Shown one piece after another: positions 1 to 64,000 of a DNA stretch of 64,000 nt; within the stretch, counting starts at the first letter, position 1; every line of letters starts with the position of its first letter. The notes below the pieces were generated by a model, which was given only the letters and a program-made list of their open reading frames with translations, did no database searches and had not been told where the DNA came from. The stretch is from Heterotrichella gracilis. Taxonomy: Eukaryota; Sar; Xanthophyceae; Tribonematales; Xanthonemataceae. The stretch covers positions 1 through 64,000 of the forward strand of contig JAULBX010025264.1 of the NCBI GenBank assembly GCA_032358255.1. Direction: 5' to 3'. Made by a program: the position numbers and the translations under genes.

Positions 1-2771
1 CCCCCACCCCCCACTGCAGCCCCTGTGCCCCCGCTGCCCTCCCACCCCTTGCTGGCCACGATACCCCCCACTATGTCATTGGTGCGATCATACAAAGAGG
101 CTGCAACCTCCTCATTGCCAGCCAGCCCGTTGACAGGGGTGCGGGGGAATGTGTTGCACACGTTGAAGGTGTAGGGGATGAGGTTGAGGACCCTGCCGTA
201 CACGGGGCCAATGTACTGCCCCCCGTGGCCTGCAACAAAATACACTGGGAAATTTAATGCCAACTTCTATGATCTAATATAATCAACTAGGTAAAAAGAT
301 CAACACATTTATACGCTGTCTGTCCATGACCAGTCGCATTGAAATTTCTAGCTGCATACATGCTGGGAACTACCAGCACAACTTCCCTATCTATAGTCTG
401 ACAACACTACAGAATAAAAAACAAATGATAAACACCCACATGCACCAGTCTCGGTGACAGCATACATGGTGGGCAGCACCCCGCAAACCTCGCCCTGAAT
501 AGTAAACCAGCGAGCACCTCCATTTGCCAAGGGCATAGAGAGTCTTGGGTTTTGCCCATGCCCTTGGCAGTCAGAGTGGTCTTGTTGATCTTGCATATTA
601 AGGCGCTCATGATGAAACCCAGGTGGCTGGCAGGGTTGAGGGTCTAGTGTTAAGGGTCTAGGTTTTATTAGGGTTTACCAACACGCTTTAGTGAGGCTGG
701 GCTCAGTGGCAGCGAACATGGTGGACAGCGCCCCACGTTCCTCCCCCTGGAATGCAAAGCAATTGAGCACCTCCGTGCCCTTGGCAGCCAGAGAAGTTTT
801 AACCAATCAGGGCGCTCTTCATGAAGGCTCGGTTGGCTGGCAGGGTTGAGGGTCTAGGGTTTGTTCAGGGTCTACCCACACGCACCAGTCAGTCTGGGCT
901 CTGTGGCAGCATACATGGTAGACAGCGCCCCGCGCTCCTCCCCCTGGAATGCAAACCAGTTGAGCACCTCCATGCCCTTGGCAGCAAGACTGGTCCTGTC
1001 GATCTTGCCCATGAGGGCGCTCTTGGTGAAGCCCGGGTGGGAGGCAAAGACGTCCACTCCGCTGCCCTCCAGCCTGCGCTGCAGCTCGGAGACGTACAGC
1101 AGGGTCCAGAGCTTGGAGGAGCCGTAGGTGTACAGCTGGCCACCAAAGGTGGACTTATCCTGGCCCCTGGGGATGCAAAATCAAGGTCAGTTAATTAATG
1201 CATTATTACAGTATAAAATCTTTTTTGAGGGGGGATAGGGCAGGGCTGAAGCTACAATTTTACGTGGAAGTGTAGAGATCGCCACAAAGGGTGGCTCATC
1301 ATGAGCCCTAGAGGTGCAAGCGGAATCGAATTACAAGCAATGACCCCAAAACAATGTATTTTGTCCTTTTCTTGATATATTTTATCGCGCATGATTCTTG
1401 TCTCCACCCACCTCCCCATCTCCCCACCTCTCACCCCCACCCTCCTACCTCAGATCCTCCCAGGGCACCCGCCCATACTGCTCACTCAGTGAAGACACCA
1501 CCACAACCCGTGACCCGCGGTGTTCTTTGAGCAGCGGCAGCAGCATGCGGGTGAGGTACCAGGGGCCAAAGTAGTTGGTCATGAGGGTAAGCTGCAGGGA
1601 TTGCAAGGGGGGTGTCAGACATTGGAGGGGACTTTATGGTTAGTGGGTTGATAGAGTGTTGGTGGTTGACTATCAGGGTGTGTTGCAGCGGCTAGTAGGA
1701 TTGTAGGCCATGCACGTTTAGGGTCACACAATCTGCGGTAGAGTAGCAGAGCCCATAGGAGGAGGAGGAATATGCAGACAGTATCATGTATAGCCTTTCC
1801 AGTCACACTACATATATTCAAAGTTAAGAATCTAAACGTGGGCAGGTACTCATATGCCATTTGCTTGCTTGCTAGCAGGATGCAGCGCAGCCGGTAAAGA
1901 TATTCAAACGTACTTGCTACAAAATACTAACAATTGGCGGCACACCACTGCCCAATAACGTGAATATCACAAGGCGCGCACCTCGATGCCATCCTCTGTC
2001 AGCTTGTAGGGTTGCAGGAACACCCCCGCGTTGTTGACCAGGATGTGCAGCGGCAGCCCCCTTGCCTTCAAGCCATCCGCAAAGTCCTTGATGGATTTGA
2101 AGGAAGCCATGTCCAGGAGCATGAACTCCAGCTTCCCCGGGATGACTCCCTGGGGGATGTTGCGATCCCCGTTGTTGTTCTCATCCCCGGTGGATGCGGG
2201 CGTGGATTGGGGTGGGTGCTGGGATTTGTTGGCTTCCAGCTCTGATAGAATGCGCTCGATGGCCCTGGAAAGCATCCACATCCGCATGCAGGGCATTAGA
2301 TGGGATGCATGCACCAATAATGACCATACGCCCAGCATTCTAGTTCTTCCCATTTTCAGCCCGTATAAACCACGTATATCACTCACCCTCTTGACCCAAG
2401 GCTTAAGGCAAGAAAACAACTACAGGTCATGGAACAGATAAAAAATACAAGGGTATCCCGCGGCATATATGCAGCCGCATAATGGCAGCATCGGACAACA
2501 GAGCATGCGCGGCTGGACACAATACCCTGAATGCATCCCATGCAGGGCATGGCACCAGGCATACTCCTGTGCCAGCCTGTCAGGTGACCTACTTCTTGGC
2601 TCTGTCAGGATTTCTGGTGGCCATGATGACGTGCGCCCCCTTGGAAACCAGGGCCTTGGTGGTCTGGTAACCGATGCCAGAGTTGCCGCCAGTCACAATG
2701 GCAACTCTGCCTGTTTGGTCAGGCATCCCATTGCGCTCGTTCCAGAACAGACGCCCAAGGACTCCAGCCAT
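1..2771 (-). CDS. Short-chain dehydrogenase/reductase (retinol-dehydrogenase/WWOX-like), 3' end cut by window edge
   Basis: NAD(P)-dependent oxidoreductase of the classical SDR fold; the substrate cannot be told from sequence. Exons read on the minus strand: 2771-2593, 2264-1982, 1591-1449, 1166-886 and 229-1, all GT-AG and phase-consistent. Visible motifs: the cofactor loop TGGNSGIG near residue 30, the NNAG structural motif in exon 2, a catalytic Ser in VVVVSSLSEQYG (exon 3) and the YxxxK pair as YGSSK at the start of exon 4. The last readable exon carries a Gly/Ala-rich C-terminal region that runs off the window. An upstream in-frame ATG near 2828 would add about 19 residues, so the start is uncertain. 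Exon 2 holds a long polar insert (about residues 70-100) before the strand leading to NNAG. Intron 4 (885-230) contains two decayed copies of the 3' part of exon 4. Family assignment is secure; enzyme specificity is not. Confidence 0.88.
432..856 (-). repeat. Two decayed copies of SDR exon-4 3' end plus adjoining intron
   Basis: Segments 671-856 and about 432-650 resemble 868-1040, which covers the 3' part of the functional exon 4 and the start of its intron. Shared words include the Pro/Trp-Phe-rich exon segment, and the copies share the tail ggctggcagggttgagggt. Both copies carry indels or changes that break the frame or the donor site. Confidence 0.8.
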
Positions 2772-3840
2772 ACTGTTCGCAATTTCAAGCCTGTTGCAGT
2801 ACAACTGGGCTTCAATGCTATGCCACATGGACCACGTCACTGGCAGGCACTGAGCTGACTATTGCAGTGCACTGTGAGGTGTTTATCCACTGCTGCAGAC
2901 AGGGACCTAAGGTTTGCTGGAACAGCTCTGCTACACCACAATCACTGAAGCAGAGCATTCCATGAAATAATGCCCAGATTGGATTTCCATATCCGCTGTT
3001 CAGATTGTGGCTCATAGTCAGAGGATCTCTACCATTGCACTCCTGATGCCACTGACCTGAAACACAGGCTTCCAGGGGTGGCTTCCACCCAGTTCCAAGG
3101 GTTGCTTCAAGAAGTAAATTGGGCCACAGTGCCAGAGGCTTTCACTTGAACCAGGCTACTGAATCTAGGGACTCCATTGAACCTCGTAATTGCCAGAATT
3201 TGATCTAGCTCTACCAAGCAACCTTGGACTGCTTCAAGCCTTCCCTTCCGAACGGTTGGGGAGGCTCTGTGCACTGCAAGTTAGTTTGTACAAATACGGT
3301 CTTAAGGTATTGGCAAGGACACCACGACTGTCAAGCCTGAAGTTCACCCTCGCAGTTGCCAATCAAGCTGTTGAAGCAATAAAACACACTATGTAGGTCT
3401 AGGCATAGATGTATAGGACTTTGTTGAGAGGTGTCCCTCTTACGACACGTCGTTTGTGGCAGAGAAGCTGCTGAAATGTGCTGCGGTTTGGCATATCCAG
3501 TATTGCAGGGCTAACCCTTTGGGGTTTTGGTCCTGACTGCAACGACTATTACCCTTCAGGGTGTGACCAGGCTGCCCCACTCTGGAACAATTGCAGTCTT
3601 TGCCTTGTATCGTTTTAAACTCTGAGAGATTGAGGTGAATTGCATCGTGTAGATGTTTTGTGCAATGAACCAATGTAATAATAGAAAGAATGAGAGCAGA
3701 GTGACCTGTCTGACAGTAATACCAAAGCCTGGTGTGCAAACCTGGCTACAGCAATTGCACACCTGGCTCAGCACCTGGCTACAGCAATTGATTAATCTGG
3801 AGGCCTACTCTGACACGCGTGCACCCCCGTTGCCCGCCCC

Positions 3841-4330
3841 CTTCCTGTTTCATTAAAATGCCTGTCTTCCTGGGGAAATGGTGAATTAAATAAGGTGAGG
3901 AGGGGACCCTAGGCGCATACGTTCCCCTGTCACGCTTGAAGTGCTTATCAAGGATGGAAAGCGACAACAATTGCATTTGTGCGCACAATACTCCCTCGAC
4001 AATTGCCCCCACCTCCCTGTTTCATTATTTATCTGTCTTTCTGTGTGACATCTCCTGGGGAGAGATTAAATCGAAGTGGGTGAGGAAGGGAACCCTAGGG
4101 TTAGGCAGTCCATCCTAAGCACATACTTTCCCCTGTCTTATAGAAGTGCTTACAATGGACGCAAAGTGACAACGATTGCATAAGCGTTTGTGCGCAAGTT
4201 ACTCCCCTCGCCCCTGGCCCCCACCCCCTCCTGTTTCATTAATTTACTTGTCTTCCTGTGTGATATCTCCTGGGGAGAGAATAAATTAAACAAGGTGAGG
4301 AGGGGGATTGTAGGGAGCGGGCAGCTAGCT
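3841..4330. repeat. Three degenerate tandem repeat units (about 170-215 bp)
   Basis: Units begin with cctgtttcatt near 3844, 4015 and 4230. Each continues through a tctcctgggg (or close variant), an ataaatt/gattaaat segment, a ggtgaggaggg segment, and (first two units) a cccctgtc...gaagtgctta...gcgacaac...tgtgcgcaa stretch. No coding potential is seen. The wider stretch 2772-5092 has no other recognisable gene; short direct repeats of cacctggctacagcaattg lie at about 3740-3790. Confidence 0.75.
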
Positions 4331-5092
4331 CTCTTGGTAAAATATTGCCTTGGGCCTTGCTATATGTATTCTATTAACAAATATGTTAATAGAAAACTTG
4401 ACCAACACCTTAGAGCAACCCAGTTCCAGAAGGGCTTGGCTTAGCAGGTTAGAACTGCGCTGTACATCACTCATTCTGCTGAATATGCATGGAATTTAAT
4501 TGAGCAATATAACACATTGATGCGGTAAGCAAAGCCCTGACCTTTTTTTGTTGTCATGTGAATATCTGTCTGCTATATCTAAAAATCTACTGCGACAGTC
4601 GTACTGGCCCATATATATATGTGGCATGTGGCTTCAGGGAAAAAGCATTCAATTGGCAATCGTTGACAACACATGCTTCTTCAGGACAAGCGAGTGTTGT
4701 CAGTCATATAGAAATTCATTGTGCACTGCGCGTTGATTGTGTCCAGTATGAGAAGAGTCCTCAAGATTGATGTCCTTTCCAGGAAAGTTCTCATAATGTG
4801 CTGGTCAAACATCACTGGCTAATTTCAACTGGGTTGCAATGGCACCTTTAGCTAGGCTATAGTTATAACCCCAACTCTGACTTACAAGTAAAATGCGCAA
4901 ATGCCATGGCACAATTCCTGTAACAGCTGCAGGTGATGCCCATACAAGGGAGCCATGCGTTGGCAATCTCCTCCGGGATGGAGCACTGGGCATTGCTGCG
5001 ACCCAGTGAAACCCCAGAGCATCCCCGGCACAGCGTGAGAAAATGAGGTCGTGACTTTTTGTGCCCATAGGTCATCGTCCAGGGGCTTAGTC

Positions 5093-6471
5093 TCATTGGT
5101 ACTTGCGCTCCCTGCATCCGGGCACCTCCACCGTCTTGATGGGGATGGTTGCGGTGGGCAGGTAGTCTGTGAGTATACCCTTGTAGCCCATGGTGGCGCG
5201 TGAGGCGGCAGACATCTCAGGGCTCGCCTGTGGCAGGAACAGGAGATGGGGGATCATTGCAGATACAGCTAAACAGCCGGGAACGCAAGATTGATCAGAG
5301 GATTGACCTGCTGGTAATGGAATGGGGCATGCATGGGCATGCCAATGCCAGGACAGTACTTACTGCATGTGCAACCCTGCATGCAGAGGCTGATTGCTAA
5401 TCAATCTGACTGAATTGCTACCTTGCATGCAGTATACAATGTTTATGTGACGCAATGCGCTTTGTGTGACACGCAAGGGGTGCCTGGGCGCAAGGCGGCC
5501 AGGATTGGATGCAGATTGGATGCAAACTGCATCATGCAATGGTAATAGGGATGCAAGCTCTGGCATCTCATCACACTAGCACCCTGCAGGGCAATAAATG
5601 TTGCCAACAGCAGATATGTTGCGATTGCTCCCTGCCCACTAGCTGAGGCCCGAGTAGACCACCCTGCCTGAGGCCCGAGTTGACCACCAGTATTAACATA
5701 ATATCGCCAAGCATACAACGGTGCCCGTGACATGACATCAGGCACTGCATCACAATGCAGTAACCAGTAACTGACTAGTAATTGACTGCAGCTGGCACAG
5801 CATGTACGGGCATTTATTCGCTAGTGTTCCGCCAGTCCCAGCGTGCGGTTTTGCATATGGCATGCAATGCAGCCTTGTTGGACATGGCCAGCTGCCTTGC
5901 AGCTGCTCACCTCTGGCCAGCGGTGGGGACTGTGCTGGTAGACCGGCAGCTCTGTATTGAAGGAGTTTGAGATCTTCTTGACAGTGGGTAGCAGGTGGCC
6001 GTTGTTGTCCACTATGTACAGCGGCTTCTTATCAGGTGTCGAGGCCTTGGGGCTGCGCTTGGTGGGTGTGGAGGACCCCTGTAGACATGATGTGGCAATA
6101 TTAAGGCAATATCATCCTGGCATAGTGTGAAAGTGGTACGTGGATTTCTTGAGGGCATAGCCTGCAATGCCAGTGGGTGATAGTATATGATGGATGGATG
6201 GCAGTGAGTTGTGCTCATTCAGCTGGAGCAGTGCAGTAGTGCTGGCCAGCCGCATTTAATCAGCCACACTTACGGTGCATGTCACATCCTTAACCTCAAT
6301 GTTCCAGGTGCTTGCGCCCTGAAGTGAATGGATATGCTGTCAGGTGCACGTGTGACCAATGACCAGTGCAACATTGGAGTTGGGCTGAGGCCTCATCTTG
6401 TTTATACACTTCAGGCGCACCTTGCAGGCAGGCACCTCCCAGTTTCCAAGGCGCTTTGGGCTAAAAGACAT
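5093..6471 (-). CDS. FAP126: Flattop/CFAP126-like ciliary microtubule protein
   Basis: Predicted 132-residue protein from four phase-0 exons: 6471-6421, 6318-6274, 6078-5911, 5227-5093. The N-terminus (MSFSPKRLGNWEVP) and the later DNNGHLLPTV match the two conserved blocks of the Flattop family (a Phe-Ser-x-Lys-x-Leu-x-Asn-Trp opening and a GHLLP block). Flattop is a doublet-microtubule inner protein of cilia and helps basal-body docking in animals; FAP126 is its Chlamydomonas relative. No signal peptide or membrane segment is present, as expected for an axonemal protein. The protein ends in a basic ...RERKYQ tail. A TGTAA on the minus strand about 210 nt past the stop could be the polyadenylation signal. 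The gene is divergent from the SAP gene. Assignment rests on short motifs, so it is good but not certain. Confidence 0.68.
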
Positions 6472-7648
6472 CTCGTATTGGCTTGCTGCAGGTAGGACAA
6501 GGTGATCAGCTGCAGGGTTCTGTCTATTTTTGTAATGCCTGGAAAATAAAAGTAAAGGTACCTGAGTATACACGAGACATCGTGCACAAGTGGAAGTCTG
6601 CAGTTCCTTAATCGCCGCCTTTGGGTGCTATTAAAGTATAGGACAGCCTCTAAAACCAGTCCGATATGTCCTCGGTCGCTCGTTCCCTCGAAGGGTGCTA
6701 TCAATGTTAGGGTCTGCTCAGTGAGTTCAATGCGCCCAACACCTTACTGACATTTTCGCAAACAATAGACGAAGATGGCTGTTGTAACTGAAACCCTATC
6801 AGGTATCTCCAAAGACTCTGGAAACACCGTAGAAGTCTTACAATTGTCCCGGCAGTCTCGAGGAAACGGTAAGTGTGGGGAAACAGATCCGACAAAGGTG
6901 TGAACACGATATGAAGGGATACTCGCGTTGTGAAACCTCGATTACTTGTGGACCTATTGAACTCTTTAAAAACGATGGGACATGCATAAAGGCTGCGCTG
7001 AACGCCAAGCATGCAACTTGCTGAGCATGCATGTTCAATTTGTTGGAAACCCTATGTTAGGGTTACCCTCAAACCCTAATCCTCTTCGAACTTCGCTCTT
7101 TCGAACTTCGAAAAGCTTTTCAAAAGCCACGGGGTTGACACAGGCCAGGCTTAAAAGAAGTGAACGCAACAGCGTAATTTAAGATGACCCAAAAGACAAT
7201 TTCACGGCCTGTAGTATCGCCGCTTCCCAGTACTCTTTTCAGGCAGCTATCTGGGTGCACGCCTTGATGTGTCACCTCCCAACACGACTGTGTGGTCAAA
7301 CGGACTCCCCAAGTGGGTTAATTTCCGATGCTTGATTGCTGCGTGCTCGTCACGGTCTGAAGTCAAACAAGGCAAGTGCATGCATATGGACCATGCTAAC
7401 CACTGTCATCCCAAGCCATGAGTAGAACCCCCTTGGACCCACTTGGCATTGCTCCGTCTGAGCTCAGGTGCAGTACCCAAAGAAATCACTTGACAGATCT
7501 GCGTGTCACACCGCACTCTCCACTTTGCTGCACTTTGCAGTTTGCACTCAAACTTTGCTGCTGGACATTCACAGTCCTGTTACAGGTCTCAGTCTGCTGA
7601 AGAATATGCAACACTCATCCCTTCAAACCCAGAAGCTCAGCCCCAGAT
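6472..7648. promoter_or_regulatory. Shared upstream region of divergent FAP126-like and SAP genes
   Basis: About 1.2 kb lie between two divergent start codons. It contains telomere-like words (gttagggttaccctcaaaccctaat near 7055-7080, broken up) and gcatgcat runs. No coding exon is convincing here. A promoter role is inferred from position only. Confidence 0.3.
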
Positions 7649-8786
7649 ATGGTAAACGGGAGTGCAGTCAGGTGGAGTGCATTGCCTTCACCTGCAATAG
7701 AGCTCATCGCTGCCGCCCTGACCGACCTTACAGATCTAGATGCGTTCTGGACGCTTCAGGACATCGCTCAGCAGGCAGCATCTGTAGCGCTGGCCGGCCC
7801 AGCAAATCAGCTGTGCAAGGAGCTTTCAGCAGAAATCTGGATGCAGCTTCGGTCCTTGCTGCCACCTCCGCCCTGCCCCACCAGATTTTGATGCCATGAC
7901 TGTGTCACAGCTGAAAGACATTGCAGCCAAGCTTTCACTCTCCAAAGGAGGCAAGAAAGCAGACCTGGCAGTCAGGATCAGAGCCCACATGGCGGCAATG
8001 CAAGGGGATCAGAACTCAAGGACCGTGCACCCCACACACCGTGACTTGGTTCTGGGTGATTTAGTGACCCGCATGGTCAACGCAGCTGTTGCCAGGAAAA
8101 GGTTTGGTCTGGATGACGAGGACCTCCATGCGCTACCCCATGAACTTGTCAAATTCCCGCTGGAACCCAGATCCGGACACTACAACCTCTACAATGCTGT
8201 TGAGGTGCGTCAGCTTGCCATGGAGAAGCACGGCACACAGGCAGCGTTTCTGGCAGCAAAATACCCCTGGCACTCCTTGTCAGCCTGCAAGAAGAAGTGT
8301 CAGAGAAAACACAGAAAGGAGCTGGGCGTTGCATTGAAGGAGCAGGGCTGCGCCACACCTGTGACCATTGCAATATATTTCAGGAACTGCGGCAGGTACA
8401 TTCAGAGTGGACACCTGGATGATGACATGGAGGATGTGGACAGCCTGGCAATCCAGGTGCGAGAAATGGAGTTCTATCTGCAGCACACACGCTTCGACGA
8501 CTTCCGACTCCTGCTGGAAGAGCGCGAGGAGTGGCGGAGGACCATGCGGGATATTGAGATGGACAGCCATTTGGAAATGATCGATCCCTTTGGTGAGATG
8601 GATGAACGCATGTACAACATCCCAAACAGATTTAATGATGATGCCAGGGAGATGGCGCTGGAGGTGTGGGTGAAGGAGTGTGGGGGCGAGGCCCAGGCGC
8701 TGCTGAGGCCTGAGCTGCCTGACAGCATGCGCGAGTGGCTGCCTCATGGTGTGCGCGATTACAGTGCCTTGCTGTGGCTCAGGTGA
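7649..8786 (+). CDS. SAP-domain protein
   Basis: The 7896-8786 reading frame gives about 300 residues. It opens with a SAP-type helix-extended loop-helix (TVSQLKDIAAKLSLSKGGKK followed by ADLAVRIRAH), a putative DNA/RNA-binding module; the rest is a helical acidic region with no family I recognise. Upstream, 7649-7870 encodes in another frame a plausible helical N-terminus rich in Leu/Ala (IELIAAALTDLTDLDAF...) that runs into a Pro-rich stretch. The two frames meet at the pyrimidine-rich 7855-7890. No intron of credible length joins them (a GT-AG pair there would be only about 32 nt), so this is a real frameshift, a sequencing slip, or a missed splice. The stop at 8784-8786 overlaps a CAG|GTGATC donor-like site, so a further 3' exon cannot be excluded. 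Likely nuclear, by domain type. Confidence 0.68.
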
Positions 8787-10219
8787 TCTTGATTGACAGC
8801 GTGCGTGACGTGGGCTGGGCAACATGCATGGCATGCACCGTTTCCTCAATGGAGGAGGGGGCTGCGCCATTGGCGTTTGGCAAGAGCTATAGACGATTCC
8901 GTACTGAGTAGTCACCCTATAAGTTCAATGTGTTGAGAATAGTCATTATTTGACCCTCGTGGACACTTCTTGTGACATGGTGTGCATCATATGCTAGATT
9001 GCCAGTGGACGGGTTGAGCAAAGTATGCATGTAGCTGCATTCATCCCACCCAGTGTATCACAGTACCACTACATGGGTGGGGCCGATTAAATTCCTTGAA
9101 ATAAGCAAAAGCGGCACTGCTGTTTGGATGATGAGATGTGAGACAGCAAATAAATTATGTTAGAACCAATGTGTTGCCTCTTGGGGCCTGGCATTGAATA
9201 TTTGCTCACTGAGCAATTGCCTGTAATTTAGGGTCTTGAGACAGATTTGTGTCCGTCAAAATGGCTTTCACATAGCTGCTAAGGCTTACTTCAATGTAGT
9301 AAATGCAGTGCAACAAAGCACCTCCACCTAACAGTAATTCAAGCAACGACTTGAACATCGACCTGCATGCACACCATGCAGCCTGTAACAGTGTGGGCAG
9401 CCCTGACAGCCCACACGCCTTGCGGCGCGCACCCCATTGGCACTTCCAGACCAACTTTGCTCCAGTGCTGGAGACGGCAGCAGTGCTGGGTACACACTCA
9501 GTGCTAGAGGCACCCTCCTTCCGGAAGGATCCAAGGCACATGCCACATCACGCACATATAGAAGTATGTGAAAAACGTGTGGTCAGCACCTCAGGAGCAT
9601 TCATGTGATGCGCTGGGCATGACTCAAGAAGCCAACGTGAGGTTGCTATTTAATGGATATGAAGCTGCTGTATTAATATTATTGTAATACTATTATAGTT
9701 GGAATAAAAAATCTTGTTGACTTTCAGATTCTTTCCATCTTTAGGGTTACAACGCAAAATTGCGCTTGCACATAGGTAGTCACTAATGGCTAGCCTAGCA
9801 CAGTGCTTGAATCAAGAGGGGGCGGTTTGCCAAAGCCCGGCGCTTGAAACTAACCCTACAGCCTATGCAAGAGTTTCCGTTTGCAAATGCAGCTCAACGC
9901 AAATGCTTTTGAGTCACTGACAGGTCCAATGGTGTAGCGTTAACAAATTGGATGTATGTCAAACTAAATCACCTTCTACCATGCTGATCATCATGGGTGT
10001 GAAAGATATGCTTTGGTCAGCATTATAATAAAATTGTACCTATGCCAAGCTATTGGAAAAGATATCAGTCACTAGACAGCCAACTTTCTCAAACTGCGTA
10101 GCCCGATATTGATGTGTACAAGAAATAATCAAGGAACGGAACGCTCCAAGGCGGAGTTAGGGACCCACTGCCCAGGACACCACAGAATCTTGCTTACATT
10201 ACTGTACATATTTTTGATA
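8787..10219. other. No recognisable gene
   Basis: An open frame at 9303-9608 (+) has biased His/Ala content but no motif, and both strands are open there, so I do not call it. TGTAA words near 9221 and 9382 could serve the SAP gene. The AT-rich stretch 9650-9730 and telomere-like ttagggtta at about 9741 add no coding signal. Confidence 0.5.
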
Positions 10220-10222
10220 AGG

Positions 10223-10560
10223 TCACAACTGCAGCTCATTGCTTGGACGCCACAACCTCGCCCTTTGGAAGGGCACTACATTGTTTGAGCGCCCACCCTT
10301 GTCATCCTGCGGTAGCACCAGCTGTGTATCGCCTGGCTGGCCACGCATCAGGCCCTCAATCATACCCAGGATCTCCCCAGTGCTTTTGTGCGCAATTGCA
10401 CGCTGCTGGCGGCTGGAGTGTTGCGTCAGCAATTCATTGCAGACAATTTCGCAGCTGTGGTCCAGCTCCGGGAAGTCAGTGGATGCCGGGGGATGTACGC
10501 GCGCGGGAGGCCCTTGGTGTCCTGCAGCAGCAGCAGCTCCAGTAGGTCCTGCAAAGTGCA
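10223..10560 (-). CDS. Unrecognised coding fragment
   Basis: Reading the minus strand from about 10490 to 10223 gives a helical protein-like stretch (CEIVCNELLTQHSSRQQRAI..., ILGMIEGLMRGQPGDTQLVL). Just upstream, an adjacent frame after a tttgcag acceptor gives DLLELLLLQDTKGLPRAYIP. The two frames do not join without a 1-nt shift. No family is recognised and no neighbouring exon could be linked, so this may be one exon of a decayed or poorly resolved gene. Confidence 0.3.
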
Positions 10561-11240
10561 TGGTGTAATTAAAATAAACAGATATAACTGAGAACGAGAA
10601 AAATCAAATACTAATGAATGTGCGTTTAAAATGCCTACTCAGCTTGTGCTTGACCAGGCGCGCTGATAAAGGAAGAGGAGTTAGCGAAGAGAAATGTACT
10701 GCCCTTCCATACACTATTTCCCCTACCATGGCGCATGCAAAAGGGTGTACCATGGCGCATGCAAAGGGGTGAACCACAGGGGTGCTGACAGGGTAATCTG
10801 ACGGAAAGTTGTGCGCTCAATTCAAAATGCGAGGGCAGAGGGGGACTTATCAGAGTTGCATCCAGCCATTGCAGATTTTACACAGAAGGTCCCGCAAACG
10901 ATGGCAATCAGGTGATGCAGTGTCCTACATTTCATGCCCTGGCACACAGGGCGACACATTGGCACAGGTCTGCTATATTATATTGTGCGCCATGGCACCG
11001 AAATACTGTTTCACCTAGCTACTTAGTTCCTAAATTCTCAAAAAAAGGCTGGGGCATGTGTTTGGTGGGTCACCAGGGCGCACCACACCAAACCTATTTG
11101 GTTCCAGTGGGCCCCATAGAGCAGCACACCAGACCTGGATTACCTGGATCTGGCTCCAGTGCCCACCCACAGCTGCACTGCGCCTGAGGTGGGTGGCCAG
11201 TGGATCCAAACAAACAAATTGATTTAATAATTGATTTCAG

Positions 11241-11302
11241 TGGGCCACCCACCCACCTGCAGCTGGGGGTGGCCCACGCCTCGTCAGTGACAACAAAATC
11301 TG
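11241..11302 (-). repeat. Partial copy of GIY-YIG exon-2 3' end
   Basis: The sequence cccacccacctgcag...gcctcgtcagtgacaac resembles 11437-11500 (ccacccacctgcag...gcctcctcagtgacaac), including the donor-side CTGCAG|GTGGGTGG. It sits downstream of the exon on the minus strand. Confidence 0.6.
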
Positions 11303-11443
11303 CTATGCATTGCTCCAAATGCTAGATTTATGCCATCAGAGTGGGCCCCGTTGGGCACTCCACCTCGTGCAACACCTCATGCTGATATAGTCTCTAGTAC
11401 AATGAGCCTCCACCCATTGCTCAGGGTTCTCACAGCCACCCAC

Positions 11444-12111
11444 CTGCAGACGTGGGTGCCCCACCAGTGCGTTGAGCCACGCCTCCTCAGTGACAACCCC
11501 CACACAGCCATCATGTTCTTCAGCACCACCTCAAGCTCTGCGCTGAAGCACTCCCGGGAGTTGGGGGCGCTGGTGGGCCGCGACTGGTACCCCGCGCCCT
11601 TCAAGATTGCCAAGGTGATCCTTTCAGATTGCCACGCAAAGTTGCACCGCAGGGCCAGCACCGGGATGCACTTGTGCTTGCGCTGCGGCTCTTTCCACCT
11701 GAGGGTTTAGGGTTTAGGGTAATTACCCTAAAGCCATGTAAGGCAAAGTGCGAGGATGGTGGTGCGAGGTCTTAGAGGTCTGTGATGAGGGGACGGTACA
11801 GTACATTTATTTAAACACAATGGGTGTCACCGTGAAGTGCTTCTATTTCCAATTCAACCTAACGCATAACAACTTTCTGTACCCTAAACCCTAACTCCTA
11901 AACCACTTCCCCTTGCACTAGTGTCACACCTGCGTTCCACGTCATCCCTCCCACTGTACCCCACTTTGTAGTGCAGTCCATTTTCACCAATAATCTGCAC
12001 CACATACAACCAGACCCATCCGGACCGGCTGTTGGGGGTCGAGCTCCCGCTCCAAGAAACTAGTTGGCGCTTGCAATACTTTTCTAGCGCCTTTGGAACC
12101 CGCAATGCCAT
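11444..12111 (-). CDS. GIY-YIG family (T5orf172/MUG113-like) domain protein, incomplete
   Basis: Two exons, 12111-11930 and 11698-11444, join in phase. Exon 1 has WLYVVQIIGENGLHYKVGYS followed by DDVERR; after the splice comes WKEPQRKHKCIPVLALRC, then an AWQSERITLAIL helix and a Ser-Arg-Glu-Cys-Phe segment. This order (Tyr-Val strand, Tyr-Lys-Val-Gly-Tyr, ValGluArgArg, then a Glu helix) fits the T5orf172/MUG113 branch of GIY-YIG nuclease-like domains, best known from bacteria, phages and fungi. The function is unknown: DNA cleavage is the family expectation, not shown here. Near 11525, a G-run separates the exon frame from another frame reading VVTEEAW, which recurs as VVTDEAW in a downstream partial copy (11241-11302), so the exon's 3' part may carry a 1-nt indel. 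Start and end of the gene are not resolved. Confidence 0.6.
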
Positions 12112-12139
12112 GAAAACATGCGGCACTGTGGACAATAGG

Positions 12140-13350
12140 TAGGTGTAGGGAAGTGATCCAGGTTTACTGGGGTGGGTACCCAGGTCGACGGGGAAAAGCT
12201 TGTGGGGTGGTGATGTGGAGGCCTTTGATGTGAAACGCAGCTGACCCAGTGTGTGCGTTTTGGGTGTGGGCTGTTATGTGCTGGAGCTGGGAGAAGTTGC
12301 CTTGTGGTGGTTCACAAACCCATCGTGACGGCCTTGTATGTCAGAATCTGCCTTGTGTATGCTACTTCTAAAATCGATCGATATTGTGCTGTGACGAGTT
12401 ACGTGCTTCTGGGTGTAGGACTGCGACTGGGGGTGGGCAAGCAGTGGGCGGCATGTGGGATGGCCACTGATGTTGACCCACCGCCTTGGGGCTGGAATGA
12501 CAGAGTACTTCACTGATGGTCGACTGTGGTTGTGAGTCCACATTTTGCCCGACATATGGAGTCGTTAAATACTACCAAATGTAACAGCGGTGCGCTTGCG
12601 GATATCTCAGACGCTGCGAGTTGGCATGCGGTCGTTGACCAGGCATGTCCTTGCGCGGGTGCCGAACTAGGCTGCAACCCCGGCTGTAACCGTATGCAGT
12701 GTTATTGAATCTAGAACATGTCGTTTTTACCTAGGTGCCACACCAGAAAATATACCAAGGGCGGATGTAAGCCTCCATCTTGAAATATACTGTAGATCAG
12801 GCGGTGGCGCTAGCGTTTTGACGGGGTGGGTGACGGGGGTGGGTGCTGACCGAGGGCTGTCGGCGGCCTTCAAGTCAACGACCACAGCGAATATATAAAC
12901 ACAAAACCCCACAACAGCCCAGTTCAGGAATTGCAATTTGCTATTGCAAAGCATTTGACGATAGGGACGCTACCCTTGGCAGGGTTCTTCCAAAGAAATG
13001 ATTCCAGGACCGAAGCAACAAGTGGTGACATGTCAGTACAGGGAATTTGTCAGGGACTTTGCTGCTCATCCTCAGTTCGCTGAAGAAAAAAAGCAAGTGG
13101 AATTTTAGCGCCAACAAATATAGTTTTCTGGTTACCTTGCCAAGGCTTGGTCTTAGCATAAGCTTATGCTTCGCGGTCTTCACGGTCAGCCCGGGCAGGT
13201 CACCCTAACATACGGTATGCATTGCATCCAGTCCAGATTCAGCTAACAATAGCCGAACATACCCTACCCAGAGCCTACCCATCCCACGGCAATGCTGTCA
13301 CGACACCCTACCTTAGGGTTTTAGGGTAACCCTGGGACTCCTCAGGTGAC
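12140..13350. other. No firm gene
   Basis: Only weak, motif-free open frames occur. A hydrophobic minus-strand stretch at about 12880-12930 (FCVYIFAVVVDLKA) could be a membrane segment but has no supporting exon. Telomere-like cttagggttttagggtaaccctg lies at 13313-13333 (broken up). Confidence 0.4.
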
Positions 13351-13353
13351 AGC

Positions 13354-15184
13354 ATGCATGCATCTGCTCCAAGCACGAAAACTGCCACTTCTTCAGCAGT
13401 CAGCAAAAACCCAGTCCTCACTCGTTCAGGCTTGAAACAACTGGTTCTGTGTTTGTCTTTTGCAAGTTGCGAACTTACAGCGTTCTCAGACCTTGCAGTG
13501 CACTGTCTGGTTGTGGGTGACAATGAACCGTCCACTGCTCCAACCACAGGTCACCCGCACGAGCTCCACCCTGCTGGGTTGTGGGTTGCGTTGGTTGTGG
13601 GATTGAGGCACCATCAGCTGGTACGCAAAACACGAGTTCGTCAGAGCCAGCTCCACTGTACAAGCTCCTCGCTGGAGGATGAGGACACCAACAAGGCCAG
13701 GTACGCATACATACCAGCCTCTTCTTACTTCACAGCCCACAAAAACAGTGATGTGAAGAATTTAACTCAGTTTTCCTAGTGGGTGGCACTGTACCTGCGT
13801 AAACTACCCAAGTCAGTCCTGATGTTTAAGTCAAGCTTGGGGTGCATGCATGCATGCAAGCTTAAGACCTGTCACAGTTCTGTTTGAGCCAGTTCCAGCT
13901 ACCGTATTCCAGCAAACAAAACTCTTTGTTGCAGGGTTGCTCCTGGCTCCATGCCTGGCGCAGGAGAGAGGCCCAGTGTGGGACACCAGGCACATCCAAC
14001 GCCTAAGCCCAAACCGCTCTTCAGCTTCTACCCACCGATGGACTGGGAGGCAGAGTTGAACAAGAATAAGAAAAAGGTCGTGCAGCTGAAGGGTGAAGAG
14101 CTCAAACATGACTCGTCTTCGCGCGCCACGTTTTTCAAGACCATTAGGTGTGTGGCACTGTTCAATGCGTACCCATGGATGATGGTGATCCTTCGCTCTT
14201 GTTTTGGGGCACTGCAGGCGACTCCTTTCAAGGTATGGAAAGTTCCTCGAGCATCTACCACAATAGCAGCTGAACTCTCACCGTATGCTTGAATGGTCTA
14301 AATCTTTGACAGTTTGCACCCTGTTCCGGGACAACTGAACTACCTGGACGGGCTGTGTTGCATGCATTGGCTGTTTGTGTGGATAATCCTCGAGGATGTT
14401 TGTGGTTGTATTGGGCTGTGCCTAATAGTTTGTTCTGTGAGGCGTTCCCTTGCGTTGCCTGAACTGTGTTGGCGGTAGGTAATTTTATAAAGGTGCACAC
14501 AAGTCTGATGGTCAAGGTCAAGCTTGCAACTGCTCGCAGGGACAACGTTAGTTGAGGGGCATGTCTTTTCGTTGCACGCCTTGACCTTGTCGTCTGTTTT
14601 GTGTGCAGAGCCTGCCCGTTGTCGCCTCCAATTTGACTCTTGTCGAAAAGAAATTCTGGGAAGTCAGCGCGGTGGCGTTTGCGGCGGCCCAGGTGTGGCT
14701 GTACAGGAAGATTGGGAGGGTGTTCAGCCAGAAGCTGGCGATTGACCTCAAGGCTCTGGAGAATGCATTGGCTATTCAGGTCCCTCGGGGGGAGCTAATG
14801 CCGACAAGCAAGGGCATGGCTGGGGACACCACAACAGCAGGCCTGGCTACATTGAGTGAAGAAGTGCAGGGTGGCGAGGCTGAGGCGGCCATGGAGTTCA
14901 GGGAAGGGCTAGCCAAGGGGTTGGACAAGTGTGTGGAAGGGCAGGGCAAGCTAGCCAAGGAGCTCAAGGAGGTCAAAGAAGGGCAGGCTCTGCTGGCCAA
15001 GGAGTTCAAGGAGTTCAGGGATGTGCAAGCTCTGTTGGCCAAGGAGTTCAAGGATTTCAGGGGAGGGCAAAGTGTTGTCGACGACGTGCAAGTTCTCCTG
15101 TATCTGGCAGTTCAGCAGGCCTTGTTGGCTGCCTACAACAGGCCATCGCCACACGCTAACATCCAGGGTGGGGCTGTGGCGTAA
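13354..15184 (+). CDS. Unrecognised protein with 14-residue heptad-type repeats
   Basis: Proposed exons are 13354-13700, 13935-14147 and 14611-15184 (377 residues), with an optional 15-nt microexon at 14218-14232 that keeps phase. The third exon uses the second AG of gcagag. The first exon is rich in Ser/Thr/Arg/Ala and could include an organelle targeting peptide, though this is weak. Middle: a basic segment (ELNKNKKKVVQLKGEELKH). The third exon starts with a hydrophobic helix (SAVAFAAAQVWLYRKIG), then three 14-residue units (GQGKLAKELKEVKE, GQALLAKEFKEFRD, VQALLAKEFKDFRG), exactly two heptads each, suggesting an amphipathic coiled coil. No family is recognised. The unit at DNA level is 42 bp, implying recent internal duplication. 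The 144-bp hairpin begins 133 nt past the stop and may lie in its 3' UTR. Confidence 0.6.
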
Positions 15185-15316
15185 GCAGCACGGTGAAGGA
15201 GGTCCATCTTCAGTCCGTCTCAGTGGCGGATGGCGCAACATAAATATCGGTTTTTGGCCTGCGCCTTGGCAGCCGCAGAGAATTGCTCTCCAATTGCTGG
15301 ATTAGGGTATAAGTGT

Positions 15317-15460
15317 ACCCTTGCAGATGAAGCAGTTGGGGCACTGGTGGTGCAGAAGCTGTGTGTCTACTGCTGCTGCCAGACTACATGTGGTCTGGCA
15401 GCAGCAGCAGACACACAGCTTCTGCACCACCAGTGCCCCAGCTGCTTCATCTGCCAGGGT
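15317..15460. ncRNA. Near-perfect 144-bp inverted repeat (hairpin; candidate small-RNA precursor)
   Basis: The arms 15317-15388 and 15389-15460 are reverse complements at 68 of 72 positions, with no spacer (the centre is ACATGT). Differences fall at 15322, 15336, 15369 and 15385; read as plus-strand RNA, two of these are G-U pairs. It would fold into one long stem, as inverted-repeat siRNA or long-stem algal miRNA loci do. A foldback element is the alternative; no clear target-site duplication is seen. Confidence 0.7.
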
Positions 15461-16903
15461 TACCACAGCAACGTATTGCATATACCATAGAGATAGGCCC
15501 AGGGCCACAGCCATGCATTGCATATATGCTAGAGTTAAGACCAGGGACAGCATCCAGGACATTGTATAGCATGTAGAGTATGCTCCCGCAGGACCACCCC
15601 AGCCCCAGGCCTGAACCCCAGAACCACCCCAGGGCAGCCCCATGCGCAGCTTGACTCAGCCACACCCGCCTGGCGCCATCGTTTCCGCCACATCAGCATT
15701 GCCCTCGGCCGCATCAGCACCCCCCCGCGCACAGCTGGCCTATTCTCTGCACCATGGATAAGATCAGGGGCGGCCCAGTCGTTGGAGGAGGAGGGCGGCG
15801 TCTGAAGTGGGGGGTGGAATTGATGGGGAGGGGGAAGGGATTAGGTGGTAGTGGTGGTCACGAGAATGGAGGTGATGCAGATGCAGTGCGTGGCAGATGA
15901 CATCCTTGTTGACATGGACCATGCACTGTACGCCATGCGTTGTAGGTGCGGCGGAATGGGATGTAGCGCACAGTATACATGTTGAACCCTTTGCAGGACA
16001 CTGGGTGCGTGTTGCAATCCATAGTGGATATATTTTTCAATGTCAAGCTTGCATCTAGATGTATTTTTTTGGTGTGGAATACTGCAATCGCGCCGCACAG
16101 TCTGGCTGGCACTGAATGCGCTGATATGTTTGTACACGTGTGCTAAAATGGGCAATTGCTGGTTCAGGACTTTAAGTTGAGAGGTAAAACCTGTAATTGA
16201 ATCTGAGCACAACTCGAGTCAATGTCAGTGGGCCATGCATGGCTGCTCTCGCACTGGCCTGGGCACCGCCCACACACTACGAGCTCCCTACTGCTGTGTT
16301 TAATTGCATTGTACCTGGGTATCCAATAAAAAGATATAAATTACCATTACGCATGCATATCAGAATGTAAGACACCACTCACGGTGTCAAGGTCTCTGCC
16401 AGGCACCTTAATTAAGGTAATCGTCTTTACCTTCAAGAAGCCTAAAGAAACCGCAAACCATTATGGCAACCCCTGGGCTGCCAGTCACTGAGTCATTTGA
16501 CCCATTGGGCCACTTTGCTGGCACCATCAAATACAATAGGTATTTATGGTGCCACACTGCACATGTGACAGTACTGAAGTCGACTTTCAGTCAAAGCTGC
16601 TGCTGTGCCTAGGCTGATTAAAAGTCATAGTGCCACTGGGATCCAAAGCGCCTGCTTAAGCAGGACCCTATCCTAGGACTTGTACAACCCGCCATTAGAT
16701 CAGTAGCAAAACGCAGAACCTAAAAGTCTTCCAACGAGCCAGGGCCAGGCTTGTGAAGCCTTGAACATCCCATGATCACAGCTGTTTCATCCAATCAGGC
16801 TAGCAAGCCGATGATCCAATTGAATGTGCCATGTCGTCTGGTAAATCACCAAGCTGCTGCAAAACACTGCACCTGTAGCAAACCGAGCATGGCATTCCTG
16901 CAG
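15461..16903. other. No gene seen; weak 40-45 bp repeats at start
   Basis: At 15470-15590 three diverged units share cattgcatata/cattgtatag followed by tagag. The remainder, to the last exon of the phosphatase gene, has no supported exon on either strand. Confidence 0.45.
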
Positions 16904-19900
16904 CTATGTTTTCTGCCGCTTGGCGTCTGCTGTTCGATCCTTGGGGATGATGCTCACCTGCAGTGAGACGGGAAAAGCAAATGTTAACGTCAAGCAATTG
17001 GGAATAAATATGTATGTACAACCTGATCAGGCACACAGGCACAGCGCAGAGGTAGGAGAGAAGTAAAGAAGGGAAAGGGCAACGCATCTTCAGGTAGCAT
17101 TATAGGCCTTGTGAAAAAGGGTGTAATCATCTCTGCCTACAATTCTTCTTCGACTCACATGCCGACAAAATATCTTGCTATGTACTGCACTACGGCATGT
17201 GCATCCACCTGTGCGCCCATCACATAATCCTCCCACTCCCAAACCAGACCCTAGTGCAGCAGTGTTCAACGATTCATGGGATGCTCCAAGGTTTCAGCTG
17301 CACATTGCTTTGTACCACATCAATTTGATGGAGCAAATCATGAATACATTTACAGCAAGTCGCCATGTCAGCATTTGCAGTGGATGCATGCAGAGCACTA
17401 TCACACCTTGTACGTGCGAGTGCTTGCCCCAAAGCGCACCACGCTGCCCTTGTTCAGCTGCTTCATGGTGTTGGGCCGGATCCACACACCGTCCACATTG
17501 GTGCCGTGACCTGGAGAGTGGCAGGAAATCATGGAAATTAGATGCGACGTGTAGGGGAGAAACTCTCATTTCTTGGAGAATAATATGAGAGTTTTGAAAG
17601 TCCAATCCCATTCAGAAAAAGGGTTGAAATTCTTAAGAAATACGTAGCCACTTGCTGATGACACATCATTTCCCGTCATATATGTTCTGTGATGAACAGG
17701 TGGCATCATCACACACCGAACGCACATCATCACACCTGATCCAAGATCGGTGACAAACAAGTGGCCAGAGGCATCTGTTGTCAGTTGGGCATGCTGGCGG
17801 GAAATGGACAGATGCTCCAACATCACATCGCAGCTGGGCATCCGCCCAAAGATGCACTGCTGGTTGGGGGTATCCAACCCAATTTGAAGCTGGCCCGTTA
17901 CCTCCCCATCCTTGCTGATTTCCAGCACCACCCCTGGATCTTCCAATCCCAGCGAGGCTGCGCCCCCATCCCTGGGCCGCTTGTTCTCCCCCCTGTGGGT
18001 GACCAAGGGGGAAGTTGATGCAGGGAGGGGATGGATGGGCCAGGGCAGGAGTGGTAGTCACATGCTCCGCCTCAATTGACTAGGTACTACCAAATTGGAC
18101 GGGTTCCTCTACCGCCCCTGTTATTCTCTTCTCATACGCAACTCTCATGTGAGAGGAGGGTGCTACTCAGGTGGTGTGGCAACGGTGAATCACAACACCT
18201 GAGAGGTTTCCCCTCCACGCACCCTTGTGCATCTCCCCCCTTGGCAGCCTCAGCCAGCTGCCTGGCCGACACGTGGCGCACCTCCACCTTGGGGACCAGT
18301 GGGGCGTCCGCGGGGGATTGAGAGGGGGCGTCGGCTCCCCGGCCGCCCACTGAGGCGTTGACGTTACTCCTGCGGGGGTCGGGACGGGGATAAGTGCTGT
18401 GCAGGTGGGGTTCAAGTGGTGCAGGTCATTTGAATGTGTGCAGATACCTCCCATACTGCCGTATGCTATTGGCTGCCACCCGCACAGATTTGCCCGCATT
18501 CAGATTTGCATATGTGCGTGGCTGATGGAACCCCAGGACTCGGCCACGCGGCAGGGTCCCAGCCAATGGCAATAACCAGTTACTCGTCCAACACTCAATC
18601 TCCTCCTCAACCCCACGCCACTCCACGCCATCCATCGCATGCAAACCCCAGCCGCCGCACCAACATGCGATCCCCCATCCCTGCCCCCACCAGTCCACAA
18701 TTCCAGCTGCCCCTCTGGCGCTTATGCTCACAACGCCCTTGCCTGAAGGCATCAACATAAGAAAACAAAAGGAACAATACGCATTGCTCCATCCCCACAG
18801 TGAATCCCCAACCCCAATCCCCACCTGTCCACGATCCCCAGCTGCCCCTCAAACGCGCACAGCTGCCGCCAGAACCCGTTGTTGGGCGCCACAATGCTTC
18901 GCCTGGCCCTGCAGAAGTCCAGCGCCTTGGCTGCACTCAGCCTCTGGCTGCGCATGAGGTATGCGCAGGCCAGGGTGGCGGATCGGGAGATGCCCGCCCC
19001 GCAGTGGACCAGCACGGCTGCGGGAGGGGTGGGGGGTGGGTGGGTGATGGTGGTGGTGGTGGTAGTGGTGGTAGTGGGGTGTTAAGTGGGTGCTTTGGGT
19101 AGGCGCTGGCAAAGGGTGGTGGGTCGGGAGGTGCCCGCCCCGCAGTGAACCAGCACGGCTGCGGGAGGAGTGGGTGGGTGGGAGGTGGGGGTTGGGTGGC
19201 GATGGTGGTGGTGACAGGTTGCAATATGTGTGGTTTCTGTAGGCGCAAGGGTGGCGGAGCAGGAGGTGCCAGCACAGCAGTGAACCGCCACGGCAGCGGG
19301 AGTGGCGGGGAGTGAGGTGCAAGGGGATGCGGTGCCACAAGGGCTCGGTGAGGTGTGCCAGGAGAGAGTGGTAATAGAGGGTGGTGTAGTGGATAAGTGA
19401 CCATGTGAACATTTGAAATGGATGTCCTCTACTCAATTACTCTCAAACACCATTTCCCCCTCCTTTCCTTCCCTTCCCCCAGCCCTCCAGCCCACGCACC
19501 CACGCCCTCCTTTTTGGCCTGGTCTATGAAGTCGCAGGCTGGCAGCAGGTGCGGCGCGATATCCTCAGTGTCCACGTCAGCAAGCACTATCTCAAGGCGC
19601 TTGATGCGCGAGGGCAGGCGCAGGTTCTCGGGGTTGTTGTGGATGGTGATCACCCTGGAGGGTGTGGGGTTGAGGGATTAGGGTTTTGGTGACGAGTGGT
19701 GCTGAGTGGGGTGCTGACATAGGGTATGGGGTTTAGGGATGGGGGGCAAAGGATGCTGGGTGCGGTTATTGTGGGCGCCGGCGGCGCCGATGGTCGTGGT
19801 GGGGTTCCTATGTGCGAGGCCTGGCCCAGGTTCTCGGTTTAGGGTATGGGCTTAGGTTTTATGTGTGAGGCCAGGCGCAGGTTCTCGGGGATGTTGTGGA

Positions 19901-21739
19901 TGATGATGACATTGGGGACGTGGGAGGGTGTTTGAGGGAGTGATGTTGCAGGCAGGGGATGCCATACAGTCCAAGCAGGGCAGCCAGCGAAGGTTAAGTG
20001 TGTTACGTTGTGGGTGCTGGTGGTGGTAATGTGAGGTGGTGAGTGGGTAACAGGTAATTGATGCCCAGCCAGCTTGCAACCTGGACCATGGCACGGCAAC
20101 TGCACCACGGTATATTTCACCCTACAACCCAAACCCAAACCCTTCATAAGCCCTCATCAGCCTGCCGCGGCAGACCACCCCCCCTCCCCCACCTCTTGAC
20201 CCTCAGTTCCTCCAGCCTCTCCACCGCCTGTGCATCCGCCCAGTCACCCAGGTACAGCAAGCCCTCCACAATTTCAGCGGGGTACCTGGGGCAACGAGGG
20301 GTTTTATTTTTGGAGATCTGGGTCCAAATTATGGGTGACGTTTTCATGCATGTCTACTTGTATCTGTCCAAGTCGCTCAGGCAGAGCGAGCCCTTGACTA
20401 TCTCAGCGGGGTACCTGGGGCCACATTGGGAGTTCCAGCCTGGGGGGGACATGCAGAGAGTCAAATGGACCAGGGGGAGGGGGGCAGAGGGGCACATGCA
20501 GAGAGTCGCATGGATCGAGGCACCGCGCAGGGGAGTGCCATGTCCCGACTGCCAATGCAGTACATTGAGCGCCGTGTAGTGCATGTATTGTGCTGCGGAT
20601 ATCGTGATGTGTGGTTAGGTGGTGGATGGGGGTGCGAGACGGGTGATGATGATGATGCTTTGGGGGGTGGGTGCGCACCGCTTTGCTGAGTTTGCCTTGA
20701 CCGAGGTGGTGCAAATGAAAGGGTACTTGGACCTGAGGGCCTCAAACCTGTACCGCGGGGTGGAGGAGGGGATCAGTGGCAACCCTGCAAACCCTAGTGT
20801 AGGGTTGTGCATCCCTGATGCCCAAACACCACAACGTGTGCGCCGCTTACCCTCCCGTACATATCAAACTCTCATGGCGTGGGGTGGGAATATAATCACC
20901 GGGTGGTCCTTGCGCAGCTAGCCACCTCCCATGGTCCCAGCACCATGAAAACCCTAGACTAGGGTTTGCATCCTCATCGCCAACCCCGTGCCCTAGGAGG
21001 GCTGTGTATTGCCCACCTCTCATGCCACTTACCCTTCCCTGTAGATCGCCAGGCTCCTGGCATGGTTGTCCTGGGCTAGGAATTTAACCACCGGGTGGTC
21101 CTTGCGCAGCTGGTCGTCCCCGTACAGGATCACGTCTTTGTCCCACCTGGGGCGGGGATGATGGGGACGGGTGGCGTGGGTGGGTGGGAGGGGGGGTGTT
21201 GTTTGTTGTGGGTAAGGGTGGCAGGTACCAGTGGCAGGCGGCAGAGCGCATGCAAGCTGGATGTCATGCATGCATGCATATGGGGTGGTCAACTTTGGCT
21301 CTAGCAGCCACGCCAAGTACATGGTAGTAAAGAAATGAAGGTGCAGGTTATCACAAACTGTTCGATGCTGCCGTGAAGTGAGTGCATGATTTTGCAAGCC
21401 AGCCACGCACCAGCAGTCGGGCGACCACGCCTGGTTGTAGCTATTCTTCGAATAGTCCTGCATAGCACAGGTCACTTAATCCGATTCAACCCTTGTGGAT
21501 CAAGGGCTTAAAACGGAAGCTGGTTTGGCGGTGTGGTGCCACCGTACCAGTAGCGCCCGCCCATTAGATGGCAGTCGGATGCTGTATGACAGCATCACAT
21601 GTTCCCGTTTGAAGTGCTTATAGTCCCGTACATCCAACACAAGCACTGGTGGGTCGGTGGGGGTCCTTGTGAAAACCCTGAAGATGGCGTCCGCCCCCAC
21701 GCTCTTCACGTTCAAGGTGGGAGTGGGCTTGCTAGACAT
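16904..21739 (-). CDS. Rhodanese-like + dual-specificity phosphatase + FHA domain fusion (MAP-kinase-phosphatase-like)
   Basis: Twelve exons join in unbroken phase to 474 residues: 21739-21548, 21457-21411, 21146-21033, 20747-20679, 20285-20193, 19654-19500, 19017-18825, 18369-18223, 17992-17736, 17510-17407, 16957-16904 (the last ends in TAG); that is eleven coding blocks plus a possible untranslated part. Residues 1-130 form a rhodanese-like domain (LVLDVRDYKHF..., GFEALRSKYPFIC) without a catalytic Cys, as in MAP-kinase phosphatases. Residues about 132-285 are a dual-specificity phosphatase with AEIVEGLLYLGDW, a general acid Asp in VDTED (about D200) and the P-loop HCGAGISRSAT (Cys about 229, Arg about 235). 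After a linker, residues about 355-455 form an FHA phosphothreonine-binding domain (FGRMPSCD, SISRQHA, GSGHGTNVDG). Inferred role: dephosphorylating a kinase-type substrate, with recruitment through phospho-Thr. The C-terminus is basic (KRQKT). Confidence 0.85.
18673..18735 (-). repeat. Copy of phosphatase P-loop exon 3' end
   Basis: Resembles 18808-18868 across the donor side of exon 19017-18825 (shared ccagctgcccctc and the flanking ccccatcc/ccccaatcc). It lies in the following intron. Confidence 0.55.
19103..19303 (-). repeat. Two decayed copies of the P-loop exon 5' end
   Basis: 19103-19170 and 19241-19303 repeat the acceptor plus first residues of exon 19017-18825. Read in frame they give VLVHCGAGTSRPTT and VAVHCCAGTSCSAT against the functional VLVHCGAGISRSAT. 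Both lie upstream of the functional exon in transcription order. Confidence 0.8.
19810..19912 (-). repeat. Copies of exon 19654-19500 5' part
   Basis: 19861-19912 reads NVIIIHNIPENLRLASHIK against the functional VITIHNNPENLRLPSRIK. A shorter piece at 19810-19837 repeats only the gaggc-ggccaggttctcgg end. Both lie in the intron upstream. Confidence 0.75.
20357..20421 (-). repeat. Copy of exon 20285-20193 5' part, ending in stop
   Basis: Preserves the gccccag|GTACCCCGCTGA acceptor and reads YPAEIVKGSLCLSDLDRYK then TAG, against the functional YPAEIVEGLLYLGDWAD. Use of this copy would truncate the protein before the phosphatase P-loop. Confidence 0.75.
20845..20922 (-). repeat. Copy of exon 21146-21033 3' part
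   Basis: Shares caccgggtggtccttgcgcagct and a decayed version of the exon end and donor (gcttaccctcccgta vs acttacccttccctgta). It lies in the intron downstream. Confidence 0.65.
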
Positions 21740-22927
21740 GGTGCTGGGTTTGCTAGGTTGAGCTAGGGTGTTTTCATGACGCTAAAAAGGTGTCCAGTGC
21801 ACAACGAAGCGGTTGTAGCTGTCATATGCTTTTGCCCTAAACACCATGCATAGCCGTATTGGGCAGCCTACTGGTTTGTGTGACTGGACCAACCAATGCT
21901 GAATTGAATGCAGCGACACAAAAGCGCAACAGTGGGTTCTGTGTTAAGTTTCTGAGAGGACACCCGCACAGCTGCTAGTTTGCAGGCACTGCGCTTATCT
22001 ACAAGCACTCAGTACCGTAAGATAAGGCCTTCAGTGCTGCCTCTTCAGGCTGAAAGCACTTTCTGGCGTGATTTGGCTGAACTTTTATATTTAAAAAATA
22101 TGAGTGTTTTCTCGTTTTCCGCGGGGTTAGGCCTTAATGTCTAGAGTAGAGAGTCTACTTATGTAAACAGGCCTCCACATTGAGTCGTTGACGTAGCGAA
22201 ATACAGAGTGTGTCGACCTCTCCCCAGTCCAACCCACTACAAGTCAAGTTTTGCACACGCATGCATATGTGGATTATTGGACACCATCTTGCCATCACTG
22301 CTCGCAAGCTGGCATAAGACGTACATGTCGATTGATAACACTCTCAGCAAGCATAGGCTGCGGTGCATCAAGTTCCCAAGACTTCTCCTGTAAGTTTCAA
22401 ACTTCCTGGGGCATCACTCCCATGCATGCATGTGCCACCCCTGCCTCACATTGACCTCGGCAAGACACAGTAGCCCTGGATTGCAGCGCGATTGATTCCT
22501 TTTCAGGTTGAATCTGATTTCTTCGTCCAGTCATTCGATCGTCACCTCCCACATTCCATGTCAGTTGCCAATCCAGGATAGCTACTGAAAGCTCCCATAT
22601 ATCAACCTTAGGAGCAAACTGCTTCCCATTTTATCAAAGAGCTATGCAAAAGCAAGTCGCTCCACATATGCAGAGAATGTCAACCTTTAACAAACATCAA
22701 TCTTGATCTATGCAACGGCACGCTCTCCATGCTGTGCACGTTCCCCTCCATACTCACCCCCTTTTCTGACCTTGCAGCCACCTCCCTGTTTCTTCACACC
22801 CGTCTCCTGTGGAACCAACCAGTAATACCCCACCCCACACCAAACTTCCTGCCAGCCAGAGCCAAACCATCTGACCACAACCACAACAGGGTTTTTGGAA
22901 CGATCACTTGTCCCCGTCAGGGTCCCC
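21740..22927. promoter_or_regulatory. Shared upstream region of two divergent genes
   Basis: About 1.2 kb lie between the start codons of the phosphatase fusion (-) and the helix-hairpin-helix gene (+). No exon is supported. A promoter role is inferred from position. Confidence 0.3.
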
Positions 22928-25392
22928 ATGGCGCCCCTGTTTCGCGTGGGATCCCCAGCCGACTATGCCCTCCACCTGGACCAGTACAGTTCCAGGGTGG
23001 CTGCCAGGGGCAAGGAGAGGCTGGAGGAGCTGGACAGGTGAAAACCCTAAACCCTAATCCCTGCTTTCCAATACCCTCAACCCTAAGCCTCTACCTACAC
23101 CAGTACCAGATTGTCTGCAAATAGCAGGAGAGGCTGGATCAGAAGGAGCTGGATTGGCGATATCCTAGGGTTCAGGCAAGGGGTACGTTAGTGTGATAAG
23201 CAAGATTCCTGGGTTTGTCGCCGTTGGGATGGGTGAAAAGGCTGACCGCTGCTCTGGTGCACTGCTAGTCTGTGACCCTACTCCCTGCACCCTACAACCA
23301 CGCAACCATTCCTCCCCATGTTTCAGATGGTACCACAGCTTCCTCCCCACCACCATTGCCAGCCGCACCCCCCCACACCTCACTCGCGACGACGCCATCA
23401 AAGTCATGGAATGGAAGCTGAGCAGGGGGCAGTGGAGACCCAAACTGCTGGACCTTGTCAAGGTGTGGGGAACCCTTGTACGTACAGGGGGTTCAACTTT
23501 CCTTTGTACATGTTGCTCTTGCATGCCTCCCCAGGGTCGGAAACAATTTGCTCTGGAGGTGCACATGCTTGTACTGCGGGGACTTGATCAATATTGGTAT
23601 GTCTTATTTTTCTTTTACCGCTTAAAATTATTAAGCTGTCAGCGCTAGCAGTACTCGCCACCACCAACCTACATCATCGATACTAAACATGGGAAATGTT
23701 TTGCCTGTCCCCAAGGCAAACAGCGAGGAGGCTGTGGTGAGCACCACGGGGAGGGGGCTTGCTGTGCTGGCAAGGACGCCGCCAGGGGAGCAATTGGGAT
23801 TGTGGCAGGTGGAGGGGGCGGTGGACATGCTGGCAAAGGAGCTCAAGGTGGGTGGTGCCTCGAAAATAGGGGGTGGGGGTGGGGGAAAGGGGGAGGAGTT
23901 GGCAGGGATGGGACAGGAGAGGGAGTTGAGATCCTGGGAAAGGTTTGTGGCTTCTCTAAAGTACAAAGGGGGGGGAAGTGGAAAGTACAAAGGGGAGGAA
24001 CAAGGGAAGGAAAACGCAGGGTGGGGGGAGGTGAGGAATTGATGTCCCGATGGAGCAACTAGGCAATGGATGTCCCTTTGTGAATTTGAGATCAATGCTG
24101 TGTATCCTGGCCATTCTCGGCCCTCCCACCCTTAGAATCCGGCAGCAGTCTCGTCCCGTACGCCACACCCTTGGCTAGGGATTGCCCCCCTCCCCCCAGC
24201 ACCATCACAAGCTTTTCTTCATACATCAACCCTCCCTTCACATCTTTGTCTGGTGCACCCTCCCACATACACCACCACCCATCACACCACACCAAACCCA
24301 GCCCTCAAGCTGCCACACCCTTGCCTAGGGTATCCGCCCCGCCACCGCGTCCGCCCTGCTTGCTGCCGCAGACCCTAGGATTCCTTTCACAAACTGGTCC
24401 TGCGTGCACCTCATTTACCCTTTCGCCGCACCCTTGCCTAGGGTGTTGGCCCCGCCACCGCCTCCACCCTGCTTGCCCCCTGCAGACCCTAGGGTTCCCT
24501 CCATGCACGTCACTAACCCTTTTGCTGCACCCTTGCTTAGGGTATTGGCCCCGCCACCGCCTCCGCCCTGCTTGCCCCCTGCAGACCCTAGGGTTCCCTC
24601 TATGCACGTCACTAACCCTTTTGCTGCATCCTTGCCTAGGGTATTGGCCCCGCCACCGCCTCCGCCCTGCTTGCCGCTGCAGACCCTAGGGTTGCCTTCA
24701 TGTCGGATGAGGCCATGGCTGCTGCGCTGACAGGCAAGAAGGAGTACACGTTGAAGAGATACAGGGAGCTGTATGCGGTGCTGCTGGGGGAGGCCCGCCG
24801 CCTGGCGGCGGCAGGTGGATGACAAGGGTTTTTGGCTAGGGTTTTGCTGGGGTTTGTTACCATGGGTGCTGCGCTGACAGGCAAAGAAGGACTGCATAGT
24901 GAGGGGGAAATACTGGTGTGTGTATTTTAAGTGGGCAAAATTGCAAGGGGCTGTTTGAGGCGCTGCTGGGGGAGGCAGGTGGGTGACAAGGGTCTGGCTA
25001 GGGGTTTGTGGGGTCTGGCCAGGTTTGCCATGCTGATAATCCAGCGGCAGGTGTGGGTGCCATTGTGAGGGCCTCGGTGCTGCCAGGGCTGCTGTTGAAG
25101 GCCATAGGCTATAACTGCCAGAGTTGAAATGTCTGGTGCGGGAATGTCACAGTGAAACAGCAGCAATTTTGTTGTTGTTTTATGTTGTTGATAATTTTGT
25201 GGCTGAACGCCCGCCCTCCCTCCCGGTGCAGACAGCAGCAGGCAGTGGACCCCCGGGCTTGTGGAGCAGGCGCTGTGGTCTGCAGCCGCTGCCGCGGCGC
25301 CACCTGGCAGTGGCAGGGGGGGGAAGGGGAAGAAGGCGGCGCCAGCAGGGGAGGCACCGGCTACCGCAGCAGGAACAAAGCGCAAGCGCTAG
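22928..25392 (+). CDS. Helix-hairpin-helix protein of the plant/animal Amun-like family
   Basis: Five phase-consistent exons, 22928-23037, 23327-23462, 23716-23847, 24640-24814 and 25232-25392, encode 237 residues. Conserved blocks in order are WYHSFLPTTIASRTPPHLTR, then MEWKLSRGQWRPKLLDLVK, NSEEAV, a helix-hairpin-helix GIGPATASALLAAADPR, then VAFMSDEAMAAALTGKKEYT, and WTPGLVEQALWSAAA near the end. These match an uncharacterised eukaryotic family (plant homologues of similar block order; Drosophila Amun is a distant relative). The HhH motif suggests non-specific DNA binding; the C-terminus is Lys/Arg-rich (TKRKR), consistent with the nucleus. No catalytic residues can be assigned. Intron 3 contains three clear extra copies of the HhH exon start, intron 4 a copy of its 3' end, and intron 1 a copy of the exon-1 end. 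Confidence 0.82.
23127..23157 (+). repeat. Copy of exon-1 3' end
   Basis: The sequence ggagaggctgga...ggagctgga after an atagcag acceptor-like site repeats the exon-1 ending (GKERLEELD region, 23012-23037). Confidence 0.6.
24170..24639 (+). repeat. Tandem copies of the HhH exon 5' end
   Basis: Copies begin at 24329, 24442 and 24541, with the functional exon at 24640 (spacings 113, 99, 99). Each has the acceptor cttgcctag or cttgcttag followed by a GxxPATAS-type start; an older partial copy (ttggctag|ggattg) lies near 24176. Copies 2 and 3 run into TAG after CRP; copy 1 reads GIRPATASALLAAADPR. Confidence 0.88.
24858..24990 (+). repeat. Split copy of HhH exon 3' end and donor
   Basis: 24860-24900 repeats the Ala-Leu-Thr-Gly-Lys segment, and 24945-24990 repeats gctgctgggggaggc and the GCAG|GTGG-GTGACAAGGGT donor side of 24760-24830. 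Confidence 0.75.
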
Positions 25393-26053
25393 CTGTACAT
25401 GCCTGTCTTCCGAAGACATTGGCAATGGGTACCAAGGTCCCTCCTGATATTATTTTATGAGGCCTCCGATGGCTGCCAAGTTGACGAGCTGACAGCTGAC
25501 AAATTGTTCGTAATCGGCTGAGCCAATACTAGTTATTATGGTATCATGCGAAGTTCAAAGAAAAGTGTGAGTGTTTAAAACCTTCTGTCAGATGTAGATA
25601 GCTGTCTAGGGTTACAGGTGGCAAACGGAGGCACAGCGCCAAGCTCCAAGGATTTGGCTAACATGTGCAATTTTACCCTTCGAGCATGTGCAATTTTACC
25701 CGAAGTTGGGGTATTGGGGCATACCATACCATACCATACAATAGGAACATTTGCCCACAAATGGTCTTACCACTTTGCTATGACCGTACCAAGCCCCATA
25801 TATTATGTGGTAAATGATTTGAAATATTAAAAATTAAATAAAAAACACCCTAGGCACTGAGAACCCTATCGAGCCATGCCCATCATGATAAGGACTGCGT
25901 TCTTGGTACGAACAAGGCACAAGTATCAAGCTCCAACTTGAGCGTAACCCAGGGGAAGTTAGTGTCCGAACCGTTTCCTGGCCTATTCTGCCTGCATCTG
26001 CTTCGAGTGTGCCTGCAACGTTTGCTCAGACAGTGGGGCACAGGTGGCTAGCC
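25393..26053. other. No gene seen
   Basis: Intergenic by default. It holds an (ATACC)n-like stretch at 25719-25738 and an AT-rich block near 25800-25850. Confidence 0.4.
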
Positions 26054-28086
26054 ATGGCTTCCTTGGTGGCGTTGCCCCGTCCCGCACCGTGCTTCCGATT
26101 AACGAACAGGCTTGCTCGGAACAACAGGTTCAACGCCTCACGTCCAAGCATCTCCAGCAGGGTGTCGAGAGTGAGTGCTCCAACTCATGACTTATCGCCC
26201 ACTGTGGGCTACACAAACTGCTACTTCCGTGCACACGGTGGCCAGTGGTGTATGCCACGTTTAGGATATGGTTTTTAAATCACCTGCATGGGTACCTTGA
26301 CTCACCAGCACTATACTTTATCAGTTGGACCTCCTGCATGTAAGGAACTCCACTAGGAGACAGTGCCGTAAACCTATCCAGAACCCACTTGCAGAAACCA
26401 GCCCATGCATTGTCCTATGGGCATTGCAACGCTGCTATGGTGGTTCTAGCTTCGTGCAAAATACGGTACCAGCTGCATGCAATAGTGGGCAGCGGGGTTA
26501 GGGTTTAGCGCTTAGGGTTTCGGGTGCCATCCCTTGCAACCAAGCTCCAACCCACAGCACTGCCATTGGGTGCAACCACACAGAAAGTATTTCAAACCCT
26601 TACCTCATGCCAATAAAGCGCCTTGCGCAGCTTGTGCGCAGCAGCAGTGGCAGTGGCAGTGGCAAGGAGAGCCGCGGGGGCCCTGTGCCAGCTTCAGGCA
26701 AGGACGAGGGTGCAAGGGACATCCAACCCAACAGCACTACCACTGGCAAAGCACCACTGGTGGAAGAGGCAACCATCAGCCCTACTGATGACACCCACCT
26801 GCCCAAGACAAGGTGATGCACTTGGGGAGGACAAGGGGATGGGACCGTGAAAGAAATGCTGTAGTTTAAATATGGAACAACACAGTACACACTTGTTGCA
26901 TCACCACTTTCTGCCTGTCATATGCGTCGGGCTCTGCGGTGAGCGGTATTGTGTGCATGTATCATGATTGCAGTCTGAAGACATCGATGAAGATATGCGC
27001 CGCAGCAGCGAGCACGAACCCCTGCCTGCTACCCCCACCCGGTGGCACCTCCACAACCCACCATTAGTCCATCCCCTGAGCATCCTGAATCATCCACCTC
27101 CATCACCCACCACCTCTTTACCCCTTGGGTCTCCTAGCCACCCTCCTCCTGACCTCCCACCTGTGCCCATGCAGCCTCCTGGGGAAGCTGCGCGAGGGAG
27201 GCCTTGCAGTGGCCCGCTTCCTGCGCAGTACTTTGCCCAACCCTCTGGCCGTCATTATTCCCCTTGTGATCATAGGAGGTCCTGCGTATGTTTTCAAGCT
27301 GGACCTGTATCCAGGTGGGAACCAGGCAGGGTGTGCGTGGCCAGGTGCATATGACGTGCCGGGGGCTCATTCCACCAGGCATGGGCCATGCCGCATGACG
27401 TGTATGATGGGGTCACATGCAAGGCACCCCTACACCCACATGCCCCTGTATGGCCCTTGTTACAGCTGTACCCATGGATTCTCCATCACACCCACCCCCC
27501 CTTGCGTCTGTACTCATACCTGTCTCCTCAATTCACACCCATGCATGCCAGCCTGCACCCCTCACGCAGCTTGCTCCCCTTGGCCCCACAGGGCTCACTG
27601 GAGCGGATGTGGCCTGATGCTGCGCGATCTTGTATGCTTGCGTGTGGGCCAGCGCAATGACCAAGGTAGTGTGTGACGCATGGCAACTCTGCCGAGGTGA
27701 ACCATCAGCGATATCTGCTCAAAGTATTAACCTAGTAACAGCCCATTCAAGCATTGCAAGCATTAAAAGCAGATCAGCATGCCTGGGTATGCCTCCTCAA
27801 GTCCAAGAACCAAGGCTTGACCTCTTGGACGGATCCTTGAGGTTGAGTGGCCCATGGCAGTGACTGATTTCCATGTGGGTGCACTGACGCCCTTCAGGTG
27901 TTGGGCCCCATGTTTGACGACTGGCTCTCCAATGCCCCTGTGCCACGCGTGGATTAGGCCGCACTGAGTGCCGGCGCCGGCACCAGTACCAGCGCCACCA
28001 CCGGCAGCAGCAGCAGCAACCCGGCGGAGGTGGTGGGGGCAACCAGTGGTCCAGCCAGTGCCACCCAGGCAGCTGGCAGCAAGTGA
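26054..28086 (+). pseudogene. Membrane-protein gene, copy A, with two in-frame stop codons
   Basis: Exon 26054-26170 encodes a probable plastid or mitochondrial targeting peptide (MASLVALPRPAPCFRLTNRL..., Arg/Ser-rich). 26631-26812 is a Ser/Gly-rich linker. An acidic exon near 26974 does not close in phase. 27175-27314 encodes a basic helix then a membrane segment (LPNPLAVIIPLVIIGGPAYV). 27592-27665 joins it in phase and reads LTGADVA, TGA (27615-27617), then CCAILYACVWASAMTK. 27898 continues VLGPMFDDWLSNAPVPRVD, TAG (27955-27957), and stays open for 42 Ala/Ser/Thr-rich codons to TGA at 28084. Both internal stops are one G-to-A change from TGG. Alternatives are a pseudogene, readthrough or Sec decoding of the first stop, or a genuine end at 27957. 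The family is not recognised. Confidence 0.5.
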
Positions 28087-28237
28087 GGCACATGGGGGAT
28101 ATAATGATCCGAGATGTTTAGGGTTTAGCTAAACCGTACAGGTTTCACAATTTGGGGGGGGATTGGGGGGGGTAGCATATACCTGGCAGAAAATTTTCTG
28201 TCAAATGGTTTTGCTCTAGGGGTTCCATCTTCAAGGA

Positions 28238-29595
28238 TGGGAAGACGCATGGATGAAGACATTTGCGTTCCGTTTGCACCACATACGCACGTCATGTGCA
28301 TTGCACGATCGGTAAGGTAAGCCTCAAGGTGAACATGCTTGCCATCCACTCACGCATACAGCACATGTCGCGCATGGGCGCAAGCTATGCCTTGCACTCT
28401 GCCATTCATGTCATGCCGTGCAACAGCGCATGCTATGCTTCATGTCTTGCACCTCCATCACACAACATTTTCTGCACACCTTGATTACGTCACACTAACC
28501 TCCACCTCCATCCCCCGCCGCTGCATTATTGCCGCATGGCATGCACATTCTGACCACCCACATGTGCACATGCAGCCTTTAGGCCAGGGGGATGCTGCGA
28601 AGGCTCTCAGGCTTCATTGCATCCTTGCACCTACCCAACCTCCCGGAGTATGGCGGTATTTTCTTGGTGCTGTACATCTTCAGGAAAGACATCCTCACAT
28701 TCCTTGCGGGTGGGTACCAGGCAGGGTGTGCAAATAAATAAATAAATAAAATAACTACGCTCTTCATCTCAAGCATGAGGGCGTTGGTTGAGGAAGAGAC
28801 AGAGTGAGAGAGAGCCAGCCTCGAAGGCTGGCCATTCTCTCATGTGTCCCTACCATGTGCATGGGCTTGTTTAACAGTGCAGTGCATAGGTGCAAATGAA
28901 AGTGTACACAATGCAGTGGCATTGGTAGCTCACCCCATGCAACTTGCCAAAGTAAATAAGATAGTTGCTGCCCTTTGATGACCCTTGCTACAGCTGCATG
29001 CATCCACAACTCCATCGCCTCCTCGCGTCTACCACACACACCGTCCCCTCCATGCACACCCATCCTGGCCTGCGCCCCTAGGTAGTGACACTCTGGCCCA
29101 TTTTAGGGGGGCGGCAAAACCATGTTAAATACTCCCCTTCCACTCCGAAGGCAACACTTTTGAAAACATATGTGGAATCAGCACACTCAACTTGATTTTC
29201 TTGAAGTGAGCCAACCATTGCCCCCTGAGCGGAAAAGGGCCATATTTAATTTTGAATTGAATGCAAAACAGCCAAAATGGCCCAAAAACAGCCCAAAATA
29301 GCTCAAAACAGCCCAAAGAAACCCCAAATCACCCCCAATTAGCCCCGGCCTCGTTTAGAACAATATTATAGCATGTTCTCAAGCCCTGAGGCAGGGCACA
29401 GTGAACCAAGAGCTCAGCAATATAAATTTGACTTTCTGCGAGAGGCTCGGAGTGTCAGTACCTGGCCTGCGCCCCTCACACAGCTTGCTCCCCTTGGCCC
29501 ACAGTGAATCGCGTGGGAGTGGTGGCGATGTTGGTGTATTTGTACGTCACCACGTGGCTCTTCAACCTCGTGCGAATCTGGGGAGGGAAGTGGGT
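28238..29595 (+). CDS. Membrane-protein gene, copy B (diverged tandem duplicate of copy A)
   Basis: Layout parallels copy A. An acidic segment lies near 28238-28290 (gaagacgcatggatgaagac vs gaagacatcgatgaagatat). The membrane exon, about 28592-28709 (LRRLSGFIASLHLPNLPEYG, then GIFLVLYIFRKDILTFLAG), is followed by an intron start nearly identical to copy A (GGTGGGTACCAGGCAGGGTG). A second membrane exon starts at 29505 (VNRVGVVAMLVYLYVTTWLF...), in phase with the first and open where copy A has TGA. The tgcag-proximal start of the first exon contains TAG in the phase used by copy A, so a shifted acceptor would be needed. The protein would be membrane-bound; its function is unknown. Between the exons lies an AAAT microsatellite (28731-28750). 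Confidence 0.4.
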
Positions 29596-31179
29596 GGTAG
29601 GTGTTAGGGGGCTGTCATTAGTCCATTAATCACATGCATTGCATGCTACAGCCAGATAAACAGACAGGCTTGCTCAAGTCGCGCCCGGCAATTAAAAGTT
29701 CGGGGCTGTGCATACCATTTGTTGATTGGTATCCACGGGGTAGCGACATATGAGGAATGATTCAGGGGTGCTGTAGCAATGTGGCATGCTTAATCAACAG
29801 GGGGGGGAAGGGGCAGGGAGGGGCGGCATGCTGCTAGATTGTGTAGTTCTTGTGTGCGGTGTACTTACTTTTGTAATTATAACTAGTTATCAAGGCTATG
29901 GCTGATGCATGTAGCAGCAAATTCCTGAGAAAAAATGGCATATGATTAGTTGGTAGCGATTGCAGTTTACAAGAAAGGTAACCACGACTATTGGGTATAT
30001 TTGTGTGACGCGTGGCAGCTCTGCCAGGATGCGCCATATGCCACTGACCACCTGCCCTGCGGGTATGCAGTCATAGGGTGTGTGCTTCCTCAACAATGGT
30101 GCGCCCGCATTCCAATGTCCCTGCGTCTGGTCCAGGAGTGGGGAGAGGTGCACCAAATGCCAGCACCAGCACCAACACCGGCTTGGCAGTGGGGTACTAC
30201 CTACTAGGGGCGACCATCGGGCCTACCAATGGCGCCCACCCATGCCATGGAGGCGGCAGAAAATGAATCACAAGGGGAAATCAAGAGGGGGAATCAAGAG
30301 GAGAGGGAGGGTGGGGCAAAATGTTTCGGCAAGTGGAACTTTGTGATGCAAGAATTCTGTTCAGCAAGTGGAACGTTGCAATGAAAACAGTTTTTGCTGC
30401 GGATCACTGAGTGGCCTTGATGAGCACAACTGTTATTGGCTGCGTTCCAATCTGCCTGGCGTGTGCATTAAGGGTTAAAATTTCCTTTCTGATGTTTAGA
30501 ATTTGTAAGATAATGTGAGCACGCGCCATCAGTGAAGCGCCGAGGATTAGGGGGCAAATTTCGCCAGCAGGCGCCTTCGCTGAACATGAAATGATGATTA
30601 ATTGCATTTGCTAGAATGAACCGTATTGGGTGTTTTCCATCGCTGCTGCCAGTGGGCAGGCTTGGTGCAACGCAGGCTTGGTGCAATGCCCGCGAGGCAC
30701 GCCATGCCTCGTGGGCCGCTATTGCTTTCTGTCTTTCTGTGCTCCGTCCAGACAATTTGTCCAGACCATTTTTGAAAAATGGTTGAGGAAATGCATGAGA
30801 GCTTTGCAGTAGCATACATGTGCGTTCCATTTCAGGTTCACAACTTGAAGGCAAGCTTTGTGGTCAGGATGGATAAGGTAGACCTGTGTAGAGCATTGTG
30901 GTTTTGACACCATGATTGCGGAGCTGACAAACTGTGAGCTGGAAGTAAAACTGTAAACTGTGACAAACTGGAATTCGCGGTTCTTTTTTGCCATTGCCAT
31001 GCCGGTACCCGCCGGCCGCTAGCCTAAAACGGCACACAAAAAGCAAACACAACTATATGCTACGGCGCCTGTGCTTGGTGAGGCACATTGGTAAAACTGG
31101 AGTGCACTACGGCGACCCTCCTGTGACATCGAACATTGGCAATGCGCGGCACTTGGGTGACTCAACATTGCTGGCGATA
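29596..31179. other. Decayed downstream duplicate, otherwise no gene
   Basis: 30000-30060 (tgtgacgcgtggcagctctgcc...) matches 27670-27705 of copy A, and 30130-30190 resembles its Ala/Ser/Thr-coding tail (ccagcaccagcaccaac). These extend the A/B duplication to about 30.2 kb. 30200-31179 shows no supported exon. A minus-strand TGTAA at about 30955 may serve the acyl-CoA oxidase. Confidence 0.5.
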
Positions 31180-34100
31180 CTACCATGACCATGTCTTTCC
31201 ATCGTTCCACCAGCGGTGCACCTGTGGTAAACCCCCCCTTTCCACCCCTTTCCCCCGTCCCCAGCCACCCCCACAGCCACTCTCACGCCACCTCCCGCCA
31301 GTCTACCGCAATGGGCGCCTGCAGCAGGTGTTGGGGGATGCCCCACCCAGCGCACAGCGCCAGCGCCAGGCGGCCGTCGTGCGCAGCCAGGCGCGCACAC
31401 AGCGCGTTGATGCGGGTGCGCAGCGCTGCGGGGTCGTTCGGGTGCGCCACGCAGCGGGTGAGGTAGAAGTCCATGTGCTTCTCGATCCTGCGGCGGCGAG
31501 GGAGGTGTGTGTGGTGTGGATGTATGGGGTGGGGTGCGGAGTGAGGGAATGTTCGCAGACGGCGTGTTTGAGTGAGAGCGCAATGGGAATAGGAAGGACA
31601 CAGTGCAATTTTTGCAGAGCCAGCTGTGTGCATGTGGTATGGAGATTAGAGATGCGTAGCTAACAATCTCCACTCCCACCTGGTCAGTCCATGCAGCACC
31701 GCCATCAGCTGGTTAGGGTTTAGGGCATCCTATTCCAAGAGCTCACTAACCAAACCCTAGTCCCGGCCCCCACCTGGTCAGCCCGTACAGCACCGCCAGC
31801 AGCTGTTCGAGGTTTAGGGTATCCTACGCCAAGGATTCACGAACCAAACCCTAAACCCTAGAACCCTAACCCTCGTCCAGCCCCCCACCTGGTCAGCCCG
31901 TACAGCACCGCCAGCAGCTATTCGAGGTTTAAAGTATCCTACGCCAAGGGTTCACCATCCAAACCCTAAACCCTAGAAACCTAAACCCTAATCTCGCCCC
32001 CCACCTCGTCAGCCCGTACAGCACAGCCAGCAGCTGCAGCGCCCCCTTCAGCCCCTGGGGCGCCGCCTCCAGCTCCCGCTGGTAGGCCTCCAGCACCACC
32101 CGCTCAGCGTAGGCCCAGCCCAGGGCGGTGGCGGTGTCGAGGTGGGAGTCGTAGGCGGCGGCCGCTGCGGCGGGCTTGGCTGCGGGGCGGTGGTGGGTGT
32201 GGGTGGGTGGGTGGGAGTTGTGGTGGATGCTGCCAAAGGGGGCGCGATGTGGGTGGGGCTTGCTTATTTATCCCTTGGGTCACGACTGTATGTGTGCTTT
32301 TCCATACCATACCAAACGCCAGTGCAGCTGCAAGGGGGCGCATCCCTAGGTTTACCCATCAAGCACACACACATGCCCCTGCCACCAGGCAACACCCCCA
32401 CCCCCACATCATGGCCCCAGGCACCAACCCCGCCTCCCCTCCCTCCCTTCCCCCGCCCCACCACAAACCCCACATACGCACCACTCTCCTCCACATCCCT
32501 GGTAGCATACGCCATTGCCAGCGCAATCTCATGCGTGAGCACCGCCTCCCGGTAGGTCAGCAGGGATAGGATCTGGTCCAGGCCAAGGCCGTTCTGTAGG
32601 GTGACCAGGGGGGTAGAGGGGTGCGCCAGGGTGCGGGTGGCGCTGTCAACCAGGGTCTTGGCAACCTGCAAGTAAGGGTTTAGGGTTCAGGTTTTAAGGG
32701 TGCTGGTGGCGCTGTCAACCAGGACCTTCCAACCTGCACAGGTGGGAGGCGATGGGACCCTAACCTGGGTGCCAGGGCATGTAAGCATGGTGCCTGCCGG
32801 TGGGGCCCTACTATTTGGCAGCAGAATCTGTAACCCAGGCAACAGGGATCGCCCAGCTTTTCTTTTCTTGAACCTTGTCTCCACCCCACCCCCAGCCTCC
32901 TACCACCTGCCGCACCACCAAGGCCCTACCCCCCTCACACATTCCCTCACACCCCCCCCCCGCCAACAGCCCTCCCCAACCATTGTCACACCTTCACTCT
33001 ATCCTCCCCCTCCCCGTACCCCCCCACCCACCTGCTGCATCATGACCGTGTTGTCCCCCTCGAACGTCACATCCACGTGCATGTCCGAGATCATTGGCCC
33101 AATCTTGTTTGCCGCCAGGTAGCCAAACCCGCCGCAGCACTCCCGGCAGGTGGTCAGCGTCTCCTGCCTGGTCCATGTGGCGGCTGCCTTGATGCCTGAG
33201 GACATGACGTGGATGAGCTTGGCGTCCGCGGGGTTGTGGCGGGTGTAGATGGCCTGCGGGGGGGGAGTGCGAAAAGAGTGATTTGCATTATTAATTGTTT
33301 GAGGATAGCTATTTTTATTTTAGTTGAATTAGTTTTTTTTAATACTTTGCTTAGGGATATCATATCAGATACAATGATAGGGAGGCATTGCTGAGGTGTG
33401 AATGGTCTACTAGTGTGTACTTCACCAGTACGTGCCATCGGGTGCCATAAAAGGCCTTAAAAACACAGGGCAATCAATCGGCGACGACGGGGGTGATCAA
33501 CGGTGGTGATAATTTAAATGTGAACCACCCCCCAACCCCATCCAGCCACCCACCTTGAGGTTGAGCATCGCCAGGTGCAGCCCATAGGTGGCCGCCAGTG
33601 GCGGCAGCAGCCTGCGCTGGTGGGTCACGTAGGTCAGGATGCGCCTGTCACCAAACTGGGGCCGGTCCGCAGAGTAGCGCAGGGCGATGGTGAGGCCTAT
33701 CTTGCATGCGTCGATTGCGTGCTGGGTGATGAGGAAGCGGCCTGCAGTGGAGGTGGGTGGGTGGGGTGAGAGCATAGCTTGTGAAGGGTGCGCAGAACAA
33801 CCGTCTGTGATGTAGGCCCATTAGAAAGCACTCATGCTGGGCCAATCCTGAGCCATGCATTGAAGAGGAACAGGGAAAAAGAAGGAGATGAAAATAATGC
33901 GCCATTCCAGTGCCCAATACCACATGCCCACATGCAGATGCCTTCAAGGCAGAAGCTCTGTCCAGGGTACACAAAGCCCTAACATGGGTATTGGAGTCCT
34001 AGTCGCACCTGTGGTCAGACCCCCAATCATGGTCCCAAAGCGCTGCCCCACCGAGGGGATGGAGCTGCTGTACCTCCCTTGTGCATCCACCCCCGCATAT

Positions 34101-36352
34101 CGGTCCAGCAGGTTCTCCCGGGGCACCCTCACATTGTCGAACCAGATGCGGCCATTGTCGATGCCATTGCACCCCATTTTGGGCCCGTTATCTGCGATCC
34201 TGACCCCCGGCCAGGGGTTGTGGTCTGCATCGCGGAGTGGGACTACAAACACGTGGGGTCCCTGCCACGTGTCACCCACCCGTAGCTGGGCAAACACAGC
34301 GCAAATCTGCGGGGCAAGGGGGGGGGAGTGGATGATTATGGGGTGGGTGGTTGGGGGAGGATTGAGGAAGTACTTTCTTGTCCAGTACATTCCTATCCCA
34401 ACAAATTGTGGGCAACACATTTCCATCGGTAGCTAAGGCAACACTGCGCACATCTGCAGGTGGCTGGAGGGTGTGCGGCACAGATCTGTGCTACTATAAA
34501 CACTACAAACCCATGGTGGCCTTGCCATGCATGACCAGGATAGAGGCAAGGATGTAGTTACTACCACCGGCAGTGATACATGAGCTTTCCATTCTAAATG
34601 TATAGTATTGATATTTTGGAAAAGGGCCTAATGGGCCAATGACATGATTTACAGATTGATGATGATGAATATGCCCCTAAGTACTATGCATGCATTGGCC
34701 ATTCGGTACTAGATGGCACCTTCCTCAGAACAGCTTCAATCCTCAAGGAATATTTTACAGACTGCTGCGGCCAAGGGACTTGTATGCAATTATTGTATCA
34801 AAACCATGCTGCAGAACCCCCCCACTCCCCACCTTTGCTGATTGCGCCGCTCCCCCTATCCAGTACTTGGCCGCCTGGTCATTGGGCGTGTGGATGACAA
34901 AGGAGTCGGTGGGCGGGTCATAGTAGGCCTGCGCAGGGGAGGAAACAACCTTGCAACAACGCGGCAGTGCCTTAATTGGGGCACGGCTACCTATCGCGTG
35001 AGAAAGAATGATGCCTGCTAAACAAAATGCAAATGGACTCCCCCATCTATTAACATACTTGGAGAGCCATGGCCATGGTGATGTGGGATGCAGGATGCCA
35101 TCAACTGCACATCGCCATGCTAATTCCCCTTCGTGGCAATGCGGGGTGCAGACTGCCATGCAGGATCACACCACTCCAGCTCACTTATTTCCCAACGCCC
35201 CTTACATCAACCCATGCCCCGCTTCCACAAAGCATTAACCCATGCTAATGTGTCTATCCATGCTGACATGGCAAACGCGGGTGGGGTGAAGACTGCTATA
35301 CAGACGCACGCCAACATGCTCACCTGTTTATGCAATGCAAGATGCAGCCTGTTCACAAGCGCACCCCACCTATGCTTACCTGTGTCTCGATGCCCCTCAC
35401 ATTGGACCCATGCCCCACCTCCGTCATGCCAAAGCAGCCGGGCGCCGACAGGTCATCGATCCCCGGCAGGAATTTGAGGTGCTTCTCGGTCCCCAGGCGC
35501 TGGATTGTGCCCCCGCACAGGCAGAAGATGACACTGGTCTTGACGCATAGGGAGTAGTCGGAGTAGGCCAGGCACTCCAGTGCGGCCATGAAGCGCAAGG
35601 GGTCTGGTGGAGGGTGGGTGGAAGAGGGGAGGTCGTGATGGCGGTGGGGGGGGGGGTCTCATGGTGTGTTGGGGTGCAGCAAACGCATATGGTGTGGTAG
35701 TGGTAGGGTGAAGGAATGGTGCACCAATGGTGGGCCTTGGAAGAGCAAGAGTCCTTTCCACTACTTGGCGAAGTGCTGGATGCACTTCCAAGTGACTAAA
35801 CTCTGGTAATGTTGCTGCACAATCATGCAACTCACTGCAATAGATACTGGGCAGTAGATGTTTCAGCAGGTATAGATTACAGCGTTCTGCAATGCTACTA
35901 ATAAGTGCTTGAATTATGCTCTTGCTGCCAGTATCATACCACTGGTGTAGTCATTGACAGAGAAGAACCGCTGGCTGATGAAGGCCTGCAGCCTCTGGTT
36001 CGTCAGCTCCCTCTGCTCCTTCAACGACACATAGTAGTTGGCCTTGAAGACGTCGCCCTGCGCGCCAGAAACACGTTTATGTGGTGCAGCTGACTAAGCA
36101 AAGGGCTGCGTGTCCACACAATACACCCAGCAATTCTTTCTGCACACCAGGTTGATGTGGCTCGAGGACCCTTCAGAAGGACCCCACCTTGAGGAAATCG
36201 AACATCCTCTGACGAAGCTCCTGGTTATCTCGCGTGATGAAAATGTACAATTGTTCCGGAGTAAAGTCCTCCGAGACTTGGTCCAGTCCATCCGGTGCGG
36301 AGAAGTGGCGGGCAATGGCCACTGCCCGCCTGTTGGCGGTGGACTGGGCCAT
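31180..36352 (-). CDS. ACX: Peroxisomal acyl-CoA oxidase
   Basis: Catalyses the first, FAD-dependent step of peroxisomal beta-oxidation (acyl-CoA to trans-2-enoyl-CoA, producing hydrogen peroxide). Eleven exons join without a phase break to 635 residues: 36352-36188, 36057-35940, 35603-35380, 34928-34833, 34306-34009, 33741-33554, 33253-33032, 32665-32482, 32179-32005, 31487-31292, 31221-31180. Family motifs include CFGMTEVGHGSNVRGIETQ, VRIADNGPKMGCNGIDNGRI, the CRECCGGFGYL segment and FEGDNTVMMQQ with the catalytic Glu. Length is near the usual 660-690. The C-terminus (KTWSW) is not a PTS1. Residues 9-17 (RAVAIARHF) resemble a PTS2, which fits plant long-chain oxidases that use PTS2. The last 14-codon exon is the least certain; without it the protein ends ...VDWREVA. 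It is divergent from the plastid-type gene at 36800. Confidence 0.93.
31681..31921 (-). repeat. Three decayed copies of ACX exon-9 3' end between telomere-like words
   Basis: The words tggtcagtcc, tggtcagcccg and tggtcagcccg start at 31681, 31775 and 31890, against the functional tcgtcagcccg at 32006 (spacings 94, 115, 116). Each copy keeps the LAVLYGLT-coding segment and donor and is followed by aggtttagggt-type and CCCTAAA words. Confidence 0.88.
32690..32750 (-). repeat. Copy of ACX exon-8 5' end
   Basis: Repeats the acceptor and start of exon 32665-32482 (gtgctggtggcgctgtcaac, aacctgca). It reads VLVDSAT against the functional TLVDSAT and sits just upstream in transcription order. Confidence 0.7.
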
Positions 36353-36799
36353 CTCGAAGCTGAAAAGCTTCAGATTCAAGTTGAAACTTAGGCAAGTGTG
36401 TGTGTTGGGGCCCAAGTGGCGGGTGCGTGGACCGATGGCGGCAACAGGAACAGGCCACAACTTTATGTATATGCGTCTGAGATGACGCTCACTATCTCCA
36501 AGTCTATTGGAGGTAAGGTTCTGTTCAGAATGACACCTTCATAAACAAGGGTGGGTGGTCCATTGGTGGGAATTCCCTGGAAAATAAATTCATTTTTCAA
36601 AATGAATCATCAAAGTTTCCAGGCCCTAAGGGTTTTTGGGCAAGATAGATGCATGCATTGCCAAGATATTGCCCAAAGACTTCAGTTCCCTCTGTGCAGT
36701 ATTAAGCAAACCGTATGTCGTGGCGTTTTAGTGGTTGTTTGTCGCAAACAGGGTCATAACGGCTTGTAGGGTATCTGGTAAGAGAAGAAATCTGACAAT
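36353..36799. promoter_or_regulatory. Shared upstream region of acyl-CoA oxidase and plastid-type gene
   Basis: Only 447 bp separate the two divergent start codons. No internal exon is seen. A bidirectional promoter is inferred from geometry. Confidence 0.35.
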
Positions 36800-39700
36800 A
36801 TGCCAGGGATGCTTCTCAGCCTGCCCAGGGGACCACTTGCCCTCCAACCCCGCAGGGTGCTGTCAACCTCGAGTCATATTCCCATAAAACGGCCATATCG
36901 AGCCCGGATCGTGGCCGCAACCGACCCGAAGATGAGTGGTGTTGCGCGTGGTTTTGTAGTTTGTCTGGACTGGACGGTGGCGGTTTTTAAAGCCTAGCCA
37001 CAGTTTGTAAACAAAAGTGGGCTGATACTGCCGGGTTCTGTGGGGAGGGGTGGCGGGGGGAGAGGGGAGGTGATGGCACAATTTCTTTTCATTTGGGGTG
37101 GGGTGTGTGTGGGGGGTGGGTGGGGGTGCGCCACACATGTGGTCACATTATCTACAACCGGAAGTCATGCGCACGCACCGCCCGTAGACCTACCCCTAGG
37201 GTGAGTAGGCTGCAGTGCATACCGGCTAGACACACCCTACATTGACTAGCATGACAAATATATTATAACTATATAGCGCACACAAAGTTCTGCAATAAAA
37301 TAAAAATATGTAAGTACCGACAGTCCTTGCAATGTCACTGACAGTACTGTGACTAGTCAACACCGGTGACCTGAAGTGGGTGAGTGGGCTTGCGTGTGTC
37401 ATAACTGCAGGGCATGTGTACGCTTTTCATGTGACAACGGAACATTTATCCTGTTGAGCATTATCTGCGTGCGTGAGAGCCTTTTGAACCCTTTGCAGGA
37501 GCCGTCTAAGCCATCGCCCTAAAGGCTTGACAGTTACATCCCCCGGGACAAACTTGCACCTTTTGGGAGTCCATTATATGCGCTAGTGGGACCCTTCATC
37601 TGCGTGTTTGGTCCTAGAATTGCTGCCACATTTTGGCCTGGAACTACGTCCACATCCTGGAGGGGGCAGCCCTCTCGTTCGAGGAGCAGGTAACACTGCT
37701 TCTGCTGGCATGGCCTCCTGGTCCCAGTACCCTTTCCTGTCCTCTGAGGCAGGCTACAAAGGCTCAAAGTCCATTGTTTGGGCCAAGCCCTTTGTGTGTG
37801 ATGTGCGCGCATGCGCGTGGCAGGGGCAGCAGTGGCACCAGCTATAGATATATATCGAATGTATGCCTCGCCCTTGCTGCATCTTGGGCTGGCTTCTGTT
37901 CAGGCTGCCCAAGGCTATGCAATTGCAAACTGCTCCCAGTATGTCTCCCTGGTCACTGGCGGTTTGAAACCCCCAAATCGCTATATATATCAACTTGAAC
38001 AGGAACTTGTGTCTTGCTCAGTGCACTCGTGTGTTGGGTAGCTCTCAACTGCCTGTGAATAACCCTCTGCTTGACTGCTGTAGGTTGCGTTCCAGGTGGT
38101 TCCAATCGTTGTAGGGTTTACAGTTGCCTGGTTTCACAGCAGTTGCATGATGGCCTACTACACCGCAGCAACCCTTGAAGAGTTGTCAAGGGAGATGTAC
38201 TGGACGCCAAGGGCTTTCATCCCGCCCTTTACATTTTCAGAGGGCGGGCAATTCATAAACGTAGGTGGTATAAATTATATGATTCAATATTACGTTTACT
38301 GTAGGATCTGCATGTGTCATTTGACGGGGTGCACCATGTGGGTAAAATGCATGCGTTCCACTGGTGGCACAAAGCTTGCATCAGAACACAAATCGCATTC
38401 TATGGCATGAACTCAAGCTGTTGGTCACTTACATGCAATTCAAGGTGGCAGGCAGTCTTGCACAGTTGGTCTCATGCAGCCTGCCTGTCAACCAGTTAGA
38501 CCTGGCAGTCCACTTACAAAAAAGACATATGGATGCAGGTGGAATTCAAATACAGGCAGGAGGGGAAGGTGCTGGAGGCATTCACTGTGTCAAGGTGGAC
38601 GAGGCAGTCAAAGTCACTGGCGGCAGCATTGGCAGCCTGGAGGCATATTTGACAGACAGGCTGCAAGCGCAATTTGAGTTTGCAGATAGTTTGGGGGGAA
38701 AGCTGGAGTTGGAGCTTGTCTTACAGAACGGGTACGCCTACAAGCTCGTGGATGTCCCGCAAAACAGCAAGGTCCGTGACACGCTGGTCGGTGTTGATAC
38801 CATTCGCGCGTGCTGTGTGGGCTAATGTGTGAGATTACATGCGATAGAGGACAAGTGGCATCGGATGGATTCCTGGGGTTGCTCACAGAGCTGCCCTTCA
38901 GCCGCGTAGAGCGCAGCTTGAAGGAGCTCACATGCAGGGCAACCCTGGATGCGCAGGGGAAGCAGAAGGATGAGCTGGTGCGATACTGATGCAGGTCCAA
39001 GTGTAGGGTGGATTGGGAAAAATTGCAGTGACAAAAACCGCTGATGCATCAGCTGATTAAGCTGCACTTCATCTGCACACCACCATAGCATTGCACTTTC
39101 CAAACCCTGAAGTGCAGCTCACCTGCCCTAAAATTTAACCCTAACCCTAGAACAGCTGCATTCAGGGTCGAAGTCAAGCACACAACCTATCTGCATGTCC
39201 TTTCCTGGACCCACGCATTCAGGGAACCCGTGCAGTGTAACTGCCTAGAGGTGTAATAAACATGCGCACCTGCATGTACTGCCCTCGCAATCCCAAACTC
39301 CAAACTGTACACCTCTAAACACCTTAACCCTTACACTCAATTCTTATTCAAACCCTAAGCGCCAGACCTTAACACCCTTCACCCTCTACTCCGCGAATCT
39401 GTTTAAGCAAATTAGGGTTTACGGTTTTAGGGTTTTAGGGATCAGGGTTTGAATCCCCTCTTGCCCACAGGTCCAGCTGCTGATCGATGTGCATGCCTAC
39501 ATCGCCTGGCCGCACCCGCTGCTGGCGGCCTGCCTGCCCTCGCACATGCCTATCCGCGCATCGGTGGCAATGCACCTCGACCACAACCTGCGGATCACGC
39601 ATCAGGTGATTCATGATTGATCAAGTGAGGTCATCATCTGTTGCCAGGTCATCAAAGATTGCCTTGATGGTGTTCACGCACCTCCACACCAGTTGCAGCA

Positions 39701-39987
39701 AGTGAGGTCCTGCGCTTGAGTCACATGGAGCGCACTTATTCACGCCAGAAGTAAAGCTCAGTGCCTCCGTCTGAGGTCTGCACCCATGTGGCTCTACATA
39801 TCATAGCATCCTTGATGCAATGATCTTCACTGAATTACCTGAAAATGGCACCGTTACTATTATGCCGCTTTATGTGGCTTTAAACCATTTGGATGGTGTC
39901 AATATTGCGTTGCAGGAGGACACGTGGCTCAACTGGTGGCTGTGGGTGGTGCGTGTGCCAAGTGTCACCGCAGGGCACTCACCCTGA
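36800..39987 (+). CDS. Unrecognised multi-exon membrane protein with probable transit peptide
   Basis: The first exon (36800 to about 36938) encodes an Arg/Ser/Pro-rich, acid-poor N-terminus typical of algal organelle targeting (MPGMLLSLPRGPLALQPRRV). Later exons chain in phase: 37618-37689, 37728-37802, 37904-37951, 38096-38260, 38305-38337, 38385-38423, 38539-38594, 38660-38816, 38891-38977, 39471-39605, 39916-39987. They include a membrane segment (VVPIVVGFTVAWFHSSCMMA), DLHVSFDGVHH, WHELKLLVEFKYRQEGK, LELELVLQNGYAYKLVDVP, LPFSRVERSLKELTCRATLD, DVHAYIAWPHPLLAACLPSH, and EDTWLNWWL. Together these look like one conserved protein, but I cannot name the family. The link between exon 1 and 37618 does not close in phase, so at least one exon is missing. 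Near 39980 another frame reads on (LTCCTAVDLLSRMGYTAYSK) to a stop at 40073, so the C-terminus may be longer. Confidence 0.6.
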
Positions 39988-41321
39988 CCTGCTGCACTGC
40001 CGTGGACCTGCTGTCGCGCATGGGCTACACAGCATACAGCAAGCTGGGGGAGCTGGAGCCAGTGGATGGGTGAAATAGTCACCGAGCAGCTTTGTAATCC
40101 TGTTTGCTGTGTCACACAGTCCCCTACCATTGCAGGATACAGTGGGTACAATGGTAGTGGGCATGGAATGGAATGTGCCATGTGCCATGTGCCATCATGG
40201 GTGTGTGAGCCTGTTCTCAATTCGAAGCTCGAACAATGATTCAAGACTGGAAACTTCAATTGTTTTTGTTGTACCGCATGGCCTGTTTTGCTGGAATCTG
40301 CTTTGGGCTTTGCGTGCAACAAGCTAGTGCTAAGCGCTCTCCAGGCCTGCACTACTATACAATAGAATTTTTCCTCGGGTTTTGGGGCAGGAGTAAGAGG
40401 ACTTCAGTCCCCCTCAGGCTGCCAGAAGCAGTAGACCCTAATCAAGGTTTTGTCGTATTCACCGTGGTAGGAACAATTGCTTACAAAGCGATGCCCTTTT
40501 GCGTCCACAAAACCCCTGCATACTGCACCACAACATTAACTGAGCAAATTGCAACAAACGTCAGGTCACCTGCAAATTGCACCGTGCAGTAATCCGTTTC
40601 AACACCCTTTTGTAATGCCGCAGCTCAGCTCGATAGCTTGTACATGCTGCATGCTGCATCAAAATGAATGCAGTGCAGAATTGGCAGCGCAGAAGATGAT
40701 ATCAGGTACATTGCAGCGCAGAAAATGTTAGGTATAATATAATATTATACCCAATAATTGTCAACTGTCACATAGGGCCATAGGGTATCTAAGCCTTACT
40801 TGGAAGATAAAACATTTGCAAACCCTATTTATTTCAAAACACCTACAAAAGTATGAAAACTCTGGAGCAAAAACCTAGCTCGGAAACATAATGCCAAATT
40901 CATCGCCAATACATAGGTGCCCGGGGTGCTGAAACCTTCCCACAGAGATAGCCAAATAATACCACCCAATAAAACATTACCGCTCACAGCGTATCCACAA
41001 TTGTGCCCAGCAAGCCAAGCTCCCAGGCCCCACAGAATCACCATGGAGAGGGTAAGCATGGCAAGTTGGTGATCTGGCATCTAGGCACATTGATCCCACA
41101 CACAATCCCAAATGTCACATCACCCACCATGCCCGCATGTCAGTAGCGTTCCCCCACCCGCAGCCTCCCCGGCCACCCCTGAAACCGCCACTCGCCCCCC
41201 CCCCCTCGACACACCCTCCTACCACATCCCCGCACACAATCCCCACAAGTCGCAAACCATCGACGCGCACTCACATCCTTCCCCCTGCAGGCGCCTAGCA
41301 AGGCCCTGCTAGGCCTAGGGC
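39988..41321. other. No recognised gene
   Basis: An open, hydrophobic minus-strand frame at 40829-41080 (ILWGLGAWLAGHNCGYAVSG...) has membrane-like composition but no motif or linked exon. A 21-bp near-palindrome of AT-rich sequence lies at 40731-40751. Confidence 0.4.
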
Positions 41322-44300
41322 CTAGAAGCACCCCTCAATCCCGCACACAAATTCACTGTCGTCCGCGCTGATTGGTACCGCCCAGCGCCCCATGTGAGAG
41401 GTGTAGTTCAGGCACCGAACCACCCCGGGGCCCCCTGCCACGCCATCTGGGAAATCCATGATGGTCACCCCCCCCGGCGTCAACCTACACACATTAAAAT
41501 TCAACGTCAAACACTACCTGAGTATGAACAAGCAGCAAATCACAGTATGCCCCTGGGTTGGTGGACGGGGAAGGGGACCATTGTGGCAAGCTAGGAGAGC
41601 GGGCATCAGGCGCAGTGCAGGTCAAAAGCCACCACTGCCAGTGCAGGGATTATTAGAAAGAAAGGACGTAGTTCCTAAGAGCTACAAAGTAGAATTTCAA
41701 AGCCAACACGTTCAGCAGGCCTGGTTAAACCTGGATTGCTAGAGTGAAGAAGCGCAAATCCCATGCCGGTTGGCGCAAGGCATGAAGGACTGGCTGCTAA
41801 TCTGGCTTTTTGCTGGCACACATAAATCTCAACCCGGAGCAAGGTTCCAAACCCCGTGCCATACCTGAACATGCCCATACCCTCCTGCCCCAGGCCCAGG
41901 CACGTGGCCACCATTGCGCTGTGCACAGGCGCGTGGCCCACCACCACCACGGTGCCTCCCTGGGATGCGGCTTCCAGCAGGTGTCCCCATGCCTGCTGGG
42001 TGCGTCCCCACAGCTGGTCGGGGGTTTCGCCGCTGGCGCTGGCTAGGGAGGCGCCGTCCCACTGCAGGAAAAGGGAATAACCGTTACGACGGAAATTATT
42101 TACCAATATAGATTGTTTAAAATTGGTGAGCTGAGTGTATAGTTTGGGTACATGTGTTTGGACCAGCAATTGCTCCCACGCCTGCTGGGTGCGGCCCCAC
42201 AGTTGTCCACCACCACCACCACCACCCCCACCACCCACCCCCCCACCTCTGACGCCTGCAGCCCCTCCAGCTCGCCAATGTCCATCTGCAGCAGCTCGGG
42301 CAGGGTGGTGGTGGGGGGTGGGGGGTGGCCCGCAAGCACCTGGAACCGAGAGATGGCGCCGGCGGTGGCCAGGGCTCGGTCAAGGGGGCTGCTTAGGAGG
42401 GAGTCGACCTGAAACAGGGAGGGAGAGGGAAGGTGTTGACAAACTAGACAAAACAAAGAGGACAAGACAATATACAAAAAAATTCTTCAAAGATCAATTC
42501 CATGCATTTGAGCCATCCGCCACATGCTTCTTTTCTTCTCCTGTTGACAACCATCCTCCCTCCCACCCCCATCCATCCATCACCCTCACTAACCCCGCCA
42601 TCCTCCCTACATTGACATCCATCATCAGCTCCGCCCCCTTCCGACTCTGCACTTCACCAAGCACACTTAGCTCCTCATCATGGCTACCCAGCCTTGACAC
42701 CCATCCACTAGCCCCACCCCTCTGCCCACACTTCAGCCTCCACTAGCAGCCCGCCACCTCTGGTCTGAGCTTGAAATCTTCCAAAAAGTTTACCCCTACC
42801 CACCCACATCCCCATCTCCCTCAACCCCCCACAAGAACCAGGGGGAAGGGCCCCGTTTCCCCACCTTGACATCCATCATCAGCTCCGCCACCTTCTGGCT
42901 CTGCACCTCACCAAGCACACTTAGCTCCTCATCACGGCTACCCAGCAGCGCGCCAGCCTCAGTGCTTGCGGTGTGGCAGGCACCCACAAACACAATGCGG
43001 GCAAAGGCGGCGCGGCCGGTGCCGGAACCGAAGGGGCCATCGGGGGACTGCGGGGCAGGGGGGGGGGGGGAGGAGAAGGCAGGTTGGGATGATGCAAGGT
43101 GGAATATAGGAATGCTTTGAAGTCTTTAAAATTGCAGGCAATATTGGAAATTTATCGAGGTTTTTTCCCGAGTTGAAATTAGTGAAATTCTAATCAGCAA
43201 TCCCCTGTCACCCTGGATTCCACGACGCCCAGCACAACCGCACCCCACCTGGTTCAGGCGGTCCACCACCACCCGCGGTGGACCCTCTCCATTGGGCACG
43301 AAATCCAGCACCGTGGTAGCCGCATTGCTCTGCAGCAGACGCCGGAAGTAGGTGGGCGGCAGGCCCGTGGCCGTGGCGATGAGCGCCTGATTCACAAAAA
43401 TGAAAATTATAATAAGAATCAAAATCAGAATCATGAGCGCCTATTTCAGGCAGAATCAGAATCAGGATCAGAATCAATGAGCGCCTGGTTTAGCAGGATG
43501 AGATTCAGGAGTGTTAGAAAGGGCGGCAGCGCCGTAGCCATCCCGGGGGCTCCACCCACCCGGATCTGAAGGCCATAAACAAATGCCACGCACCTGATTC
43601 ACGGCGTTATGCGCCACCACCAGCCCCGTGCTCACGCCCTGGTGGGACAGGATCTGGTGCCAGGCAAGGGAGGCGCGGTACCACAGCTCGCGCACGGGGG
43701 GGTGGCCGTCGATTTCAAAGACAGCGGCCTGCTTCTGCCACATGGAGAAGGCGTCCCCAAACCGCGCCTTGCCCTGCTCCTTTAAAAGACCCTGTGGGAG
43801 GTGGAGTTGTGGGTGGTTAGTGTTTGGGTTTCAAAGCCTACATGGGGTAGTCTTGAAGTAAGCCTTGCTACCTACGGGTTTGCCCTGCTACTTGAGCAGA
43901 TCCTGTTGAGGTCAAAGCCTTGGGTGCTTAGGGTTTACGGCTCAAATGGAGTAGGGATTGCTGCAAGCGACGAGGTTAAGCCTGGATCCTTTGCTTGTGC
44001 CAAATGAGATGTTTGCATCCTTTTGGGGATTGGTGCACGAAGATGAAAATATGCACATGGTCTGAAGTCGACAATGATGGACAGCGTTGCCTGATAAGTG
44101 CATCGCAACCCCATGGGATGGCATGCTCGCGCCCACCTGGAATGAGTAGAGGTCCACCTCCCTCAGTGAGGGCAGCACCACCACCGGTGCGCTGCGCTGG
44201 CCCCACACTATCTCAGCGGTCTGGCTGGCGCGCGCAAGCGGGCTGTGGAACAGGGTGTCGAAGGAGTCCTTGTTGAGCTGCGCAGGCACGGGAGAGGATG

Positions 44301-45014
44301 TTCAGGTTTTGAACGATGACCCTCCCACTGGTTGCTCCCTTACTTGGAGGGGTATAGGTGCATAGAGGTGTTGTGAGTAGGTGGGCTGCCTGACCGGGGC
44401 AACTGAGGGGCTGGAGTGTTGAGGGTAGCCCCACTGGCCACTTTGCTTATTGCGACTTTGATAGCAATTGGCCATGTATTGTGCTCCAATCCAGCACTCA
44501 TATTGCGCCTACTGATAATGCATCAGGGATGGTGCAGAAGCTGCTGCCACACCCGTACCATCTGGCGCGCAGTTTCCGCCTGGCTCTCCCCCTTGGGTGT
44601 CAGCACTGAGAAGTCGGAGCTGCCCTGTATCCTGCCCTCTGCATTCCACGTGCTCTGCCCATGCCGCACCAGCACAATACGCCTGGGCGACTTGAGCGCC
44701 GGCAATGGCAGGGGAGGGGCATCGAGCCTGTCATTGAGAGGGGTGAACTCATCCGACCCTTGCCATGTGAAGTCTACTTCAGTGGCGGGGGGTGCCTGTT
44801 CTGTGGCTGACCTGCAGGCGTGACTGCTGCCAGGCTTGTGAAACCCTGGGTGAAACCCTGGGAGGGTTGGGGCTGCTGGGTGCTGGGTGAAGCAGGGCCT
44901 GGGGGGTGTGGTGCTGTGGGTGAAGGCGAGGGCGGCCCCATGGTGGCTGGAGGGGGGCGTGGGGCGAGCTGACGTGGCAGCATACGGCGGGACTCTGGTG
45001 GTGGTAGACGCCAT
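41322..45014 (-). CDS. Two-domain histidine phosphatase, plant 2-carboxy-D-arabinitol-1-phosphatase-like
   Basis: Eight phase-consistent exons, 45014-44559, 44277-44137, 43791-43594, 43386-43249, 43047-42865, 42408-42247, 42061-41865 and 41484-41322, encode 545 residues. Residues 1-110 form a Ser/Thr/Pro-rich leader, plausibly a plastid transit peptide plus linker. Domain 1 is a canonical phosphoglycerate-mutase fold: RHG motif IVLVRHGQSTWNAEGRIQGS, FHSPLARASQTAEIVWG, LREVDLYSFQ, and the second His in LVVAHNAVNQ. Domain 2 has VFVGACHTASTEAG where an LVRHG/LVCHG motif is expected, so its catalytic His is displaced or lost, while VVVVGHAPVHSAM is kept. The C-terminus (TIMDFPDG...VRCLNYTSHMGRW) closely matches the plant family. 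Plant homologues remove phosphate from Rubisco-inhibiting sugar phosphates; that role is inferred. Confidence 0.9.
42164..42210 (-). repeat. Copy of exon 42061-41865 internal segment
   Basis: Repeats cctgctgggtgcg-ccccacag-tg-tc (functional 41988-42020) and reads QLWGRTQQAWEQLL against the functional QLWGRTQQAWGHLL. It lies in the intron upstream. Confidence 0.7.
42610..42695 (-). repeat. Copy of exon 43047-42865 3' part
   Basis: Reads LGSHDEELSVLGEVQSRKGA then ELMMDVN against the functional LGSRDEELSVLGEVQSQKVA then ELMMDVK. The donor is changed (AATGTAGG in place of AAGGTGGG). It lies in the intron downstream. Confidence 0.85.
43381..43500 (-). repeat. Repeated acceptor ends plus (agaatc)n stretch
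   Basis: The word gagcgcct, which is the first bases of exon 43386-43249 read in reverse plus part of its acceptor, occurs at 43381, 43435 and 43480. The copies are separated by agaatc/aaaatc-type microsatellite. Confidence 0.6.
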
Positions 45015-45793
45015 GTGGGGCAAATGCTTCTACCCTGCAGGGTGTAGGGAGAAACCTGATTAAGGAATAGGAGTTGTGGAGGTTTGGGCTGTGTTTGGGC
45101 CCGCGCCAGGGTGGCCCCAAGCCACTTTGCAAGGGTAGGCGCTGCGAAGAAGGCATACAAGAGGGACCCGAGTGGCTCACAGAAGGACTGTTTAGCTTCT
45201 ATGGACTTCAGTACAAGGAATACAGTACACCTACAACGTTACAATGCCACATGCCGTGCGGTGGCACTCACCAGGTTCGTCGCAGGATACGGCAGAGAAC
45301 AGCAACTTGGGCAGCTAGAAGCTAAAGTTGGCGCAATATATCGTCGTATAGCCAAAGAATTGGGTAAAATGCTTGCTGGTGGAGAGACAGTCCAGACGTT
45401 TACAATTGGCATGCATGCATATCTTCACACTTACCACATCAGGTGCAAACAAACCAGTTTCCCCCTCAAATACCCACAGGGCAATGAGCTATATAACTGC
45501 TAAGGTAAAAGCAAGTCTATCTCCCAATTCGCGAAGGTAAATTGCAGGGTGAATTGGCGCCAATTTTCAAGTGGGCGATCCCCCCTCGCTGGCATTTCAA
45601 TCCAATTTATCCCTTGTAGGGGGCTGGCGGCGAGAGTTGCACCTCCAAAGCTATTGAAACCCATCGCTTGCACGCCGATGCATGCACAATCCATACGAGC
45701 AACAGCCTTCATTCACTGTTGAGTTACTTTGAAAACTACAGAAGAACCTGGGACTGTATACAAACGCCCTTGCCTGGCTGGCACGCATTGAAG
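45015..45793. promoter_or_regulatory. Shared upstream region of phosphatase and eIF3d genes
   Basis: 779 bp lie between divergent start codons. A 420-nt open frame at 45084-45503 (+) has no motif and I do not call it a gene. Confidence 0.35.
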
Positions 45794-48700
45794 ATGGGGA
45801 CTCAGATTGCATTCCGAGTGCCCCAGGTCGCTGCAAATGACGACGGATGGGGCCCCAGCGCACTGCCAGACCACTTGACCGAAGTCCCATTCGCACCCTA
45901 CTCAAAATCTGAGAAGATTGGCAAGGTTTCCGACTTCACACCCCAGGGAGCCAACTACAACAAGTATGCAAGTGAGTGGGCCCATCAAACCAGGCTTTGG
46001 AGTTTTGTTTTGCAACCAAAACAAGGTTGTGTGGGTTGGAAGGATGGTGCCTGACATGCCCTCGCTTGCTTGCAGATCGCTACCCTCCTGGGCAAAATGT
46101 GAGTACGGTCTTCAACTTCCTCCATAATGAAGAGGTACGCTGATGCATGCAAGCCCCTTTTGAAACTCATCTGAGTTCAAAGGGACCTCGTAGGGGCTTT
46201 GCCAAGCACGGATGCACAGCCCTTTGTTAATAACAGCTGCTGTTACACGTTGGTATGCTCTATGCTCTGGCTATGACTTTGCACTGATGGCCCACCACTA
46301 CATGTTGCTCCCACTGATAGCTTGATAGCTGAGCATACTATCACATCACCTACCCCCGCAACCTGCAAACATTGTCACATCAACACTCGCATTCAGAGCT
46401 GGGTCGAATAATCAAGGAACTGTTAATACCCAGGTTGTGGGGGGGAAGGGTGCAGAGCAGTTCACCCACCCCCGTGTTGAGAGCTCATCCGATTTTCTCC
46501 CCTCCTAAGGAGGACTCCCTCCACCTTGTGGACAACCCACCACATACCGCACCTGCCACACTCGTCCAACCATCCCATCCACCGTGCATCCACATTAGTC
46601 CGTGCCTAAAATGGGCCATCTCCAAACCCCACTACTGGGAACCTGCCCTGCCAGTTTGGCCCACCCACCCTCACCCCGTTTCCTCCCCTCATCAGGAGGA
46701 CTCTTTCCACCTTGTGGACAACAAGCCTGCGCCACGTCAACGCCAGCAGCGCCGCTTCCAGCCCCAGAACAGGTTTCAGAACCAGCGCGGCAGGGGGGAG
46801 ATGCCCAAGGAGGTGGAGGGCGCGACCAAGCAGCGCCAAAAGCAGAAGCAGCAGCGGCCGCAGTTCCAGAGATACGAGTTCCAACGGGTGCGTGCAGGCA
46901 GCTTGCGGGGCAGGTCATACCAGCGCGTGTAGCAGGGGCAGTGCCATAGCAGCGCAAGACAGGGCACGTAACAGGACAGGACACATAGCAGTGCACGAGC
47001 TTTGTAGAAATAATGATTATCAGAGGATTTTTACAGCAGCCCCAGACCAGGGCAGGTCGCAGGCACAACCACGGGGACACAACCACGGGACAGGGGCACA
47101 ACCACGGGGCAGTAAGATACAGGGTGCATAACAGTGCGGTGCCCTAAGCAATGCAATGCAGTGCAAGCATTGCAGGCGGCGATGATTATGCAGGGCGCGC
47201 AGCGGTACAGGACACATGGCAGGGCATGCGGTGGCGTGCAGGGCTAGGCGATGCACCCACGTGCCGCGGCAATGCAGGGCATACAGCAGTGCACCTTGAA
47301 GTACACACCACAGTACCTTTCTGTAGTGTGTATTGTGCGGGGCTGGCCCCCCTCCCGTTACCGTAGCTGTCCTCATGGCAAGGAGCATAAACCCTTAACC
47401 CTAATTTCCCCTGCCTGCAGCAAACCCAGTACACCTCCTCCGTGGACATCAAGGCGGACTGGCGGGTGGTGGAGCAGGTGCTCATGTCATCGCTGCAGAA
47501 GCTGCACCTCACGGTCGGGGAACCAGAGGTAAGGGTGGGAATTCGGTCAGGGATGTGTAGGATGGTGTGGGGGTAGAGCAGGTGCTCATGTCATCACTGC
47601 AGAAGCTGCACCTCACGGTTGGGGATGCAGAGGTGTGTGGTGTGTGTGGTGTGGTGTGTGGTGGTGTGTGGGGGTGGGTGTGGTGTGGGTGGTGTGGGTG
47701 TGGGGGATGATAGGTGGTCTGCTGTGGCCATGGTGGCACTTGGCGTGATCATGAGGTCGATTATAGCAGGGTGTTTGCTGCTGGATACACTGTGTGGGGG
47801 GGAGATGGGTGATATGCTGTGGGTGTGGTATGGGGGGTTGTTCATGCAGTCGCTCAGAAGTTGCACCCAACAGTTGGGGATCCAGAAGGCTGGTGGGGGC
47901 TGAGGGTGGAGGATGAGGGGGTATAGAGGGATAATTTTGTGTGGGGGGGGGAGGGAAGCTGCACGTCACCATCGGTGCCCCTGAGGTGGTGGCTAGTGGG
48001 TGCTGATGGCATCTCACATGGAATGCAGTACGGAGCTGGCGCGCACAATAAAAAGAATATTAACAGAATAAAAGTGCATAATTAAGGATACTCGTTAAAT
48101 TTATATCTACCCCATTATTCTTGCCATAGGATGTTTCCTTCTGCGGCGCTCTTGAGTTCTACGACAAGAGCCTTGACAAGATGATGAAGGAGCGCAAGCT
48201 GGGCAAGACGCAGCTGGCATTCAGGAGCGTAACCACGTCGGACGACCCAGTCATCAGGTAAACCTTAAACCCTAAACTCTCCTTCCAAGGTGCCGGTCAG
48301 GAAATTGTTGTAATACAGTTTGCTTTCTCCCCAAAAGAGTTAATACTCAGGGAAGCGTTGCATGCGCCTTGCCAGCGCGGATTTCAACGTGCACAACTTC
48401 CTGATCGCGCGCATCTTCCTGACCGACAACACATTGTGTCCCTTTGATTCTAAAACCCTAAATCCTAATATCCCCCTTGCAGGCGCCTTGCCAGCACGGA
48501 CGGCGGCGCGCGCATCTTCCTGACCGACACCATCGCCACCACGCTCATGTGCGCGCCCCGATCGGTGTACTCGTGGGACATTGTCATCACGCGCGCTGGG
48601 GACAAGGTGGGTGTGGCGGCTGGGGAAGGGTGTGGTTTGGGTGCCTTGTGGATAAGTGAGGCATATGCGGGATATTGGAAGGGTATTCATTGAAATAGTG

Positions 48701-51266
48701 AACCATGAAAGGATAGAATTGAACAGGGCCAAAATGGAATTTAGCAGTATCTCTGTATGCGCGAGGAACATTCCGCAAGAGCCCAATGAATGGGGATACA
48801 TATTCAATAATAAAAATTGAATTCAAATTGTAAGTTGCAAAGCAGGATCTTCAGGCTGAGTTGTGGATCAAGGGCCGATTGTATTGAACCCGCCCCACAC
48901 TACCCCACCCGCAGGTGTTCTTCGACAAGCGCGACCACTCCTCCCTGGACTTCCTCACCGTGGCCGAGACCGCCTCCGAGTCGCTGCCCGAGGACAAGGA
49001 CAACATCAACGGGGTGCAGCAGCTGTCCATTGAGGCCACCGCGGTGAACCAGAACTTCTCCCAGCAGGCGCTGCTGAAGGAGGGCGACAAGCTTCCCTGC
49101 GGGGAGCCAAACCCCTTTGCGGCGGAGGGCGGCGAGGAGATTGCCAGCGTGGCTTACAGGTGGGGAATGGGGGTGTGGGGTGGAGGTGTTGTGGTGGTGG
49201 GTGGGCAGGGTTAGGGGGTGGTGGGAGAAGGAGGGGTGTGGTGGATGTCGTGTTGCAATAATTTCACCAGCAGGCGCTGCTCAAGGGGGGCGCTCTGAGG
49301 AGGTTGCCAGGGTGGCGTACGGATGGATGATGCGTCCGGGGGGGAGAGTGGAGGTACAGGTTTAGGGGGGTGATGGTCCTGCGTTGTTAAGTCTGTTGAG
49401 GTTGCAGAGTTGGCGATTGGTTGCTGAAGTGACGCACCATGCAATGTGCTGCTGTGCTGGGGATTCTACTTGATCTGGAGACAGTGACCCACCAGGCCAA
49501 CTGGGCAAGCTGCAACCCTTGCACAGCAGCATGATGCATGTGCATGACAGCAGCATGATGCATGTGCATGACGCCCCCCCCTCCTTACCCCTCCTCCAGG
49601 TACCGCAAGTGGACCATTGGCGAGGACATGGACGCAGTTGTGCGGTGCGAGGTGGATGGCGTGACTGTGAGCGCGCAGGGGCAGCAGCAGTACCTCACCA
49701 TCAAGGCGCTCAACGAGTTCGACCCCAAGCAAGCATGTGAGTGGGGTACCCGGTGGGAGGGGGGGGATTGGAGATGTGAAGGGTCGGGGTGTTGACGTGG
49801 ACATCTTTTTGCATTAGGAGTTGGTGGTGATGGGCACATATGGGTTGGTGGAGCACCATCAGCGACATGGAAAAGCTGCAGTGGAAAAGCAGCTTTTCTT
49901 GATTAGCCAAATCTCATCCCATATTGACCCCCCCGCCCACCCATGAACACCGCCTAGACTGGCGCCAGGGCCTTATAAGCTGTGCTGGCCACTGGGTGGT
50001 ATAAACCTGTTTTATGAAAGCACAGCCACAGCCACACCACACCATACTACACCACACCCATACTACACCATACCACATACACCCTGTGCCAGGGCCCAGT
50101 GGAACCTGGTCATTATGAAACCAACTTAGGATCTAATTCAATCCTCCCCACACACCATACGCCAAAACAACCCATGGCCTGCGTCTGAACCCCTCACCCC
50201 ACCGCCCCGCAGTCGACTGGCGCCAGCGCCTGAGCAAGCAGCGCGCCGCCGTGCTTGCCACCGAGCTTAAGAACAACGCCAACAAGATCGCAAAGTGGAC
50301 CTGCCAGGCGCTGCTTGCGGGCAGTGACGTAGTGAAGATGGGCTACGTGTCGCGCGTGCACCCAAAGGACAACACAAACCACGTCATCCTGGGCACGCAG
50401 GTGCGGGATAGGTCTATGTCAAGGTTTTGGAGGTTGAGGTTGAGGGTTTGGTTGGGCAATAGTGTCACCCGCCATGTGTGATGGCATGCGGGTCACGGGG
50501 TACGATCAGGAGTAGCAGCCCAGCAGTGAGCTGGCACATCTGACACTGATCATTATGACCTCTGTGTGCGAAGATTCTGGTCATTGGTGTCCCCTGCAGC
50601 GCATGGTTGTGGCCACAGTGCACTGCAGTGCACCCGTTAGACGGCGCTCACCATCTACAGTGCACCAGTGCACCAGTGTCACACTGCACCCGCCAGACAA
50701 CGCCTACCCAGTAACTCCCCTCTCCCCCCACTCACCCCGCCCCACCCCACCCTCCTTGCAGCAATACAAGCCCAAGGAGTTTGCCGGGCAGATGAACCTG
50801 AACATGGACAACTGCTGGGGCATTGTGCGCGCCATTGTTGACCTGGTGCTGTCCCAGGAGAGTGAGGCGGCCAAGTACCTGCTGGTGAAGGACCCCAACA
50901 AGCCAATCATGAGGCTGTACGAGGTGAGTGCAGGGAGGGGCGCGGTAGGCGTGAGGGTAGTTTTGGTTCTGTATGATGTTGCTGCTGCTGCTGCTGGTAT
51001 CCACCACGAGGCCGTTTGCTGCTGCTGCTGCTGCTGCTGCTGGTAATACTCACCCGCCAGTTGCCAAACACGCAAGGGAGTCACGACCCACCCAGCACGC
51101 CCCACCCTCTGCCTCAAAACCCTTGGCCAGGACCCTAACCACTGCCCCACTTGTGCAGGTGCCCGAGGACGCGTTTGAGACCAACTACGTGGATGAGCCC
51201 ATTGTGGAGGGGGGTGAGGATGAGGTGGTGGTGCGGGAGGGGATGGGCGAGGAGGGGGACGAGTAG
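45794..51266 (+). CDS. EIF3D: Eukaryotic translation initiation factor 3 subunit D
   Basis: Cap-binding subunit of the eIF3 complex that helps recruit the 40S ribosome in the cytosol. Eleven exons chain in phase to 530 residues: 45794-45971, 46076-46098, 46696-46887, 47421-47528, 48130-48257, 48483-48606, 48915-49159, 49600-49736, 50213-50400, 50762-50923, 51159-51266. Hallmarks in order: [20 protein letters not shown]; a basic RNA-binding stretch rich in Arg/Gln (exon 3); [69 protein letters not shown]-type [79 protein letters not shown]; an acidic tail. Slightly shorter than the plant protein (about 580-590). Introns 2, 4, 5 and 7 carry copies of neighbouring exon ends. Confidence 0.97.
46494..46540 (+). 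repeat. Copy of eIF3d exon-3 5' end
   Basis: The sequence ttctcccctcctaag|GAGGACTCCCTCCACCTTGTGGACAAC (broken here by the splice mark) repeats 46676-46724, acceptor included. It reads [11 protein letters not shown] against the functional [11 protein letters not shown]. Confidence 0.88.
46920..47300. repeat. Low-complexity gca/cagggcac-rich repeat in eIF3d intron 3
   Basis: Recurring words include caggacacat, cagggcat/cagggcac, gcagtgc and cacaaccacggg (three times at 47073-47110). No coding signal is seen. Confidence 0.55.
47576..47990 (+). repeat. Three copies of eIF3d exon-4 3' end
   Basis: 47576-47632 is almost intact ([19 protein letters not shown] then GTGTGT). 47846-47889 and 47955-47990 are progressively decayed. 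The functional segment is 47470-47535. A GT-rich microsatellite separates copies 1 and 2. Confidence 0.88.
48361..48431 (+). repeat. Copy of eIF3d exon-6 5' part
   Basis: The words gcgccttgccagc and gcgcgcatcttcctgaccgac match 48483-48530; the copy has an insertion between them. It lies upstream of the functional exon. Confidence 0.85.
49255..49325 (+). repeat. Copy of eIF3d exon-7 3' end
   Basis: Segments caccagcaggcgctgct-aag and gaggaggttgccagggtggc match 49060-49160, with internal loss. It lies in intron 7. Confidence 0.75.
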
Positions 51267-51911
51267 GGTTGGGGGGTGACGCGAGCTGTGGGGAGTGGGG
51301 TGGTGGGGGGGGGGGAGAGGGCGTGTTGTGGGTGGGAAGGCGGTGCTGGGTGGGGTGGGTTTGGGGCTGGGCAGCCATCGGGTGGAGGGGTGGTGCCGGG
51401 CAAAGGTGGAGGTGTTTGTGCCGCGTTGGTTGCAGGTGTGGTTTCCACTATTGCAGGTTTTGTTAACTGACGCAGTGTTGTGTTCCTTTGGGTGCACCTT
51501 CATGACTTGTTGGTTGTAGAATGGTATGTGAAGGGGCGGGCGGGTGTTGGTGAAGGGACATGGTTTAAGTATGGTACAAAGTGTGCAAGTATCTATGTGC
51601 ACCTTGTTGCTATTTGTGTGTGCCCTCTCTAGAGAGACCCTTAGCCATTCTGACGTGTGCCCGTATTCTGGAGGAGGTGCTTGTCCTTTGTAACACACTG
51701 TTTAATATGCATGCCGTTGCAGACAATGAAGTGGCCAGTCAAGTTGTACAGAACATGGACCTTGCACTCGAGAAGGTGTGAGGGACGAGTGGCCTGCATA
51801 CATGCTTGCGACAGCACAAACTGCGGGTGATTGGGCGATTGGACGAGGTTTGGTGTGCTCTGACAGTGCGACATAAACAGCACTAAATAGCAGTGTCACA
51901 CTTTCCAGTCC

Positions 51912-51984
51912 ACCCGCGTGGCGCAATGGATAGCGCACCAGACTTCTAATCTGGGGGTTGTGGGTTCGAGTCCCACCGTGGGTA
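51912..51984 (+). tRNA. tRNA-Arg (anticodon UCU)
   Basis: 73 nt, intronless. The acceptor stem ACCCGCG pairs with CGTGGGT (one G-U), with discriminator A. The D arm is GCGC...GCGC, the anticodon stem CCAGA/TCTGG with loop CTTCTAA (anticodon TCT), and the T arm GTGGG-TTCGAGT-CCCAC. It has the internal A and B boxes expected for RNA polymerase III and reads AGA codons. It lies 646 nt past the eIF3d stop. Confidence 0.95.
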
Positions 51985-51988
51985 ACAC

Positions 51989-52004
51989 TTTTTCTGGCTT
52001 TTTT
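51989..52004 (+). terminator. RNA polymerase III terminator
   Basis: A T5 run at 51989-51993 and a T6 run at 51999-52004 follow the tRNA 3' end by 5 and 15 nt, the usual place for Pol III termination. Confidence 0.8.
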
Positions 52005-53328
52005 GGCCCAAGCTCACTTTTTGCCATCCTGTTTTGGGAGGTGATGAGGCAATAGTAGTTGCCGTGGTTCCCATTGCTAACAGTTGTTGTTCTGTCGTCA
52101 TCTATCATACCCAAACGTATGCTGTGGATAACCTTTCCTTGTGGGTGGTGACCCTTTGCTGGGCTGCCCAGAACACATACCTTGTGTGACGAACGTTCGC
52201 AACCTCCCTCCCTGGAACCAGCTGCCACAACTCCATCGAATAATTTGGGCACCTTGGACAGTGTTTGCACAAGCCTGTGCGATATGGCTGCCCGTCAAGC
52301 AGGGTTGTTGGGCTCCAAGTAGAGTGCCGTATCTAGGGTGTCACATGGTGTGCTCGCCAAGAGATAAAGCTTTATCCCTTGGCGATTATAAAGGCTCACC
52401 CAAAACCCAGCAGCCCAGGTACGCCGCTTTCAACGATCAATACAGCCTCTGAAGCGTGAAAGGCTTGTATGATATCGCCCACCAAGCGATGTGATAAGGG
52501 CCAAGGGGGGTAACGGTGGAGGGGCTGAAAAATAGGTGCCGGAAGTCTCGGAGTTCCCCCCTTGGAGTTGGCGGCAGAATTTTGCGCAGTTTTCCAAGTG
52601 CGCTACAACGAGCGGTGCATCGCCCACAAGGTGAAAAACCCTCAGATGGCAATCAAGCATGCCAAACGGCATTCACATGCGATACGCATGCTGCGTGGTT
52701 GTGTGGTGTATATAAAGAAACGAGCTGCAGACCTGTGGGCCTATTGCAAACTCAAGGAAAAGCCAGATTAGCCGCACTGATCACACGTTCTTCAATTGCT
52801 TGGCTTACACTTGCCAAACGAGTGCTTAGCTGTTCAACTTGTCGAAAGCAAGGCTTGCACTTCAGGATTTGCTCCCAAGCAGAGCCCAAATCGCCTTCCA
52901 CCCACTTGGAGATTTCAAGTTTGAAACTCGGTGCCAGGACAACCCCAGCTTTTTGCAACCCTCGTCCAGTATTGTGGCCCAGGACACACCTACTATAGTG
53001 CCCCCTGGAGATAAACTTGTTGCGCTTGTAAGGTACCGTTCAAGACAAAGCCTCCTTGGGGTTTATATTTCAAGATGGTGGTTCAAGCACTGCACCAGTT
53101 TGAGTCGGCTACTCCAGTCGAACAAGGTGACACGCACGGCTTTTAGTGGGTTGCAGCGGATCTGACGAGGGCCCGGGGGCCAGGGATTTTGACACCTATG
53201 GCGGTGCTTGTTCGAAGCACTTACGCACCCACAATCACACCCAGCCCGCGCATAGCAGATCTGCACCGCCACCCGTCAACATCCATGGGTTTGTCTCACT
53301 TTCCTTGACCCCGTCTGCAGTGTCGGAG
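52005..53328. other. No recognised gene
   Basis: Open frames on both strands (for example 52562-52771 +, Lys/Arg/Ala-rich) show no motif and cannot be tied to a splice model. It may contain the 5' untranslated region of the coiled-coil gene, as a ctgcag|tgtcggag acceptor-like site precedes its ATG. Confidence 0.4.
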
Positions 53329-56300
53329 ATGGAGGACAAGAGGGCAAAGTCGCCCTACCAATGGCTAGACGAGCTGCAGCGCCTCAAGGTAACCACCGAG
53401 GGGCATTGGGGATCACGCTAGCTCGCTGTAAGCACTGGGGAACACTAAGGCTAGGGAGGACCGGATTGGACTGAGGTTTATCTGTAGGATTTCCAGATCA
53501 ACCACCAAAAGTGCCCAGTGCGTCTCTCGCCTGTGGTTTTCATACTGCACTTGTTCGAATGCCTGCGTAATGGTCCCCTGATTGTGGTGTTCAGACAGTA
53601 CGGTATGCTGTCACCCACCAGGCAGTTTGTGGTGGCTGTGCATACATTGTACTGTCACTGGTGGACCCTAAGCTTCTGCCACAGCATTTAGCTAATAGGA
53701 CCTCTATCCCTGTGTGTCCAGCTCGAGGCGCTGAAGGGCTCCAAAGGCAAGGTTACCATTCAGGACATTGTGGAGCGCGGACAAGGTACAGCAAGCACAA
53801 CAGCATCCCGTGCACATTCCACCTCTGTCACAACACTGCCATGCTTGCCGCTATTTGAAACTTACTGCCCAGTTAGCATGCCAATCATTTTATAGCAACT
53901 CTGCTGTACCTATCCTTCCCCCATCAACCAAGACAGCATGAATGGAATTCCCTTGTGTGAAAACGTGCCTCAATCACGCTCAGTCCACTTTTGCACCTCC
54001 CCCTCCAACCCCCATTTCCATTCCTCCAGGTGGCTTTGCCCAGCCCACCAGCCCCCGCTCCGTGGAGGCCTGCCTGCGCCTGGGTGTGGACCCCCACGAG
54101 CTGCTGTACGTGCCACCGCAGCACTTCCACAAGCAGGCTGAGGACCCAGTCATGTCGCAGATGATGTACGAGCGATGCGAGCGACTGAGACAGGTGCGTC
54201 AAACCACAGCTGGGTCACATTATAGCTTGTACATTATACACAGCTTGTCCATGTAGACCATGCAAACATAAAGTGTATACTTGAATGGGCAGCTGGGCCT
54301 AGGTATCTTGGTCAAGTGACACATGATAGCTTGTACATTTTAGCTTGTACATGTAGGTCATGCCAACATTGCATGTTTACGTGTGTGAGCGATGCGAGCG
54401 CATGTGGGAGGTGCGGCTGGGCCCAGCTGCCAGTGGGTCTTGTGGCACTGCCTGGCTTGTACCTGTAGATCATGCCAACATGCAATGTATGCACCCATGG
54501 GAGCGCTGCAAGAGAGGCGCGCCTCACCTAAACCCTAATCTCTGATTCCTGAACGCTATACCCCGCCACATAGAAGCGCTGCACTATCCTGCGAGCCAGG
54601 CGCAAGACAACCGCAGAGGGCAACAAACGCCTCACCTAAACCCTACAGTGACCCCTAAACCCTAACGCTACTTCCACAGGAGCGACTCACCTCGCTGCTA
54701 GCTGAGCGCAAGGCAATAGTAGAGGGCGAGGAGGGGGCACCCGGAGGCCGCCGCCCCCCGCCCCCACCCCTGGGCAAGGCCAAGTCTGGGTCCATTGTGG
54801 GGTCCGCTGAGCCTGGTTGGACCAGCGCCATGGTTGAGAAGGAGGCGCGCAGGCTGGAGGTGCTGCGCAGGTAGGGGAGGGGCTGGGCGAGGCGGTATAT
54901 TAAATGCCCTTCGAATGCTTATAAGCAAAAATGTAATGCCTTCCTCTTTTAAACCCTCCTTGCGCAACCCTGTGCGCCTGTTCAGCCTGCATTGTTTGGC
55001 TGCATTGTTGCTTACTGATTTATATATTTATTTCTTCCTGTTTAATGTAACAAAAAATAGAAGGCGCGCAGGCTGGAGGTGCTGCGCAGGTAGGGGGCAT
55101 GGTGGACAGGTCCTGGAGGGCAATGCCTTACCCTCAGGAAGAGAGAAAATTACTGACCCTTCTTGCCTAACCAGCGCGCCTGTCGAGTCATAGGCTGCGT
55201 TGTTACTTAAACATATGACGTATATCTTTCTTTATCCATTACCTTGTTTGTTGCGCAGGCGCCAGGAGCGCGAGCTTGCGCAGATGGTCAGCTTTGAGCT
55301 GGCGCGCAAGCAGCTGCAGGTGGGGGCGAATGGATTGCTTCTGCCAAATATGTTGCCAATTGCAATGCCTATGCCGGGCATGAAATCCCAATCAGTGCCA
55401 GTCTGGATGATCCATCAATGCATTCCAATGCTTCTTTTTGTATTGATTGGAAAGAGGAGTAGAATTTCAATCACTTTTACACATGTGACATAAGCATCAA
55501 ACACCAGTATGCATTTATGTACTAAAGCGTATAATTTGAACTCGTTTCTTGTGCCCTTAGGAGCGTGCTGAGGCCAAGGTGCGCGACATGGAGGCCAAGG
55601 CCGAGGCCCAGCGCCAGGCCAAGGCACGTCACGACAGGGAGTGGCGCGAGCACCAGAAGGAGCTGCAGCTCAGGGAGGAGAAGGTGGGGTAATAGGGTTT
55701 AGAATGAAGGGATTAGAGTTCAGGGTTGGCTGGAGATAAGGGAGGAGATGGTGAGTGGGGGTCGGCCGGTGGGGTTATAAAATTTATATCTTAGGGATCA
55801 GGGTTCAGGGTTGGCTGCGGCTGAGGGAGGATTAGGTGAGGCAGGCTGGTGGGGGTATTGGGTTTATAATTTTGTAAGAAATTTAGGGATTAGGGTTCAG
55901 GGGTTAGGGTTGGTTGGTGGGGGTGGGAGGCTAGCAGGAGGGGGGGATGCACAAGAAGGGGGAGGGCAGTGACACGCATGCATGCAAGCTGGAGTGGTGC
56001 GCATGTGCTTCGTGAACTGCCACTATAATCATAGTGCAAGGAGTGTATAGGTGTAAATCCCTTCGTTAAATTGGTCCCTCCTGACCTCGCCCCTTGACCT
56101 CCTCCCTTCCCTCCCCCTGCAGGAGGAAGAAGCCCGCCAGCGCGAGGTGAAGCGCCAGGAGGCTGAGCGATACCAGCTTGAGCAGGTTGCGGCCAAGGAG
56201 GAGGAGGCGGAGGAGGCAAGGAGGAGGCAGGCAGCATACCAGAGGTGGGTGGTGAGGGGAAGTCTGCTGCAGGGTGGGGGATGGCAGATTGGTTGCGCAT

Positions 56301-58958
56301 TAGTGCAACTGTCTGTGGGTTGGGTTGGCTTTCTGCACTGTGGTGGACGCGCGTACTGTGGTGGACGCGTCTCCACACCTACCTGCAGGCTAATGTAGCC
56401 TACTCCCCCACCCAGAAGGGCGCCGGAGCAGATGGCCCGGATGGTCATTTTGCCTATGGTATCATCACCATCCCCTCCTATCCACATCCTAAGACACACC
56501 TGATGCCCTGGCATCGTGACCAGCCTGCCTGCATGCGCACTGTAACCCTGGTTATCTCCCCACTGTCAAACACCCCCCTCTGCTCACTCCCACAGGGAGC
56601 AGGAGCAGATTGCCCGCATGGACGCTGCACAGACTGAAACCAAGAAATGCCCTATTGTTCCATGCTTTCACACACCCGTGTGCCACATACCCCATCTCCC
56701 ACCCTCCCGCGTTCTTTCAGTGCAGATACCTGCAAGGGGAGTAATACCCCCCCCTGCTCATCTCCCCACTGCCAAACACCCCCCTCTCCCCCCACCCACA
56801 GGGAGCAGGAGCAGATTGCCCGCATGGACGCAGCGCGCGCAGAGACCGAGAAGATCCTTGCTGCCCAGCAGGCTGAGGTGGACCGCAAGAAGGCTGACAT
56901 GGCACGCAGGGATGCGGAGAGGGAGGCGGTCAAGGTGCGGTGGGAAGGGGAGGGGAGGGGAGGGGGTTGCAATCCGTGTCTAAGAAGTGATGAAGATAGT
57001 GCACTGTCGCCTCACGGCCCGTCGGCCTTGCCCAGGGTAGCAGATGTTTTGGTGATGCGCACTTTGGTACAGTACTGGCGTTTAATTTCGAATTTGTATT
57101 CAACATCCCATATACAAATATTCCAGGGGTAATATTCCATCATCCAATTCAGATTCAATTCCACAGCCCAAATTCGATTTCCAATCGATTGTAAATTGGA
57201 TCCACCGCGTGCCCGCAGGCCAAGATGGCTGCTGAGCGCGCCGCCGCCAATGCCGAGGCCCGCCGCCGCGCCGAGGAGCGCATCGCCGCCGCCATCGACT
57301 CCAATCGCGCCATCATGGCGCAGAAGCGGGCAGACTACGACGCCAGGCAGAAGGCAATGGAGGCGCGCCGACAGGTAATTTTTTTTTTAGTATTTTGTTT
57401 TCCAAATCAAATGGCATTTCAGCTGCCTGTCCTTTGCCATCAAGTGGAGACACTCTAAGGGGCGCCCACTAGGCAGCCGCTGGCTCAGTGGCACGCTGCG
57501 TCTCTACATTCAACGCCATGTGTACATGAGGCTTAGGACCTGTCATATTCAATAAAATTGATCACGTCTTAACAAATAAATCACTTCTTTATTTTGTGCG
57601 CCAGGCTGGCGAGGCTGAGCGGCAGGCTGCTGAGGAGGAGGGCCGGGCGCGTGAGCGTGCCAAGGAGGAGCAGCGGCGGGGGGCGTACAGGGACGCGCAG
57701 GCAAAGCTGGCGGGGAGGATCGAGGGTGAGTGGCGGGAGGGGCGATGTGGTGGGGGCGTAGGTTTTTGCTTAACTACTAATTTGTATGGGGGGTCGTGGG
57801 GTAGGGGTTGAAGGTCTGGGTCCTGGAGGTGGTGGAGGATCCACATATGTTTAGGCATCCAACCTGTTGCAGCGCAACATTGTACCACCATGCACCAACT
57901 TTACAATCCCTCTCTCCCTTGAGGGTCTACATCCCGCCTTCTTTTCAAAGGATATTCCCCACTTCACGTCACTCCCCTGTTCCATCTCCCCAGGCATCCA
58001 GAACCGCGCCTCGACCAAGGACCACCGCCTTGAGTGCCTGCGCAGTGAGAACAGCCAGCACAGCCAGCACAGGAAGCTGGCCAGGCAGCTGCACCTGCAG
58101 GACAAGGTGGAAAAGGTGAGGGAGGGGGAGGGAAAGAGGAGGGGAGGTGAGGACAGGGGAGGGAGGAGGTAAAATTAAATTATTTTAAACCTGCTGCTGT
58201 GGATGCTTTTATAAATTGTGCAATGCATTATGGTCACACGGGTGGAGGGCATGTGAAAAAGTAAACAATGAAGTTTGCTGCCTGTTCAAGGGCAGCCGCA
58301 TTGGTTCAGGGCAATGATTGGCATATGCATGTGACCATGTGACCACGTGTGGTATGCAGGTTGAGGCCAACCGGCGCAAGGACACCTACCGCCGCGAGCG
58401 CCTGCTGAATAAGATTGAGGAGGACACCGAGAGGGCGCACGATGTAGTGCGCCAGAGGCAGATGCTGCAGGTGGGTGGGTGGGGGGATGGCACTGGTTCA
58501 ATTCAACAGATGGACATGAAACAGCGCCATGTGGTGTAGGTGGGGACGAGTAGTGGGGCTGTGATTGTATGGCACCTAGTGCTACTAGGTGCTACGGGTG
58601 GGTTATCCACTCAGGCCCGCCCACATCCCCATTTTGGCCCCGTCCATTCACATGATGGCGACATTCATGCAACATCCACCTTGCCAAGTGATGTCATGTC
58701 ATGCATCAAATGATACCATGCAATCTTAATTAACCCATGTGATGTCATGTCAACGGTGCATCTTCACCATACCCCCCTTGCTCCCCTCAGGATGCCCGCA
58801 AGGCCGCCAACATGGCCGCCTCCTTCCAGCGGCAGCGCCTGGTGGAAGCCATTGAGCGGCTGCAAACCACAAAGAACTGGGCGGCGGTGGCGGGGCCAGA
58901 CGGGCAGATCAACATTGGGTCGCTCATGGCTCGGGTCACGGGGACGGGCGGGAAATGA
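53329..58958 (+). CDS. CCDC177-like coiled-coil protein, probably ciliary
   Basis: Thirteen exons chain in phase to 531 residues: 53329-53388, 53722-53785, 54030-54193, 54680-54870, 55259-55319, 55561-55683, 56123-56244, 56802-56934, 57219-57374, 57605-57725, 57994-58115, 58360-58470, 58791-58958. The N-terminal block SPRSVEACLRLGVDPHELLY then an MYERCERLRQERLTSLLAER helix matches the start of the animal CCDC177 family. A Pro-rich linker (about residues 120-135) follows, and then a nearly continuous highly charged Glu/Arg/Lys/Ala helix from about residue 150 to 500, a long single or coiled-coil alpha helix. The C-terminus is globular-looking (NWAAVAGPDGQINIGSLMAR). No membrane or signal segment is seen. 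A ciliary role is inferred from family resemblance and composition. Several introns contain decayed copies of exon ends. Confidence 0.85.
54383..54625 (+). repeat. Copies of exon-3 3' end and exon-4 5' end in one intron
   Basis: 54386-54430 (gagcgatgcgagcgcatgtg then ggaggtgcggctgggcc) repeats the exon-3 end and donor at 54170-54212. 54571-54625 (gcgctgcactatcctgc, gcgcaagacaaccgcagagg) is a decayed copy of the exon-4 start at 54680-54735. Confidence 0.65.
55062..55092 (+). repeat. Copy of exon-4 3' end with donor
   Basis: The words gaaggcgcgcaggctggagg and tgctgcgcaggtaggggg are nearly identical to 54840-54876, including GCAG|GTAGGGG. A usable alternative donor exists, but no matching acceptor was identified. 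Confidence 0.9.
55727..55842 (+). repeat. Two decayed copies of exon-6 3' end
   Basis: ggctggagataagggaggag (55727-55752) and gctgcggctgagggaggatt (55812-55842) resemble the exon ending gctgcagctcagggaggaga (55660-55690). Both lie downstream, in intron 6. Confidence 0.6.
56412..56655 (+). repeat. Two copies of exon-8 5' end
   Basis: 56593-56650 keeps the cccacag acceptor and REQEQIARMDAAQTETKK against the functional REQEQIARMDAARAETEK. 56412-56450 is older (GAGADGPDG...). The functional exon starts at 56802. Confidence 0.88.
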
Positions 58959-61794
58959 GGGGGTTTTAATGGAGTGGGTTTGGGGTTTGGGGGTTTGGGG
59001 TTTGAGGTCACGGGGTGAAAGGGAGGGGGGGCTGTGGGCGGGGAGGTATGAGGTGCTGCCAACGATGGTGCGATCAGGGCCCATCAGTGTGTGTGCACTT
59101 CAGCATGGGCGAGTGTGTTCAGGGAGGGGAGGGGAAACTTGTCAGGGTTGCCAGGGCGCGAATGGAAGGGAAGCATTGGAACTATTGGTGCGCCCCTCCC
59201 CTTTCCAGCGTTTTGGGAGGGGAGGGACCAGTCGTGAGTGGATTGGGGGAGGTGGGGGTGCGAAGGGGGGCCGCTACGGGGCAATAAAGCAGGAAAGTGG
59301 GTAGGTCCTGTTCAAGCATTGTATTGATACCGGTGTTCCAATTTGCGGCCACTTCTGTCTGTGTTTTGAGGTGTTCAAGCACTACCAAAAAGCTTTTGGC
59401 ACTTTGTACAGCATTGCCACCCAAGTCAAACTTCTGCGTTCATAAGCTGCTGAATGTCTAGTTAAATAAATTTTGCAACCGCCGTTCAATCGGAGCCCAT
59501 CGGCGCATCAAGAATAATGTTGGCCATCAACAGCAATTTCATCTGCCTTTGAGAAATTTGAGGTTAACTTTCCCCCTTTATATCTATTGCTTTTCAGACC
59601 TGCTTGTGTACACCTGAAAAATTTGTGCATATTTCCCCATCTGTATTGTTTTTTTGCCTGCTTTGTCTTTGCACCTGAGTTGACTTTTGATGGCCAGTTT
59701 TGTCTGAGACCATATACCATCATGAGACCCACTGATAAATGTGGCGGTGGCAATCATGAACCTGCGCTAGGCTGTGTCAAGTCTCCTTGGCCCAAGGCTT
59801 GCGCACATGGCGTATGTGTTGTAATATGCATTTTGGCGCCAATGCTCTTGACAAGTTCATTGTGGGTATTAAATATAGCTACGGTAGCTACAGAAACTGT
59901 CAAAAAGTCTGCAGGCTCGTCTGGAGTTCGAGTTTTGGAACCAAGTTGATCACCAGTGTGCCAACACACTTTTGCTGTCGGAAGTTGGTGGGCAGCAGGT
60001 GGGTGTATGCATGCATAGTGGCTGGTTACGAGGTTGCGAAGGTTTGGTCGTGAGACCCGACAGCTGTCCACTAGTACTTCGTTTCCTTTCATGTGTTACC
60101 AGTGTGACTCAGTTGGGCAAACCGGGTGCATATGGACCCAAGTTAAGGGGGACGTTTTATGCATGCAGTCAAGCACACAACACCAGTAAAAGCTGTTGGA
60201 GCAAGGTAACACCAGGTTGGAATGCCTTACACGTAATGCCTTTTCAGAGTTTGGGCAGCTGGCAAAGTACTTTGTCAGGGCACATCACCCTTTGTCTAAG
60301 CCCTCTTCCAGCACCCACCACATCCACAGTGGTTGACAGACACGTTACCATTGTCTTTCAGGCACCATTCACCATCAAGCATGGACCAGCCGTCGGAAGC
60401 CACAGCAAGCGGCTGGATCCCAGCCCATTCCCACGAGCGGTGCTTCATACACTCCCTCCCTGACCACCTGCTGCAAGGCATCCTGGGAACACAGTACCCA
60501 CATAGTGGTTCTTTGACGACACCTGATATTAAGTATGCAGCACGGCTGCAGCTGGTGTGGGACCTTGCAAGTAAAATCTCATGAGTCATGGTCAGACCAC
60601 AGTAGAAATTTTACTGAAGCTTGATTGAAGGCATGAAAATGATTGTCTAATTTTAAATCAATTGTAAGAACGCATGCTACTTCATGAAGTAGCATGCGTT
60701 GATCAGTGTTCCACAAATCATGATGTTCCACAAATCATGCATCCTGCAACGTCGCCAGGTCTTGGTGTGACTCATCAATGATATTGCCTTCAGAAAACGC
60801 AATCCTAGTCCAAACCCTTCACGCTCACTGAGGGTTAGTAACCAACCCTGCACCCTACACTGGTCCAGCAAGGCCTCCAGCAGGCTCCATGCCCCAAGGG
60901 GGTACATTCCGTCAGGATGATCACAGTGCCTGAAGTTCAAGGGGCACGTACCCTCAGGCCTGAAGGCACCCGGGTGACCCCAATCAATTATGATAATGCC
61001 TGTTCCAAGCCTGAAGGCACCTGACAATCATGACGGCAGTGGTCAATGCATGCAATTAGCAACCACAACCGCCCAGCCCGATGCCCACTCACAACTTGCA
61101 CTGCAATTAAAGGTAGCTCAACTGCTTCAACTGCAACCAAAAACAGGTATTTGATAATACTACGGCCCTGGCACAAACTACGCAATGGAATGTGGACTCT
61201 AAACAGAAAATGCGCAAGTGCTAGCAAAATCCATCGATGTCATTACTCTCAACAGGTAACACCATTCCAACCTGCTGCCCCCAGTCTCTGGCATCAAGTT
61301 CTTGGCTATCATGGTGCACCTAGACCAATGGCCCTTCCTCACAGCTGCAGCCAACCCCCCCCCCTCCTCCCACCCTCCATTGGCAACCATACCCGCTCCT
61401 CCCCTCTCGCAAGCTACTAAGCAGGCCAAGAGCACTCCTATCCCCAAAGGGTGTGGAGGGCACCACCTGCGCATTTGGTCGCTGGAGTTCCAATCCCCAG
61501 GTCCTGGATTGATCCCCAGGCCATGCCCCAGGCGTGATCCCAAAGCTTGATCCCGATATTTGAGTTACCGTATTCTCCACACACCCTTCTCCCTGCCCCG
61601 CACAGGCCCATGACCAGTCCCCGTGCTACGATGGATACCCCCCCTCCCTCCCCCCCCGCGCCCACCCTTCCTCCGCTCCTTCTGACGAGCTCCTGCCCCC
61701 CGCCTCCCCCCCCCTAATTTCCCCTCTCCCCAGTCCCTCCCACAAGCTCCTCATGATCCCCGATTACATGCTCCTGCTTGGATGGTCTCCCTGA
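58959..61794. other. Intergenic, no recognised gene
   Basis: Several open frames up to about 190 codons occur, but none shows a motif. A short stretch near 60440-60580 (+, LPDHLLQGILG...) is vaguely F-box-like and not called. A 32-bp perfect palindrome lies at 60669-60700, and gttccacaaatcatg repeats twice just after it. Confidence 0.45.
60669..60700. repeat. 32-bp perfect palindrome
   Basis: AACGCATGCTACTTCA is followed directly by its reverse complement, with no mismatch and no spacer. It ends sharply on both sides. Confidence 0.9.
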
Positions 61795-63678
61795 TCACAA
61801 GCTCCTCATGATCCCCGGCGCCAGGTTGATTGTGTCCCTGATCACCAGCAACAAGCCAGTGCCCAGCAGCAGCAGCAGACCAGAGGCCATCACCACTTGC
61901 TCAACCTGGGGGTGGGGGGTGGGGGGTTACTGGTGGGTGCTGGGGTTGGGGGTGGATGCAGGGCGCAGGTTGGGGTCAGAAAGTGGGGATGGGAAGATGC
62001 ACAATGCAATTTGTCTTCCCCAGCAATCTTGACGCAAACGCCGACATTTGCAAACACCGGCAACATCGATTTTGAAACATTGACAACAGCCACAAGTTGG
62101 AAAGCGTATGGAACTACACCCACTTCTTTGGTGGTAGGGATTCTAGAACCACTCCCACTTCTCAACTTGTCCACTCTGCCTGCACACTGGACACCATGCC
62201 ACCGACCACACCATGGTTCAAAATGTCGTATCCATGATTCCACCCAAAATCCACCACTCTCACCTCCTTTGGCAGCTTCTTTCCCCCCCTCAGCGCCTCC
62301 ACAATCAGCAGCAGCATGTACCCCCCATCAAGAGCAGGCAGGGGGAGCGCGCTAACCACAACCAGACAGACATTTACGCTGCTCAATAAGTGGACACCAT
62401 GCGACCAACTACACCAGGGTTCCCTCCCCTCTCACCTCCTTGGGCAGCTTCTTTCCCCCCCTCAGCGCCTCGACAATCAGCAGCAGCATGTACCCGCCAT
62501 CCAGGGCGGGCAGGGGGAGCGCGTTAACCACCGCAAGGTTGATGTTCACAATGGCGGCAAACTGGAACAGCCCGGTGACGTCTGCACGTGCCACCTCAGC
62601 ACCCACCGCCACGATGGCGATGGGCCCCGACACCTGCTCGGCGGTTTGGCTGAAGTTGGTGACAATCTGCTTGAGGCCTGTGGGATGGTAGAATGGGGGT
62701 GACCACAGGGTTGGAATGGCAACCCTATTACAATTCTACTGCTAGTTACGTTATATCACGGCGTTGCTGCATGCCTGCACAGTGCGGATTGGGGAGAAGA
62801 GCGCAGGGTGTAAACTTCCTATTACGCGCCAACACATCGCGATGGGCCCCAACACCTGCTCGGCGGTTTGGCTGAAGTTGGTGACAATCTGCTTGTGGCC
62901 TGTGGGATGGTAGAATGGGGGTGAGCACAGGGTTGGAATGGCAACCCTATTACAATTCTACTGCTAGTTACGTTATATCACGGCGTTGCTGCATGCCTGC
63001 ACAGTGCGGATTGGGGAGAAGAGCGCAGGGTGTAAACTTCCTATTACACGCCAACACATCGCGATGGGCCCCAACACCTGCTCAGCGGTTTGGCTAAAGT
63101 TGGTGACAATCTGCTTCAGGCCTGTGGGGAGTGGAAGGGGGTTGCGCCAAGGCCTATTGTGGCAATGCTATCATACTTCATTACATATCCTAATTTAATT
63201 TTTTGTTTAAGTTATATCATGGGAATGCTGCACGCCTGTGGAATGGGTGGCCGGGGAGGAGGGGGCGTCTTTCTGTTATGCATCAACATATGGCAAGGAT
63301 AATGAGATAATAATAGGTTCACTACTATCGTATTACCCTTGCACAAGGCAACGGGGAAATAACACCTGCTCAGCGGTTTGGCTGAAATTTGTGACCTGTT
63401 GCCGAAGTGTTGATGCAACACAATATAGCAAAGGGCTATGGGGCATGACATTGCCACAGAGGCCTGGCTAAAGCTGAGGACACTGACATGTGAAAAGTAT
63501 CACATGAAAATATATATGATGTACATGTAACAAGATAATGATCCATAGCAGTTACCAACCGGGCATCTCTTGTTTTTGGGAAGTACTGTTACATAGGGTT
63601 TAGGGTCAGGGCTTAGTGTTTGAGGCATACCTCCCAAGACGTCAAACCACATGAGCATTGCGTACTGCCCCTTGCCAC
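61795..63678 (-). CDS. ARASP-type site-2 (M50) metalloprotease, C-terminal part
   Basis: Intramembrane zinc protease resembling plant ARASP, a plastid inner-envelope site-2 protease. Phase-consistent exons are 63678-63631, 62677-62436 and 61905-61795. They encode QYAMLMWFDVLGG, GLKQIVTNFSQTAEQVSGPI, AIVAVGAEVARADVTGLFQF, the zinc-ligand motif region NINLAVVNALPLPALDGGYM, EALRGGKKLPKE, and a last membrane helix ending MRSL. The HExxH and PDZ parts lie upstream, beyond what I could assign; the gene may continue past the right edge. The LDGG Asp that completes the zinc site is present. The exon at 62677 is flanked by extra partial copies on both sides, so alternative splicing is possible. 63855-63945 looks like a decayed upstream copy of the 63678 exon. 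Confidence 0.85.
62252..62350 (-). repeat. Well-preserved copy of ARASP exon 3' end
   Basis: Reads LPLPALDGGYMLLLIVEALR then GGKKLPKE and GTGAGAG, in the same frame and with the same donor as the functional 62436-62540. Third-position changes predominate. It lies downstream in the intron. Confidence 0.9.
62677..63130 (-). repeat. 222-bp tandem repeat carrying the ARASP exon 5' end
   Basis: The boundary word cctgtgggatgg or cctgtgggg occurs at 62677, 62899 and 63121 (222 bp apart each time). Units are almost identical through the intron part and repeat the first about 55 nt of the exon (QIVTNFSQTAEQV). Older partial copies lie at 63362-63400 and perhaps 63450-63480. Confidence 0.92.
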
Positions 63679-64000
63679 CTGAAGCACCTCCACCGGCCCC
63701 TGGGGCATGACCCCCCAACGCTGGGTGCAGCGTACGGTGCGTAGAGTCAGACGTAAGGGCCTATCCCCAGGGCTTAAGGTTTAGGGTAAACGCCAAATGG
63801 AAAGGGTGTAGGGTGAGTGCAAAGTGTGTAGGGTGCGTGCACCTCCGACCACCGATCCCATCAGTTGTGCGTACTGGCCCCCTGCACCATCCCCACCGAC
63901 CCTAGGGCAGCATCCCCCACTGCTAGGTGCAGTGTGTAGGGTCCAGTTTGGAATTCACGATCAGGGCTTGAGATTAAGGGTGAACGCCGCATGCAGTGCA

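Follow-up and report, generated by a model that had tools for sequence, protein, structure and literature searches.

The new feature of this genome is that telomere-type repeat (i.e. TTTAGGG/CCCTAAA) often fills the gap between duplicated copies of exon ends. The copies were first described in the window, which is the 64-kb stretch at positions 1-64,000 of one contig of a draft assembly (68.5 Mb, 903 contigs); they are real, lie as local direct copies in introns neighbouring the exons, and extend beyond the window to a 304-kb sample. We consider them probably (at a probability of roughly 0.6) to be repair scars, left where staggered breaks underwent fill-in and end joining, frequently with telomeric DNA as filler. 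No description of telomere-filled exon-end duplications was found in the literature covered, i.e. titles and abstract openings, with subscription papers largely outside.

Local direct copies of exon ends

The sample comprised 254 kb (i.e. the window and 19 further 10-kb stretches) and five new 10-kb pieces that served as a replication set with the gene finder frozen. Genes were modelled with a small self-trained HMM, for which eIF3d exons and long ORFs served as seeds and the 254 kb as training set; stretch L018 (36% GC) was excluded from training and from the analyses after it. On the 254 kb the HMM predicted 340 exons, with a median length of 155 bp, and 304 introns, with a median of 326 bp; splice signals were sharp (CAG/GTGAG and GCAG/G). 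The models were checked against eIF3d alone (Pfam, homologues), and some exons will be wrong; exons were present at 6/6 Pfam eIF3d places, which had helped to seed the HMM. The window eIF3d was nearest to those of trebouxiophyte green algae (Myrmecia 62%, Coccomyxa 59% identity), and the host is probably a trebouxiophyte-like green alga. The best-scoring match in the eIF3d homologue search was a fish protein (44% identical).

The copies and gaps at individual window loci were as follows.

434-1046, minus strand: SDR gene, decayed copies (434-523, 556-792/842, 702-774) of the region of exon 886-1166 (exon from the HMM), beside that exon
11246-11277, plus strand: SAP-domain gene, upstream copy of the start (11433-11464) of exon 11425-11614
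18958-19319, minus strand: phosphatase/FHA-like gene (FHA by Pfam), array of copies of the end of exon 18825-19017
19601-19668, minus strand: 5' end of exon 19500-19654 with adjoining intron, source copy
19669-19857, no strand: gap between copies, a TTTAGGG-type stretch adjoining the left copy
19858-19924, minus strand: upstream decayed copy of 19601-19668, 82%
20880-20919, minus strand: copy of exon segment 21072-21111, 90%
24312-25017, plus strand: HhH-like gene (by reading alone), array of copies around exon 24640-24814
31675-32036, minus strand: acyl-CoA-oxidase-like gene, copied sequence present three or four times together with telomere-type filler (AAACCCTAAACCCTAGAACCCTAACCC within 31806-31883)
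32628-32670, minus strand: source copy, consisting of the 5' end of exon 32373-32665 and its splice site
32671-32696, no strand: telomere-type filler AGTAAGGGTTTAGGGTTCAGGTTTTA between copies 32628-32670 and 32697-32738
32697-32738, minus strand: upstream copy of 32628-32670, 88%
42163-42205, minus strand: histidine phosphatase gene, intronic copy of exon segment 41974-42016
42604-42692, minus strand: copy of 42858-42946, where exon 42865-43047 has its 3' end and donor, 92%
46484-46536, plus strand: eIF3d, upstream copy of the acceptor end (46670-46722) of exon 46696-46887
47569-47634, plus strand: eIF3d, downstream copy of the donor end (47465-47530) of exon 47421-47528, 91%
48358-48431, plus strand: start of exon 48483-48606 copied upstream as two pieces
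49267-49292, plus strand: downstream copy of exon segment 49061-49086
55059-55096, plus strand: downstream copy of donor end 54840-54877, the intron part also collinear
56405-56646, plus strand: coiled-coil gene, acceptor end of exon 56802-56934 copied twice upstream (56405-56444, 56546-56646)
62251-62359, minus strand: S2P-protease-like gene (by reading), downstream copy of the donor end (62423-62531) of exon 62409-62677
63671-63935, minus strand: two copies (63671-63733, 63874-63935)

TTTAGGG-type DNA was also present in the gap of the last pair (63734-63873), one flank of which carries such DNA too. The first-pass annotation had counted more than 25 copies in nine genes, which was about right: 21 merged noncoding places were found in the nine window genes, and about four further copies (47569-47634, 55059-55096, 62251-62359 and 20368-20424) had been called exons by the HMM. 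Its label GIY-YIG was unsupported, as a genome Pfam search for PF01541 gave nine matches, none of them on this contig.

Self-comparison of the window yielded 41 direct pairs of at least 40 bits, with 36 within 500 bp and none beyond 5 kb. Across 26 ten-kb pieces, 150 direct pairs of at least 40 bits lay within 1 kb; no inverted pairs were observed within 2 kb, five were found farther off, and one dinucleotide shuffle per piece produced no pairs in either orientation. Among repeats at most 600 bp apart, 182 direct and no inverted pairs were detected in the 254 kb and 15 and none in the five replication pieces, giving 197 direct and 0 inverted local pairs in 304 kb. Offsets of the 182 pairs ranged from 63 to 510 bp (median 189). 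Pairs were distributed very unevenly, with between 0 and 30 in each 10 kb across 30 pieces (variance/mean 6.1). Detectable copies occupied 10.5% of intron, 9.7% of exon and 2.9% of intergenic bases, and intergenic pairs were depleted (5 vs 33.5 expected); this depletion was weak when counted by family (of 112, 13 were intron-only and 3 intergenic). An end of 61/340 predicted exons (13/84 in the window) was copied into noncoding DNA.

Exon borders were crossed by 91/182 pairs as compared to 53.5±5.6 under random placement. The directionality was as first claimed, with 39 acceptor-end copies upstream and 3 downstream of the exon, and 0 donor-end copies upstream and 49 downstream; these counts omit the 13 copies of whole exons (4 upstream, 9 downstream) and the 22 exon-interior copies. 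The replication set showed the same arrangement (acceptor-end 5 up and 0 down; donor-end 0 up and 4 down). The mirror place upstream was noncoding for 18/49 donor-end copies, yet held no copies, and that of 21/42 acceptor-end copies was noncoding, yet just three lay downstream. Spaced copy-and-paste into random neighbouring introns is ruled out by this geometry (0/49 donor copies upstream, with 18 noncoding mirror places).

When grouped, 105/124 duplication families touched an exon. Simulations of uniform duplication with neutral decay gave an exon-touching share of 50-64% at steady state, and of 73-89% when events of the last 8-10% divergence were omitted, the highest value coming from 27 detections. 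Young families numbered 18 exon vs 5 non-exon (Fisher P of 0.004, 0.003, 0.08 and 1.0 against four simulation settings).

Telomere-type DNA between the copies

In 146/197 pairs the two copies stood apart by 30 or more unaligned bases. Adjacent pairs (gap of 15-400 bp, no other copy inside) were chosen from the 197 and numbered 124, a set separate from the 124 families and equal in size by chance. By a fixed rule, the gap was telomere-type in 34/124 adjacent pairs (30/119 distinct gaps), and ten permuted heptamers gave 4, 1, 0, 1, 1, 0, 0, 0, 2 and 4 adjacent pairs under the same rule. A third of the telomere-type gaps (10/30 places, 12/34 pairs) came from one 10-kb piece, L011. Half of the gaps of 30-59 bp (12/24) were telomere-type. 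The cleanest contained little but telomere repeat, such as L007 2447-2480 (CCCTAAACCCTAAACCCTAAACTCTAAATCCTAA) between two 86% copies; L035 3078-3118, L017 9094-9124 and 32671-32696 of the window were also near-pure.

In 27/34 telomere-type pairs the telomere signal of the gap clearly exceeded that of both flanks, which is unlike a duplicated unit containing the tract. Among isolated pairs, a strong telomere excess was detected in 13/60 gaps and 2/55 flanks; elsewhere it was found in 1/150 stretches of duplication-free introns and 0/150 intergenic stretches. In 62 isolated pairs, telomere bases amounted to 39.3 bp per kb of gap and to 11.9 per kb of intron flank. An exact 9-base telomere word was present in just 12 of these 62 gaps. 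Conversely, intronic telomere tracts had duplicated flanks in 54/145 cases vs 59/600 random intron points (P = 5e-14), and in 28/100 vs 31/528 once the three densest pieces were removed. At score 40, 0/14 intergenic tracts had duplicated flanks, such tracts being few.

Words of (CCCTAAA)n were 33 times commoner than those of 20 permuted heptamers (k=9, 753 vs a mean of 23 and maximum of 47; k=14, 183 vs 0.05), with 44.9 per 10 kb in introns, 6.0 in intergenic DNA and 0.9 in exons. A telomere tract was present in 92/376 introns. In the whole genome (CCCTAAA)3 occurred 834 times vs 0 for the reversed pattern, overlapping windows being counted and chromosome ends included, and two matches to the telomerase RNA-binding domain were encoded.

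We infer a break, its fill-in, a contribution of telomerase and continued splicing at the original sites. If a break within an intron, or at the edge of an exon, were staggered, its two ends would share a stretch e (tens of bp to about 200), and filling in of the overhangs and joining of the ends would convert A-e-B to A-e-filler-e-B. In about a quarter of recognisable cases the filler would be telomere-type repeat, most simply added by telomerase at 3' ends or else captured; in the remainder it would be short, absent or no longer recognisable. Where e spanned a splice site, the exon body would stay on one side alone, so that donor-end copies would lie downstream and acceptor-end copies upstream. 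The intron would lengthen by filler plus e, the original splice site would stay in use and the copy would decay neutrally. The gapped pairs (146/197) and the telomere-type gaps (34/124) argue for break repair with filler and not only for tandem duplication of AGGT segments.

The strongest rival, which we regard as rather unlikely, is ordinary tandem duplication (by slippage, or by fill-in and end joining of 3' overhangs) with indel-rich intron decay, the telomere tracts being a separate feature and at most fragile triggers. True tandem units do exist (62614-63128, 97-98% identical). At the 54840 locus collinear intron homology was kept at an offset of 203 vs 219, and the collinear intron part identifies 55059-55096 as a true tandem duplication. 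A second piece (62188-62219/62391-62422) makes most of the S2P-protease-like unit tandem; a 31-bp indel had masked homology at 62188-62422. Local homology to a flank (score of at least 28) was kept in 52/127 gaps of at least 40 bp (0 and 2 in two shuffles), with 22 of the 52 near the unit offset, indicating that some events were plain tandem duplications. A pure filler model for all gaps is weakened by this residual homology. For the bases adjoining copy edges, homology continued beyond the edges in 23/135 gapped pairs, in a test blind past ~31-bp indels. Indel-rich simulations in 7/9 settings produced gaps of at least 30 bp in 54-84% of detected pairs, like the observed 146/197, and the remaining two gave 92% and 100%; with long indels, 20/32 simulated high-identity pairs were gapped too. 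That CST-Pol alpha fill-in can generate small tandem duplications has been documented (PMC8355091). Against this rival, the tract in 27/34 cases lay between the copies and was unmatched after copy 2 or before copy 1, where a tract-bearing unit would require it, and of the pairs that were 90% or more identical over 50 bp or more, 17/21 were gapped vs 6/53 and 12/27 in steady-state simulations.

The other 90/124 gaps were not telomere-type, and the telomere-type share was no higher in younger pairs (7/27, 17/55, 10/42). An orientation rule for telomerase extending the 3' end next to one copy, a prediction made in this analysis and not from cited papers, did not hold: 15 of the 34 pairs followed it, 13 opposed it and 6 were undecided. 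These results count against a general role of telomerase. Taking the plain tandems into account as well, we propose a single break-repair class, with telomeric filler in about a quarter of cases.

Element insertions leave direct target-site duplications. Another rival is the insertion of retroelement ends, from Penelope-like elements or from telomere-attached LINEs (e.g. Zepp), accompanied by long duplications of the target site. Zepp LINEs occur in the related Coccomyxa (PMC3446292). We judge this origin improbable: the short gaps consist of telomere repeat and little else, in both orientations, and when the 127 gap sequences were compared with the 254 kb, 72 had no other match and 23 matched another stretch, the matches displayed being short (18 to 49 bp) and many falling on one period-7 stretch (L013 4511-4560).

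Decay of the copies

Alignment of 118 exon/noncoding pairs revealed 231, 227 and 419 mismatches at codon positions 1, 2 and 3 (about 2150 sites each) and 40 frameshifting vs 8 in-frame indels, indicating that the copy decays neutrally whilst the exon accepts mainly synonymous changes. The replication set (16, 8 and 15 mismatches of about 132 per position) was without a third-position excess, in numbers too few to weigh. Exon copies carried 0.73 indels per 100 bp and the intron copies beside them 2.65, a larger difference than neutral decay would predict; none of five simulations in one set matched the value of 0.73 (simulated 1.28-2.63), and sequence context may be the cause.

Neutral decay beside a constrained exon argues that the copies are mostly neither alternative exons nor misassembly. 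Some copies do retain splice sites and an open frame, and the HMM accepted a few, as functional alternative or mutually exclusive exons would predict. The coding constraint on both copies that such exons imply was not seen: positions 1 and 2 diverged equally, frameshifts predominated fivefold (40 vs 8), and the copied eIF3d segment (47569-47634) was absent from the algal homologues compared, making this function, which the first-pass annotation had raised, very improbable. An artefact of haplotype or repeat misjoining, conceivable in a draft of 903 contigs, has a negligible chance given copies mostly 70-95% identical with codon-structured divergence and 0 inverted pairs.

Splice dinucleotides were kept in 44/51 donor copies (GT) and 34/44 acceptor copies, near the neutral expectation, and hence neither purged nor protected. 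The expectation that gene finders would be misled was confirmed, as the HMM here took several copies for exons. The process had also been described as ongoing, which was not borne out: only 1/197 pairs was at least 95% identical over at least 60 bp, as compared to 28/263 and 12/108 (about 11%) in steady-state simulations. The draft assembly may have collapsed the youngest units, so the scarcity of near-identical pairs is no proof that the process stopped.

Intron growth and known systems

The first-pass interpretation stood with regard to local duplication across exon borders, decay of the copies, intron growth and confusion of gene finders, and fell with regard to ongoing activity and to intron gain by tandem duplication of an AGGT segment. 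A donor context like the acceptor context (score of at least 10) was found in 0/286 introns (1.05 expected), and in 0/182 pairs did a donor lie on the acceptor of the same intron as its copy; the window contained nothing indicating intron gain. Intron growth by duplication fits the data.

Introners resemble the present case in the rapid change of introns; a mobile family shared among the 127 gaps was not seen within the 254 kb. The potato-gene case resembles the present one in that exon borders are spanned by local duplications, and that gene has a tandem duplication within an intron too, but 0/286 introns here appear to be built from a duplicated unit.

In mammals, short interstitial telomeric repeats are inserted at double-strand breaks; at some of the sites the target is directly duplicated, which has been attributed to a stagger of the break (PMC2246262 and PMC7215372). 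Many of the internal telomere repeats described here are likewise flanked by direct duplication (34/124 gaps; 54/145 tracts vs 59/600 points). In those reports simple duplication is rare (6/130 rodent, 4/25 primate and 3/66 horse loci) and the repeats fall in introns about as often as expected by chance (31% in human), whereas here 54/145 intronic tracts are duplication-flanked and introns hold most tracts. Set beside these rare precedents, the density and intron focus are unusual. In mouse cells, 3' overhangs are filled in by CST-guided Pol alpha, and subsequent end joining gives rise to small tandem duplications (PMC8355091). Those duplications are also direct, local and overhang-sized, and the filling enzyme complex is the telomere C-strand complex; they differ in that insertions are under 100 bp and telomeric filler goes unmentioned in the portion available, whereas telomeric filler is present here. 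Plant telo boxes are interstitial AAACCCTA motifs, as also found here, for which telomerase action on free 3' ends has been proposed (PMC3022908). They are enriched in 5'UTRs, with 150.7 (Arabidopsis) and 72 (rice) per Mb in introns, unlike the 1191 per Mb of predicted introns, 319 of intergenic DNA including UTR and 77 of CDS in the present sample.

Breaks may be concentrated near exon edges, because the 105/124 families touching an exon exceed the 50-64% of steady-state simulations. We tentatively propose, as a possibility below even odds, that telomerase acting on staggered breaks in transcribed genes, such breaks being concentrated near exon edges, has been among the principal sources of intron length in the lineage of this alga, seeding TTTAGGG filler and duplicating exon ends.

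For gene finding, the copies serve as a warning, as decoy splice sites are common (GT is kept in 44/51 donor copies) and are lost roughly as fast as neutral sequence. For the most part, little is understood of how introns lengthen or what supplies their sequence, and here many events with a readable signature lie in a small sample. The signature of exon piece, telomere filler and exon piece makes source, direction and age measurable, and the writing of intron sequence by telomerase and end joining becomes a testable idea. These results suggest that introns in this genome grew as scars of the repair of broken DNA.

Telomere-type tracts and a tandem array

In the window, 29 telomere-type (TTTAGGG/CCCTAAA) tracts were located; by the HMM-predicted gene models, 25 are in introns, four in intergenic DNA and none in exons. 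Some intronic tracts lay apart from every detected duplication pair, for example:

11702-11720, intron
23042-23057, intron
39412-39435, intron
54635-54665, intron

The best-preserved tandem array of the window partly covers the S2P-like exon:

62614-63128, tandem array, 222-bp unit, 2.3 copies, ~97%

Homologues of eIF3d

The best-scoring match in the eIF3d homologue search was a Coregonus protein (P0001) with an internal repeat, which probably ranks first by score because its domain is repeated.

Duplication pairs in two sampled pieces

Self-comparison of 10-kb pieces found no duplication pairs in L018 (G000:C145:20001-30000; 36% GC), which is perhaps organelle or contaminant DNA. Its source contig, C145, has the same listed size as C135. 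Piece L011 (G000:C75:20001-30000) contained 30 duplication pairs within 10 kb and contributed 12 of the 34 telomere-type pairs, or 10 of 30 when counted by place. L011 is a local hot spot.
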